DNA from: Siphonodentalium dalli
Lineage: Eukaryota; Mollusca; Scaphopoda; Gadilida; Siphonodentaliidae
DNA length: 64,000 bases
Direction: 5' to 3'
NCBI GenBank assembly: GCA_032622095.1
Contig: CP136061.1
Coordinates: 40,923,797 to 40,987,796 of the forward strand
Below are positions 1 to 64,000 of the stretch, piece after piece (within the stretch, counting starts at the first letter, position 1; each line of letters begins with the position of its first letter). The translations under genes and the position numbers were made by a program. Below the pieces are notes generated by a model, which did no database searches, was not told the DNA's origin, and worked only from the letters and a program-made list of their open reading frames with translations.

Positions 1-880
1 TTATCATCTGCTTGGAACTGTTCGGTGAGACGATTGCTGGACGCCACCAGGACTGTTCTTATGATCATGTTCAAGGAGTGTGGGTATATTATGCATTATT
101 GTCTTCTACGCCTCAGCAGAAATGCATCCGTCAAATGTCGGGCTTTCAACATTCGAAGCCATATACAAAAGTTGTCCGGGTACGTCAGTACATTAGATGA
201 ATATGTGACTTGATGAACCATATATTGAGAAGTGGCTATTTGGGATGATCACCAGGTGTACACGTTGTTGTCCCCATTAGGTCACCAAAGCTGACAATAC
301 GCAGATAGATAGTTCCTTCTGAAAGCTAGTATACGCATCGACCGAATACCTTTCTAGTGTATCGCACAAGATTAAGCATATACCCCATATGTAGCACCTG
401 AATTATACCATAAGATATACCACGAATGAAGCTCGCTAAGAATTCCAAGCTTTCGAAACAAACACGTGAGCTGCAGGACACCGGCATATGTATTGTTTGA
501 AACATTCCGATTAGTGGGACCCTTCTACAAAGAAGTGTAGTAAACTGTTGTTGTGAGCGAGATAGATTAATCTGACGAAGAGACGGAAACGGGTCTAGAT
601 AATGCTGAATGTGGCAATTCAGAATAAGCTCAGGTACTGTTGTTTTGATTTTTGGAAGTCATAATATGACTATTCGGCGCACCTGTATACGGTTACGGCC
701 AGTATGAGCCCTTAGTGGAGAATGGATTTTGAAATGCCACACCGCGATTGTGGGTTTTCATCCTTCCAAAGGCTACGACTTACGTTGGAACTAATAGACG
801 GCTTATAGTATGTACCGTTTCGTCTATACAAATCGATATTATGACAAAAAGTTGAAATTAGTATGTGATAATATCGGCTT
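1..880. other. Non-coding, nothing recognised
   Basis: I see no exon, transposon terminus or repeat family shared with the rest of the window here. The open frames are short and have no domain-like features. It is presumably intron or flanking intergenic DNA. Confidence 0.5.
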
Positions 881-1960
881 CTTTTCAATTTCTGGCCGCC
901 AGTTTGGCCGCCATATTGACTGTGAGTATCAATTGCCAAACCCTAATGAACAATTCATACATATCAACATGTAATGGTGGGTAGAAATCGCGAAACAATA
1001 ACGCCCATCCTAAGAAAGTAAAGGAATGTAGGCGTGTTTTCAAATTTCGGTTGCCATTTTGGCCGCCATCTTCGATTTGGAAAACCATTTCTTGCATGAG
1101 ATGTAAGGTAATTACTTCACCTCAGTATTTCCAACTCAACTGTTAGCATGGATGGAGTTGTCTCGACAATAATGCCCAATGAAGTAAATATGAGGGAATT
1201 TCGGTGATTTTTCAAAATCTGTCCGCCATTGTGGGCGCCATTTTAGATTTGGGGGACTTTTATTTGGATATGGTACAAGGAAAGTTCTTCGCCTAAATGT
1301 TCACAACTTACAATAGTAAGCAGGTGTGGAGTTGTCATGACTACAATGCTCACTGATGTTAAATCAGCGATTTTCGGCGATTTTTCAATTTCTGGTGGCC
1401 ATTTTGGCCGCCATCTTGGATTTGGGTAAATATTCCTCAACTCAGGTATAAGAGGAATCCTAGCTCGAGTATCTCCTGCACATATATATGCATGGGTGTT
1501 GTTATAATAGCAATAACATTCATTGATTCGAAACATTACATCGCGTTATTAACGTAGATTCGGCTTTGACCTATTATACCTCCATTTGGGAAAACGTGAT
1601 ATCGGACAAAAATATCCCGCAATGAATGTATTTGATGGCCCCTATGTGTTCGCCAATGACTCCTCTATAGGATAAATGTATAATATGACGCAAATATGCC
1701 AACATTTTCCCACAGAGACAAACGAAAGGTGGTAACATGTCAGAAAAATAGCATATTTTCACATTTCGGCGGCCATCTTGGCCGCCATATTGGATTCTGG
1801 TGTCGGATTTTTGTCTAATTTGAAAGGGTTGTATATTGGCATAACGAATCGAGCGGAAAACAAGACCGTGTGTGCTATCATCTTTACTATAATGGCGATC
1901 AAAGCGACCTAGTGCATATAAAAAAAATGGCCGCCATGATGGACGCCATCTTGTCTGGAG
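880..1960. repeat. Decayed array of GGCCGCCAT-type units
   Basis: The phrase TTGGCCGCCAT..TTGGATTTGG recurs about six times (near 888, 1057, 1205, 1396, 1770 and 1927), spaced 150-370 bases, each after TTTTCAATTTC/TTTCAAAAT. Spacing and wording resemble the 'GGCCGCCAGC..CCATCTTGGATTT' arrays at 50.2 and 58.1 kb but the units are more diverged, so this looks like an older relative. No coding content. Confidence 0.6.
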
Positions 1961-2293
1961 TCTCTGCGGCCACTTTTTTTTCTTGTTAACAAGTGAAAAA
2001 AATTAGAGGAGACCTTAAGGAAGAAAATTAGTGGGGTGAAGTTGAGTCCTGTGGGGGGTGCAGAGGTCGACCAATATCTCCTGGACTAATAGGACTCAAT
2101 CATACACACGTGCGTACACGTAATATGTTTGTTTGTTTTTGTTTGTTTTTTTTTTTGTAAAACAATTATTGGAATATTGAAATAGACGGTACAATATATC
2201 CACAGTATGATCACAAACAAGTTCAATTGGTTCCAACACAAACCGAATCTTTCCGCATAATATTATACACATTGCCTGCATAGTGTTGATCTT

Positions 2294-3112
2294 TCGTATG
2301 AGATTAAAACATCCCCAACATTAGCTGCTTTTAAAAAATCGATATTCCCTGATAAAACTCCAACCCCCAATAGTAAGCTATTTGCATATGGTGTCGGAAA
2401 AGCACGTTCATTTCACTGTCAAATGCGTCTTAGATTTTCAAGTTTGAATGTCGACTTAAACAAAGTGAATATAATCCAATCTGATCGATGTCCTAATTGT
2501 CCGAATCATCCAGAAAACATTGAACACTTTCTGGTAAAGTGTCCGGCCTATTCTGCTGCTCGGATTAAGCTCCATCAACATGTCGAAAATTAATTTGCCC
2601 AAAAATTAAATTTGAAAACTTTGTTCAGATATGTCCTAAATACACAATTAAATTACTATTGAATGGATCTCCCGACTTAATATGACTGCTATTGAATGGA
2701 TCTCCCGACTTAATATGACTGCTATTGAATGGATCTCCCGACTTAATATGACTGCTATTGAATGGATCTCCCGACTTAATATGACTGCTATTGAATGGAT
2801 CTCCCGACTTAATATGACTGCTATTGAATGGATCTCCCGACTTAAATGTGACTGAAAACTCAAAGTTGTTTGACTTTGCATTCGACTATATTAACGAATA
2901 TCTAAGAATAAATAGTCCCTAAATTATATATAACTCCGAACTAAATTGCCCAAACAACCATTTATTTTACCATTAGTAAATTCGATAGTCATCAAATACG
3001 CAGTCTATTACCAGCCATACTATATTCTTTACTTTCTTTCTCCAGAGGAGAAGTCCGAGTGGCCAGGGGCTGTGGCCAAACCCTCATTAAATAAATAAAG
3101 AATTAAATAAAA
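2294..3112 (+). mobile_element. 3' end of a non-LTR retrotransposon (LINE)
   Basis: The frame from 2294 to 2593 encodes a typical LINE ORF2 C-terminus with a Cys-His knuckle: QSDRCPNCPNHPENIEHFLV followed by KCPAYSAARIKL. The pattern CPxC..H..ExxEHFLxxCPxY is well known at the end of many LINE reverse transcriptases. After a stop at 2591 the same coding sense resumes in another frame (NGSPDLNVTENSKLFDFAFD, YINEYLRINSP, stop at 2920), interrupted by a 33-bp minisatellite. A 3' tail with CCAGGGGCTGTGGCC and AATAAATAAAGAATTAAATAAA ends near 3112. The copy is truncated at the 5' end and dead. Confidence 0.85.
2656..2845. repeat. 33-bp minisatellite, about six copies, inside the LINE tail
   Basis: The unit CTATTGAATGGATCTCCCGA plus CTTAATATGACTG is repeated almost without change. 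Its sequence derives from the LINE coding tail (LLNGSPDL), so it expanded in place after insertion. Confidence 0.95.
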
Positions 3113-3589
3113 AATTAGTGTTGATTGCTCATTCGGTAATAAGAAGATTTAATTGTCCCCATTTGCTACACGTTTGACAAAAACTTTCTAACGGATTTTG
3201 AACGTATACGTGTAGGTGGAATGGTCACGTGCATGCCACCTGTCGTTCACAATCTTAACGGTACTCAATCCATGCTTATGGAGTGCTGTTGTGACAGTGC
3301 ATCCTAACGTACGTATGTACGGTTGTGTTTGTGTCTGCGTATTGTGTTAGATTGTATATGCGTACGGATGTGGTCAAGAGGGTGTGTGTTGTCTGTTAAT
3401 GTGAAATGTAAGCTCGTGTTCATGTATATACATACAATTAGAATGATATTCTTTTCCTAACAACATTTCTTCAAAATACGCTTTAGTTATCAGAATCTAT
3501 TAATTGCAACAAAATAATGCTAACCACTGTCAACTATATGGTATCAAATTTCACAAAACGTGTTATTTATCAACATTTTGTTCAACGAA

Positions 3590-3821
3590 ATATCGCCGTA
3601 TTATCACTTGATTTTAGAGTTATCCATCTTCATCCGCAATTTTATCCGAGACCGCCGGTTTGACGACTCTTTTCTGGGCCACAAATAATTGCACATCTCG
3701 AGAAATAACAATATTCAAAAATCGGTAACTGATCACCCTGAGCTTTGATGGGCGGGTTCCTCGACTCGAATCAAATATTTTTTGTTACCCCCGAAGGCAA
3801 AGAAATAGTAATTTGGGAGCG
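3590..3821. repeat. Repeat M, left part, split by a family A element
   Basis: The part GAGCTTTGATGGG..CTCGACTCGAATCAAATATTTTTT..GAAATAGTAATTTGGGAGCG resembles 52560-52701. The matching right part resumes at 4177 (TTCGGATTACGCATC), after the family A insertion. Confidence 0.7.
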
Positions 3822-4176
3822 TTAACCCTTTACTCAACAGAACGACCCTGTGCCAATGCATTCTCTTATATATGCGAGTCGACCATAGGTCGCCTCGCAT
3901 ATATCAGAGAATGCATTGGCTTAACACATTAAAAATTATAAAATTGTTAAAGAATGTAAGAAAAAATGGTAAATTAGGCCAATGCATTCTCTTATATATG
4001 CGAGGCGACATATATATAAGAGAATGCATTGGCACAGGGCATAACTGTAACCATCACAATATGGTCAATGAGCCGGTTCCAATGATATCCATATTTGTAT
4101 GGTTTTATTGAGACAGACCCAAGATAATTTAGGCTGTTGCAGCTTTATTTGGCCGTTTTGTTGGGTAAAGGGTTAA
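3822..4176. mobile_element. Family A foldback, TTAACCCTTTACCCAACA type
   Basis: Ends are TTAACCCTTTACTCAACA and TGTTGGGTAAAGGGTTAA. It contains two copies of the GCCAATGCATTCTC palindrome (3853-3924 and 3979-4033, the second with a shorter loop). The TTAA on both sides fits piggyBac-type target duplication. The paralogous repeat at 52701 lacks the insertion and has a single TTAA at the same place. Confidence 0.92.
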
Positions 4177-5689
4177 TTCGGATTACGCATCTTTAATACA
4201 TGTTACGCGTACGTGTGGCTGAACCTTGCTATATATTATAGCGTCTTCTTTGAAACTTCCTTGAGTAGATTCGGCCAACAGATTGAAAATACTAAGTAGA
4301 ATGATGGATTTGTGCTTCAACATATCTATGATGAGTTTGAGCTTCCTGTAGTGCACATGATTTGCGCTTCACGCGGCCTCAGTGCAAATGACTATACGCT
4401 TCGGCGTAAATATTTGCACTGAAGCGAAAATTGCATGTGAAAATGGCATGTCAGAGATATCGAGACAGTTTCGAATTCAAACCAGTTTGATCACGTAATA
4501 ATTATCGAACTCTCCCTGTGCAAATCGAATGACAACATGACAGTCCTAAAATATTTATACAGATACCGGTGTATATATCAAAATCAATGTGTGAACTGGC
4601 AGAGTGTATAGTCTGTGTAGAATAGATATATATCGGAATACCTAATCGCGTAGAATAGATATCGGAATACTTAATCGACCATATAGCAGCTAATGTCTTG
4701 TTTAAAACTTCCTTGAGTAAATTCACCCGACAGCGTAGGTGGCCAGACAAACTCTATACAATGAATTGCTCTATGGGGCGTGTTTAAACTGTCAGAGAAA
4801 AAATGTATAGTCCTTAGATACACTCAAAGGCTTTTTGTGATTGCTTTGACATGAAAAATCAATGGGTCTCGATACCCATCGATAAGATGTTTGTCTATAG
4901 GTTTATTTATATATACTTGTCGTGATTCCGAACGGAATATTTTCTACTTTCTATTGTGAAACCCGGGAGTGAAACTTGATCGATTCGTTGTATGGAAAAG
5001 TAAATTCGATCACTGTTGGATGCTGAATTATTGAGTCTTCAATCTCTTGATATAGCAGGTATGTGGTGACAACATCATTCTATTATATCAGTTTTATTTG
5101 TGATATAATTATATAGCCGGCGACTTGGCCGAGTTCAAGAACGGGCCTGCAGATTCCTCACTATAAAATCGTCTGCCCGGGGTGTGTATGGCGACAAAGA
5201 GAAGGCATGTGGGCTGACGTGCGACAGAGGGTTGGGGTGTCTCAGCCCTAATTTTCGTAATTTTCCAAGAGTTGGAAATTTCATGCCGAACACAATATAA
5301 GTTGGAAATTTTAGACCAACAGTAGGTTCAAATTGTTCTGGAACTTCTAGTACATGTATACTATATTATTCAATTGTGAAATAATGCGCTACAGCAAAAC
5401 CATGCTTTCTGATATAGTTTGATTTGCAACCAGTATTGTATGTGTAATTTGCTCATTTTATCACAAATATTTAATAATTTCCTTCTTTGGGGTAAATTTA
5501 AAAAAAAATGAATTTGCCACCAGTTGCACATTCCTGTCAGGTTGGAACTTTCCAACATAAGTTTGAGTTTGAGGCAGGGGTGCATGGGGTAATCGTATTC
5601 TGTATGTATATGGTATCGAGGTACCAGTTGGAAAATTTCAACCCAAAATTTCCAGAACATGCAAACGTCTTAAATGGGGTGCAATGGAC

Positions 5690-6100
5690 GTGCAATTGGA
5701 AATTCTAACTTGGACACCCCCCCCCAACAGCGGTTTCAGTCCAAAAATACGTTGAAACATTTCCAAGTTCCAACCAATCAGGGAGATGTTAACCCTTCCA
5801 TGACAGGATTGTGTTGGTGCAGCATTAAAGACACCGTGCCGGTGCATTCTCTTATATGAATGTACTGGTTTACAAGGTCAAGGTATATATTATCGATGGG
5901 ATCGAGACTCGCATATATAAGAGAATGCATTGGCACAGGGTTTTCGTAAACATTCAGGAAGCTCCCGTCATGGAAGGGTTAAGTTGAAGTTTCAAGATAG
6001 TTGGATAGAGGGAGACGTGATAATGAATGTTTACTCTGCGAATGTTGGTCTTCAAGGGGTGGAGTTGGAAATTCTAAAGGTTGACACCCCCCCCCCCACA
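5690..6100. repeat. Direct repeat GGAAATTCTAA..GACACCCCCCCCC around a family A copy
   Basis: TTGGAAATTCTAACTTGGACACC at 5696 is echoed by TTGGAAATTCTAAAGGTTGACACC at 6064; both run into a C9-C10 tract. Related TTGGAAATTT phrases occur from 5263 on. Probably old repeat sequence; no coding features. Confidence 0.5.
5789..5982. mobile_element. Family A foldback, CCATGAC type
   Basis: Ends are TTAACCCTTCCATGAC and CATGGAAGGGTTAA. The inner palindromes are worn: the left one is represented by GCCGGTGCATTCTCTTATAT, the right one ends GAGAATGCATTGGCACAGGG. The termini are intact. Confidence 0.85.
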
Positions 6101-6918
6101 ACAAAATACCATGCACCGCGATATAGCCAATGTCCCTGTCGCATGGCCATGTTATGCAACAGGAACTATTTAGATATTTAATCTTCTCTTCTTCTGACTC
6201 GACCAGTATTTGCAGAACGTTGTATGATTATTGAATCATAGCCACATCAAGAGAATTTTAAAGTTGCGCGATAAACAAAGTTTTGTCCGTTTTGTTAATT
6301 CCGACAATTACATTTCCCCTTTTGTGTTTTTCCCGCCAAAACGAATGTTGCCGATGGGTAAACAGAAAGTGGCAAGTGACAGCCAGTTACATAATACTCT
6401 TCTTCATACTGATATGTAGCGTGTGATAAACGTAGGAACCAGTTCCACACAAACGGTAGGGTCGGTGCCACGAAGGCGTTCCGTGTGATGTCAATTTAGC
6501 AGTTAATCTGCTCCAATAATGCTGATGTGATAGCTCTGTCTGCCCAAAAGCGCTAATACAATGGCGCTGTCATTTCATTTCGCGGTATCAGAGGAACACT
6601 TATTTGTTATGAGTATAGGGTAGGTGCCAAAATATAAACTGCATCTTAAATTTGTCGGACCTATGAGAGTCCAAAATTATATATTAATATTGAGTTGCGC
6701 TGAAGCATAATCTAAATTGCATTTCATCTCAATTCAATTGACCTTCATCACAATTAAAAAAATATTTAATTGCACTTTAGACTGCTTTAGAACAATTATT
6801 TACTCTTGTATAATGGCTTACCACCCTCAAAGTTTATTGCACTAAGTGAAAGCATACCGACAGTTTGGTCTTAATCCAAAGTGACTTCCACAGAGCATTG
6901 CCCAAAAATAATAATTGT

Positions 6919-7727
6919 GCTTCAGCCACAGTTACTGGACATAAAGTCCAAAAATAAGCGTTTAATCGAGTTTATAATATAAATCGGTATCGTAATATAA
7001 TATGAAGATATGAAAACATTAAAAAATGGCCGGGCAAACATATCTCAAATAAAAGCATTAAACACAAAATATCCGGCATATGTCGCCTGTTTCCTATATA
7101 AATAACATACTCAGCTACAACTTGGCAGTGATAAAATCATTCCTGACGCCAAATTAATGGAATTAAAAACATTTTTCACCATTAGCGACGGGTGACTTGT
7201 CGCCATCCATCCTCTACTTATTTAATCGCTGGTGTCGAGCCACAGTTTTGAATGATCAGTAGGGGGTAAATTTCTTAGAATAGAGTACCAGTGTTTTCTG
7301 ACACCATGAGTCAGTGTGGCATGTTTATTGAGAGAGGAGTATACACTGTAGTTATTAATTTGCGCATTTTTAGAGGATGTCTTCTGAGTTTTGAAAAATA
7401 TTGTTTCAGGTGACCTTGACCCCACCAATGTCAAGTAGTAGTAGCGATTTCTTCGAAACTGTGGCTCCAGACACCAGCGATTGAATAAGTACATGTATAG
7501 GAAAACATGGTGAAAAATGTTTTAAACTCCGTTAATTTGGCATCCGGAATGATTTTATTACTGCAGAGTATGCCGGGTATTTTGTTGTTCAGTGCTTTTA
7601 TTTGAGATATGTTTGTCCGTCCGTTATTTAATGTTTTCATAACTTGAGTACATTATATTATGATACCGATTTATAAACTCGATTAAACCCTTATTTGGGT
7701 CTTATGTCCAGTAACTGTGCTTCAGCT
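6919..7727. repeat. Large imperfect inverted repeat
   Basis: The arm 6919-7186 (CAGTTACTGGACATAAAG.., AAACATATCTCAAATAAAAGC) is repeated as its reverse complement at 7508-7727 (GCTTTTATTTGAGATATGTTT.., CTTATGTCCAGTAACTGTG). A loop of about 320 bp separates them. The arms are around 80-85% alike by eye. It looks like an old foldback element; no terminal duplication was found. Confidence 0.75.
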
Positions 7728-7837
7728 CAGCCCTTCAGTGTAATTATTAATAAATGGGAATATGGCCTCTCATCTGGACCTGACAGAGTCACCTGTATTA
7801 TTTATAAGAAATATATTCCCTTCGCTATTTTTTCGAC

Positions 7838-9147
7838 TTTATAGCAGGGTTTCCGCCAGGCCGGCTGGGGGTCCGTCGCCCGGACCCATTCCCCCTGCCG
7901 ACCTTTGAAATCCCGCTCATACACAAATAAATGACGTTATTAAACTTATTCAGTCTTGTCTGTCTCGGCAGGCTATATATGATATTTAACCTTATTTTCA
8001 TTAATAATGACCAAATGGAATCGACACAGTCCATCTTCAGAAAAAAAATATAACAACATGAACAAACCATAAATAGTGACACCCCACAAATAGTTCCACG
8101 GGATTCCCCTACGTGATTGGTGGGGAATTTCCTATCAAGGGAGATATCATTGGTTCAATTTACTTCAGAGTATGGGAACGTGGATCATAAAAACTGCCTC
8201 ATTTATTATCTTGACATGAATATTGACGAGGCGTTTGGACTAATTTATTCATCATTATTCCAAATTGTATAAAACATGTGTATAGTTTGAGGCATGAGGA
8301 AACACACAAATATCGTATCATTTATAGTACATGTAATATAAAATTGCGACTTGGCTTATTGTCACGAACTGAAGCATGAAAACGCTTGGGCTAATGGCGA
8401 TCATCATATTAAAACTAATCTTTGTGCAACATACACAAGTTCGCGGCTTCGCATTAATGCCCCATTTAATAAAGAATAACAAGCTGACTATGCGTGCCCT
8501 CATTCATAGTAAGAGTTTGTCTATAATGCTCGTTCCCTGGCTGGCTTAGATAATCATTCCGATGTGACGTCATCCAGTAGAAATTTGCAGACACGTGCAG
8601 TTAACTGTGTCACAATAATAGAGATAATCAAAACTATTATACCGCAGTCATTGAATATCATGCACGTGTCCACAATTATTAGTCAAGTCAAGGACGCCCA
8701 ATGTTTTGCTGCTCTTTTGCTGCTCTTTTGCAGTTGAATTATCAGATACTAATACATATAATTTGATATAAATGTGGGTGACCGGGAATAAAATATAGAC
8801 ACACAGACACAGTGAGAATGGGTTTGTTTATTTCTTTTTTATATATCGGATTTATCATCTTTTTAGATTTAGTTTGCGCCGACATTTTGTCTTGTTGCTT
8901 ACCTGTAATCACCGTCTGTTTCTCAAAATCCTGATGAAAAATGCCCCTCATGACATATCGATCCATAAGTCGCAGGAAGTTTTTAATAAGCGAAATTGGG
9001 TTAGAAAGTTGCCACTTATATATACACCGGCCGGTACGGTAAATGGCGAAATTACAGATAAAATCGGTATTCATATATTTAATTATTTACTGGTTTCCCC
9101 CATAGCAGCTACCGGACCCATTCCCCCCGACCCCTAGCGGAAACCCC
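7838..9147. mobile_element. Putative DNA transposon remnant with CAGGGTTTCCGCC ends
   Basis: The left end CAGGGTTTCCGCCAGG near 7846 is the reverse complement, with two mismatches, of CCTAGCGGAAACCCCG at 9133-9148. Both ends carry CGGACCCATTCCCCC in the same orientation. The inside (8085-9050) is shared with 35405-36222. I see no transposase frame and no clean target duplication, so the element class is uncertain. Confidence 0.5.
8085..9050. repeat. Repeat family J, copy 1
   Basis: Shares long blocks with 35405-36222: GGGGAATTTCCTATCAAGGG, GTTGAATTATCAGATACTAA, GGGAATAAAATA and the end TATACACCGGCCGGTACGGT. Non-coding. Confidence 0.7.
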
Positions 9148-9155
9148 GTTATAAG

Positions 9156-10322
9156 TAGTGATGAGCCGATTGTCAAATAGAGCCTTGCGCCGATTGCCGA
9201 TTATTTGAGATCACAATCGGCCGATTCCGATTATTTCAATAATTATAGCAGAATATGTTATATGTGTTATATAATACTTAGAATTAGAAGCAAGCAACAA
9301 ACGAAGTAATATGCCAGTACACAGTATACATAAGTATATGTTTGGGTAAGTATATAGGTGGGCATGGGCGGACTTGTGATCGAATACAGGCAACTTACCC
9401 ATGTATTTTAGGCTATTCCACAACAAATTGTTTGAAAGTTTGATGTAGCCACATGCATGTCCACGGTTCGTTTTTGATAACAATTCATCAAACGGCATTT
9501 TTCTTTGATCCCAATTCAAAGACATCACATCAAAGGAAATGAGCCGACTGAACTAGTTGCAAGTTACACCATGTTCATGTCAATTTCACAGACACGATTC
9601 CGATTTCAGCGTGGTCATCATAATAAATTAATAATCATTGGTGGTGACCTATACGTGACGTCACACGAGGCTGACTGGATGTAATGACATTGTCTTTGAC
9701 TATTTAAAGTCACGTGACATGCACTTTTGTTTTCTATAGTATAGTTTATACCTGTTACGCTGTATGCATATAGATAGCTCTGTTGTACACCGTATGCACA
9801 CATCTTGATTTTTGATAGTCTGACATAAATCAAAATGTCTACATGTTGACGAACAATAAAGTTACCTATGGGCGTACATGAGTCCCATGATATGTACGTT
9901 GTGTACATCATAATGCTAACGAAATCAATCGACTGAAACGACTGTTCCGGTATGCCAATAATTAATGATTATGCGCAATCACGGCGTCATGCTTGCAGCC
10001 TCTCTCTAACACAAAGTGCCACGTGCTTCCCGGTGATCCCCACTAATATATTGTTCAAACATAGACCCAGGTACGGCCGGGGTATTGAAGAGGACACGTC
10101 TGTATATCAAGTTTGTGTTTGGTATCACTTTCCCCATGTTTACTGGTCATTTATTCAACAAAATATCGCCATATTTAAAACAGTTTATTGAAGAAAAACA
10201 AGCACCTATTTATTATTTAGACAATCGGAAATCCCGATGTTCAAACCCGAGTACCGATTGTCATCCGATGGGCCACAATCGGCCGATTCCGATTGTGGTT
10301 CCCGATTATCGGCTCATCACTA
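9156..10322. mobile_element. hAT-type non-autonomous element with 8-bp target duplication
   Basis: The termini TAGTGATGAGCCGAT and ATCGGCTCATCACTA are inverted copies, with an AATCGGCCGATTCCGAT block inside both ends. The 8-bp duplication GTTATAAG flanks it exactly (9148-9155 and 10323-10330). Eight-bp duplications with TAGNG ends are the hAT signature (established knowledge). It is 1,167 bp with no transposase frame visible. It interrupts repeat family K, whose sequence (GTTCCCTGTCAAA..) continues at 10331. Confidence 0.9.
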
Positions 10323-10430
10323 GTTATAAGGTTCCCTGTCAAATCTTCAAAAAGTTACCAGGTGTTGTACTGGTGGAATATGATCTCTATGGGCTTTAGC
10401 CAGAGTAGAGATTCATGGCATGATCTAGCC
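10323..10430. repeat. Repeat K fragment
   Basis: TTATAAGGTTCCCTGTCAAA, GTACTGGTGGAATATGATCT and AGAGATTCATGGCATGATCT match 23205-23310, in the same orientation. Confidence 0.8.
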
Positions 10431-10504
10431 TCATTACAACTGATAAGAATAACCAAAAAGAAAATATAGAATTATTATCTAAGATGATGTATTAGAGAGT
10501 TGAT

Positions 10505-10718
10505 ACAATAATGCCCTAAGTAATCGACCCCTTAACCACCGCAGAATTATGGGTAACTTTTCAGGATTTAGTCGGAAATATGGCTTGTTGCCATTCATCG
10601 GAAGCTCTCATTGAGGGCTTTCCGATGAATAGCAACAAACCATATTTTCGACTAAATCCTGAAAAGTTACCCATAATTCTGCCGTGGTTAAGGGGTCGAT
10701 TATTTAGGGTATTACTGT
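10505..10718. mobile_element. Family C foldback
   Basis: Near-perfect palindrome with ends CAATAATGCCCTAAGTAATC and TTAGGGTATTACTGT and a short loop near 10613. The TACAGT-like end suits a Tc1/mariner-type MITE (TA target). Confidence 0.9.
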
Positions 10719-10866
10719 ATTTGGAGGGTTAGTGTTGAGGGTACCATAAAAATTATATTAAAAAAAATAAGAAAGTTTTACCTGCCTACTGACCCTCATT
10801 TTTCAGCCTATGAGCGGAAACAAATATCTCTTGTTTAATAGCCTTACCTTTTCACTCACTTTCCAG

Positions 10867-11019
10867 CTCTACTCATAGTAGCCTCTGATGTACCTCGGTA
10901 CTCGGATGACGATGCCTGTGAGAATTTGTTCACTGATGACGAAGTGCTCGAAATACAAATAGAAGAAGGCATGGCATCAACTCCCGATAACCAGAGTCCT
11001 AGTCTACAGTATGCTCTGT
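10867..11019 (+). CDS. Exon 1 in window: acidic segment of the CAP-Gly gene
   Basis: The acceptor is CACTTTCCAG just before 10867. The first two bases complete a codon, then the frame reads [20 protein letters not shown], followed by [20 protein letters not shown]. It is acidic and looks like real coding sequence, with no simple repeat. Two donors are possible: GTAAAT at 11020 (leaves phase 1) or GTGGTC at 11030 (phase 2). Neither joins exon 2 in frame at its strongest acceptor, so either exon 2 starts at 12443 (phase 1, joins the 11020 donor) or a small exon between the two was missed. The frame stays open through the 21-bp repeat that follows, up to 11333. Earlier exons must lie before this window or in the unassigned 5' sequence, because the exon opens in the middle of a codon. 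Confidence 0.7.
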
Positions 11020-11086
11020 GTAAATACAGGTGGTCAAAAATCATCAAAACACAGGCAACAGATATCCTCTTCTATCTATCTTCATC

Positions 11087-11297
11087 TCCAGTAAGTGGTA
11101 TTTTATCTCCAGTAAGTGGTATTTTAACTCCAGTAAGTGGTATTTTAACTCCAGTAAGTGGTATTTTATCTCCAGTAAGTGGTATTTTAACTCCAGTAAG
11201 TGGTATTTTATCTCCAGTAAGTGGTATTTTATCTCCAGTAAGAGGTATTTTATCTCCAGTAAGTGGTATTTTAACTCCAGTAAGTGGTATTTTATCT
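11087..11297. repeat. 21-bp minisatellite, about ten copies
   Basis: The unit TCCAGTAAGTGGTATTTTA plus two bases is repeated with T/A variation at one position. It keeps the reading frame of exon 1 open ([14 protein letters not shown] repeats) until a stop at 11331. It lies just inside the intron. The core CCAG|TAAGT is one G short of a splice donor. Confidence 0.95.
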
Positions 11298-11881
11298 GAA
11301 TTTGAGAAATTTATTTCGTATTTTGATGACTAAATGACTTATGCGTGCATGTTAATAAAGTCATGCCAGGGCTTGCAGAAAGTGTGCAAATTTGCAATTC
11401 TGTATTCAGTTCAATTATGTTCGTCTGTATAAGATTTTCATAATATTTTTCCATGCTTTGACCTTTTCCAATGTTTACCATTAAGTTTTGATTAAAGTTT
11501 GGTATCTTATTGGACTAAATAGATATTGATTGGTAATGCCACTGTAACAGTAATGTTTACATAACAATAGTTTCGATATTGTTGTCTAATCTGTCAATAT
11601 ATTTTGCATGATAATTCTTTATATTACATTGATATTGTAGTGTTTTTAGTAATATATAAACATGGCTATGCAATGATAAATAGTGCCTTTCTTGTCTATT
11701 TTGGGCATATTTCCATATTTTGGGCATAGCGTTTATCAACTTGAAGTTGGGGGAATCTAAAGTCTGAAAATTTAACTGCGCCATTCCTCGTGAGTTTTAT
11801 TTAATAGTTTCCATTGATACATAGTTATGGAAGGTTCATAATAGAATGCCATATACAACATTTTAGAAGCCCACTGGCAAT

Positions 11882-12014
11882 ACAGTAATACCCTAATTAA
11901 TCGACTCCTTAACCACAGCAGAATTATGGGTAACTTTTCAGGATTTAGTAGGAAATATGGCTTGTTGACATTCATCGGAAAGCTCTCGGGGAGATTAATT
12001 AGGGCACTACTGTA
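11882..12014. mobile_element. Family C element with most of the right arm deleted
   Basis: The left arm is intact from ACAGTAATACCCTAATTAAT to the AAGCTCTCGGGGAG loop, then only the terminal GATTAATTAGGGCACTACTGT of the right arm remains. Confidence 0.85.
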
Positions 12015-12078
12015 ACTAGATGGAAAAATGTCAGTTTGAAACATTCTGTATTTGCAGACTGTTTACATTCCATAATCT

Positions 12079-12341
12079 TTAAACCTACCATGACTGAAGC
12101 TTTCTGAAATTTTGCAAAAACCCTGTGCCAATGCATTCTCTATATATGCGAGTAACCCATAGGGAGCCTCTTATATATAAGAGAATACATTGACCTAACA
12201 ATATTTACCTTGATCTTGTAAAACCAGTGTATTCTCTTATATATGTGAGGCTCCCTTTGGGAGATGCACATATATAAGAGAATGCACTGGTATAAGATCT
12301 TTAATGCTTCACCAGCGCAACTCCCGTCATGAAAGGGTTAA
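12079..12341. mobile_element. Family A foldback, CATGAC type
   Basis: The right end CATGAAAGGGTTAA is intact; the left end (TTAAACCTACCATGACTG) is worn. It has two hairpins, GCCAATGCATTCTC..(12128) and CCAGTGTATTCTC..(12223-12292). Confidence 0.85.
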
Positions 12342-12435
12342 TAAATTGACTCAGTTTTCTTTCGTTTACATTTCTTGGTTCCCAAAGCCACTCAGTCCCA
12401 CACATATTCGATGGTCTGTTGTCTAAATTTTCTAG

Positions 12436-12607
12436 GAGCCAGTGACTTTACGGTGGAAGGAGGATGAGTCAGCATATTATTCCTCGGATAGAAAGGTGAA
12501 ATGTGGTGATTACATGGGTGTGCTATCCATCGATGGCCAGAAGCTAAAAGTTGATCCGTTCTCCATCCGATCGTATTCATTCGAGATTGATTTATACACT
12601 AATGATG
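12436..12607 (+). CDS. Exon 2: N-terminal segment of the CAP-Gly gene
   Basis: The acceptor is AAATTTTCTAG, which is pyrimidine-rich; a second AG sits at 12441-12442. The frame reads EPVTLRWKEDESAYYSS, then DRKVKCGDYMGVLSIDGQKL and a stretch ending DLYTNDG. The donor is GATG|GTAAGC at 12608, close to consensus. The exon ends in phase 1, which matches the two-base start of exon 3. The alternation of hydrophobic and charged residues (YMGVLSIDGQKLKVD) suggests a small beta-rich folded unit, but I do not recognise the domain. Directly downstream (12686-12770) lies a decayed tandem copy of the 3' half of this exon with its donor destroyed. Confidence 0.8.
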
Positions 12608-12685
12608 GTAAGCATATAACCTAAAAATGTACAGGGTGGGGGGGGGGGGGGTGGGGGCTGGTTTTAATTGGATTACTAGATTAGA

Positions 12686-12770
12686 ATCCGTTCTCCGTTT
12701 GATCATACTCATTCAAGATTGACCTATACATGACCTTGGTCATTTTTAACCTGAAAATGTGTAGGGAAAA
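12686..12770 (+). pseudogene. Decayed tandem copy of the 3' end of exon 2
   Basis: ATCCGTTCTCCGTTTGATCA, then CATTCAAGATTGACCTATAC and TTTTTAACCTGAAAATGTGT parallel 12554-12640 at an offset of about 132 bp, including the intron bases after the donor. The donor GGTAAGC has become GGTCATT. A third, fainter copy starts near 12795. G-runs (12637-12656, 12772-12781) sit between copies. Confidence 0.8.
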
Positions 12771-13451
12771 GAGGGGGGGGGGCTGGTTATGATCGGATTA
12801 CAACCCATTCACTTTACATTCAAGATTAAACTCTCCAATTCTAATTGGTTCTGGATGTTTCTGATGTTTCTCAAGTCTTGGTATATGATTGTATGAGTCA
12901 TTTTAACCATTTTATATCCCAGAGAGAAAATCAGCTTCAAATTCAAGCCTTAAATCCATCAGATTTTGCGAGAATCAAAACATAGCGTTTCTACAGGGAA
13001 TCAAGACTTTTTACGAGAATCAAAATGAAAATTATGATTCTGATTCTCGTTGGATTTTAAGGCCTGAACTACTTGCACAAGCAGTGATCTCTGTTTTTAT
13101 TCATATTTTTGTTTCATGATATGCAGTGGACAGCGAGACGTATTGCATCGTCAGCATCGTATCGCGGTGAATCGTTACAGCCCTATTCAGGGTTCCCACG
13201 GGCATTGAAAGCCTGGATGTACTTAGAATAGATTCAATAGAAGGCCTTACATAATATACCATCATTTCTTAAACCTATTGTTTCTCAAACTCGACCACTT
13301 GCCATTCATGCTTTCCTTATTTCTACAATCTTTCTACTTGCCTGAGGAGATAGCTCAACAAAAGGGGATATCTGCTTGCTGCTAGATCCTATTTTCTATT
13401 CTACTTGTATTTTCATCATCAAAATGTTGTTCATCATAATTGACTTTATTT

Positions 13452-13575
13452 AGGTCTGACTTGTGAGAATCATGATAATGTACATGATCATGAGTCCTGT
13501 CGACTAAAACTCCGAACCTGAAAATCAATATCAGAAAGGTTTTCGAGTTCAATCTTAATGTTCCTATGAATGGGA
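13452..13575. repeat. Repeat F, copy 1
   Basis: TGTGAGAATCATGATAATG, CATGAGTCCTGTCG, CTGAAAATCAATATCAGAAA recurs at 14198-14300 and 17270-17385. Confidence 0.8.
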
Positions 13576-13794
13576 GCCAACACTAATGGCTGTTCCGTGT
13601 GCAACAATGTGTGCACTTTTAAGAACCCTACAGTGGTGATGAAGTCACTGGTAAATGGCAAAATTATCTGATCAAATTTGAGTCATTGAACTCACAGGAC
13701 CACAGCGGAAATACGGCACTTGTATGAGCCTTTACTGTGCTATCCCAGGTCTTGGGGGCCGATTAAACGCACTCACAGGATCTAATGTTGTTAC

Positions 13795-14189
13795 TAGGCC
13801 TGAAAATATGGTGCCTGACATTTGCAGAATGAGGTCCCCAGAGGGTGAATTTAGTGACTCTACCCTGCACAGTGGGCTAACATCAATAAATTCACCTTCT
13901 GGGGACCTCATACTCTACTTAGGCCTCATCTCCTTTGGAAAGTATCTTTATTATCAAATTAACAAGTGCTTTTAGTTATTTATTTTCTCTTAATCCCCAA
14001 ATTGGCAGACAACACAATACAAAATCGAGGTGCCCAATGGGTGCACATCACAATCTTCACCATCTGGGAACTTAAATCTGTCTCTGTCTCCCATAGCAGA
14101 TGAGGCCATGCAGAACGAGGTTCATTGGGGATGAATTTGGTCACTAAATACACCCTCTAGGGACCTCTGGCACCATATTTCCATGCCTA
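13795..14189. mobile_element. Family D (hAT-like) element
   Basis: Ends TAGGCCTGAAAATATGGTGC and CACCATATTTCCATGCCTA are inverted. The 8-bp flanks are GTTGTTAC (13787) and GTTGTTAT (14190), 7 of 8 matching. It contains the family signature GCAGAATGAGGTCCCCAGAG with its inverted partner. Confidence 0.85.
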
Positions 14190-14197
14190 GTTGTTAT

Positions 14198-14300
14198 GAC
14201 ATGTGAGAACCATGATAATGAACATGAGTCCGTCCTGTTGGCTAAAAATCCAAACCTGAAAATCAATATCAGAAAGGTATTCATGTTCAATCTTAACAGG
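14198..14300. repeat. Repeat F, copy 2
   Basis: Same blocks as 13452-13575 in the same order and orientation. The family D element 13795-14189 lies between copies 1 and 2. Confidence 0.75.
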
Positions 14301-14726
14301 TCTTAAAATCCATTCATTTTTGTGAGAATCAAAGCTGATTCACAAGTTTGAGGGTACGAGAATCAAAATCAAATTCTGATTTTGCCACAAGTTGGTTGGG
14401 ATGGGGATATGGTGCATTCCATCTTAGAAATATTTTGAAGGCATTCCCTGGGAAAGTTTTGCCAGCGGAAATTCAATGCTTTGAGTCAGTTTCTCAACAG
14501 TAATATCTTACTTTCAAATCTTAAAAAAGTTTACCTCTCTCTGTATCTTCAGTCAAATGAGTTGATGTGAATATGACAGGAATGGAGCATTGCTATATTT
14601 ATTGTACATGTATAGCTTTCAATTTTAAAGGATTTACTGTTGGTCAATTGAAAAAAACACCCTGGCCTAATAGCTACCTGTATGATATGTCATTATATAA
14701 CAAAGCAGAGATACATGTATTACGGT

Positions 14727-15801
14727 TGCCACGACTATGAGTTTCATAATCGACTGCTATAGTCGACGGTTAATCGATTAATCGTTTATATATGTGGCTT
14801 ATATTGCACCCAGGTAATGACGTGTTCAAATCGAAATTACAATGACTACATTACATCCAGTCTGAACACAGTTATAAACTGCCAGTCAGCAGGCTTGTCA
14901 TTCTGAGGCCCCGCCCGTCATCGGCCACATAAACTTAAATTTACGCAGCAGGTAAATGCCCTCCTCATCGCTATTCCCGCGGACGAGACATTTAAACAAA
15001 TCTGTCCAGTCAATCACTGTTAACTGTGAACATACATCGTGGTCACCGTGCCAAATGAAAGCATGCGGAATTGTCGCATACTTATTGAAAACGGACTATA
15101 GTTAGGTTTGCAGAAAATCCCATTGTGTACCAATTGCGTCACCTGACATATTATTTTAGTTTTGTTATTCAAAGTGCGTGCAACGCGGTAGCGGGGTGTG
15201 GGCCGGGGTATAATCCCCCCGGTATATACGTTACCAAGTTGGAGAATGTAATGTATGTAACACTAATAAGTGATGACACCAACTTGTTATTGATTAACTG
15301 TCTAGTAACACTGAACATTCCATGTCCTGCGAATTTTGTGACTTTGTCAATTATTATCAATAATGGTGACCGTTTTACAGTATGAAATTTGAAAACAAAA
15401 TATAGATGCAGTCCCATGCACGTCGTCCATTTTGGATATGATGATCGCTATTACAGATCCATAGGAAGATACGTTTACATTTAAACATAATATATAAACA
15501 ATGGCAAGTCTGTAACACGACATCAAAGGCACACCGAACTCTTTGAAGATGACCGCCAAACGTTGGCTGTGTTATCAAAGGAAGCCGCATCAGAAGGGGC
15601 GACATAACAGGCTGTCTGGTGGTAAATTGTGCTACATACACTGTTAACTTTTACTTTCTGGCATGGTATTTGTGCATAGTACTGCTTAAATGCACAACCA
15701 TACCCCACCCCCTCCCGTTTGGGCGATTAGTCGACGAAAGTAAATAACCGTCGACTACCACACCTGTCGAAGGTTAGTCGATTAATCGAATAATCGTGGC
15801 A
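14727..15801. mobile_element. DNA element with TGCCACGA..TCGTGGCA ends
   Basis: The left end TTGCCACGACTATGAG and the right end AATAATCGTGGCA are inverted. GTCGACGGTTAATCGATTAA near 14770 has inverted counterparts near 15750-15795. The termini resemble a hAT type seen in many animals, but I find no clear target duplication. It is missing from the second copy of the segmental duplication. No transposase frame. Confidence 0.7.
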
Positions 15802-15904
15802 TGTTTAACTTTGCTAGAATCATTTGTGAGAATCGAATGTATACACACACAACTTTTTAGTATCACAATTTGTTCCTACATCTAAAAAGTTGTGTATGTA
15901 TATA

Positions 15905-16287
15905 TGTGACCCGCCATATCAAATCCAGTCGTAAGTCGGGATTTTTTTTACCCTGTGCCAATGCATTCTCAATTTTTTACAATTATAATAATTTTTTCTT
16001 GTATTCTTTAACAATTTTATAATTTCACCCATACAGAGCCCCAGACAAACATGAGCAGACGACACTCTTCTATATGCTTCTATATATGTGTGGGGCTCCC
16101 TGCAGGGTAATGGATGTTTTTTATTTTATGTCCTAAAAAATGTAAGAAACATTTATTAAAAAAAAAAGATTTTTTTTTTAGGCCAATGCATTCTCTTATA
16201 TATGGTCGACTCGCATATATAAGAGAATGCATTGGCACAGGGTCAAAAAAATCCTGTCTTACGACTGGATTGATATGGCGGGTCACA
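15905..16287. mobile_element. Family A foldback, TGTGACCCGCC type, one hairpin broken
   Basis: The outer ends TGTGACCCGCCATATCAAAT and ATTGATATGGCGGGTCACA are inverted. The left inner hairpin has lost its second half (GCATTCTCAATTTTTTACAA), the right one is complete. It has no TTAA ends, unlike other family A types. Confidence 0.88.
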
Positions 16288-16442
16288 TATAACAAAGCAG
16301 AGATACATGTATGTATGCGAGAATCAAACTTCATTCTCATGTTTAACTTTGCTAGAATCATTTGTGAGAATCGAATATATACATACACAACTTTTTAGTA
16401 TCACAATTTGTTCCTACATCTAAAAAGTTGTGTATGTATATA

Positions 16443-16890
16443 TGTGACCCGCCATATCAAATCCAGTCGTAAGTCGGGATTTTTTTACCCTGTGCCAATG
16501 CATTCTCTTATATATGCGAGTCGACCATAGGTCGCCTCGCATATATAAGAGAATGCATTGGCCTAACAATTTTTTACAATTTTAATAATTTTTTCTTGTA
16601 TTCTGTAACAATTTTATAATTTCACCCATACAGAGCCCCAGACAAACATGAGCAGACCACACTCTTCTATATGCTTCTATATATGTGTGGGGCTCCCTGC
16701 AGGGTAATGAATGTTTTTTATTTTATGTCCTAAAAATTGTAAGAAACATTTATTTAAAAATATTGTTAGGCCAATGCATTCTCTTATATATGCGAGGCGA
16801 CCTATGGTCGACTCGCATATATAAGAGAATGCATTGGCACAAGGTAAAAAAAATCCCGACTTACGACTGGATTTGATATGGCGGGTCACA
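16443..16890. mobile_element. Family A foldback, TGTGACCCGCC type, complete
   Basis: Same outer ends as the previous copy. Two full 69-bp palindromes occur, at 16496-16563 and 16769-16838, facing each other. Between them lies a shared spacer with CAGAGCCCCAGACAAACATG. Confidence 0.92.
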
Positions 16891-17269
16891 TATCACATTG
16901 GGGTGTATGTCACAGTTATTCTACTATTATGCCACACTGAAATATTGTAAGGGATGTGTGCGTCGCTTCATGAGGACAGGTGCATACTGACTGAATACTG
17001 AAATACACAAAACTAATAGATTCGGGAGAAACAAATAGTACGGCAAGAACTAATGACTATAAGCAATCTGGACTTCAGGACTACAGCTCAAGGTTGTTTC
17101 ATTTTTGTGGTGCATGGAATGGCCTTGAATCTAACGTATGACCTGGACTTCTTAATTTGCTGTACGAGGCACTACAGAGAAATGACCTTAAAGTGCTTTG
17201 AATTTCCAAATAGAGGGCTAATGCTAAACCATACAAATTGTTCTGAAATGGCCTCGACTTTCATTCAGC

Positions 17270-17385
17270 CTGACATGTGAGAACTATGATAATATACATG
17301 AACATGAGTCCTGTCGGCTAAAAATCTGAATCTGAAAATCAATATGAGAAAGGTATTCAAGTTCAATCTAATGTTCCTATGAATG
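17270..17385. repeat. Repeat F, copy 3
   Basis: CTGACATGTGAGAACTATGA, TGAGTCCTGTCGGCTAAAAA and AATGTTCCTATGAATGG match 13452-13575. Confidence 0.75.
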
Positions 17386-17959
17386 GTTCTCAGTTAAGAT
17401 TAGTCCCGATGGTATTTACCATTGACTCACGTTACTAAATAGTAAATAATAGACCCACACTCGTTCCTCTTGTGCGTAATATATTCAGCAAACAATGTAT
17501 AATCCTCTGTCACCAGCTCAGAATTGCCTTCAGGTGAATTTACAGCATGCTGATTGTATTCATAGTGTCTACCATTGTACTCTGTCATTATCAGTAAGAA
17601 ATCACTAGAATTGAGTGAATAATTGAGGCATATTGCTCCCATATTCAGGTCAAATTTTATTATGTTCTCACTTTGTTGACTTTCGTTATTTTCTGCTCAA
17701 ATTACCATGGTGCATGTAGGAATTTCATGAACAATATACGATTATTGTGCATTGAGTAACAATGAACCTGGTCAGAACTCATAGCCTTCATGCTATCAAT
17801 GTCTGAAGCGTTCTTTAAGTATTTAAAGATATCATGTCGGATTTAACACCCATAAATTAACATTTCCTCGGCTTCGGTGGTGAAAAATATTTGATTTGAT
17901 TCAAGGAACCCACCATTCAAAGCCCACAGCTATTAGATTTAGATTTTTCAAATCTATTA

Positions 17960-18135
17960 TTATACCCCCACCCATAACGAGTTATAGGGGGGTATATAGG
18001 TATCAGCTTGTCTTTCCGTCTGGCCATCTGTCTGTTTTAGATGCAACTTTGTCCTGAGCTTTTATTCCTACATTTTTCAGTCAATGTTTTTGAAACTTGG
18101 CACAGATATTTAGTACCATGGATAGTGTGAAAACA
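17960..18135. repeat. TATACCCCCACCC-ended repeat
   Basis: A small inverted repeat TATACCCCC..GGGGGGTATATAG is followed by CTTGTCTTTCCGTCTGGCCA and TTTTTGAAACTTGGCACAGA, wording common in invertebrate dispersed repeats. A fragment of the same type lies at 24031-24062. Confidence 0.55.
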
Positions 18136-18329
18136 ACTAGTTGACTAATCAGTTATTAAATAGGTCGATGCTGAAATCTGCCAGTAAATCCCCAACATGG
18201 CCTACTGATCGCCATAAATAACATAAGGTGTAAAGAATCCTTCAAATAATGAACAACCGTCAATAATACCCTTATTATTCAGAGATCCAGTTATTACTCC
18301 CTTTTGTGACCCTTTGATGACGCCGAAAT

Positions 18330-18537
18330 GCTGAGGTGACTAATGGGTGAACATCACCAACTTCAACTGGAGAACTTCAATCTGATCCTAGGTCTCCCAT
18401 AGCAATTGAGGCCTCAGCAGAATGAGGTTCACAGAGGGTGAATATGGTGATGCTAGCCCGCCATGTGGGATAGTGTCACAAAATTCACCCTCTGGGGACC
18501 TGATTCTGCAAATGACAGGCACACTATTTCAAGGCTT
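18330..18537. mobile_element. Family D element, left end unclear
   Basis: GCAGAATGAGGTTCACAGAG and its inverted partner CTCTGGGGACCTGATTCTGC are present. The right end is intact (ACACTATTTCAAGGCTTG); the left terminus could not be found. Confidence 0.75.
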
Positions 18538-18678
18538 GCCCTTTAATCCGTTGAGTGATAGATATCTGTATGGAGGCATATCAACAGATTTCCATAAATT
18601 TCTGGCAATTAATGTTACCATCAATTCAACAGATAATCGTTATCACGGTTGTGCTACAATGAGTATTGTCCTATTCCA

Positions 18679-18911
18679 TTAACCCTTTGAGTGCCAGGTC
18701 GATTTTTGTAGCAACCCATATACCCTGTGCCAATGCATTCTCTTATATATGCGAGTCGACCATAGGTCGCCTCGCATATATAAGAGAATGCATCGGCCTA
18801 ACAATTTTTTATTTTTTTTACAATTTTAATAATTTATTCTTATATTCTTTAACAGACTTATTTTGTAGGTTTAGGGCCAATGAGATCGGCCCCTGGCACT
18901 CAAAGGGTTAA
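18679..18911. mobile_element. Family A foldback, TTAACCCTTTGAGTGCCAGG type
   Basis: Ends TTAACCCTTTGAGTGCCAGG and CCTGGCACTCAAAGGGTTAA are perfect inverted copies. It has one complete palindrome (18727-18796). It forms the left arm of a larger inverted repeat with 20024-20313. Confidence 0.92.
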
Positions 18912-18993
18912 ACAATTTATGAACTCAACATAAAAGGCTATCAACTTGGCATCGGTGATACACACACTGTCAACCCTGGTGATGATCAATATC

Positions 18994-19217
18994 TTAACCC
19001 TTCCATGACTGGAGCTTCATGAAATTTTGCGTAAACCCTGTGCCAATGTATTCTCTTATATATGCGAGTCTTCCATTGGGAGCCTCGCATATATAAGGGA
19101 ATACATTGGCCTAACAACATTTACCTTGACCTTGTAAGCCAGTTGATTCTCTTATATATGCGAGGATCTTTAATGGTGCACCAGTGCGGCTCCCGGCTCC
19201 CATCATGAAAGGGTTAT
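18994..19217. mobile_element. Family A foldback, CATGAC type
   Basis: Ends TTAACCCTTCCATGACTGGA and CATCATGAAAGGGTTA; the right end reads TTAT where TTAA is expected. First hairpin complete (19041-19110), second reduced to one arm (19142-19164). Confidence 0.85.
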
Positions 19218-20084
19218 ACTATGCCCTTACTTCCTTCAGATATTTTGTCCAATGCTAAATTGGCCTCTAGTTTAATTACATTATTCATCAATATATAACT
19301 CAGTATAAAGTGTTCTTGAACATTTGTGATTGTGTATATGATTGAGTGCATGTGATGTTTATTTTCAAGACTATATATTTTTTTTCAATAGAAAAATAAG
19401 AGTTTATTTCAAACAAAAGATATATTTTAAACACCCGATTAATTTCATTTCCTAAAATGAGCAGCTTATTTCCAAGAAACGTGAAGTACACACCATAATT
19501 GCATATGATCCAAAAGGAGGACTTCAGACTAAGTGAGGGACTGAGGGATAGATTGTGTAACCAAATATAAATGTTTGCTTAAATGGGGAATTTTAATTTT
19601 TATCACCATATTTTAATATAATAGGTATGCTATTGTACGTACTGATGTTTGTACCTGGGACATATCTAGTTGAAATTACTAATTACAGTGATGTGGAAGT
19701 TGGAACATTCCCCCGAATAAAGAAGTAAATATTTACTTGTGTGAGTAGTTCAGGTCTTGTGTTCCCTGTAATTGCACAGTCAATGTGGTATATTTCGACA
19801 GTATTAGTTAAATGTTACTCTCTTCCTGATTATATAGTGCCTGGGTATTCACTTATCAGTTTAATTCACTGACATTAGCACATAACATGTCTTTAACAAG
19901 ATCACTTTGTTCAATATTAATTAAGTGTTTCCGGACAGGTGTCTTCTATTCATTTGTACCCCGGAAACTGTATAAAACGTATTTAGGAAGAGATAGACAT
20001 CTTTAACAAGACCACTTTGTTGTTCCTTGTGGGTGTATCACGGATGCCAAGTAGATAGCCTTTTATGTTGAGTTCATAAATTGT

Positions 20085-20313
20085 TTAACCCTTTGAGTGC
20101 CAGGGGCCGATCTCATCGGCCCTAAACCTACAAAATAAGTATGTTAAAGAATATAAGAATAAATTATTAAAATTGTAAAAAAAAAAATTGTTAGGCCAAT
20201 GCATTCTCTTATATATGCGAGGCGACCTATGGTCGACTCGCATATATAAGAGAATGCATTGGCACAGGGTATATGGGTTGATACAAAAATCGACCTGGCA
20301 CTCAAAGGGTTAA
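20085..20313. mobile_element. Family A foldback, TTAACCCTTTGAGTGCCAGG type
   Basis: Mirror copy of 18679-18911, with perfect ends and one complete palindrome (20193-20262). The flank 20024-20084 is the reverse complement of 18912-18972. Confidence 0.92.
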
Positions 20314-20458
20314 CAAGACCACTTTGTTCCTTGGGTTAATATCCAGTCTGCATGTTCAGTAAAATTTAAAATAGTCCAGTTCCAGCAGACTCAAAAGATG
20401 AAAAAGTTTGAGTTTTTTTCACATGGTACTTTGGTATCCATATGCCTCCCCAATTATA

Positions 20459-20640
20459 TTATATTCCCCCCCCCCCCAATTATATATATAGCCTTGGTAG
20501 CCATACCCCCCAATTATATGGCCTTGATAGCCACACACCCCCCCAAATATTGGTCTTGGTAGCCATATGCCCCCTCAATTATATGGCCTTAGTAGGCTGG
20601 TAGCCATACACCCTCTCCCAGTTATATGGTAGCCAAACCC
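20459..20640. repeat. Short degenerate tandem repeat, CCCCAATTATAT..GGTAGCCATA
   Basis: Five to six variable copies of a roughly 28-35-bp unit made of CCCCCCAATTATAT and GGCCTTGGTAGCCATA. Confidence 0.75.
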
Positions 20641-20987
20641 TGGTTTCTACAATTACGTTCTCAACTGTTTCTATCGCAAAATATGTTTGCAAAAAAAATT
20701 ATTATTTTGCCTAAAATGGGGAATTTTAATTTCATCCAACAGCTTTAATTTAATCCTATTATACAGGGGCATAATCATCGCATATAATGGTGTAGAATCA
20801 TTGCATATAATGGTGTGGAATCATATACAGGGATTCATGTCCATCAATGTATGAAAATCCTCAGACTCCAGTTCCAACAAATAACATAAAAAAATCAAAT
20901 GTAACATCGTTTTCTGCTTTGTTGTTTTAAAAACCAAATATGACATAAATTAATGGATCTATAAATACAGAAAAATACAAATATGAC

Positions 20988-21326
20988 ATATAAATTAGAC
21001 CTATAAATTAGACCTATAAATTATAAATTAGACCTATAAATTAGACCTATAAATTAGACCTATAAATTAGACATATAAATTAGACCTATAAATTAGACCT
21101 ATATATTAGACCTATAAATTAGACCTATAAATTAGACCTATAAATTAGACCTATAAATTAGACCTATAAATTAGACCTATAAATTAGACCTATAAATTAG
21201 ACCTATAAATTAGACCTATAAATTAGACCTATAAATTAGACCTATAAATTAGACCTATAAATTAGACATATAAATTAGACCTATAAATTAGACCTATAAA
21301 TTAGACCTATAAATTAGACCTATATA
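20988..21326. repeat. 13-bp satellite, about 25 copies
   Basis: The unit CTATAAATTAGAC repeats with very few changes (CATATAAATTAGAC, CTATATATTAGAC). It ends 18 bases before a family A element. Confidence 0.97.
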
Positions 21327-21343
21327 ATTTTGTTATAGAATAA

Positions 21344-21502
21344 TTAACCCTTCCATGACTGCATGGTACTTCATAAAATTTAGCAAAAACCATGTGCCAA
21401 TGCATTCTCTTATATATTTGAGTCTTCCAGGGAGACTCGCATATATAAGAGAATGCACTGGCACAGGGTCTTTATTGCTGCCCCAGCGTAACTCCCATCA
21501 TG
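21344..21502. mobile_element. Family A foldback, CATGAC type, right end lost
   Basis: Left end TTAACCCTTCCATGACTGCA; one hairpin with a shortened loop (21396-21464). The right part stops at CTCCCATCATGAG, lacking AAGGGTTAA. Confidence 0.8.
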
Positions 21503-22430
21503 AGTATCATCATCAATATTTTGCCTAAAATGTGGAATTTAAATTTCAGCAGCTTTAATTTTAATCCCATTATGCATATGCCTGTACACCATGGGCATTA
21601 TGTTTGCACACAAAGGTGCAGAATCATGTGCATCAAAGGGATTAGGCTCCATTAATCCATACAAAGTCTCACTAATTATTTAACAAGAAACATTAAAAAG
21701 GCATTAGACCATAAATGATCCGCGCACTTATCTTGCTACATGCGACAATAGCCATGTGGGTATTCAGCCGTGGTCACTATAGATTTGTCGCCTATCGAGT
21801 ACAACATGATCTAACATGCTCGGATTTTAGAGCCCATGTTTTTCTATGGTGAACAAATACACCCCATACATGCTCAATGTGGAGTGCTGGCTGTGTACAC
21901 ACAATTAGTTAAGGTTTCAAGTTATGATCTGCCCTGGTATGGTTGAAGCCCATGATAACGATTGATAATATTTGGATATTTACGGATTAAACCTCATTTA
22001 CATGTTGTGCTTTCTTTGTTTGTGACATCATGATGTCTAAATCTCCAGGTAAATGATTAATCAGTTCTGTTTCTGTCTTATTTTCACTTTTATATTGATT
22101 GTTTGCAGAATTTTCATTCTTTTCACAACAGTTTTGACATGTTTTATCGACACCGTGGACCATTTAGCATGGCTGGTGTTGAGGTATTCTGTAGAGTTAT
22201 CTAAGCATGGCCTGGAATACTAACATTCATGAATTCGTTCATTGAGCACATGAGTGTATTTTGCACTAAACCTGGATTCATTCATTCATTTGTTGATTTT
22301 ATTCTGTTGAGTACATGTATATTCAAGGAGATGGTCCCATAAATTGCTAGATTTAGTGTACAGTCCCCCTTTAATATTCAAAACTGCTAAAGTTAACTTA
22401 AAATTCATCAAATATGTCGTCAGTTACAAT
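21503..22430. other. Intron sequence, no element recognised
   Basis: AT-rich sequence without long open frames, terminal repeats or similarity to other parts of the window that I could see. Confidence 0.45.
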
Positions 22431-22439
22431 TACATCATA

Positions 22440-22700
22440 ATTGTCCCCAAAATGTTTTTTTGGGTACTGTAGAAATCAGCAGTGCATGTCCATGCATTGG
22501 GGTGTCCATCCCAGATGGTGTCCAGATGATAACTTTTATTTTAGTAATCTGATAGTTTACAAATTTAGTATGTGGCTTAATTACCCACATGAAAATACAG
22601 CTCAAGTTTAAATTTGGGTACAGTCCGCTCATTTTTGCTTGAGTTCTTGTCCTTGTCGACTTAGAATTTGTCAACTATTTTGGTTTCCGGGTGATTATTT
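22440..22700 (-). repeat. Repeat H fragment (reverse orientation of phrases)
   Basis: TCCAGATGATAACTTTTATT, AATTTAGTATGTGGCTTAAT and CAAGTTTAAATTTGGGTACA resemble the GTTTCCGGATGATAACTTT units at 53.4-54.1 and 56.6-57.1 kb. Confidence 0.55.
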
Positions 22701-22810
22701 ATAAAGCTGTTACATGATTTCATGGCCAGCTATCGCTACATTCTCCAACCACATTTTATTAATTCATCACACCATAGCTCCAACAATAAACTTGTTTCAT
22801 CACATTTTAG

Positions 22811-23310
22811 TCTAGATCATGCCATGAATCTACTCTGGCTAACGCCCGCAGAGAACATATTCCACCAAGTTTTGACAGGGAACCTCATAAAGTCAAAAAT
22901 AACACGGGGAATAGATTTCTTAGTTATTATCTGTTCTTAATAATGTACTTCACTGTAGACAAAGGTCCCAACTCGAAATTTCATGATTTAACAGGATTTA
23001 AGTGAATTTGTGAGCGATTTTGCTTTGCGTCGCTTACAATTATGGAATTTATCCTGAGTAATCAATTTGTTGTTTATTGCGATATCGGCTCACATAAGTT
23101 AGAGAAAAACATGCAATTTTGAGTTGGGACATTCACCTACAGTGAAGTACGTTATTAAGGAACAGATAACAACTAAGAAATATATTACCCGCGTTATTTT
23201 TCGAATTTATAAGGTTCCCTGTCAAAACTTAAAAAAGTCTCAAGGTTTTGTACTGGTGGAATATGATCTCTATGGACGTTAGCCAGAGTAGAGATTCATG
23301 GCATGATCTA
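22811..23310. repeat. Repeat K foldback
   Basis: The arm 22811-22980 (TCTAGATCATGCCATGAATC, TTTTGACAGGGAACCTCATA, ACTTCACTGTAG) is the reverse complement of 23110-23310 (CTACAGTGAAGTACGTTATT, TATAAGGTTCCCTGTCAAAA, GATTCATGGCATGATCTAG). The loop is about 130 bp. Confidence 0.85.
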
Positions 23311-23660
23311 GGTGAGGTTTATAAAGTTCGCTGTCAGAAGGGTTCAGAACAACAAAGTTTCAAGGTTTTGTACTGGTGGAATATGATCTCTACGTGCGTT
23401 AGCCAGAGTAGAGATTCATGGTATGATCTAGGTGAGGTTTATAAAGTTCGCTGTCAGAAGGGTTCAGAACAACAAAGTTTCAAGGTTCTGTACTGGTGGA
23501 ATATGATCTCTACGGGCGTTAGCCAGAGTAGAGATTCATGGCATGATCTAGGTGAGGTTTATAAAGTTCACTGTCAGAAGGGTTCAGAACAACAAAATTT
23601 CAATGTTCTGTACTGGTGGAATATGATCTCTGTGTGCCTTAGACATAGTAGAGATTCATA
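23240..23660. repeat. 123-bp tandem repeat, about 3.4 copies
   Basis: The unit GTACTGGTGGAATATGATCT ... GGGTTCAGAACAACAAAGTT is the end of repeat K, amplified in tandem. Its length is a multiple of three, which explains the open frame (YWWNMIS repeats); I regard that as non-coding. Confidence 0.93.
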
Positions 23661-24271
23661 GCATGATGTAATTGTAGTTGACATATTGAATACATCCATT
23701 ACCTCCTCTATGCCCTTATTGATTTGAGTCAGTGTCCCACCTGAGTGATATATCATTTTAATTGGCATGTTCATCCATGCCGCAATTAGGCCCGCAGGTG
23801 TCACCAGATGACAGAATCCTTTGATACTTCATTGAATGCTGTGGTTAACCAGCATGATAATATTATTGCAGCTTACATGTTAATAATGGGATCTGAGATC
23901 ATTACATGTTGGTTCATCAAGTAGCAATTTAATCTTTCAAATATTATTTTAGTGCTGTTTCATTTGTGAAAAGTGTGACCCAGTGGACTTAGTACAGCAT
24001 TAGTAATTAGTTAAATTTATGTGTCATTATACCCCCAAGACTGAAGGATATGGTGGGTATACACATGTATTACGCTGTATCTATATAACGTCGCTATTTG
24101 ACCTGCATTTCACCAGTATTCTGTTTAACCCCCAAACTCCTGTTGCAACCGAATTATTTTTATGACATATTGCGACTGACATTTGGTATATGTATGAACC
24201 AAACAGATAATCTGCGAGGGGAATGAGGCCGCCATACGGACGCTGAGCCGTACTAACGGAAACCCTGGTAT

Positions 24272-24394
24272 ACAGTAAAGCCCTAAATAATCGACTCCTT
24301 AACCACAGCAGAATTATGTGTAATTTTTCAGGATTTAGTTGGAAATATGGCTTGTTGCCATTCATTTCAGAACATTATTTAGGGCATTACTGTA
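24272..24394. mobile_element. Family C element with most of the right arm deleted
   Basis: ACAGTAAAGCCCTAAATAAT through TTGTTGCCATTCATTTC, then the terminal ATTATTTAGGGCATTACTGT only. Same class of deletion as 11882-12014 but with a different breakpoint. Confidence 0.85.
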
Positions 24395-24699
24395 CCTACA
24401 GTACCTGGGTATACTTGATTACATGCGTTCGATCATCAACGTTAATATTAAAGATAGATCGATGGTTCGATCCTCTGTATGTCGGTCTGTCTATCTGTCC
24501 CAGCAGCTATCTCAACCACAGTTTGTCAGATCTCAATGAAATATGGTATGGATCAGTGTTCGTCAGTATGAGGACATTCAATTGGGCATTCAATCATTTT
24601 GTTTGGGTTTCACCTTTATTCATTTGGAAATGTAGCATTTTTTGTCCATCTGCTTGTATGGTTGATGAGAGAGAATGAGAGAGAAATCATATGCATAAA

Positions 24700-24915
24700 C
24701 TAGTCAGGTAAATTGATATTACATAGGCATGACAACACATATTTATATACCTGGGGGTTGATGAGCAAATACTATATTATGCCGGAAATGTTTGGAACCA
24801 AGTGAATTGATATTACATAAGGCTTGAGCAAGATGGCACATGTTTTTATACCTGGGGGTTGATGAGTTAACGATGGCATATGTTTATATACCTGGGGGTT
24901 GATGTGTTAACCTAT
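24700..24915. repeat. Short direct repeats with TTATATACCTGGGGGTTGATG
   Basis: ATATACCTGGGGGTTGATG occurs at 24746, 24837 (as TTATACC..) and 24885, each near CAT-ATGTTTATA. Probably local duplication. Confidence 0.7.
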
Positions 24916-25371
24916 TATTCTAAGCAGACAGGTGAATTTCTTCGCTGCCTCATTGAAGTTTTGAAATGGAAAAGGAATCAATATTTTGCCGGTAGCTCTC
25001 AATAAGTGTCTCTTTTATTGTTCACTTCCTACATATTTACCTGTAGCCAAGCCACGTTCATCAATAATAGATAAAGCACTTTATCGAATCTAACACAATA
25101 AGGTAGTCAGGTCGCTCAGTATGCCTCATCATTGTGATTCCTCCACTGATTCAGTGTATAATTCCACATAAACATGTGATTATTACTGTTTTCATGAGGT
25201 TTGTATTTCAATTTTATCTGTTTTTTTATATCTATATATATCTATTTATCCTGTGCTGTGGACCTGCTGTTATTACAATTTATATTTAATGATATCAACT
25301 TTATTCTGCACTAATATGTTATAAAAGTTAGTGTGTTTAATGTTCCTTTATGGCATTGAATAATTGGTGTG

Positions 25372-25957
25372 TTAACCCTTTTTATACTGTATACTCTCTG
25401 ACGAGTAGTTCCCCAGGCCTGCACATTTTAGGCGAATGACCTTTCAGTTCGCCTGGAGGTTATCTAAAATTAAAATGCCGTAAACGAAAAACAGATGGTG
25501 CCAAAGCTCGTGATAACTAATTCTCACCTTAATTTTTGCTCAATCAAGTCCCAAAATGAGAGAATCAAATTATAATGGTAGTTCAATGAATTGCCCATCT
25601 GTAGTTAATAATAATAGTTGTAGTGACTGATTATAACGGTTTGTGTAATTCTCCTGCTAACCTGGTATGTGTTACCTAAGCACAAACCAGGTGAACGAAA
25701 AATAGGTTACACATAATTTTGAAACCTGCAGGCTTGGTTCCCTTAGAAAATGTTCAGATAATAAGTTCAGTTGTTTGTTGAACTTATTATCTGAACACTT
25801 CCCACCAATGAATATGAATCACTTTGCTCTTATATTATCTTTTTTCTGTCTGTCGTCTGATTTTATTGCCTGAACACCCCTCCAAATGTATAATAGACCA
25901 TTCCAATGTATACTGTTATAACTGAATGGGAGAATCCATTGAGTATAGAAAGGGTTA
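25372..25957. mobile_element. Family B element (TTAA type)
   Basis: Ends TTAACCCTTTTTATACTG and GAGTATAGAAAGGGTTAA. It contains a perfect hairpin GTTCAGATAATAAGTTCA..TGAACTTATTATCTGAAC (25750-25797). Related copies lie at 32068, 54838 and 61747. Confidence 0.88.
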
Positions 25958-26132
25958 ATATGTTTCAGTGGACCTGGCTGGTTAAATAATTTGGGGGTAG
26001 GAGATCAACACATACATTGTATATAACTCTGTGCGGAAAACTTCCAACCAAACCTGTTGACATCGCACTGAAAAAAAGCTTCTTTTTTAATACTTTGATG
26101 CGTGATTTTCATAGTAAAACAACTTGGCACCT

Positions 26133-26351
26133 ACAGTAATGCCCTAAATAATCGACTCCTTAACCACAGCAGAATTGTGGGTAATTTTTCAGGATTTAGT
26201 ATGAAATATGGCTTGTTGCCATTCATTGGAAAGCTCTCCTCACTGAGAGCTTTCCAATGAATGGCAACAAGCCATATTTCCTACTAAATCCTGAAAAATT
26301 ACACATAATTCTGCTGTGGATAAGGAGTCGATTATTTAGGGCATTACTGTA
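26133..26351. mobile_element. Family C foldback, complete
   Basis: ACAGTAATGCCCTAAATAAT and ATTATTTAGGGCATTACTGT ends with near-perfect pairing across the whole 219 bp. Confidence 0.92.
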
Positions 26352-26693
26352 TTTACCCTGTAGCCAAGCCATGTATATTAATAATAAATAAAGCATTTGA
26401 TCAAATCTATACAATACGGTAGCGAGATCACTCAGTATACGGCTTATTCATGTGATTCCTTAACTGATTCAGCGTGTAATTTCACCATAAACATGTCCTT
26501 ATTACACGTCCCATGAGGTTTGTATTTAGATTTTATCTCTCGTCTATTATTGTGCAGCGCAACTATGTGATTATTACAATTTAATTTTAATGTTAATACT
26601 GGTTAATACTGCACTTATAATTATTAACTCTAATGCATTCAGATTGCCTTATAAGTCTCAGATGATGGGTGCTTTCCTTCAGTGTTTCATATG

Positions 26694-27153
26694 TGTGACC
26701 CGCCATATCAAATCCAGTCGTAAGTCGGGATTTTTTTTACCCTGTGCCAATGCATTCTCTTATATATGCGAGTCGACCATAGGTCGCCTCGCATATATAA
26801 GAGAATGCATTGGCCTAACTTTCTTTTACAATTTTAATAATTTTTTCTTGTATTGTTTAACAATTTTATAATTTCACCCATACAGAGCCCCAGACAAACA
26901 TGTGCAGACAACACTCTTCTATATGCTTCTATATATGTGTGGGGCTCCCTGCAGGGTAATGGATGTTTTTTATTTTATGTCCTAAAAATTGTAAGAAACA
27001 TTTATTTAAAAAAAATGATAAAAAATTGTTAGGCCAATGCATTCTCTTATATATGCGAGGCGATCTATGGTCGACTCGCATATATAAGAGAATGCATTGG
27101 CACAGGGTAAAAAAAATCCCGACTTACGACTGGATTTGATATGGTGGGTCACA
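26694..27153. mobile_element. Family A foldback, TGTGACCCGCC type, complete
   Basis: Third copy of this type. It has two full palindromes (26747-26816 and 27030-27101) and the same spacer as 16443-16890. Confidence 0.92.
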
Positions 27154-27657
27154 TATTATTTAATGGTGGATTTTATGTCTTGTTATTATTGATGAGAGGG
27201 GAGAACTGCAGTAAGGGTGGCTTTTTTAGGAAGTCTAGGGCCCTTTGTGTCTTTTGGGCCCTGGGTTGATTTTTGTATTATGGGTAATTGTATATATTAT
27301 AATATATATATATAAGATAGATGAATTGACAGGGGAAGTGGTATAGTGAGTGAAAGATTCCAGACTGTTTTTCACATCATTCATGTGGAAAGGATTAATC
27401 TTCGTTATGACAGTATGTTGCTTTGGGTACTAAAACTGTCTGCCAGGATTGAACCCCGACATGGGCGAAAATCGGGACTGATTTTCGGGACTGATTTTCA
27501 AGCTTGATCTGAGTTGAGGGACATCTTGATGTGCCATACCGATCGATACATAGCCTTTTCGATAAGAAATGAGAATTTGTTTACGCTCACTGAAGCAAGC
27601 ACATTTGAGACAATGAACACTCATACTGAGTCGTGCCTCCATAAATCTATATATATA

Positions 27658-27747
27658 TCTGAACACCCTTGGAAATGAAGATACACCATTCCAAAATGTA
27701 CTTTTACAATTTAATGGGAGAATCTGTTTAATATTGGAAGGATTGAG
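27658..27747. mobile_element. Family B right-end fragment
   Basis: CTGAACACCCTTGGAAATGA, ACACCATTCCAAAATGTAC and ATGGGAGAATCTGTTTAATA match the right third of family B, worn at the terminus. Confidence 0.7.
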
Positions 27748-27849
27748 GTGACTTCAAGTTCAATATATAAAAACTATGATCATATGACATATGTTTTGCA
27801 GATATAATTGAGGTTTTAGGAGGGTTATACATGTAGTATCTATATATAT

Positions 27850-28064
27850 ACAGTAATGATCTAATTAATCGACCCCTTAACCACAGCAGAATTATGGGTA
27901 ACTTTTCAGGATTTAGTCGGAAATATGGCTTGTTGCCATTCATCGGAAAGCTCTCCCCGAGAGCTTTCCGATGAATGGCAACAAGCCATATTTCCGACTA
28001 AATCCTGAAAAGTTACCCATAATTCTGCTGTGGTTAAGGGGTCGATTAATTAGAGCATTACTGC
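27850..28064. mobile_element. Family C foldback, complete
   Basis: ACAGTAATGATCTAATTAAT ... ATTAATTAGAGCATTACTGC; near-perfect arms meet at TCTCCCCGAGAG near 27958. It ends about 30 bp before the decoy copy of exon 3. Confidence 0.92.
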
Positions 28065-28074
28065 AGTTGCCTAT

Positions 28075-28375
28075 CAATTGTCATATTTTTACAGATATAA
28101 TTGAAGATATAGTCTGGGTGGATCAGATGAAAGTAGGGACGAGAAATATTGAACAGAGGAATAACACCAGGGGTGGTGGCAGGGGAGGGATCAGGAGGAA
28201 ACAGCCCCCCTGTCGGGAGGGTTAGCCCCCGTGTCAGTGAGGTCTGCAGTGGTCAGCCCTGTAGCTGTAGCCCCCCCCCCCCCCCCCCCCCCCCCTGTCG
28301 GGGCTCATAGCCCCTGCATTAGGGAAATCCTGATGTCACCCCTGAGTAACACGTCAAAGCAGACAGAAACTTGAT
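28075..28375 (+). pseudogene. Decoy copy of the start of exon 3, split by a hAT MITE
   Basis: ATTTTTACAGATATAATTGA, GAAGATATAGTCTGGGTGGA and GAAATATTGAACAGAGGA reproduce the acceptor and first 75 or so bases of exon 3 (29200-29285). Similarity resumes after the inserted element with GTAACACGTCAAAGCAGACA and fades at about 28370. The acceptor is intact, but the inserted element breaks the copy and there is no matching donor. Confidence 0.88.
28168..28344. mobile_element. hAT-type MITE with CAGGGGTG ends
   Basis: 177 bp, ends CAGGGGTG and CACCCCTG. Flanks AATAACAC (28160) and AGTAACAC (28345) match in 7 of 8 bases, as a hAT target duplication would. Inside are G-rich blocks and a run of about 27 C (28270-28296). 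It splits the exon 3 copy. Confidence 0.85.
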
Positions 28376-28772
28376 GTGACACAATCTGCAACTGATGATC
28401 ATATCAGAACATTTTGGCATCTTTTTAACTCATTGGGAGTCAATTTTCCAAATTTGTCTAAATTCTACTTTTGGCATAAATAAAATCTGCTATTTTGCTA
28501 TTTTTGGGTCTACGTTCTGAAACTCTTTTGAAAATTCAATTAAACTGCTTGTCTTCCACTTCAAAATTTATGTCATGAGAATGAGGATCAATATGGCTGC
28601 GATGAATTGGGATCATGGTCATTATAATATGTAGGCTCTTTAATATGACTAGCAGACATAGTCCCCTTTAATATGACCAGCAGAATCCTCCTCTTTCTCA
28701 TGTCATCCGTACATTTATGTACCACATTTATTATGTGGGGAAATTATATGACATTATATATTTCACTATACA

Positions 28773-28989
28773 TGCAGTAATGCTCTAATTAATCGACTCC
28801 TTAAACACAGAAGAATTATGGGTAACTTTTCAGGATTTAGTCGGAAATATGGCTTGTTGTCATTCATCGGAAAGCTCTCGGTGAGAGCTTTCCGATGAAT
28901 GGTAACAAGCCATATTTCCGACTAAATCCTGAAAAGTTACCCATAATTCTGCTGTAGTTAAAGAGTTGATTACTTAGGGCATTACTGTA
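28773..28989. mobile_element. Family C foldback, complete
   Basis: GCAGTAATGCTCTAATTAAT ... TTACTTAGGGCATTACTGTA, arms nearly perfect, loop GCTCTCGGTGAGAGC. Confidence 0.9.
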
Positions 28990-28997
28990 CCTTATAT

Positions 28998-29083
28998 TTA
29001 GTTGACAAATGGAAAGGCTTTATAGTTCGTCAGCCAGTTTTTTAGTTGACAAATGGAAAGGCTTTATAGTTCGTCAGCCACAT
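28998..29083. repeat. Direct duplication of about 43 bp
   Basis: TTAGTTGACAAATGGAAAGG and CTTTATAGTTCGTCAGCCA occur twice back to back. Confidence 0.93.
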
Positions 29084-29214
29084 CTCCATTCTGACTTGTT
29101 ACTGTCATTCCAGAGGGGTATGTGTGATTTTCGCTGACCCTGTCAGATGTACGTGTCACCTAGTCAGACACCCACTTAACTGTTATGGTTACCTATAAAA
29201 CATTTTTTTTACAG

Positions 29215-30287
29215 ATATAATTGAAGATATAGTCGGGGTGGATGAGATGAAAGAGGGGGAGAGAAATATTGAACAGAGGAGTAACACATCGAAGCAGACG
29301 GATACGTATAACGATTTAAACTCGAGTTTATCTAGCCTCAAAAAACCTGCCAACCGCGATTCCCCGACTTTCCAGAATGGAGACATAACTCACGCTGATT
29401 CTCAGTCACCAATCGAGAACGGATCCCCTGAAAAAGTGAACGGTAATCTGGCATACGACACAAGTTTGATAGACGAGATTTTAGGTCAGCAGGACTCGTA
29501 TCAATCTCGTGTCATTCAACAGAGTCCTCCGGGTCAAAGTCCGACCGAAGGCAATTCGACACATAGTTCTCCGTTTCATGAATATTCAAGATCACCAACG
29601 AACTCTAAAACCCATGATGTAGATGAAATGCTTTCTGCGCAGACGTCATCGGCTTTATTATCAGCTGCGAGACCATCGCCTGAGAATTCCGATCACGGGT
29701 CAAATCGTCAGACGCCAAACATGAGTCCAGCTCGGTCCAGTCCTGCTGTTCAATCTCCTGCTCCTGTGCGGCCGTCATCGAGAGGCTCCGCACACAGTGC
29801 AAGTTCTGTGCAACCTCAGATGAATAATAATATAATTGACGATGTTCTTGGAAAGCTCGGACAACCTGTGGAGGCGACGCCAGTTGAGGGCCGCCAGTAT
29901 ACACCGACTGATGACAAACTTTATGGCACACCAGACAAAAGTCAAAAGTTTGGTATCAGTTCACAAGGAAGTCGCATGAGCAGTCGCACTGGAAGTGAGG
30001 CAGAGTTAGATTTGTCAGATAACCGGAGTAGCTCGGCAAGCAGTATGAACAGACCCCCGAATACAGATCGGTCGTCGGTGTATTCTAACATGTCGACGGG
30101 ACCGGCCAGATCAGGCAGCGCTTCCAGTTTAACTAAATTGGGGAAATATCAATCTGCGGAGACGGATAACAGATCACCGGGTGTTCCAAATACGTCATCG
30201 CGATTTACTAATGGTTCACGGTCGAGCTCGAGATTGGTGCCGCCCGCCGGAAGTAGTAAGGGCCCCGTGGAGAATGGACATGCTGAG
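29215..30287 (+). CDS. Exon 3: long Ser/Thr/Pro-rich disordered region
   Basis: This is the longest exon (1,073 nt). The acceptor TTTTTTTTACAG precedes 29215; two bases complete the split Asp codon from exon 2, and the exon then reads IIEDIVGVDEMKEGERNIEQ. It ends GHAE|GTAATA at 30288 in phase 0. The 357 residues are rich in Ser, Pro, Asn and Arg, with many SP and RSS sites (SPTEGNSTHSSP, SPARSSPAVQSPAPVRPSS), the usual look of a disordered region phosphorylated by proline-directed kinases. A short acidic-hydrophobic motif recurs: IIEDIVG, LIDEILG, VDEMLS and IIDDVLG. The frame runs on past the donor into a family A transposon (30316-30562) before stopping, so a longer reading is an intron artefact. 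A broken copy of the exon's first 80 or so bases lies 1.1 kb upstream. Confidence 0.92.
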
Positions 30288-30315
30288 GTAATATTTTATA
30301 TCATTATACCTCAAA

Positions 30316-30562
30316 TTAACCGTTTAATGATGGGAGCTGTACTGGTTCAGCATTAAAGATCCTGTGCCAGTGCATTTTCTTATATATAGAGAATCTACAC
30401 ATATATAAGAGAATGCACTGGCTTACAAGGTAAAGTAAATATTGTTAGGCCAATGTATTCTCTTATATATGCGAGGCTTCATACAGGACTCGCATATATA
30501 AGAGAATGCATTGGCACAGGGTTTTCGCAAAATTACAGGAAGCTCCAGTCATGGAAGGTTAA
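30316..30562. mobile_element. Family A foldback, CATGAC type, 28 bp after exon 3
   Basis: Ends TTAACCGTTTAATGATGGGA (worn) and CCAGTCATGGAAGGTTAA. Two hairpins: CCAGTGCATTTTCTT.. (short loop) and GCCAATGTATTCTC.. (30450-30515). Confidence 0.85.
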
Positions 30563-30675
30563 CTTTTATCCTCATGTTCATTGTATTTTCGTAAACATGA
30601 ATGAATGCAAGTCCTAGAAGAATTCCACTTGGCTCAAATTGTGTCGTGTTTCTCTTTTCAACCTGAAGATTCAGT

Positions 30676-30776
30676 TAGAACAACATAACATAGAACCATA
30701 GATCATGCCATGAATCTCTACTATAGACAATGGTTTTCGCAAAATTTCAGGCAGCTCCAGTCATGGAAGGGTTAAG
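30676..30776. mobile_element. Fragments of repeat K and of a family A right end
   Basis: AGATCATGCCATGAATCTCT (30700) matches repeat K; GGTTTTCGCAAAATTTCAGG and CAGTCATGGAAGGGTTAA (30732-30776) match a family A right end without its hairpins. Confidence 0.7.
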
Positions 30777-30986
30777 ACACCGTAATTAATTCCCCATTAG
30801 ATTCTATTACTCATCTCACAATGATTCCCTCCCATGAAATGCATTGGGGTCATGATGTCATCACGATTCACTAATAGTTTGTGATCATATATGAAAATGG
30901 CAGGATGAAGAACATGAATGACATATAATTTTAGGATTCTGCTTGCAATAAACAATGGGTCGGTACAGGTCGGTATGAGAATTATA

Positions 30987-31330
30987 TTATAGTTCTAATT
31001 GCTCTCTATTGCAATATGAAGAGTTTGTTTGCATACGATGAATTTCCCCATGCTTCGATGTCGTATACCAGGAGACTCTGAGTGAGATATATATATTTCT
31101 TAGCGCTGATCGGGGTAGAAAGTGTTTTACTCTATTTATGGCATATAATGCTTTTCTGAGCTTGAAACAAACAAAGTAACTGTTGATGTGTTCTTTGAAA
31201 GTCAAAGCCTTGTCTAGGACTATGCGAAAGAATTTACAGGTGGCATTTTCAGATGTGCCAGTCACGCATTCATTTGTTTTTCCATCCAGAAATAGGAATC
31301 TGTCCCAACAATTATTCTGATTTTTTAATC
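30987..31330 (-). mobile_element. LINE reverse-transcriptase fragment
   Basis: On the minus strand the frame reads FRIVLDKALTFKEHINSYFV, then CFKLRKALYAINRVKHFLPR, then SALRNIYISL. This matches the region downstream of the catalytic core in many non-LTR reverse transcriptases (FLGIxLD..LxWxxHI..xLxKALYAIxRxxxFLP). It is short, has no intact ends, and is a dead remnant. Confidence 0.8.
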
Positions 31331-31835
31331 GTGTTGAAAAGCATGTATTTCATTGTATAAGTGTTTAATATTAACTTATTGGCTATGCGGCAGTCATAGA
31401 TTGACTGCAATTCATAATTAGATCTGAATATAATGAATGATTAGTCTAGATAAAATTATATATTTTTAAAAGATTAGAATTGAAAGATAAGTTATACCAT
31501 TGGAGATGAGAAATGCCTAACAGAATTAACCAAATAATGAGAAGTAAAGGTGACAAGTAAAAACATGCTAATTAAATTTATTGCTGACTGACTGAATAAA
31601 GCAATTAAGATTAATTAACTAGACCAGCCCACTGACCAGTGGTGAACTACCATAATAACCCAAGCTGTGATAAAACATTACTAAAGTGATAACGAGCTTG
31701 TAACAATAAGTGCTGGAGATATCTCATTAACAATTAATTTAGAATAGCCAATGAATGAAACTCTAAAAACTTTAAAATCCTAATACAACAGTCTATAAAG
31801 ATTGACCTTGTGTTACAGTCATGGAAATTTAATTT

Positions 31836-31870
31836 TGATCCCTGTTGATGAGTCGTGAAGTTGAGATATA
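31836..31870 (+). repeat. Intronic copy of part of exon 4
   Basis: CTGTTGATGAGTCGTGAAG at 31842 repeats GTGTTGATGAGTCGTGAAG at 31911 in exon 4, followed by TTGAGATATA versus CCGATATA. The copy lies 5' of the acceptor. Confidence 0.85.
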
Positions 31871-31895
31871 TATTATTTTGATTTTGCTCTTACAG

Positions 31896-32045
31896 AATGA
31901 CGTTAAGTCTGTGTTGATGAGTCGTGAAGCCGATATAAAGGAGATGAGACTGCAGATCAATGATTTGAAGGATATCAACCGAACGTTGAGGTCCGACCTC
32001 GAGCATTCTGATGCCTCCAAGGGATCAAGTATTCCAGCCACCCAG
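31896..32045 (+). CDS. Exon 4: coiled-coil segment
   Basis: The acceptor is TTTTGCTCTTACAG and the donor is CACCCAG|GTATGC. The exon is exactly 50 codons, phase 0 at both ends. It encodes NDVKSVLMSREADIKEMRLQ and then INDLKDINRTLRSDLEHSD, with leucine/isoleucine heptads typical of a parallel coiled coil. Because it is symmetric it could be skipped without changing frame. About 50 bases upstream of the exon, at 31843-31866, a short copy of its own sequence (TTGATGAGTCGTGAAG) occurs in the intron. A family B transposon starts 22 bases after the donor. Confidence 0.9.
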
Positions 32046-32067
32046 GTATGCACTGAGATAAATAATA

Positions 32068-32262
32068 TTAACCCTTTCTATACTAAATGGATTCTCACAT
32101 TCAGGTATTAAAGTATTCATTGGAATGGTCTATTACTCATTTAGAGGGGTGTTCAGGTTATAAAAGCAGACGACAGAAAAACAGATAATACAAGAGCAGA
32201 AGGATTCATATTCATTGGAGGGAAATGTTCAGATAATAAGTTCAGCAAACGACCTGTGAGTA
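32068..32262. mobile_element. Family B element, right end lost, 22 bp after exon 4
   Basis: Left end TTAACCCTTTCTATACTAAA, then ATGGTCTATTACTCATTTAG and GAAATGTTCAGATAATAAGT. It stops near GCAAACGACC; no TTAA right end. Confidence 0.85.
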
Positions 32263-32818
32263 TTTAGGATATAAATGGTTAAAGATGGTCTATATCTTCC
32301 CAGAAAGTTTTATATAGATTCCCGGGTATAAAATGATAGATATGATTCAAGGTTACCTGTCCGAAATTGCTTCTATCAGTTAAAATTGATTTTATTTTGA
32401 TTTTTCTTGTACTATACATACAACAATTTGGGACAGTTTTACAGGCTATTTTTAGAACAGATGTGTTCGGAATGTAGCAACAGAGGGTACACTATCTTGT
32501 TAGGCCAAAGAAAAAAATATTTGTGGTTTGGGTTTCCCAAAATAGAATTTTTTCTAAAAAGATTTAAAAAAACACAATTTGAGCAACTCAGAATAGGTTG
32601 ATTTCTTGGTAAAAGTATGGTGCAATATTAAAATTTATACAATAATAATCAAAAGTAGTTTTATGTCAATCTTGGAGAGTAAAATATGCACATGAAAAGT
32701 AATAAGAATATATCAAAATAAAAAAAATAATTAAAAAATACAATTTCAGGCCTACCTACCGACCCTATTTTTTCGGCTTGTAACCCAAACCAACCATTTT
32801 CTTTTCTTTGGCCTTAGC

Positions 32819-32892
32819 ACTTTGGGAGACTTGCATATATAAGATAATGTATTGGCAAAATTTAAGGAAGCTCCAGTCATGGAAGGGTTAAC
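32819..32892. mobile_element. Family A right-end fragment
   Basis: One hairpin arm (CTTGCATATATAAGATAATG..TTGG) and the right end CCAGTCATGGAAGGGTTAA remain. It sits about 70 bp before exon 5. Confidence 0.8.
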
Positions 32893-32962
32893 AAGATTGT
32901 GTTATGTTTGCTTATTCTGAAAAAAAAACATGATAAATATTGTGTTCTATTTACATTTCTAG

Positions 32963-33128
32963 TGGGAGGTCAAATATAAGGAGACATTTAGTTCAAAAGA
33001 GATTCTTGCGAAGGAAGTGGTAAAGTTACGAGAGGAGCTGGATGATGTTTACAGTGCTCACGAGGGCGGACACGCCAGTCTGAATAGATACAGTCCGAAC
33101 AACTCATACGCGCTACAGAGGAAAATAG
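32963..33128 (+). CDS. Exon 5: coiled-coil segment
   Basis: The acceptor is TTTACATTTCTAG. The frame reads WEVKYKETFSSKEILAKEVV, then KLREELDDVYSAHEGGHASL, then NRYSPNNSYALQRKI. The donor is AATAG|GTATAT at 33129, leaving phase 1. The first two thirds are a charged coiled coil (KEVVKLREELDDVY); the end is Asn/Ser-rich and probably a break in the coil. It joins exon 6 through a split Ala codon. Confidence 0.9.
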
Positions 33129-33344
33129 GTATATATATGAAACACATGGCATAGTCCGAACAACACCTATGTTATACAGTGGAATATTGTTATGTGTACC
33201 ACATAAACATATGGCTCAGTCCGAAATAACCTCCATGGTATACAGTGGAAAATTATATGTGTATATATATGGATCACATGGCAGTCTGACCATATACAGG
33301 CCTAATAATCCCTAGAGGAAAATACATCTGTATTCAGCACCGTC

Positions 33345-33450
33345 CCAACAAGCACTATGAAAATCGTTATGTATACCTACAAAACAAACGCTAATTATTA
33401 TGTATACCTACAAAACAAACACTAATTATTATGTATACCTACAAAACAAA
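33345..33450. repeat. Tandem repeat of about 33 bp, three copies
   Basis: TTATGTATACCTACAAAACA plus AACACTAATTA, three near-identical copies. Confidence 0.92.
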
Positions 33451-33565
33451 CACTAATTTTTTCCAAAATTGATTACAGGGTTATGATTTCTGTTCATTCA
33501 GTTACTCCATTAAAATTTTACCTTGCAATTTCAGCAACAGTAGTTGAATGTTTAATGCGATACGT

Positions 33566-33790
33566 TCTTCTGCAAATTAGGGGATATAGAAACTGAAGAA
33601 AAGGGGAAAAGTAACTAAAAATAATATTAATTTGAGAATATATAGATACTTCCCAGAAGATGAGGTTTAAGCAGAATGAGGTTCCCAGAGGGTGAATTTA
33701 GTGATGCTAGCCCACTGTGCAGGGTGGCATCACTAAATTCCCCCTCTAGGGACCTCATTCTACAAATGACCGACACTATTTCAAGACTTG
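33566..33790. mobile_element. Family D element, left-truncated
   Basis: Internal family D sequence (CTGCAAATTAGGGGATATAG, AAGTAACTAAAAATAATATT) is shared with 57885-57990, followed by GCAGAATGAGGTTCCCAGAG and its inverted partner and the right end CACTATTTCAAGACTTG. Confidence 0.8.
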
Positions 33791-34930
33791 ATTTTAATTA
33801 AGATACCTGTTATGTTTTAATAAGATACCTGTTATGTTTCTCAGGCTTTCAGCCAGGTTTTGGGGAACGGGTCCTGTATCTGCCGAGGGGGAAATGCAGT
33901 CAATGTTTTCAATGTCGTGGAAACACTAGTGGACCTACTTTTGTTGTATCGGCCAATAGAAGAATCAGAGAGTAGATTTGCTAATCGTTTTGCATCCATT
34001 TTCTACCCAAGTTACTATGCTATCAACCGCAATAACTTTAAAACCTAGAAAATTTATTAGATAAAAATTAATTGCCAGGTTAATGTCACTGGTGGTGAAG
34101 GCCTTGCGTTGTTTCCAGTATACGGAAACGCGCCCGTTGAAGTTAAATGACTCAGTATTCAAGACTCGGCAGATAGTTTGGATGCATAACGTGCCGGAAT
34201 ATAATACTCAGCAGATAGACGATTAGCAGTTTGGAAGCAATGAAGGCATAGAATAAAGGCGCAATGTTTTAGTTCTAAATATCAAGCTAAATTATAATAA
34301 ACATAGATAAGATGCTTTGAAAAAAATGGAGTGATATATATATTTTACGACATGAAGATAGAATCAGTGGGTATGATTAAATTATCAGTAGTCATTTTTC
34401 GTAACCTAACCGCAGCAACGTAACCAGCGGACACCAAAGCATGTGTTCTAGCGATGTCGGGTTTAATCACTTCCTCAGTTCATCTAACTGTGTCTGTAGG
34501 TTGGAGCTAACGTGCAGAGCCATGTGTGCCTGTTCAGAATCCGGAGCATTTCAGTAAAAACTAAATAAAGTGTACTCTATATTCTAAATGGAACACATCG
34601 ACCCTGCACGTTGAATGTTAGCTACGGCCTACAGACATACTGACATCCAACTTTTAGTGTTAGATCTGTCCGAGTGTGTATTCTCGCTAGAATTTCAAAT
34701 AAAGTTGACAACAATTTAAATTTCTTAGCACTGTCCCAACAAAATTGAGAAGTAAACATCTTTATACATATGGAATATGTCCTGTGGTATGACAGAAGGG
34801 GAAAAATTGGCTGGGGGGATGGGACCCTTAAAGGGACCCCCTGCCCTACTAGTGGAAAGCCTGTGTTTCTGCATCCACCTGGTTTATTTTAAGTTAATTT
34901 TATTAAAATGCCTTTTATGTTTCTGCTTAC
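33791..34930. other. Intron 5 remainder, nothing recognised
   Basis: No exon-like frame or transposon terminus stands out. A short palindrome GGGACCCTTAAAGGGACCCC lies at 34823. Confidence 0.45.
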
Positions 34931-34932
34931 AG

Positions 34933-35108
34933 CTGAATTGGAGAGCCATATACAGGACTTACACGAGGCTCACGATAAATCAACGGCAGACTTAAATAGG
35001 TCAGAGAAACATATCACCAAATTAATGGCGGAGAATGATAGACTGAGGCTGTGTGTCAGTCAGGATTCTAAAGATATCGTCGAGGAAAACAGAAGATTGA
35101 GAGAAAGG
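34933..35108 (+). CDS. Exon 6: coiled-coil segment
   Basis: The acceptor is TGTTTCTGCTTACAG. After two bases that complete an Ala codon the frame reads ELESHIQDLHEAHDKSTADL, then NRSEKHITKLMAENDRLRLC, then VSQDSKDIVEENRRLRER. The donor AGG|GTTAGT lies at 35109, phase 0. This is strong coiled coil with E/K/L heptads and Asn at core positions (AENDRL, EENRRL), as in dimeric coiled coils. Confidence 0.92.
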
Positions 35109-35404
35109 GTTAGTATAACGTCAAGACATATAAGTTATCTCTTAATAGTGCAATGGTAGTTATAATGGTAGAACAATTCTATACGAAATTTATCGCATCG
35201 TTGGATAAGTCGCATTGAATTTTGAAGCTTAAAATGTTGCCTTTTGGCTCTTTCTGTTGTATACGTCACACCTATTTCAGTGGCTTGTAATGGAACATCA
35301 AAATGACAGATTGACCTGGATTTAGAGTTATTTTAAGAGCAGAGGAAGCATTTTTATTTAAATAGAATTTATCACAGACGTAAAAATGAACGAACATTCC
35401 ACCA

Positions 35405-36222
35405 ATGCTTCCGGTATTCCCAATGTGATTTGGGGGAATTCCCAAGCAGGGGAGATAACATTGGTTCATTTTCATTAGGAGTGTGTGGGAACACGGATTA
35501 TAAAACTTATTATTTTGACTTGTATGAACTTTCGTAACTTAGACGTTTCTTTTTGATGCCACGTTTATCCATTTTGAATTTGAAAAAAACTGATAGGTAT
35601 AATGAAGCACGATGCCGTTTGAATAGTTTTAAGGTATGAGGAAAGACACAAAATATCCTATCATTTATAGGAATATAAATGGCCTCGTTAATTTAGTTGT
35701 TGCCTGATTGTCGAGAAGCATGAATGAAAACGCTTTGGGCTAATAGTGATGCAATGTACTCTTCAGTATTAAGTGTCAACTATACTCAACGTGGGGATTA
35801 AATGTTTGCAGACATCAAAGGGATCATACCGCAGTCATTGAATGTGGGTCACTCATGCTCGTGTTACAGTCAGGTCAAGGACACCCACTGTTTGTGAATT
35901 TGCTGCTGTTTGCGGTTGAATTCTTAGATATTAATACATATAATACGATATATATATGTTTTAAATGTCGGACAGGGAATAAAATAAAGACAAAGTGCAT
36001 ATGAGGATGGGGTATTTATTTATTTTTTGTATACCGAATTGTATTATTTAATCGCGTTGCAGTTAGTTGCGTCCCGTTGTTTACCTGTGATCACAGTTGA
36101 TTCCTCAAAATTCGGCTGAAAATATGCCCCTCATTGACTTACCGATCTATAAGTCGCAGGAGGATTTTAATAGGACAATTTGGGTTAAAAAGATGCGACT
36201 TATACACCGGCCGGTACGGTAA
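35405..36222. repeat. Repeat family J, copy 2
   Basis: CAAGCAGGGGAGATAACATT, GTTGAATTCTTAGATATTAA, CTATAAGTCGCAGGAGGATT and the end TATACACCGGCCGGTACGGT correspond to 8085-9050 in the same order. Confidence 0.75.
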
Positions 36223-37353
36223 CTAAATGCACTAAATTTTATTCGAGTTGAGCTTTAGCTAGAATCGAATCAAATTTAGTGGACATGAAGGTAATAAATT
36301 TTGTATAGAATTTTCGACGAATTTCAGATCCATTTTATCACATAATCACATGTTCGCAAGGAAAAACAATCTCGAGACAAAAAAATCAATATCGATTTCC
36401 ATATCAACCGAAGAGGAAGTAAAGAAACCTTCAAGAAAAGATATAGTTCCATTTTAAATGTGTCTTTTCATGTTGACAAAAATGTTCAATCACCCGTATC
36501 ACTCATGTTTATCTCAACCACCCTTATCACCCATGTTTATCTCAACCGCCCTTATCACTCATGTTTATCTCATAATCAACACTAAATAACCCAATACAAA
36601 TCAAATATCATAATTATATTCTAATTAACATAATAATAAAGATCCGGCATTGAAATTGACATCATTGTGCTAAGCTCTTATGTCACTACGCGTGCCAATA
36701 ATTCATGTGTTTCTTACTAATAAATATGAAGCCGGGTTCAGGGGCTAATTATGTGATAAATTAGCAGTATTATTATTTAGAATTTTGATTGCTTTCAAGT
36801 GTTCACACTGGTGATAAATTCAGCGGCCATAACTCTGTGACTAAGAATTCAATCTGATAAAATAGGCTCCTAGCTTATTTTTTCTACCTCAAACGATTTA
36901 AGTGCTTATCATCAGACACTCCATGTTTTTGCATAACAAACATACTTGGTATATATACCGTATACAGAGTGTGGCAAGCTTTATGAATTTGATCGATTGA
37001 ACATGCAGTCACTATGCTGGACTCGTTGACTTTTAATGTACTGCATGGATATTTGTTAATTGATGGGGATGGATGTCAAATGAACCATTGTTTTAGCAAT
37101 TATTGTTGCACATCTTTCAGTGTAGGTGTTCCGAAATTAGTGATGACCCTGGATGACCAATAAAAAAGTGCAGTAACACACATTTTACTCTTAGCATCAG
37201 GGTCCGCAGGCGCGTTATTTACCGTTGCTAGATATTTTGCCAAATGAAATTAATTTTTGCCAAATGCTATAAGAAGTTGCCAAATTCGATGAGTTTCTGC
37301 AAAATTGAATCTTATATTTTGACGATCGCTATTTGAATGACTTTTGATCTGAA

Positions 37354-37561
37354 CAAGCCTTGAAATAGGGTGTCTGTCATTTGCAGAATGAGGTCCCCAG
37401 AGGGTGAATTTAGTGATGCTACACTGCATAGTGGGCTAGCATCACCAAATTCACCCTCTGGGGACCTCATTCTGCTTACACCTCATAGTGGGCTAGCATC
37501 ACTAAATTCACCCACTGGGGACCTCATTCTGCAAATGACAGACACCCTATTTCAAGGCTTG
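37354..37561. mobile_element. Family D element with perfect 8-bp target duplication
   Basis: Ends CAAGCCTTGAAATAGGGTGT and ACACCCTATTTCAAGGCTTG are inverted copies. The flank GATCTGAA is present on both sides (37346-37353 and 37562-37569), the clearest case in the family. It contains three blocks of the GAGGTCCCCAGAGGGTGAAT signature. Confidence 0.95.
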
Positions 37562-37938
37562 GATCTGAAAGCATCTTGATAGAGGTGTTAACATTTCCTA
37601 TAACATTATAACACACCACTATTTGTAAGTCTTTTCTGAAATGAAGGGTGTTGAATGACAGTAGTTTAAAATTACTTGCACAATTGAAAATGGCTTGCCA
37701 AAACTTTTGCAAATTTAAAATACTGTTTGCCAAATCTGGCCAAATGGGAATAATTATATTTATATTTGGTGAACGGCAGCATGAACACTGCTTGGCATTC
37801 TCGATATTAAATTCACGTATATTAATTCTTGAAAAGTAGTGATGTGCGGTTTATAAATTTCATTTTGGTTTCGGTATGCTTTATGTAGAAAAACCAGGTT
37901 TTGGTTTCGGATATGGTTTTACTCAATACAGCAATTTG

Positions 37939-38330
37939 TTACCCAACAAACCGGCCAAAACCGGCCAAATAAAGCTTCAACAGCCTAAAATATCTTCGGT
38001 CTGTCTCAATAGAACCATACACATATGGATATCATTGGAACCGGCTCCTTGACCACATTGTGATAGTTACAGTTATGCCCTGTGCCGATGCATTCTCTTA
38101 TATATGCGAGTCGACCATAGGTCGCCTCGCATATATAAGAGAATGCATTGGCCTAAACAAAATCTTTTTTTAACACTTTTTACCATTTTTTCTTACATTC
38201 TTTAACAATTTTATAATTTTTAATGTGTTAAGCCAATGCATTCTCTTATATATGCGAGGCGACCTATGGTCGACTCGCATATATAAGAGAATGCATTGGC
38301 ACAGGGCCCTTCTGTTGGGTAAAGGGTTAA
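37939..38330. mobile_element. Family A foldback, CCCAACA type
   Basis: The left end is worn (TTACCCAACAAACCGGCC); the right end TGTTGGGTAAAGGGTTAA is intact. Two full palindromes face each other (38086-38153 and 38231-38301). Confidence 0.9.
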
Positions 38331-38535
38331 TAGAGCAGATGGTATAATATATGACATAATATTTCTAGCTATTTTCCAGTCATGTCCATAGTCTGTGGCA
38401 GTAGTCACCACTATTGGCCATATGTCACCCAAATGTTCCTAATTGCTATAGTGGTGGCTGACAAAAGTGCATGCTAATACGGGAATTACATGTATTCCAG
38501 ACTTGAGAAAAACAGAAAAAAGTCTGGAATTCAAC

Positions 38536-38696
38536 TACAGTAATGCCCTATATAATCGACTCCTTAACCACAGCAGAATTATGGGTAACTTTTCAGGATT
38601 TAGTCGGAAATATGGCTTGTCATATTTCCGACTAAATCCTGAAAAATTACTCATAACTATGCTGTGGTTAAGGAGTTAATTATTTAGGGCATTACC
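38536..38696. mobile_element. Family C foldback with the loop-side third deleted
   Basis: TACAGTAATGCCCTATATAA and TTATTTAGGGCATTACC ends; the central GCCATTCATCGGAAAGCTC part is missing, so the arms meet at TTGTCATATTTCC. Confidence 0.88.
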
Positions 38697-38763
38697 TATT
38701 TGGGGATATTTGGCATCATTTAACATTTGTCCCGAATTTAATTGAGTGACATGTTTTCTTCAG

Positions 38764-38950
38764 CTTGATGGTGCATACGAACACAGTGGCCACGGTGATG
38801 GTGATTATCACTTACGAGCTGAGCTTGAACAGTTACAAGATGAACACCGATCGACGAGAGATAAAAATATCATTTTACATGAAGAAAACTACAAGCTGCG
38901 AGAGGAACTGGATCTGAATAGACGGGACAAGGGAGGCTACTCATCATACA
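38764..38950 (+). CDS. Exon 7: coiled-coil segment
   Basis: The acceptor is GACATGTTTTCTTCAG. The frame reads LDGAYEHSGHGDGDYHLRAE, then LEQLQDEHRSTRDKNIILHE, then ENYKLREELDLNRRDKGGYS. The donor is ATACA|GTTAGT at 38951, phase 1. The middle is coiled coil (LRAELEQLQDEH, LHEENYKLREELD); the ends are Gly/His/Ser-rich linkers. Read past the donor the frame stops at once (TAG), which supports the splice site. Confidence 0.92.
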
Positions 38951-39082
38951 GTTAGTTATCCTTCCTATAAATTAGAGAAATAATTGGAGATTAACAAGCT
39001 TTACCAGCAAACCAATCATTCTCAAGTGTTTCAGTCCACATGATTTAAATAGTAATGACTCATTTCAACCTATAAATTATAT

Positions 39083-39297
39083 ACAGTAATGCCCTAAGTA
39101 ATCGACTCCTTAAACACAGCAGAATTATGGGTAACTTTTCAGGATTTAGTTGGAAATATGGCTTGTTGCCATCATCGGAAAGCTCTCCCCGAGAGCTTTC
39201 CGATGAATGGCAACAAGCCATATTTCCGACTAAATCCTGAAAAGTTATCCATAAATTTGCTGTGTTTAAGGAGTCGATTACTTAGGGCATTACTGTA
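39083..39297. mobile_element. Family C foldback, complete
   Basis: ACAGTAATGCCCTAAGTAAT ... TTACTTAGGGCATTACTGT, loop CTCCCCGAGAG near 39185. Confidence 0.9.
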
Positions 39298-39682
39298 CAT
39301 GCAAGTAGTTTGGGAGAAGGGATATTCAAACATACATACAAGCTGATTTTCGAAAAGTAATCGGTAAATCTTGTTATTTATGACTCCAATTTAGCTGGTT
39401 TATAGGGGGTGTGGTTATAGAATGAAAACCTTTCTTTTCTATGCAGATTTTTCACGATTTTTGGACAATTTCTCATTTTAAACACCATTTTCCACCTAGT
39501 TATTGTATCAAACAATGATTATAATGATTATTGTTACTTACTCCCAAAGTCAGATTGTTGATAAAAAATGTTTTATACCCAGAGTATTGATGACTGACAA
39601 CCAAAAATAATGCATTTATTGAAGCGAATAACAATGTCGTAAGCAATATTGTCAGCGGGTAGTTAGTTGCCTAGCAACCGTT

Positions 39683-39913
39683 ACGCATAGTGGACTAGCA
39701 TCACCAAATTCACCCTCTGGGGACCTCATTCTGCATGGCCTCATCTGCTATGGTAGACATAGACTCAGATTGTTCCCAAATGGTGAATATTGTGATGTAC
39801 ACCCATTGGGAGCATCGATTATGCATTGTGTCCCACTATGTGGGATAGCTTCACTAAATTCACCCCCTGGGGACCTCATTCTGCAAATGAGAGGCACACT
39901 AAACTCAGACTTG
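39683..39913. mobile_element. Family D element, left-truncated
   Basis: Begins inside the signature hairpin (GCATAGTGGACTAGCATCAC), carries CATCTGCTATGGTAGACATA, and ends GGCACACTAAACTCAGACTTG. Confidence 0.8.
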
Positions 39914-39925
39914 GGGCCCACTCAG

Positions 39926-40311
39926 TTAACCCTTTACCCAACAAAAGGGCCCTGTGCCAATGCATTCTCTTATATATGCGAGTCGACCATAGGTCGCCTC
40001 GCATATATAAGAGAATGCATTGGCTTAACACATTAAAAATTATAAAATTGTTAAAGAATGTAAGAAAAAATGGTAAAAAGTGTTAAAGATTTTTTTTAGG
40101 CCAATGCATTCTCTTATATATGCGAGGCGACCTATGGTCGACTCGCATATATAAGAGAATGCATTGGCACAGGGCATAACTGTAACCATCACAATGTGGT
40201 CAATGAGCCGGTTCCAATGATATCCATATTTGTATGGTTTTATTGAGACAGACCCAAGATAATTTAGGCTGTTGCAGCTTTATTTGGCCGGTTTGTTAGG
40301 TAAAGGGTTAA
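39926..40311. mobile_element. Family A foldback, CCCAACA type, complete
   Basis: Ends TTAACCCTTTACCCAACAAA and TTTGTTAGGTAAAGGGTTAA. Two full palindromes at 39956-40025 and 40098-40169. It starts 12 bp after a family D element and ends about 80 bp before exon 8. Confidence 0.93.
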
Positions 40312-40392
40312 GGGAGCCAGTTTAGTGTCTAATTTCAGTACGATTACAGACATATCCTGCTTTTTTGACTCATATTATTTTTGGTCTTCCAG

Positions 40393-41292
40393 GCAGAGAT
40401 CATGACAAGGAGACATCGTACGTGAGAGATAATGACAAGGAGAGATCGTTTGATCATGATAGGGATATGCTCAATAGAGGGCAGCATCTACCTGACCGTG
40501 ACCGGCAACAAGATCGGGACCGAGGACATCTGCCCGAGTTAAGAGACTCCGCGGGTTACCTGAAAAAATACGAACAGTATGCAGAAGGCTCAACCTCCCT
40601 AACTAAACCCCAAATGGATTATTCCAAATCTCAGGATTATTCAAAGTCTCAGATGGACTATTCCAAATCTCAAATGGACAATTCCAAATCTCAATTGGAC
40701 CCTAAGCCTCAAATGGACCATTCCACATCATCATTGGACTATCGTAGTTTAGAGAGAGGATCAGGTGTGAGCCGGGATCCTCTCAGAGGATCAGGTGTGA
40801 GCCGGGATCCTCTCAGAGAGAGAGGATCAGGTGTGAGCCGGGATCCTCTCACAAAACACGATTACAGCGAACCGTCGAGGAAACAGGATTACAGCGAACC
40901 GTCGAGGAAACAGGATTACAGCGAACCGTCGAGGAAACAGGATTACAGCAATACAAGTTTGGATAGGACACGATCGTTATCGAGGGAAAGTTATTCACGC
41001 GATTATAAGAGCTATGATGGAGGCCACGCCCACCCACCAATGAATGACACTCCTTCTAGGGTTGAGAAAACAACAATTGATTTGGGGTATGATAAGTATT
41101 CAAATTCTATCGGTAACACAAAAAGTGGATTGCGGCGTGCGAAGTCGGAGCGGGATATTATAGAGCGAGAATTCATGGAGGCGGCTAAGTTTGATAAATA
41201 CAGAATAGATCGAGATATCAAGAATTTGACGTCAAATGGCTATCTAGAGCGTGGGAGCAAACTAAACCAGACCGGAATCGATAAATATCAAG
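40393..41292 (+). CDS. Exon 8: charged, internally repeated region
   Basis: The acceptor is TTTTTGGTCTTCCAG; the donor is ATCAAG|GTAAAA at 41293. The exon is 900 nt, phase 1 at both ends. It encodes about 300 residues of highly charged, disordered protein. Positions 40425-40560 are Asp/Arg-rich (DRDRQQDRDRGHLPE). From 40610 it has tandem short repeats: YSKSQMD-type units (about five), RGSGVSRDPL (three copies, 40755-40850) and DYSEPSRKQ (about four copies, 40860-40955). The 3' third is more complex (RRAKSERDIIEREFMEAAKF) and probably helical. The repeats are nearly identical at DNA level, so copy number may vary between alleles. Confidence 0.92.
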
Positions 41293-41462
41293 GTAAAAAC
41301 ACACTGTTTTCTCTATTTATCTGAAGTTATAATTTTTTCTTGTTCTGAGACTGTTGCAAACAGTAACAAAGATGACTCATAACCAAAGTTTTTGGGATTT
41401 ATAGTCTATGAATAATGTTGGAAATAGGTTCTAAATGCTCTTTTAATCGGTCAAGTGTAAAT

Positions 41463-41609
41463 ATAAGTAATGGATTTTGATTTTGTTGCGTTCCATAGAG
41501 TATGGATGTAAGTTTGTCTGACATTTTTATGTTTTGTGTTCCACACAAAATGTCAGACCAACATGCATCCATACTCAATGGAACACAAGCAAATCAACAT
41601 CCATTACTT
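41463..41609. repeat. Foldback with arms of about 65 bp
   Basis: AAGTAATGGATTTTGATTTT, GTTCCATAGAGTATGGATG and TGTCTGACATTTT pair with AAAATGTCAGACCAACATGC, CATCCATACTCAATGGAAC and ATCAACATCCATTACTTAAG. Single copy in this window. Confidence 0.88.
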
Positions 41610-41900
41610 AAGAAAAGCATTGTGACATGTTTTATAGTCTTCATTTTAGTCAAGTTTTGTTATCAGTTTTCATAAGTTTTAGCACTGATAGTTAATTGAA
41701 ACAATTAATATTTGAAAAATTGTTGGTAAAATAAAAACATTATGATAGGAATTCATCAAAGTTTTATGGAAATTAAAATCAGAAATATCACAAACATTCT
41801 AGTGTTTTGTGTGTAATCTATGCTACTGTTCGGAATAGTATGCAGAACTTTATTTGATTTTGATTGTTCACTAAAATGGGTGGCACCATCACTCTATTGT

Positions 41901-42163
41901 TTAACCCTTTCATGACGGGAGCTGCGCTGGTGCAGCATTAAAGATCCCTGTGCTAGTACATTCTCTTATATATGTTAGTCTCACATAGAGAACCTCGCAT
42001 ATAAAGAGAATGCACCAGCTTACTAGGTCAAGGTAAATATTGTTAGGCCAATGTATTCTCTTATATATGCGAAGCTCCCTATGGGAGAATCACATATATA
42101 AGAGAATGCATTGGCACATGATTTTCGTGAAATTTCAGGAAGATCCAGTCATGGAAGGGTTAA
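41901..42163. mobile_element. Family A foldback, CATGAC type, complete
   Basis: Ends TTAACCCTTTCATGACGGGA and CCAGTCATGGAAGGGTTAA. First hairpin CTAGTACATTCTC (worn), second GCCAATGTATTCTC..GAGAATGCATTGGC (42046-42115). Confidence 0.9.
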
Positions 42164-42626
42164 TAATTATTAGAACTCACTGTTTGGATTTAGGCTGCAC
42201 ATTTACAAGATTTGCTATTACATTTATGAGGGTCTGTCTCCACCTTGGACAACCCTATGACACTATTGCTACATACATACATACGCTTTGTTAGTTTAAT
42301 AGTACCTGCTATTAAAAAGTTACTCTTCCCATCTTTGTGAGATATTTTTTTAATTAAATGAGATAACTATATTGACTAGATATTACAAGAAAGCATCTTT
42401 ATATATTATATGGGATTATTAATCTGATTACGTTACTCGTATTTAAATTCATGCAGTAATATTTTTGCTAAATTTGCGAACTTATGGAAGTTATGGAAGG
42501 GTTAATGCTAGATATTACATAAACACAATCAAGCAGTAAATTAATTCAAATGAGAATTTTGGGATGCTAATTATGGTTCTCAGGCGTGATAGATCAATTA
42601 TAGTCTATATTTTCATTATATATATA

Positions 42627-43405
42627 TACTAGCAGGTGACCCGACTTCGTCCGGGCTTTGACCTTGAATTGACCATTTTGAAGGTCAAGGTCAGGTCGGG
42701 GTAATGATTTGACCCTCCAAAACACTCCCCGGACAAAAGTATCCCTAGGTATAAAATTTCGCCGAAATCCGTCCGTTTTACCCGATTTGACCTTGAATTG
42801 ACAATTTTGAAGGTCAAGGTCAGGTCGTGGTCACGATTTGACCCATCGAAAACACTCCCCCGACAAAAGTATCCCTAGGTATCAAACTTCGTCGAAATCC
42901 GTTAATTTTTTAATTTAATTTGAGTTAATTCTGGTACCTGTCCCGTGATGGTACCCGTCCCTAAAAGAGGTACGTTTGTGGGTACCTATTTCAAGGTGAA
43001 GATCACCTTGGGCGGAAAAAGTTACCCGATGAAAATCTCCCCCGTTCCTTGGAACCCCTAAGTACGAAGACAGACAAGAATCACACAACACGCTCATGTC
43101 TGGATACAGACACACTCACATCTGGCCCCAGAATAAGAATCACACTACACGCATACACTCTTTATCAATGACACTGCAGATACGAATGCTCTTTAACTAT
43201 CAACGCGATTAACTCCACAGTGCCAAGGACGGTCATTTTGGTGACTAGGAGTGGAGAAGGGGTGCTCGGAGCTTCTCCAAAACGGCGGTAAACACTGCCC
43301 GTGGCTTTTTAACCTTAGATTGGAAGTTTGAGCTCAATCGGTCCAGCCGTTTTCCCGGCCATAGCTAACAGACAAACAGACAGAAGTCCCAAAATATATA
43401 TTAGA
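42627..43405. mobile_element. Repeat starting CTAGCAGGTGACCCGACTTCG (SINE-like or LINE tail)
   Basis: It begins after a TATATATA run with a CTAGC..GACCCGACTTCGTCCGGG phrase seen in many invertebrate dispersed repeats. It has an internal duplication (TTTTGAAGGTCAAGGTCAGG at 42677 and 42809; ACAAAAGTATCCCTAGGTAT at 42734 and 42865) and ends CCATAGCTAACAGACAAACA..ATATATTAGA. Class uncertain. Confidence 0.6.
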
Positions 43406-43705
43406 TTGTAATTACATGCACTTCACAAGTATCTCTGTACCTATTATACTATTTAGGTGATAGACTACAACATTATAAAAATGGGGAATTTTATATCAAA
43501 TTAAAACTTTAGAATGTAACACAAATCATATTTTATCACATAATTTGGCCATAAAAGCAGTTTCATAATTATCGGTAATAGACACGTTTAATATCAGCGC
43601 GTGCGATGACGTCACGGCGTTCTTCAAATAACTTGCGATCGCTGTAGTTTATGATTGTTGTTTTCGATGAATATTTCGCGTTGCTTCGGGTTTATTTGAT
43701 CATGT

Positions 43706-43830
43706 GATAAAAGGTATCTCACACTCGTCCTATTTTATACGTAATTTATCAACCTCGTCCTCTAAATTCTATTTAGTGAACTCGGTTGATAAATTCCGTA
43801 TAAAATAGAAACTCATGTGAGATCCTCTAT
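43706..43830. repeat. Foldback with arms of about 50 bp
   Basis: TATCTCACACTCGTCCTATT and TTATACGTAATTTATCAACC pair with GGTTGATAAATTCCGTATAA and ACTCATGTGAGAT; the loop is TCGTCCTCTAAATTCTATTT. Single copy in the window. Confidence 0.8.
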
Positions 43831-44368
43831 ATGTTACATTTCTATATTTCATATCAGTCTTTCGATTTTGAGGTGCTCAATTGCTATTGCGCACCATCGC
43901 TTGCCCGAAATTGAAAAGTACTATGCAAATGACCTTGGTCAAGTTGACTCAATACTTAACTAATAAAATGCAGCACAGTAAGGGTTGGGTTAACAGTGAT
44001 CGTCGAAGAAGGCATAGCATCAAAGGTTATACAATGAAGTGTTTTCAAACCATCCAACGTGGTCAGTGTGTGTTGCAGACAGAAAATCTGGTCCCACTCG
44101 GGAGTCGGTGCTGTGAAAAATGATCCCAGGAAGGAAACGTTTTGAGAAATAACCCGTCATGATTACCATTATTTTGTTTGATGTTTTATTTTATTAATAA
44201 ATTAATATTATTTGTGTGTATTATATATCTGTTTACATGTACATGCATAATGTTATTTCCCGGTGCACCAAAGCAAAATTGTGCACCTGGATTCAAAATC
44301 AGGCCCACAATAAACTGCGCCTGCATTTTTCAAAATCTAAGGACTGTTTCACATTGATAAATTATCAG

Positions 44369-44554
44369 ATTTGGACTCAAGATATCAAGTTCTGACAAAA
44401 GCTGGTGACAATCCACTGACACCCCGTATGAGACCCCATTCTTTGTTGGGTTTGAAGAAGAGCCCAATAAGGGTGATGCCAAAAGGACCGAGCCACTCCC
44501 TGAATCGCAGCTACAATGATGCCGAGGAGATGTTATCTGAAATTAAGGCTTCCG
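44369..44554 (+). CDS. Exon 9: basic, Pro/Ser-containing segment
   Basis: The acceptor is ATAAATTATCAG, weak in pyrimidines; the donor is TTCCG|GTACGA at 44555. It is 186 nt, phase 1 at both ends, joining exon 8 by a split Asp codon. It encodes LDSRYQVLTKAGDNPLTPRM, then RPHSLLGLKKSPIRVMPKGP, then SHSLNRSYNDAEEMLSEIKA. It is basic with SP/TP sites. The end (DAEEMLSEIK) resembles the acidic-hydrophobic motif seen in exon 3. Confidence 0.85.
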
Positions 44555-44959
44555 GTACGAATGAAAATCTCTGTAGAACAATGCTAACATGTAACGTAAC
44601 TAACATGATGGAACTATGATGAAACGCTGGAATTTGCATTGAAGATCAATAACATTGTCCTGTTCTAAAAATAACCACTCTACCTTCCCCCTCCTTTTAT
44701 ATATTTATATATTACATTTGAATTTTGAATTATTGAAACATATTTCAAATCAAAAAGGTAATCTGCAATTTGTCGATATACATATAGCCAAAAATTGTGT
44801 AGTGTACATGATGAATTTAAAAATTAATATTAGTTTATAAATCATTGCCGTAGCACAAAAAAGAGGCAGAAATAATTCCTCTGCTACATGTGCTCTCAGT
44901 TCTTATATGCATGTTAAAAACAGGCTTGTGTATAAAATAATATTAGTTCTCTTCAAGAT

Positions 44960-45175
44960 ACAGTAATGCCCTAAGTAATCGACCTCTTAACCAAAGCAGA
45001 ATTATGGGTAACTTTTCAGGATTTAGTCGGAAATATGGCTTGTTGCCATTCATCGGAAAGCTCTCAGGGAGAGCTTTCTGATGAATGGCAACAAGCCATA
45101 TTTCCGACTAAATCCTGAAAAGTTACCCATAATTCTGCTTTGGTTAAGAGGTCGATTACTTAGGGCATTACTGTA
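44960..45175. mobile_element. Family C foldback, complete
   Basis: ACAGTAATGCCCTAAGTAAT ... TTACTTAGGGCATTACTGT, loop AGCTCTCAGGGAGAGCT. Both arms carry the compensating change CCAAAGCAG / CTGCTTTGG, so they are still perfectly paired there. Confidence 0.92.
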
Positions 45176-45681
45176 TGTAAATATATATATTTGAATGAGA
45201 TGATGTAGGATGATGGATGAAAACTAGAAACAATGTTCCTCTTAAACACGTTATTGATCTGTTATCCATCCCTCCGTCAGTCTGTCAGTACTATGGACTC
45301 AATACAATTCAGATGAACTTTATCTATTGTGTTGATTTGGAGTAGGTCATATTGTCTGTTTTTGACAAGATGATGAAAACATTCTAAATTGATCATGGGC
45401 AATCATTTTCTGTTTTGATTCAGAAATGACTAGAATAAGATGTATTTGTTCTATATCTATTATCTAACATGAATATTGCAAGATTAAGCACCATTGTTAT
45501 ATTACTTATCATTATCAATGTTGATAAATATCACAATACAGGCATGTTCTGATAATGAAGAATATGTGAATTTAAAACTTAAGACACAGCACATGAGTAA
45601 AACAAGTCTGTGACATGCATTATTAGATGACAATTCCAGTCAAATAGAAATGGTGTTCATGTGAATTATATTGGTGTCATT

Positions 45682-46132
45682 CAAGTCTGAGTTTTGTGTG
45701 CCTGTCATTTGCAGAATGAGGTCCCCAGAGGGTGAATTTAATTACGCTATCCCACATAGTGGGCTAGCATCACTAAATTACCCTCTGGGGACCTCATTCT
45801 GCATGGCCTTATCTGCTATGGGAGACTCAGAATGAAGTTCCCGAATGATGAATATTGTGGGTACACCCATTGGGAACCTCGATTATGCAATGTGTCGTCT
45901 ACCAATTTGGGGATATAGAGAAACTAAACTAAAAAAGAAATAGAATCTATTTGAAGAAGTTTCTATAGAAATTTGATCACAAAGAAACTTTCAAGAAAAG
46001 ATGAGACCTGAGCAGAATGAAGTCCCAGAGGGTGAATTTAGTGATGTTAGCCCGCTATGTGGGATAGCGTCACTAAATTCACCCTATGGGGACCTCAATC
46101 TGCAAATGACAGGCACAGTAAACTCAGTCTTG
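45682..46132. mobile_element. Family D element, long form
   Basis: Ends CAAGTCTGAGTTTTGTGTGC and CAGTAAACTCAGTCTTG. The 8-bp flanks GTGTCATT and ATGTAATT match in 6 of 8. Two signature hairpins are joined by an internal part (GAATATTGTGGGTACACCCA, GAAACTTTCAAGAAAAGATG). It ends 53 bp before exon 10. Confidence 0.88.
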
Positions 46133-46185
46133 ATGTAATTATACCGAGTCAGCTGCTGTTCATCCCTCGCACTGATTCATTCTAG

Positions 46186-46425
46186 ATGGGTACCATTCTG
46201 AAGGCGAGGCTACGTACCGTCGTAGAATGGCATCATCATCAGCTGGGCTACTCGGCACCAATGATACAAAATCGAGTTTGCCTGCCTCTCTGTCTTATGC
46301 ACGAAGTCGTACATATCATGGAGAGAAATATGACTACAATGATGAAGGTCCCGGTGCAAAATACGCTACACTACCTCGATCATCGAAGAGGTCCCCAACT
46401 TCACCTCCGAGAATTGTATATGGTG
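46186..46425 (+). CDS. Exon 10: Ser/Tyr-rich segment
   Basis: The acceptor is GATTCATTCTAG; the donor is TGGTG|GTATGT at 46426. It is 240 nt, phase 1 at both ends. The frame reads GYHSEGEATYRRRMASSSAG, then LLGTNDTKSSLPASLSYARS, then RTYHGEKYDYNDEGPGAKYA, then TLPRSSKRSPTSPPRIVYGG. It looks disordered with SP sites. Reading in a neighbouring frame also stays open but lacks phase agreement with exon 9. A 225-bp family C foldback starts 12 bases after the exon end. Confidence 0.88.
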
Positions 46426-46436
46426 GTATGTAAAGG

Positions 46437-46661
46437 ACATTAATGCTCTAAATGAATCGACTCCTTAACCACAGCAGAATTATGGGTAATTTTTCAGGAT
46501 TTAGTCGAAAATATGGCTTGTTGCCATTCATCGGAATTTCTGAAAGCTCACGGTGAGAGCTTTCCGATGAATGGCAACAAGCCATATTTCTAACTAAATC
46601 CTGAAAAATTACCCATAATTCTGCTGTGTTTAAGGAGTCAATTATTTAGGGCATTACTGTA
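46437..46661. mobile_element. Family C foldback, 11 bp downstream of exon 10
   Basis: TTAATGCTCTAAATGAATCG ... ATTATTTAGGGCATTACTGT. A short extra stretch (AATTTCTG) sits near the loop. Confidence 0.9.
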
Positions 46662-48150
46662 CAGTCATACAGTCTGGAATTCTATGGCATTTAACGTGAC
46701 GGTGAAATGGTCACTCTCACCTAAAAAGGTGTTATAAGATGGCAGAAAATAACACCTTTATGGACTCATTAGTGTACAAAGCACACAAGCTTTCGGCCTT
46801 CTGTGAAGTCCTTATCAAGTGAAAAATGTGTTGAAGGTACATATGTTTTGAAATTTTGTTTGAAATGACTCTGTTTAGAGTTTGCGCCTTTCGTGATTTC
46901 GTCTAGAATAATTTGTTATGTACCAACGAAATTTAGAATGAATGGGAAACAAATTGCTGATGGGCAGTAAGACAGTTGACATAACTGTGTCAGAGCCGGT
47001 ATCAAACTGTGTATAAATCTTTCATCCCTTCAAAACATGTGTACCATTCAGCACTTTTTTAGGTGAAAGTGACACCTTCATCTAAAGTGACTCGTAATCA
47101 ACAGGCATCACACTTAACCCGTTATTCTGAACTTTTGTCACATTCTTGGGATTACAATAATGAATGATACATGAAATAATCTTACGAGACCTCTATTGTC
47201 TCTGAAAAGACTCATCAAAGAGAATGAAATTGTTAGCTGTTTCAACACTCTTTAGTTATACTATTAGGAAACCCCTAAAAATGAACGCTCTTTTTTTCTT
47301 TCACTCTCATTTCAAATAAGAACATTACCTCTCGATTATAGAATTCCAGACTGTTTTGTACTTGAATCCCATACATGTAGATAGACATTATGCTAAGTTA
47401 TAACCATCCCATTCATAGTATTTAGTTTATAAGTTATAACCATCCCATATATGTAGATAGACATTGTGCTAAGTTATAACCATCCAATTCACAGTATTTA
47501 GTTTCTGCTTTCAGCATGAGTATTAAATTGTAGTTCCTGCTTCTAGTCCCAGCATTAAATTATAACCCTCCCTTGAGTGCACCGTTATTAATCCCAGTAT
47601 AGACAAGTTTTAGTTAAAATGTACAGCTTTCCATTTGAAAATAATTAATTTCTTCACTAATTATTTCCATATGTTCCATTAGATAATCAGTTGCACATTT
47701 TAGGTAAATATCAGGATGCGACAGAAACAAAATTTAGAATAAAGCCGCTTTCACAGACCTGCGGCAGACACATACGATAAAAATGCTGCGTGGCTATCCC
47801 TTTCACAGGACAGTATATAACGTATATATTAATGTCAATCACCAAAAAGAGTTTCATACACTGGCTAGAATATAGTCAGGTAATTGTTGGATTCAATTTA
47901 TCTGCAGTCAAGTTAGAATATGGATCTTCATACTCCACTAGCTAGATCCTACATAAACTTTGCTCTCAGCTTTTGCTACTGCTAGTTTGTGGCTAGCTGT
48001 TATTTGCGGACTTTCATTTGTGTTAAGCAGAAGTAAAAGAATAACTTCGGACTGAACTTGTTTAATTTCTTCCACATCACCCAACCATAGTTATGAATAT
48101 AATAGGACCTTCTGCTATGTGTTTGACGGAGTTAAACTCAACCGATTTCA
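46662..48150. other. Intron 10, mostly unrecognised
   Basis: It includes a short direct repeat (AAGTTATAACCATCCCAT at 47396, 47432 and 47471). No transposon ends or exons seen. Confidence 0.5.
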
Positions 48151-48159
48151 TTTAACTGC

Positions 48160-48440
48160 ATCATCCGCAACCATGTGAAAGCACGAGTCATATATATAGG
48201 ATTTTAAACATTGTGTTGGCCGCATGCGTTAGTCGCGGTCTGTGAAAGCGCGAGTCATATATATAGGATTTTAAACATTGTGTTGGCCGCATGCATTAGC
48301 CGCAGGTCTGTGAAAGCAGGTTTATGAAAGGAATATTAATTATTGACCTTTTGGTAGGTAGAATGACATTTATGTCGCCTTACAGCTGGCGGGTGAAATG
48401 ACATTTACGTCGCCTTACAGCTGGCGGGTGGAATGACATT
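48160..48440. repeat. Two local tandem duplications
   Basis: TGTGAAAGCGCGAGTCATAT, with ATTTTAAACATTGTGTTGGC and CCGCATGCGTTAG, occurs twice (48174-48245 and 48241-48312). GAATGACATTTATGTCGCCT and TACAGCTGGCGGGTG then occur in about three copies (48361-48440). Confidence 0.88.
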
Positions 48441-50194
48441 TATATCATTTACATTAGTTCTAACTTCTAGGGTAATAGCATGATACTGTGTAAATAACTT
48501 TAAAAAATCATCTGCTAAATGAGAACTTTTCATGGATATAATGTGGATGGATATTACTTATATCATTTACATTGATTCCTGGTTTTAATAATGTTGTTTT
48601 ATGATTTATGTCTTACAATACGCCAATGTAATATGTAATATATATTCACCCATTATTAAAATCATGAATCAATGTAAATAATGAATGTAAAACGAAAACA
48701 ATTCTATAATAGTTACATTATATTCATTTTGTGAACATCTTACAGTTAATTTCAGTTTTACATGGTTTTATAAGTGAATCATCTACAAACTTGAAAAATA
48801 AAGAGATATTAATGTGTGGCATTGGCAGGTTATTTCCAAATGTGTATTTTTCTTATTCCAATCTTGCTTTATAGCACATATATTGCACTAAAATTCTTTA
48901 GATAGTATAATTGCATGCTATACTAACATGTTGCACGTTTTTCCCAAAATGTTTGTTTTCTAGCCTAGAACGTCTTAGTGCGAATTAAGTCACGGAACTG
49001 TTGTCAAATGAATTAAAGCAAAGTGTTCACTTTTGCTAGGATTTTGAAATGTGCATGACAAAAACAAAATACTCAATGCAGGTTATTTTCATAAATGTTT
49101 AATTAATATGAAATTCTTTAACATAAATCATTCGTAGTAACGCTCGTTGGGGGGAATATTTCTAAAAAAAAATTATCTGTGTTCAATTCACGATTAAATA
49201 TTTATAATTTTTATTTTATAGGGGTGTAAATCGGTTTATATTTTTATGTATATTTTTTACTGATGGTGTTTGAGTTGTCGGCAATAAGAGTTGAATGTTA
49301 TGTTCATCAAATGGGTAATGGCTGAATAGTAAAATCTATCAGTTTGAATAAGTGAAATAAGAACTTAGTATGTGTTTAAGGATGCACATTCTGATTCGAT
49401 GGTCCCCATACCATCCAGTTACAACAACGTCATTTCACCAAAAGCGGATTTAGTTCTCCAAATTTATTTATTTAATACCAATAAAGACTCTTACCAAAAA
49501 AGTCATATTTTAACATCTTTTTTCTTGGCAGTTGAGACTGTGAGCAAGTGTGGTTTATAACTTCCATATATGGTGATGCCTAGTTCAAACTAGAATTCCT
49601 CAACACCAGACTTTCATTTTTAGAAAATGTAGGCGTGCATAGTCCCGCTCGCTGGGTTTTAGGCCCAGGCGCGCAGTTTCTATCAAGATAAAATAATCAG
49701 CGGATTGCGGGAAATACATTCATAAATGCCGCGTAAATTGAATTAGTTAACTCACGATCGATGTCCAGTGAATCTCTTTGATGGTTTAACACTGCTTAAT
49801 CCACTATCCATAAGCACAAGTTACACACTAGGTTTTATATTGTACATGCTCCTATATTAATTGTAATTCATAATTATTAATAAAGAATCAATTTAATACT
49901 CCGATTCCATGCTGACAGAATAATATCAACATCTCCCAGCCACGTGGTCTCGCTTTGATTTTTCCAGGAATTTATGTGACGTCATAAGCCATACATAGAA
50001 ATCATTCAAATGTATTCGACACCGTGTGACCTCAAATAATTTACTGGTGTCGGTGATCAAACGTCGGAATTGACACCGCACTGTGAATGGAAAGTTGTGG
50101 AATTGGTAACTAGGTCGCGGCACCTTTGATCTCGCGACACATCATACAGGCATTCTCGCAACTCGGTAATAAAACGGAAAATGGGACACATTAT

Positions 50195-52305
50195 TAGCTC
50201 AACTTTACTTTGTAAAGTTTGAGCTATTGCCATGGCTTTGTCGTCCGTCGTCCGTGTGTACGTGTGTGCGTGTGTGCGTGTGTACGTAAGGCGTCAACAA
50301 TAGAGGCTACAGGTCGTACCTTTGATCGGATCATTATGAAATTTGTCATAGCTGTTGACATCAACATTTGTACCGGAATGATTCATTTTGGGGTCATTCG
50401 GAAAAAAAACATGGCCGCCAGCGGCCATCTTAGATTTCAAAATTCAATCCATTAGCACGGGCTACAGGCCGTACTGTTCGTCTGATCGTCATGAAATTTG
50501 TCATGGATGTTAATATTGACATGTAGATGGGAACGAGTAATTTTGGGGTCATTCGGCCAAAAAACATGGCCGCCAGCAGCCATCTTCGATTTTACTCTTT
50601 GCATGACTAAATCCTTTAGCACGGGCTACAGGTCGTACCTTTAGTCAGATCGTCATAAAATTTGTCATGGATGTTAACAATGACATGTAGATGGGAACGA
50701 GTCATTTTTGGGTTATTCGGGCAAAAAACATGGCCGCCAGTGGCCATCTTTGTTTTCAAAATTCAATCCATTAGCACGGGCCACAGGTCGCACTGTTCAT
50801 CATAAAATTTGTCATGGATGTTAACAATGACATGTAGATTGGAACGAGTCATTTTGGAGTCAATCGGCCAAAAAACATGGCCGCCAGCAGCCGTCTTGGA
50901 TTTTACTCTTTGCATGACTAAATCCTTTAGCACGGGCTACAGGTCCTACTTTTAGTCTGATCATCATAAAATTTGTCAAGAATGTTAATAATCACATGTA
51001 GATGGGAACGAGTCATTTTGGGGTCATTCGGCCAAAAAAGATGGCCGCCAGCAGCCATCTTGGATTTTACTCTTTGTATGACTAAATCCATTAGCACGGG
51101 CTACAGGTCGTACCTTTAGTCTGATCATTATAAAAATTTTCATGGCTGTTGAAATTGGAATGTAAATGGGAACAAGTCATTTTGGGGTCATTCGGACAAA
51201 AAACATGGCCGCCAGCGGCCATCTTGGATTTCAAAATTTAATCCATTAGCACGGGCTACAGGTCGTACTGATTGTCTGATCATCATGAAATTTGTCATGG
51301 ATGATAATATTTACATGTAGATGGGAACGAGTAATTTTGGGGTCATTCGGCCAAAAAACATGGCCACCAGCAGCCATCTTAGATTTTACTCTTTGTATGA
51401 CTAAATTCTTTATCACGGGCTGCAGGTCGTACCTTTAGTCTGATCATCATAAAATTTGTCATGGATGTTAACAATGACATGTAGATGGGAACGAGTAATT
51501 TTGGGGTCAATCGGCCAAAAAACATGGTCGCCAGCAGCCATCTTGGATTTTACTCTTTGTATGACTAAATCCTTTAGCACGGGCTACAGGTCGTACCTTT
51601 AGTCTGATCATCATAAAATTTTTCATGGCTGTTGAAATTGGAATGTAAATGGGAACAAGTCATTTTGGGGTCATTCGGACAAAAAACATGGCCGCCAGCG
51701 GCCATCTTGGATTTCAAAATTTAATCCATTAGCACGGGCCACAGGTCGTACTATTCGTCTGATCATCATGAAATTTGTCCTGGATGTTAATGTTGATATG
51801 TAGATGGGAACGAGTAATTTTGGGGTCATTTGGCGAAAAAACGTGGCCGCCAGCAGCCATCTTGGATTTTACTCTTTGTATGACTAAATTATTTAGCACG
51901 GGCTACAGGTCGTACCTTTAGTCTGATCATCATAAAATTTGTCATGGATGTTAACAATGACATGTAGATTGGAACTAGTCATTTTGGGGTCAATCGGCCA
52001 AAAAACATGGCCACCAGCAGCCATCTTGGATTTTACTCTTTGTATGACTAAATTCTTTAGCATGGGCTACAGGTCGTACCTTTAGTCTGATCGTCATAAA
52101 ATTTGTCATTGATGTTAACGATGACATGTAGATGGGAACGACTCATTTTGGGGTCATTCAGCCGAAAACATGGCCGCCAGCAGCCATCTTGGATTTTACT
52201 TTTCTCTTCATGTCTATAAACTAGTATTAGACATTCAACTTTCCACATTCCTAATCGCTCCATTGACTGTAATATATTAAATTATTCCCTTTCCAAGTTG
52301 AGCTA
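50195..52305. repeat. Array of about 12 'heading' units of about 160 bp with TAGCTCAACTT ends
   Basis: AACATGGCCGCCAGC..CCATCTTGGATTT recurs near 50411, 50568, 50731, 50878, 51042, 51207, 51360, 51525, 51688, 51844, 52008 and 52170. Between them are GGGCTACAGGTCGTACCTTT, TCATCATAAAATTTGTCATG and GATGGGAACGAGTCATTTTG. Units alternate irregularly between an ATTCAATCCATTAGCACGGG and a TACTCTTTGTATGACTAAAT form. The whole is bounded by TAGCTCAACTT and AAGTTGAGCTA, which are inverted. No long open frame. Confidence 0.88.
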
Positions 52306-52559
52306 CAGTGTCATTGACACTTTCATTAACCAATCTCGTCTGGGTAGACACTGAAAATAGCGTTATCAGGTTCGGCCAACTTCGCTCTTTGTATTTGGCC
52401 TAGGTGCGCAATCAATCGCTCGCTGGTTTTCAATTTCAGGCGTGCGATGGTGCGCAAGAGCGATCGCGCGCCTCAAAAATGAAAGTCTGCAACACATGTC
52501 ATCACAAACATTTATTTCCATATATAGACAGCATGGTGTTTACTTGTAGAATTTTTTCT

Positions 52560-52745
52560 AGACTGACAACAAAATTCAAGGTGGATAAAATTAACAGATT
52601 TAAAAATTCGAAATCTGATAACTCTGAGCTTTGAGGGGTGTCCTTGACTCAAATCAAATATTTTTTAACCCCTAAGCCGAAGAATTAGTAAATAAGGGGC
52701 ATTAAATCGGATTATGCATCAATCTTTTAAGGTAATTGCTTATGA
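52560..52745. repeat. Repeat M, uninterrupted copy
   Basis: CTCTGAGCTTTGAGGGGTG, ACTCAAATCAAATATTTTTT and ATTAAATCGGATTATGCATC match 3690-3821 joined to 4173-4200. It carries a single TTAA (52702-52705) where the other copy has a family A insertion. Confidence 0.82.
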
Positions 52746-52823
52746 GCATAAAACTGTTACATGTTCTCTAAAGTTCTGCTAAATTTGTTGAATGTTTGGT
52801 CACATTTCTGCATTCTATTATAG

Positions 52824-52940
52824 ATGAGAAGTACAACAAATCTGACCGGCCGAGTCACGCTTATACCTCGAGCAGTTTGAGAAAAACTCAAAGCATGGAT
52901 AGGAGTTATGATGAAAGTTACAGGGGTGTAGACAGGAAGG
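52824..52940 (+). CDS. Exon 11: short Ser/Tyr-rich segment
   Basis: The acceptor is TTCTATTATAG; the donor is GAAGG|GTATGT at 52941. It is 117 nt, phase 1 at both ends. It encodes EKYNKSDRPSHAYTSSSLRK and then TQSMDRSYDESYRGVDRK. RKTQSMD looks like a basophilic kinase or 14-3-3 site (inference). An intronic CCCTTACC/CCCCTCAATAA-rich array begins right after the donor. Confidence 0.85.
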
Positions 52941-52944
52941 GTAT

Positions 52945-53230
52945 GTCTACACCTTACCCTTACCCCATCATCAACTGTTACCCCCTCAATAAACCTAACC
53001 TCAATAAACCTAACCCCCTCAATAACCATTACCCCTCCCAATAAACCTTACCCCCTCAATAAACCTTACCCATCCTAATAACCCTTAACCCTAAACAAAA
53101 CTTAACTCCTGCCCCCCCTCCCCCCCCAAAAAACCCTTACCCAGCAATAACCCTTACCCCCTCAAAACCGTTAATCCCTCAATAACCCTTACCCTCAATA
53201 ACCCTTACCCTCAATAACCCTTCCTCTCAC
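52945..53230. repeat. Low-complexity CCCTTACC / CCCCTCAATAA array
   Basis: Irregular units CAATAAACCTTACCCC, CTTACCCTCAATAACC and similar, C/A-rich on the + strand, beginning right after exon 11. Some stretches approach CCCTAA but not in a regular period. Confidence 0.88.
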
Positions 53231-53404
53231 ACTTACCATTCTTGTCAATAACCTTTCCTTCATTTCATTATTCTTAATTATGATCGATATCTTCCTTACA
53301 CGTTTTATATAGTTTCTGGGTATAAAATAATTAATATGACTCGGATGACACCTGTCCGGAAACGCTTCCATCAATTAATATTGATTTTATTGTCCCCTGA
53401 CTTT

Positions 53405-54140
53405 TTTTTAGCTGGTGTCCGTCCATCTAGCCGTGCGGAAAGTATCAGTCTGCCCATTTTCGCCCCGAGTTATGGCCCCTTTTCATCTTAGAATCTCTCC
53501 ATCTGGCAGTTTCCAGATGATAACTTTAATTTGGATTTTTAGATCGACACCAAATTTGATATGTGAGCTCAAATTACAGGTCAAGTTCGAACATGGGTTT
53601 GGTCCACACATTTTTGGCCAGGGTTATGGGCTTATGGCCCCTTTTCAACTTAGAATTTTGTAGTTTTGAGGTTTCCGGGTGATAACTTAAGTTAGTGTGA
53701 TCGGATCTGAACCAAATTTGGTATGTCAGGTTATCAGCTCCATAGACAGGTCAAGTTCGAATATGGGTTTGGTCTGCCCATTTTTGGCAGAGTTATGGTC
53801 CTTGTTGTCTTAATATTTGTCGATTATTTTGGTTTCCGGATGATAACTTTAGTTTTTGTAATCTGATTGTTTTCAAATTTGGTATGTGGATTAACCACAT
53901 AAAGAAACAGATCAAGTTCGAACTTGGGTTTGGTCCGCCCATTTTTGGCAGAGTTATGGTTCTTGTTGACCTAAAATTTGCCAATTATCTTTGTTTCCGG
54001 ATGAAAACTTTACTTTTAGTTATCTGATTGTTTTAAATTCAAATGAATGGCTTGATATTTGGTACGTGGTTCAAATTTCAGAAGACAAAGGCCAAGTTTG
54101 AATTTGGTCACGGTCCAATGAATTTTGACAGAGTTAAAGT
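53405..54140. repeat. Repeat H array, about four units
   Basis: TTTCCGGATGATAACTTTA, AACCAAATTTGGTATGT, AGGTCAAGTTCGAATATGGG and TTTGGTCTGCCCATTTTTGG repeat at a period of about 180 bp. The same units occur at 56.62-57.1 kb. Confidence 0.8.
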
Positions 54141-54837
54141 GATGTGAAACACTCCGGTTGGGTGATCAAATAGAAATGGAGAATAAAGTAGTTATTTTTA
54201 TGAATATTAACCGAAATTTACAGTGAACACACCGTCATTCTTATATATAATTATATGCAATGACTCTCGATGGCAAAATAATTTGCGTTAGTTTATGGCC
54301 GATTGTTGCATCCCGAATCGAGATGTAAATATTTACAATTATGCGTAGTTCAGACGATGATATCTATGGAGTGGTATGGTGGATTTCTTTGAGATTTTCG
54401 GCAATCCTAGTAGAATGGTACATTCCCACAGTTGGCATAGCGCCTGAGTACTATCTTATCAGTTTCACGCAACCGAATAAGTCCATAATATGTCTTTAAA
54501 AAAAGGCTATTCTTACTAAAAAGCCATCTTTTCTGTGGACATGTGGTTGGCGACCTCTTATTTTGATTGTTTGTGTTAGAATACATACAAACTTTTGGGT
54601 CAATTTTACAGACTTTTTTTAAAACAGAAACTTCAGGTGCATTCAGAGCATAGCAAGAGGGATAAATCGATTTTGTTAGCAGGAATAATCCTTTTTTATT
54701 TTGGCTTTTGTAAAAAAATAAAATACCGAATCTTCAGTTTTGTCTTTGTTTAATTCACCGAAAGAGGAGGTATATATAGTATTGAAATCGGGTTTGATAA
54801 AAATTATATTGTTTTAATTTGACCCAGAAAAGAAAAA

Positions 54838-55053
54838 CCATCTTTATTCTATACTAAATACTTTTTGACGAGTAGTTCCCTTAGGTTGTTATCTGAAAAT
54901 CCCCATCTATGAATATGAATCCTTCTGTACTTGTATTATCGTAGGTCTGTCATCAGCTTTTATTACCTGAACATCCCTCCAATTGAATAATGGACCATTT
55001 GAATGTATAATTTTATAACTGATTGGAAGAATCCATTCAGTATTGAAAGGATT
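54838..55053. mobile_element. Family B element, ends worn
   Basis: TTATTCTATACTAAATACTT, TTGACGAGTAGTTCCCTTAG, GAACATCCCTCCAATTGAAT and GAAGAATCCATTCAGTATTG follow family B order. The terminal TTAACCC has decayed on both sides. Confidence 0.78.
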
Positions 55054-55234
55054 TATAGATGATAGAGAGCAGGTTAAAACACTTTGGGAGACCATATTAG
55101 TGCCAACCTAACAAAGCGGTATTTGTGTCGACACACTTTAGTTTATAGAACGTGAATGTTGCACCTCAAGCCTCGACAGACTATAAATCTTTATGTTCCT
55201 GTCTCGGGGGAAATATCATCCAATAGTGAGACAG

Positions 55235-55370
55235 CAAGTCTGATTATAGTGTGTCTGTCATTTGCAGAATGAGGTCCCCAGAGAGTGAATTTAATGACGC
55301 TATCCCGCATAGTGGGCTAGCATCACCAAATTCACCCTCTGGGGGACCTCATTCTGCTGATTCAAGGCCA
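55235..55370. mobile_element. Family D element, right end incomplete
   Basis: Left end CAAGTCTGATTATAGTGTGT; signature GCAGAATGAGGTCCCCAGAG and inverted partner; right side stops after CATTCTGC with a vestigial TTCAAGGCC. Confidence 0.8.
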
Positions 55371-55784
55371 CCAGTAGGTGTATATTATATGCGACAATGA
55401 TTCATTCAAAACAAGTCGTGCTATGTTTTTTCCCTGCGACAGGTACAGAGGGTTATAGTCTGTTTAAACCTTACCACTATATCACTGCTACCATCACAAT
55501 ATTAACATTCTCGCCAACCATCTGGTTTCACAATAGATGCTTTAATTGCGTATGTGTGGATTAGTCTGCATTTGTGTTTTACATGAATTCTACCTGTATC
55601 TACATGTATTATATTTATGCCAAATAATGCAAGAATAAATGGATTTGTGACTCAGAAGTTTTTGCAATCTGGTTGGGTATACTTTATGTTTGGAAGAAAT
55701 TTTGAATCTGAGAAAGCTTGCATTGTGCTATTTTTAGCTTGAGTGAGCACACAATGAACTGTTAGGGAACATTGAGCTCATGTT

Positions 55785-55945
55785 TTCAACCTTTCATGGG
55801 GTTCATTATGGGAGCTGCGCTGGTGCAGCTATAAATATCCTGTGTCAGTGCATTCTCTTATATATGCGAGGCTCCCTATGGGAGACACACATATATACGA
55901 GTATGCATTGGCACAGGGTTTTCGCAAAATTTGAGGAAGCTCCGG
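55785..55945. mobile_element. Family A foldback, CATGAC type, ends worn
   Basis: TCAACCTTTCATGGGGTTC, one hairpin CAGTGCATTCTC..GAGTATGCATTGGC (55847-55913), and TTTTCGCAAAATTTGAGGAA. The right TTAA end is lost. Confidence 0.78.
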
Positions 55946-56060
55946 TAGTAGAATATTCAAATATGCTTCAACTTTGGAATAAGATATGGTTTATTATCGC
56001 CAAGATATTGTTCATAAAGTTTTATTCAACCTGTAAGGACTGATTTGCATGCTGCTTGGT

Positions 56061-56147
56061 ACAGTAATGCTCTAATTAATCGATTTCTTAACCACAGCAG
56101 AATTATGGGTAACTTTTCAGGATTTAGTCGGAAATATGGCTTGTTCA
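56061..56147. mobile_element. Family C left arm only
   Basis: ACAGTAATGCTCTAATTAAT to TCGGAAATATGGCTTGTTC; no right arm. It ends about 67 bp before exon 12. Confidence 0.85.
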
Positions 56148-56214
56148 TTTGTCATTTCTAGTTTCCTATCCTATATATATCCAATGCCAATGTATTCTAC
56201 CTTTTTTCATGCAG

Positions 56215-56490
56215 TGCTTGAACCTCTGAAGCCATCAGCGATATATAACACCGAAGCACTGAGGAAATCTTATCATGAAGAGAATGGTGACCTTAGCGAT
56301 ACAGCGACAGATATCTTAGTGAATTCTGAAGCATACAGTCGACCAATCAGGAAAATCAACACGAGGACGATGCACAATCGGCAGAATTCCGGTGGCTCAG
56401 TTGGTTCTCTCTCCTCACTGAGTGACGGCGAGGATGACTTTAATTCATCCAGTGCTCTGAGACAGCGCTCAAAGTCAGCCGATACAAGAG
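56215..56490 (+). CDS. Exon 12: Ser-rich segment
   Basis: The acceptor is CTTTTTTCATGCAG; the donor is ACAAGAG|GTACGC at 56491. It is 276 nt, phase 1 at both ends. The frame reads LEPLKPSAIYNTEALRKSYH, then EENGDLSDTATDILVNSEAY, then SRPIRKINTRTMHNRQNSGG, then SVGSLSSLSDGEDDFNSSSA. It ends LRQRSKSADTR. Basic-Ser motifs (RQNSGGS, RQRSKSAD) are typical phosphorylation sites in microtubule regulators (inference). One arm of a family C element ends about 67 bases upstream. Confidence 0.92.
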
Positions 56491-56615
56491 GTACGCATTA
56501 AAAATAGATTTGGTAGGCCCCTGTAATGTTATGGGGAGGGGTATACCTGTAATGAAGTTATGGGGGGGATATACTGGAATCAGCTTTTTTGAGTGGATTT
56601 ATTTCCCTTTTTATA

Positions 56616-57110
56616 CGCCCGTTTGAAAAAACGGTCATATTATGTAAATGGGTTGTCCTTCCGTCCGTCTGTCCGCTTTGGTTTCCGGATGATAACTTTA
56701 GATTGAATAAAGTGAACTGAATCAAATTTGGTATGTTAGTTTATCACACCTAAATACAGATCAAGTTCGAATATGGGTTTTGTCAGCATGATTTTGACTG
56801 AGTTATGCCCCTTTTCGAATTAGATTTTACCTGATTTACTGTTTCCGGAAGATAACTTTAGATTGAATCAAGTGAACTGAACCAAATTTGGTATATTAGT
56901 TTACCACCCCAAAATACAGATCAAGTTCGAATATGGGTTTTGTCCACGGGATTTTGACTGAGTTATGCCCCTTTTTCGACTTAGATATTACCTGATATGC
57001 GGTTTCCAGATGATAACTTTAGATTGAATCGAGTGAACTGAACCAAATTTGGTATACAGATCAAGTTCTGTCTACACGCCCCAAACGGGCGTATTATGCC
57101 ATGCCCCGAC
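56616..57110. mobile_element. Element with ACGCCCGTTTG..CAAACGGGCGT ends, built of repeat H units
   Basis: TTATACGCCCGTTTG at 56619 pairs with CAAACGGGCGTATTAT at 57084. Inside are three repeat H units (GTTTCCGGATGATAACTTTA, GAACTGAACCAAATTTGGTA). Confidence 0.75.
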
Positions 57111-57135
57111 GGCGTGCTCTTGTTCAACTTAGAAT

Positions 57136-57556
57136 CAAGCATGAGTTTAGTGTGTCTGTCATTTGCAGAATGAGGTCCACAGAGGGTGAGTTTAGTGACG
57201 CTATCCCACACAGCGGGCTAGCATCACTAAATTCACCCTCTGGGAACCTCATTCTACATGACCTCACCTGCTATGGGAGACATTGACTCAGATTGAAGTT
57301 CCCAAATAGTGAATATTGTGATGTACACCCATTGGGAACCTCGATTATGCAATGTGTCGTCTGCAAATTCGGGGATATAGAGAAACTAAACTAAAAAAGG
57401 AATAGAATCTATGTGAAGAAGTTTCTATAGAAATTTGATAATAAAGAAACTTTCCAGAGAAGATGAGGCCTAAGCAGAATGAGGTCCCAAGAGGGTGAAT
57501 TTAGTGATGCTAGCCCACTATGCGGTAGAGCGTCACTAAATTCACCCTCTGGCTTG
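57136..57556. mobile_element. Family D element with perfect 8-bp target duplication
   Basis: Left end CAAGCATGAGTTTAGTGTGT; right end shortened to CTCTGGCTTG. The flank CTTAGAAT is identical on both sides (57128-57135 and 57557-57564). It is the long form with the GAAACTTTCCAGAGAAGATG inner part. Confidence 0.92.
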
Positions 57557-57695
57557 CTTAGAATAGAAATTTTTGTAACTCGATTATATTGTCCGAGCTT
57601 GTATTAATTAATTTATTGGTCAATATTTGTTTTAATTTATATTTCATCGGAACCTGTGCATCTGTAATTATTAGATCCATCTGAGCTGTTTTAAC

Positions 57696-58104
57696 CAAGT
57701 CTGCAAATTGTGAGTCTGTCTTTTGCAGAGTGAGGTCCCCAGAGGGCTAGCTTCAAATTCACCTTCTGGGAACCTCATTTTGCTTAGGACTCAACTGCTA
57801 TGGGTGACCTAGTAACAGATTGAAGTTCCCAAGTTGAAGTAGATGATATATACCTATTAGTCACCTTGATTGTGCATTTTATCCTGCAAATTAGGGGATA
57901 TAGAAACATCCCAGAAGGGAAAAAGTAACTAAAAACAATATTAATTTGAGGCTATAGATACTTCTCAGAAGATGAGGCCTAAGCAGAATGAGGTCCCCAG
58001 AGGGTGAATTTGGTGATGCTAGCCCACTGTTGCGGGATAGCGTCACTAAATTCACCCTCTGGGGACCTCATTCTGTAAATGACAGTCACACTATTTGTAG
58101 GCTT
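57696..58104. mobile_element. Family D element
   Basis: Left end CAAGTCTGCAAATTGTGAGT, right end CACACTATTTGTAGGCTT. Flanks GTTTTAAC and ATTTTAAC match in 7 of 8. Confidence 0.87.
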
Positions 58105-58134
58105 ATTTTAACTAGTAGTATAGTAATCCCCTTT

Positions 58135-58823
58135 TTAGCTCAACTTTACTTTAATGGGAACGAGGCATTTTGGGGTCATACGGCCATAAAACATGGCCGC
58201 CAGCAGCCATCTTGGATTTTACTCTTTGCATGACTAATTACTTTGGCATGGGCTACAGGTCGTACCTTTGGTCGTATCATTATGAAATTTGTCATGGCTG
58301 TTGACATTGACATGTAGATAGGAAACAAGTCATTTTGGGGTCATTCGGCAAAAAAACATGGCCTCCAGTGGCCATCTGGGATTTCAAAATTCAATCCATT
58401 AGCATGGGCTACAGGCCAAACTGTTCGCCTGATCATCATGAAATTTGTATGGATGTTAATATTGACATGTAGATCGGAACGAGTCATTTTGGAGTCATTC
58501 GGCCATAAAACATGTCCACTGGCAGCCATCTTGGATTTTGCTCTTTGCATGACTAAATCCTTTGGCATACCCTACAGTCCACTTCCCTCAGCCGATCATC
58601 ACCAAACTTCATATTAATCTTGATATTGATCTACTAGATGGAAGCTATCAAATGTTTTTGAATTTCATTCCAAAACATAGCCGCCAACAACCATCTTGGA
58701 TTTTACTTTATATATATCTTTTCATGTTGATATCTAGTATTACTTAGACATTTCAACTTTCCGCATTCCTAATCGCTCCATTGACTGTAACACATGAAAT
58801 TATTCCCTTTCCAAATTGAGCTA
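58135..58823. repeat. Second 'heading' array with TAGCTCAACTT ends
   Basis: Four units with GGCC..CAGC..CCATCTTGGATTT and GGGCTACAGGTCGTACCTTT, bounded like 50195-52305 by TAGCTCAACTT and AATTGAGCTA. A shorter member of the same family. Confidence 0.87.
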
Positions 58824-59143
58824 CAGTCTCATTGACACTTTCATTCAACTTACATAATTTTGTCGTTAACAACATGCATAACTTGCCTATTGTGCAAGCT
58901 TGTACTTCGTTTCCTGGTAAATTTATATGAAACTTGACCGAGATATTTAACAGTATGGCAAGCTATGCACCTGTGATTACGAGATTGGTTGGACGTATAT
59001 TAGTTGAGTTATCACCCTTTTTGATTTGGCAATTTTTTTTGTAAGTTTTGTTTGCCATAATTTTGAGGATCAAAAGAGCGATCTCCTTTTGTAGCCCATG
59101 TGCACTGTAGGGGGTATCATTTGGACAGTCACACCTCTAGTTT

Positions 59144-59358
59144 ACAGTAATTATCTAAGTAATCGACTTCTTAACCACAGCAGAATTATGGGTAACTTTT
59201 CAGGATTTAGTCGGAAATATGGCTTGTTGCCATTCATCGGAAAGCTCTCCCCGAGAGCTTTCCGATGAATGGCAACAAGCCATATTTCCGACTAAATCCT
59301 GAAAAGTTACCCATAATTCTGCTGTGGTTAAGAAGTCGATTACTTAGAGCATTACTGC
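59144..59358. mobile_element. Family C foldback, complete
   Basis: ACAGTAATTATCTAAGTAAT ... TTACTTAGAGCATTACTGC, loop CTCCCCGAGAG. Arms almost perfect, so it may be a recent copy. Confidence 0.92.
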
Positions 59359-60064
59359 AGCTCTACATTATCAGAACACAACATGCATCTTCATTGAGAA
59401 TCTGTGAGTTACGAATGACGTAAGAGTATGTGTACCTCATGAGAACCGAATGTTCAGGTGAAATGTGACTATATTCTATTCCCATTGGGTTCAATAAAAG
59501 ATTTGAGATTCTGATGTAAATCATGTTCTGTATTTATCTTACATCCCGTGTATTAGGATGACTGTCATTGATACTATAAGTACCATAATTGATATATAAG
59601 TCTGTTAAAAAAACCTGTTATTTATTAAGGCATCAGTGCAAACAAGAGTTGACATCATTTACATTAATTGTTGCTCTTGGCGTGTCAATGTGAAGTATAT
59701 CAGCTTGTGATCACTAACATGTCCGATCCAATAATAAATCTTCATTTACAAAATAATTCGGCATAAAGAGGGTTTGGACATGAAAAACCATTTACAAGAG
59801 AGCCTTTTACAGAAAATAGAGATCTGAAAACAATTCATGAGCTATTAGAAAAATACAAAAATCAAATTTAATTCAGGAATGAGAAATTCTTTATCTGTCT
59901 TATAAGTGCATGTTGCAAATTACAATCAATGCATAGTTGTCAGACTACCTGGTTCCCACGTGCTCTTACACATAGTGTGCCGGTTTAAACACTGTCTTTG
60001 ACTTGGAGTGGGTTTCATCGGTCCCTGTATGTGTGTATTGATATTAGCCAGCAAATTGCAGCTT

Positions 60065-60357
60065 AATTTGTGAGATGTGAAATCGTGAGTTTCACGCCAA
60101 AATCATGAGAGTTAGCATAACTGGCATTTACATTTTACATATTTATTTTCATTTTATTGGCATAAAGCATAAACAAATTGTGAGATGTAGTGTGAACATG
60201 AGTTCCACTCCAAAATGATGATTAACATATCTGGCATTTACATTTTACATATTTATTTTCATTTTATTGGCATAAAGCATAAACAAATTGTGAGATGTAG
60301 TGTGAACATGAGTTCCACTCCAAAATGATGAGAGTTAACATATCTGGCATTTACATT
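60065..60357. repeat. Tandem repeat of about 115 bp, 2.5 copies
   Basis: TTTACATATTTATTTTCATT, TTATTGGCATAAAGCATAAA and GTGAACATGAGTTCCACTCC recur at a period of about 110-117 bp. Confidence 0.92.
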
Positions 60358-60491
60358 TATAGAGCTCTTGCTGGTAAGGCTTCTGTTTATACCTTGTCTA
60401 CCAAAGATGTCAAACCATTTTTCAAGTGAAACTATTTTAGATATAAAACAGAAAAACTTTCTTGGAAATAAAAATGGTGATCTAACCTGAT

Positions 60492-60891
60492 TTAACCCTT
60501 TACCCAACAAACCGGCCAAAACCGGCCAAATAAAGCTTCAACAGCCTAAATTATCTTCGGTCTGTCTCAATAGAACCATACAAATATGGATATCATTGGA
60601 ACCGGCTCCTTGACCACATTGTGATAGTTACAGTTATGCCCTGTGCCAATGCATTCTCTTATATATGCGAGTCGACCATAGGTCGCCTCGCATATATAAG
60701 AGAATGCATTGGCCTAAAAAAAATCTTTTTTTAACACTTTTTACCATTTTTTCTTACATTCTTTAACAATTTTATAATTTTTAATGTGTTAAGCCAATGC
60801 ATTCTCTTATATATGCGAGGCGACCTATGGTCGACTCGCATATATAAGAGAATGCATTGGCACAGGGCCCTTTTGTTGGGTAAAGGGTTAA
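60492..60891. mobile_element. Family A foldback, CCCAACA type, complete, 25 bp before exon 13
   Basis: Ends TTAACCCTTTACCCAACAAA and TTTGTTGGGTAAAGGGTTAA are a perfect pair. Two full palindromes at 60646-60714 and 60793-60862. Confidence 0.95.
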
Positions 60892-60916
60892 CACAACATG
60901 ATCTGATCTGATTCAG

Positions 60917-61115
60917 GAAGGAGAACTCCAGCTGCAGGACCAACCAGCTTCGCTAAGTCGAGCTCGTCATTTCGTAACTCTATGCCGTCATCAACGGAGA
61001 AGACGTCATCTAAGTTAGGGAACACCAGCGGGTTACGGAGCATCACTCCGACTCCCATAGCAACACAACACAACAAACATATGCTGAAGATAGAGGATGT
61101 AGGCATATTATCACG
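60917..61115 (+). CDS. Exon 13: linker before the CAP-Gly domain
   Basis: The acceptor is CTGATCTGATTCAG; the donor is ATCACG|GTATGC at 61116. It is 199 nt, opening with two bases and ending in phase 2. It encodes RRTPAAGPTSFAKSSSSFRN, then SMPSSTEKTSSKLGNTSGLR, then SITPTPIATQHNKHMLKIED, then VGILSR. It is basic and Ser/Thr/Pro-rich, as is common beside microtubule-binding domains. It is boxed in by transposons: a family A element ends 25 bases before it and a family D element starts 17 bases after its end. Confidence 0.87.
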
Positions 61116-61132
61116 GTATGCAGCCATTTATA

Positions 61133-61382
61133 CAAGCCTTGAAATAGGGTGTCTGTCATTTGCAGAATGAGGTCCCCAGAGGGTGAATTTAGTGATGCTA
61201 CCCCGCATAGCGGGTTAGCATCACCAAATTCACCCTCTGGGGACCTCATTCTGCTTACACCTCAGCAGAATGAGGTTCCCAGAGGGTGAATTTGTTGATG
61301 CTAGCCCGCTATGCAGGGTAGCATCACTAAATTCACCCTCTGGGGACCTCATTCTGCAAATGACAGACACCCTCAAGGCTTG
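61133..61382. mobile_element. Family D element with perfect 8-bp target duplication, 17 bp after exon 13
   Basis: Ends CAAGCCTTGAAATAGGGTGT and GACACCCTCAAGGCTTG. The flank CATTTATA is identical on both sides (61125-61132 and 61383-61390). Two complete signature hairpins. Confidence 0.95.
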
Positions 61383-61457
61383 CATTTATACACATATGTT
61401 ATATCTTAGATCATTAGGATCAGACCATTTAGAAGTTGGACAGCAATAAATTCAGTT

Positions 61458-61663
61458 TTGAGGTGCAGCGTTAAAGATCCTGTGCCAGTGAATTCTCTTA
61501 TATATGTAAGTCTCCCATATGGAGCCTCGCATATATAAGAGAATGCACTGGCTTACAGGGTCAAGGTAAATCATGTTAGCCAATGTATTCTCTTATATAT
61601 GTGAGAATGCATTGGCACAGGGTTTTCGCAAAATGTTATGAAGCTCAGTCATGAAAGGGTTAA
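61458..61663. mobile_element. Family A foldback, CATGAC type, left end lost
   Basis: Begins at GGTGCAGCGTTAAAGATCCT without its TTAA end. First hairpin CCAGTGAATTCTC..GAGAATGCACTGGC, second shortened (GCCAATGTATTCTC..GAGAATGCATTGGC with almost no loop). Right end CAGTCATGAAAGGGTTAA. Confidence 0.87.
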
Positions 61664-61746
61664 ATATTCCCCAATTTGATGACAAACAGTGACTTTTTAC
61701 CTGCATATTTTGTCTGCTTACACTAGACGTATATCTATCATTGTTA

Positions 61747-62325
61747 TTAACACTGTCTTTACTAAATACACATTTACGAGTAGTTCCCTTAGGAAATGTT
61801 CAGATAATAACTTCAACAAACAACCATAGGTCAATATGATTCTGATTTAACCCTTTCAGTGCCAGGGGCCGATCTCATCGGCCCTAATTTACATTCTGTA
61901 AAATCGGCCCTAAAAAAATAAAAATTTGTCTGTTAAAGAATATCAGAAAAAATTATTAAAATTGTAAAAAATAATAACAAATGATGAAAAATTGTTAGGC
62001 CAATGCATTCTCTTATATATGCGAGGCGACCTATGGTCGACTCGCATATATAAGAGAATGCATTGGCACAGGGTATATGGGTTGATACAAAAATCTGACC
62101 TGGCACTGAAAGGGTTAATTCAGGCAGGAAGGAGAACTCCATTGGTCGTTTGTTGATGTTATTATCTGAACATCTCCCAGCCTCTCACCAAAGAATTTGA
62201 ATCCTTCTGCACTTTTCATCTGACTGACGTCTACTTATGTATCCATAACTTCCCTCCAAATGAATAATAGACCATCCCAATGTATACTGTTGTAAATGAA
62301 TGGGAGAATCCATTCAGTAAATAAC
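61747..62325. mobile_element. Family B element carrying a nested family A insertion
   Basis: TTTACTAAATACACATTTAC and ACGAGTAGTTCCCTTAGGAA on the left, CAATGTATACTGTTGTAAAT and GGGAGAATCCATTCAG on the right. The hairpin GTTCAGATAATAACTTCAAC / GTTGATGTTATTATCTGAAC is split by the family A copy at 61847-62117. Confidence 0.9.
61847..62117. mobile_element. Family A foldback, AGTGCCAGG type, nested in family B
   Basis: Ends TTAACCCTTTCAGTGCCAGG and CCTGGCACTGAAAGGGTTAA are perfect. One full palindrome (62000-62069). The host sequence reads continuously on both sides of one TTAA. Confidence 0.95.
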
Positions 62326-62491
62326 GGGTGGAGACATTGGCTATTGATGGATATTCATGTGGTTAAGGTGTGGTGTAGCTTTGCAGGTTTTTCCATTAAT
62401 TTGTCAATTGATATCTGTAACGCATGTATTTATATGCAAGATGTGGTTTTTCTGTGAAGAAAGTTTATCCATTGTTATTTTTCTTCTGCAG

Positions 62492-62667
62492 AACACTGAC
62501 ATCAGGATTGAAGCCATTCGCTCCAAGAAATCCTGCTGACGTCAAAATTGGTGACGTCATAAAATTCTCCAGACAGGGTGGAAAGTTGAGTCAGGGTTTC
62601 GTCAAATATATCGGCCATCTTCCGGGTCGAAGTGATGTATATGTTGGAGTGGAGCTGGATAAAGAAG
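62492..62667 (+). CDS. Exon 14: first half of a CAP-Gly domain
   Basis: The acceptor is TATTTTTCTTCTGCAG; the donor is AAAGAAG|GTAAAT at 62668. One base completes an Arg codon from exon 13, then TLTSGLKPFAPRNPADVKIG, DVIKFSRQGGKLSQGFVKYI and GHLPGRSDVYVGVELDKE. This matches the CAP-Gly fold: a start strand (KIGDVIKF), the G-VKYIG strand, and the signature W/YVGVELD. Family members use this domain to bind tubulin C-terminal tails. The position usually held by Trp before the VGVEL strand is Tyr here (VYVGVEL), as in several other members. It ends in phase 1 and continues in exon 15. Confidence 0.95.
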
Positions 62668-62786
62668 GTAAATTAGATGTTTCGACAATATATTACAGGA
62701 ACAAGACGTAATTACAATATTATCTATTATAAAGAAATGCCGATGATGCTAATTATAATCCCATAAAATCATTCAATTTCCAGTTA

Positions 62787-63381
62787 TTAACCCTTTCATG
62801 ACTGGAGCTTCCTGAATTTTTGCGAAAACCATGTGCCAATGCATTCTCTTATATATGTGAGTCGACCATATGTCGCCTTGCATATATAAGAGAATGCATT
62901 GGTTTAACAAATTTAATATAATTATCTATAATTGTTAAAAATGTAAGAAAAAAATGATAAAAATTTGATAAAAAGAGTGTAAGATAATGATAAAAAATGA
63001 ATTTTTTTTTAAAGAATGTAAGAAAAAATGATAAAGTATGTAAGAAAAATGACAAAAAAAAATGATAAAATTCTTAAAGAATCTGAAAGAATGTTAAAAA
63101 AAATGATAAAAAATTCTTAAAGAATATAAGCTCTTTTTTTTTTTAAAGAATGTAAGAAAAAGTTATAAAAAATGATAATAATTGTTAAAGAATGTAAGAA
63201 AAAAATGATAAAAATTGTTAAAGAATGAAAGAAAAATTGATAAAAAATGAAAAGCATTGTTAGGCCAATGCTTTTTCTTATATATGCGACGCGACCTATT
63301 GTCGTCTCGCATATATAAAAGACGCATTGGCACAGGGTCTTTAATGTTGCGCAAGCGCAGCTCCCGTCATGAAAGGGTTAA
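62787..63381. mobile_element. Family A foldback, CATGAC type, with expanded A-rich spacer
   Basis: Ends TTAACCCTTTCATGACTGGA and CGTCATGAAAGGGTTAA. Palindromes at 62837-62905 and 63263-63331. Between them about 350 bp of AAGAATGTAAGAAAAAATGA / TAAAAA units, expanded from the short spacer seen in other copies. Confidence 0.92.
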
Positions 63382-63483
63382 TTAGAAACTTTATGCAAGG
63401 GTGGAAAAATTGATTTCATTTTGAGTCAGCGTCATCTTAACAAAACTCAGCATGTTATGTTGCAAAGGTAGCAGACCCCATGT

Positions 63484-63503
63484 CCCCCCCCCCCCCCCCC
63501 CCC
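63484..63503. repeat. Poly-C run
   Basis: About 20 uninterrupted C bases. Length may be unstable or an assembly artefact. Confidence 0.95.
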
Positions 63504-63907
63504 AAACAAGGTGGTCTTTTGGGACTTGGCTTTTTTAAAGAACATAGAAGTCAATTTCTGGAAAATATATGACTCCAACTTGTCAGACGATGACCTGCAT
63601 GTTCTCAAAGGTGAACCACACACCAAATATCTGTAAATCATTTATCATATATCAAAGAAATATTGTTAAACATTGTTCAAGTTATCATCCAAATATTTAT
63701 TATTTCTGAGCTGAAAAATGGACATAACTCCATCAATAATCATCGGACAATAACCAAAATTGCACTGGCCTGTGTCTTTTCAAATGAAAACCACGTACCA
63801 AATATCAAGAAATTCATCTGAATATTTCTAATGTTGTCATCCAACAACCCAAAAACAGCATTTTTTAATGGACGGATGCACGCCCTGGTGCACACACTGG
63901 CAGACAT

Positions 63908-63941
63908 GATGGGAGAGTCCATTTGCTATAGAAAGGGTTAA
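63908..63941. mobile_element. Family B right-end fragment, 23 bp before exon 15
   Basis: ATGGGAGAGTCCATTTGCTA then TAGAAAGGGTTAA, the family B right terminus. The rest of the element is not recognisable to the left. Confidence 0.75.
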
Positions 63942-63964
63942 CCTGGGTTTTCTCCTCATTTCAG

Positions 63965-64000
63965 AAGGAAAACATGATGGAACATTTGAGACTGTCCAGT
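63965..64000 (+). CDS. Exon 15 (cut by window edge): CAP-Gly binding loop
   Basis: The acceptor is CTCCTCATTTCAG. Two bases complete the Glu codon split with exon 14, then GKHDGTFETVQ. GKHDGT corresponds to the CAP-Gly signature loop GKNDG, which grips the C-terminal aromatic residue of the partner; here Asn is replaced by His. The exon runs out of the window. A family B transposon end lies 23 bases upstream. Confidence 0.93.

Follow-up and report, generated by a model that had tools for sequence, protein, structure and literature searches.

CMITE families, described from Acropora corals (Wang et al. 2010, PMC2872659), are reported to carry different TIRs around a common internal region, with TTAA target sites and tips that are mostly CCCTTT. 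According to the same account, one family is linked to a piggyBac-like element, one element holds the interior type of another family, and the elements are ~100 bp long, 75 bases of which form the interior, with their copy number estimated at 1,600; the authors left the origin of the interior open. Related cases are the MER6 MITE, which carries the V-SINE conserved domain (PMC6887750), and the Drosophila foldback transposon Galileo, whose chimeric copies, including one subfamily's ends with another's interior, were ascribed to ectopic recombination and conversion (PMC3573991).

Here we describe foldback elements that share a palindromic interior within different ends in a 64,000-nt stretch of the genome of the scaphopod Siphonodentalium dalli (hereafter, the window) and in loci sampled from the whole genome. 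As in the CMITEs, families agree more closely in the interior than in the ends. Relative to the coral elements as that paper presents them, those studied here are larger (~200-600 bp), have an interior of one or two 69-bp hairpins, reach 81,050 exact cores (counted as a 75-mer) against an estimated 1,600 copies, include one family without TTAA flanks, and form hybrids that break at the module border (PMC2872659). They resemble MER6 in that a conserved module of outside origin would have been multiplied by riding in a MITE; unlike the present elements, MER6 as described combines a single module with a single MITE (and a variant of that MITE), is non-palindromic and has no unrelated end set (PMC6887750). 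With Galileo they share chimeric copies pairing ends and interiors of different origin, although the exchange described there is between subfamilies of one transposon and here involves families that differ in their ends and target sites (PMC3573991). Because the CMITE layout is already published (PMC2872659), the present system is best regarded as a variant of that known kind, being larger, palindromic and cross-superfamily.

Results

A palindromic core within four kinds of ends

The original prediction held that one 69-bp core is common to foldbacks with at least four types of ends. A blastn search with this core matched 36 distinct places in the window, 26 of them aligned over at least 60 bp and the other 10 being pieces of 14-57 bp, a few of which may be chance matches (e.g. 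52809-52829, E 0.24); the best match in a single shuffled window was only 15 bp long (E 0.85). The matches fall in all four end types and in about 20 elements as read from the outputs (four of type 1, three of type 2, three of type 4 and about ten of type 3, several of the last degraded), which confirms the claim. The elements are listed below by window coordinates, with strand for types 1, 2 and 4.

3822..4176, minus strand: type 1 with TTAA at its ends; core 3852-3920 and truncated second core 3978-4033
37937..38330, plus strand: type 1, approximate start at a degenerate left tip; cores 38084-38152 and 38232-38300
39926..40311, minus strand: type 1, two exact cores, 39956-40024 and 40100-40168
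60492..60891, plus strand: type 1, two exact cores, 60645-60713 and 60793-60861; folded in silico
18679..18911, plus strand: type 2, one core, 18729-18797
20085..20313, minus strand: type 2, one core, 20195-20263
61847..62118, minus strand: type 2, one core, 61999-62067
15905..16287, plus strand: type 4, first core reduced to 14 bp (15957-15970), second 16182-16236
16443..16890, plus strand: type 4, two exact cores, 16494-16562 and 16770-16838
26694..27153, plus strand: type 4, cores 26746-26814 and 27033-27101
5789..5982: type 3, two partial cores
12080..12341: type 3, approximate start at a degenerate left tip; cores 12127-12192 and 12224-12290
18994..19217: type 3, core 19042-19110 and one partial
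21344..21505: type 3, single core 21396-21462; approximate end at a degenerate right tip
30316..30564: type 3, diverged, with approximate ends; core 30449-30515 plus remnants of a second
32790..32892: type 3 remnant, start approximate; partial core 32820-32856
41901..42163: type 3, cores 41959-42014 and 42047-42115
55800..55960: type 3 remnant, single core 55846-55912; limits set by the stretch examined
61440..61663: type 3, left bound approximate; core 61484-61552 and one partial
62787..63381: type 3 ends with a long-spacer module; cores 62835-62902 and 63264-63331, TCGACC-like loop

That most copies carry the core twice in mirrored orientation held for about 14 of the 20 window elements, partial cores counted, and did not extend to the type 2 elements and some type 3 elements, which have a single core. 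Untruncated window cores of types 1, 2 and 4 are 98.6-100% identical to the core; those of type 3 reach 82-89%, with the exception of 62835-62902 (95.6%), and in most of them the loop differs from the core's. Genome-wide relatives of the type 1 element at 3822..4176 are mostly 88-93% identical to it. Two other palindromic families of the window, P2 and P3, were checked for end-swapping: the outer end of P2 is single and consistent, and that of P3 is much alike in most copies.

In silico, the core folds into a single long hairpin (-36.1 kcal/mol, equalled by 0 of 200 shuffles) and the complete type 1 element at 60492..60891 into a foldback of -131.3 kcal/mol, which none of 100 shuffles equalled. 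The elements thus have the long, near-perfect, self-folding inverted repeats of foldbacks, as had been proposed. A genome-wide search for the core showed it to be abundant: an exact 75-mer (CCCTGT plus core) is present in 81,050 copies (40,622 + 40,428), and in none in a reversed-sequence control.

The shared part is larger than the palindrome

The suggestion that the palindrome alone is conserved proved too narrow, since the CCCTGT/ACAGGG borders and an A/T-rich spacer are also common to the types. We refer to the whole, consisting of CCCTGT, hairpin, A/T-rich spacer, mirrored hairpin and ACAGGG, as module M. Spacer homology is indicated by local scores of 71 between types 1 and 4 and 65 between types 2 and 4, each matched by 0 of 300 shuffles, and of 42 between types 1 and 2 (1 of 300 shuffles). 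The core consensus shows 0 differences at 69 positions among types 1, 2 and 4, and the spacers do differ, at 13 of 70 (types 1/4), 4 of 58 (2/4) and 12 of 66 (1/2) aligned sites; the corresponding Fisher values for core against spacer, 1.3e-4, 0.041 and 1.1e-4, come from a naive test on A/T-rich, slippage-prone sequence. The type 2 consensus is rough (24 readings, some of them duplicates), and type 2 and 4 loci beyond the window were picked mostly for a core that was exact or nearly so; no such choice was made among the window copies, and they agree.

An identical core within outer arms of different sequence is the layout of the coral CMITEs (as described in PMC2872659), and the assertion that no described family has it has to be withdrawn. 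Homology to the 60-bp CMITE interior was not detected in the window, where the longest match was 16 bp (best E 0.2). Rfam gave no match in the window at gathering score, and five window ORFs gave only two weak Pfam matches, both below cut-off.

Within type 1, substitution rates were obtained from 29 full elements chosen by outer-arm pattern; the other 11 of the 40 loci retrieved (L083, L084, L094, L100, L101, L104, L105, L108, L117, L119 and L120) were left out, as the sequence retrieved did not show both of their tips. The two cores show rates of 2.9% and 1.0%, compared with 1.4% and 0.8% for the outer arm, 1.8% for the spacer and 1.0% for the right end. The core is no slower than the rest. 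The idea that it is selected in each copy is not supported, and a special copy-by-copy conservation was rejected for type 1.

Ends, target sites and piggyBac transposases

The MITEs of types 1 and 2 are piggyBac-like, with TTAA flanks, CCCTTT tips (CC[C/T]T motif) and a small size (consensus 400 and 234 bp). TTAA was found on both sides in 28 of 29 readings of type 2 and 109 of 127 of type 1, where most elements were read once per strand and some misses are elements cut by the locus end. Among ten type 4 readings, which include duplicates (L019, L021), none had TTAA flanks and five had TA on both sides. The sequence CCCTGTGCCAATGC was also recorded as an element end. Fifty-three loci, picked from ~100 listed places of the 75-mer, tallied by eye and including duplicates (e.g. 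L005-L007, L034/L054, L035/L055), comprised 29 of type 1, 11 of type 2, 9 of type 4, one type-1/type-4 hybrid (L059) and three without these ends (L009, L034, L054).

The genome contains many piggyBac transposases, seen in 128 match rows that all pass the cut-off; open frames of 500-720 aa are common among them. In the 20 of these rows whose loci were read, ~4.1 kb each, TTAACCCTTT lay near the open frame in four (L066, L067, L071, L077), and the likeness went no further. No core occurred in these 20 stretches, and the core was rejected on this sample as part of an autonomous piggyBac end, although a core lying outside the ~4.1 kb would be missed. The expected autonomous piggyBac-like element with an end type and the core was not found among them, nor was one with full ends of any type.

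These data bear on the possibility, which we consider unlikely, that the core is a docking site for transposase, a required subterminal palindrome selected in each master element while the ends vary beyond CCCTTT. A precedent exists in the dimeric cysteine-rich domains with which piggyBac-type transposases are described to bind subterminal palindromes, the 19-bp palindromes of piggyBac ends being bound by a CRD dimer (PMC11707139). The invariant core consensus among differing spacers, and the start of CCCTGT ~24-50 bp from at least one tip in all types, would fit such a role, but the absence of TTAA flanks in type 4 and of the core in the 20 piggyBac loci would not. Moreover, in type 1 the distance from the other tip to the start of the core is ~150 bp, and type 2 lacks the core on one side, which bears a 19-bp palindrome of its own (2 of 500 shuffles as good); this side and L066 (12 of 500) were the only standouts among nine ends tried for subterminal palindromes.

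Hybrids and solitary modules

Four loci (L042, L123, L127 and L131) have type-1 ends around a type-4 interior. L123 matches type 1 positions 1-62, continues with 371 bp that match type 4 416-47 at 99.2% and closes with the type 1 tip. The other three are built like it, and a single ancestor could account for all four. In the fifth hybrid, L059, type 1 125-376 is followed by type 4 through its end. The hybrids with type-1 ends and type-4 interior break at module borders. In hybrids, M has TA on a single side, and on the other it abuts type-1 sequence directly. M or its core has therefore been exchanged between families, in line with the proposal that the core is captured or exchanged. One type 1 element, L081, has a single core and no spacer, which is the product expected from core-by-core recombination. 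An un-recombined intermediate of the type-1 hybrid gave 0 exact matches.

Three loci (L034, L045, L122) contain M without any of the four ends adjoining, and TA adjoins both M borders there, as in type 4, although one of the two TAs in L045 and L122 was demanded by the search pattern. Type 2 has TA on the core side, and the half-length copies L043, L121 and L135 have TA on the left (demanded by the patterns) and, on the right, one base past GGG. All this would be expected if M were an ordinary TA-inserting MITE and the composites were independent nested insertions without recombination between families. That account seems improbable given the hybrids with TA on one M side only. In types 1 and 3 there is no TA beside M, so simple TA insertion does not fit them. 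Solo M is also rare, found in 1 of 19 loci read, by non-random choice, from 674 VATACCC matches; half-length copies made up two, and the rest were seven type 2, three type 3, three hybrids, one type 1, one type 4 and one copy of the L009 segment. An empty site of M was not obtained from the flanks of L009, the left of which has three copies only, every one with the module, and the right of which is part of another repeat. Strict exact patterns for elements without M gave 0 for type 1 and, for type 4, only L046, a locus that carries a deletion as well; the stage before capture was thus not seen.

Discussion

Taken together, the observations are probably best explained by a composite history, in which M entered at least four MITE families, multiplied within each and was exchanged between them. 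M, its spacer with or without a longer centre, would have entered families that had their own ends. The tips of types 1-3 and the TTAA sites of types 1 and 2 would be those of elements moved by piggyBac-type transposases, and we infer an enzyme of this type for the composites of types 1-3; type 4 would use another target. Each composite would afterwards have multiplied as a unit, and such multiplication is evident in the same M within different ends, the TTAA flanks of types 1 and 2 and the very high exact copy number. Exchange probably proceeded by ectopic recombination or conversion inside the palindromic core, any two copies of which are direct and inverted repeats of each other at once, and M itself would occasionally have been inserted at TA targets.

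A more speculative view, to which we give little weight, is that M is a transferable amplification cassette, such that M combined with compatible transposon ends would multiply, whether through recognition of the palindrome by several transposases or through additional copies arising from hairpin extrusion at replication. The scarcity of M-less elements of types 1 and 4 (0 and 1 with the strict patterns) would then reflect failure to multiply, and types 1, 2 and 4, with their identical core, would be three independent successes of one cassette. Decay of one ancestral end into the four types is unlikely, as types 1 and 2 diverge directly after CCCTTT and type 4 lacks both that tip and the TTAA target. 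The ends belong to different families, in line with the first proposal.

Transposon families are defined by their ends. In the composite history preferred here, it is the interior that persists as a unit and the ends that vary, and this holds across target sites of different kinds. The elements represent a second, far larger example of the unexplained layout of the coral CMITEs, in which exchange between families is directly visible. Repeat libraries built from ends alone or from interiors alone will mis-assign such elements. With 81,050 exact 75-bp copies, the order of events would be readable from one genome.

Results

The shared core and its module

The original observation that foldbacks with different outer ends share a palindromic core was sound. 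This 69-bp palindrome, GCCAATGCATTCTCTTATATATGCGAG-TCGACCATAGGTCGC-CTCGCATATATAAGAGAATGCATTGGC, is matched at 36 places in the window (26 of the 36 aligned over at least 60 bp), with nothing comparable in one shuffled control window. The window itself lies at C1:40923797-40987796, and exon-like ORFs would suit an animal genome. Across the 2.227 Gb searched (9 contigs), CCCTGT plus core (75 bp) has 81,050 exact copies, divided between the two strands as 40,622 and 40,428, and the reversed 75-bp control pattern has none. Folding in silico, a check proposed at the outset, predicts a single long hairpin for the core.

Base-by-base reading showed that the common part extends beyond the palindrome to a module, M, in which CCCTGT opens and ACAGGG closes a pair of mirrored cores, with CTAA and then an A/T-rich spacer between them. 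Among the MITE families carrying the core (types 1 to 4, told apart by their outer ends), type 1 has a short spacer, type 4 an extra centre, GAGCCCC...GGGGCTC, and type 2 one half of M only. The spacers of types 1, 2 and 4 are homologous: local scores are 71 for types 1/4, where the best shuffle reached 41, and 65 for 2/4, where it reached 35 (0/300 each), and 42 for 1/2, equalled by 1 of 300 shuffles.

End types and target sites

Type 1: starts with TTAACCCTTTACCCAACA; the genome has 38,457 exact matches to a 31-bp stretch of its long arm
Type 2: starts with TTAACCCTTTGAGTGCCAGG; pattern VNVTACCCTGTGCCAATGCATTCTCTTATATATG occurs 13,523 times, with the type 2 flank ATATACCC at most of its listed matches
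Type 3: starts with TTAACCCTTTCATGAC
Type 4: starts with TGTGACCCGCCATATC

TTAA lies on both ends in 28 of 29 readings of type 2 and in 109 of 127 of type 1, most type 1 elements having been read on each strand and some of the exceptions being cut off at the locus end. Since TTAA was found in none of 10 type 4 readings, five of which have TA on both sides, the families use no fewer than two target specificities.

In a census of 53 loci, read from about 100 places among the exact 75-bp matches listed, tallied by eye, all within the first 6.5 Mb of contig C1 (CP136061.1) and not independent of one another (a single duplicated segment accounts for several of them), 29 were type 1, 11 type 2, nine type 4 and one a type 1/type 4 hybrid (L059), and three (L009, L034, L054) had none of these ends. 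The type 2 loci include one with a type-4-like interior (L038) and some without the outer tip (L005-L007).

Exchange between families

Locus L123 runs as type 1 for 62 bp, then as type 4 from position 416 to 47, and closes with a type 1 tip, its type 4 part (99.2% over 371 bp) being M with one TA. L042, L127 and L131 are built alike, so one hybrid has multiplied. L059 is type 1 up to the second core, type 4 to the very end and then type 1 tip, and L081, a type 1, has lost the spacer and shows one core only. Every core is an inverted repeat of itself, so any two could pair in either orientation, and spacer deletion and flank swapping would be the expected products.

Deletions and template-switch-like rearrangements were also seen within palindromic cores (window 15957-15970 and 3978-4033; L096, L103, L120), as expected of unstable perfect hairpins.

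Conservation of the core

Selection on the core in each copy was not borne out. Forty type 1 loci were fetched by an outer-arm pattern, so that the core was unselected in this sample, and rates against the consensus, excluding 31 selected and 19 subfamily-distinguishing columns, were taken from the 29 with both tips. Substitution rates were 2.89% in core 1 and 0.96% in core 2, versus 1.37% and 0.77% in the arm before and after the pattern, 1.77% in the spacer and 0.95% in the right end; the core 1 value is probably inflated by badly aligning rearranged copies. Single type 1 copies are young, and their core is without protection.

Types 1, 2 and 4 have the same core consensus. Outside the window, the type 2 and type 4 loci were mostly picked for an exact or near-exact core, but the unselected copies in the window agree with this consensus. 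The spacers of the three types differ at 13 of 70 (types 1/4), 12 of 66 (1/2) and 4 of 58 (2/4) aligned sites. Either the masters were constrained, or the core passed between families after the spacers had separated; the data fit both.

Solitary and half-length M

In L034, L045 and L122, M adjoins none of the four ends and has TA beside both borders (in L045 and L122 the search pattern demanded one TA and left the other free); in L045 a type 1 tip stands apart from it, about 325 bp off. L043, L121 and L135 hold a half-length M with TA on the left, where the pattern demanded it, and another TA one base past GGG on the right; L121 sits within a type 3 element. This half-length module, which may be an ancestor of M, also lies within a duplicated segment (L009/L041/L125), and its right part is GGGGCTCCCTGCAGGG-like.

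Such contexts are rare. Among 19 usable, non-randomly chosen loci from 674 matches to the VATACCC... pattern, seven were type 2, three type 3, three hybrids and two half-length, with single cases of type 1, type 4, solo M and a copy of the L009 segment. The one place read from 489 matches to YYCCC... was a type 1 (L049). Searches for an empty site, among them one with the flanks of L009, did not show any.

piggyBac transposases

A search for piggyBac transposases gives 128 match rows in the genome, every one above the cut-off and many with long open frames, apparently of several subfamilies and perhaps recently active. Open frames reach 500-720 aa in rows such as C6:111404378 and C1:177559656. 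No autonomous piggyBac-like element carrying the end types was found: in 20 of the 128 rows (about 4.1 kb each), the core was absent from all 20 loci and no match to any end type extended past the tip. TTAACCCTTT lies near the open frame in four of the 20, with differing sequence beyond, so helpers for the TTAA-type tips are plausible among these transposases, but none fits a type past the tip.

Other repeats

Palindromic MITE family with TACAGTAATGCCCTAA... ends:
window 44958-45176, 27851-28063, 28775-28987, 26132-26351
window 59145-59357, 10503-10720, 39079-39300 (further copies)
Third hairpin family, GCAGAATGAGGTCCCCAGAGGGTGAATTTAGTGATGCTA:
window 61146-61373, 37354-37561, 45681-46133, 57180-57551
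Large tandem array, periods 164, 319 and 483 bp:
window 50305-52200
Core or type 1 matches at regular steps:
G000:C1:820012-920818 (S. dalli genome), about 11.2 kb
C1:94237017-94292222, about 7.9 kb
C1:735801-785790, about 14.6 kb

The arms of the TACAGTAATGCCCTAA family, about 94-108 bp long, are 91-99% complementary; the family has one consistent end and, in most copies, TA beside the ends. The GCAGAATGAGGTCCCCAGAGGGTGAATTTAGTGATGCTA hairpin often occurs twice per element, and its outer end, ...CTGTCATTT, is mostly the same from copy to copy. Given the regular steps, large tandem arrays seem to bear these MITEs.

Discussion

The supposition that no described family has this layout is contradicted by the coral CMITEs, which, as described by Wang et al. 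2010 (PMC2872659), differ in their TIRs but share an internal region, have TTAA sites and are linked to piggyBac, the interior being left unexplained there. MER6 (PMC6887750), Galileo (PMC3573991) and piggyBat (PMC11707139) offer related comparison cases. Among the papers listed by searches of open-licence literature, we found no report of a palindromic core common to TTAA and non-TTAA MITEs.

Roles for the core as a docking site and for M as an amplification cassette are testable candidates. The best account is that of a captured hairpin module riding in several MITE families and swapped among them: as in the CMITEs, the interior is shared and the ends differ, and the present case is a larger, palindromic variant.
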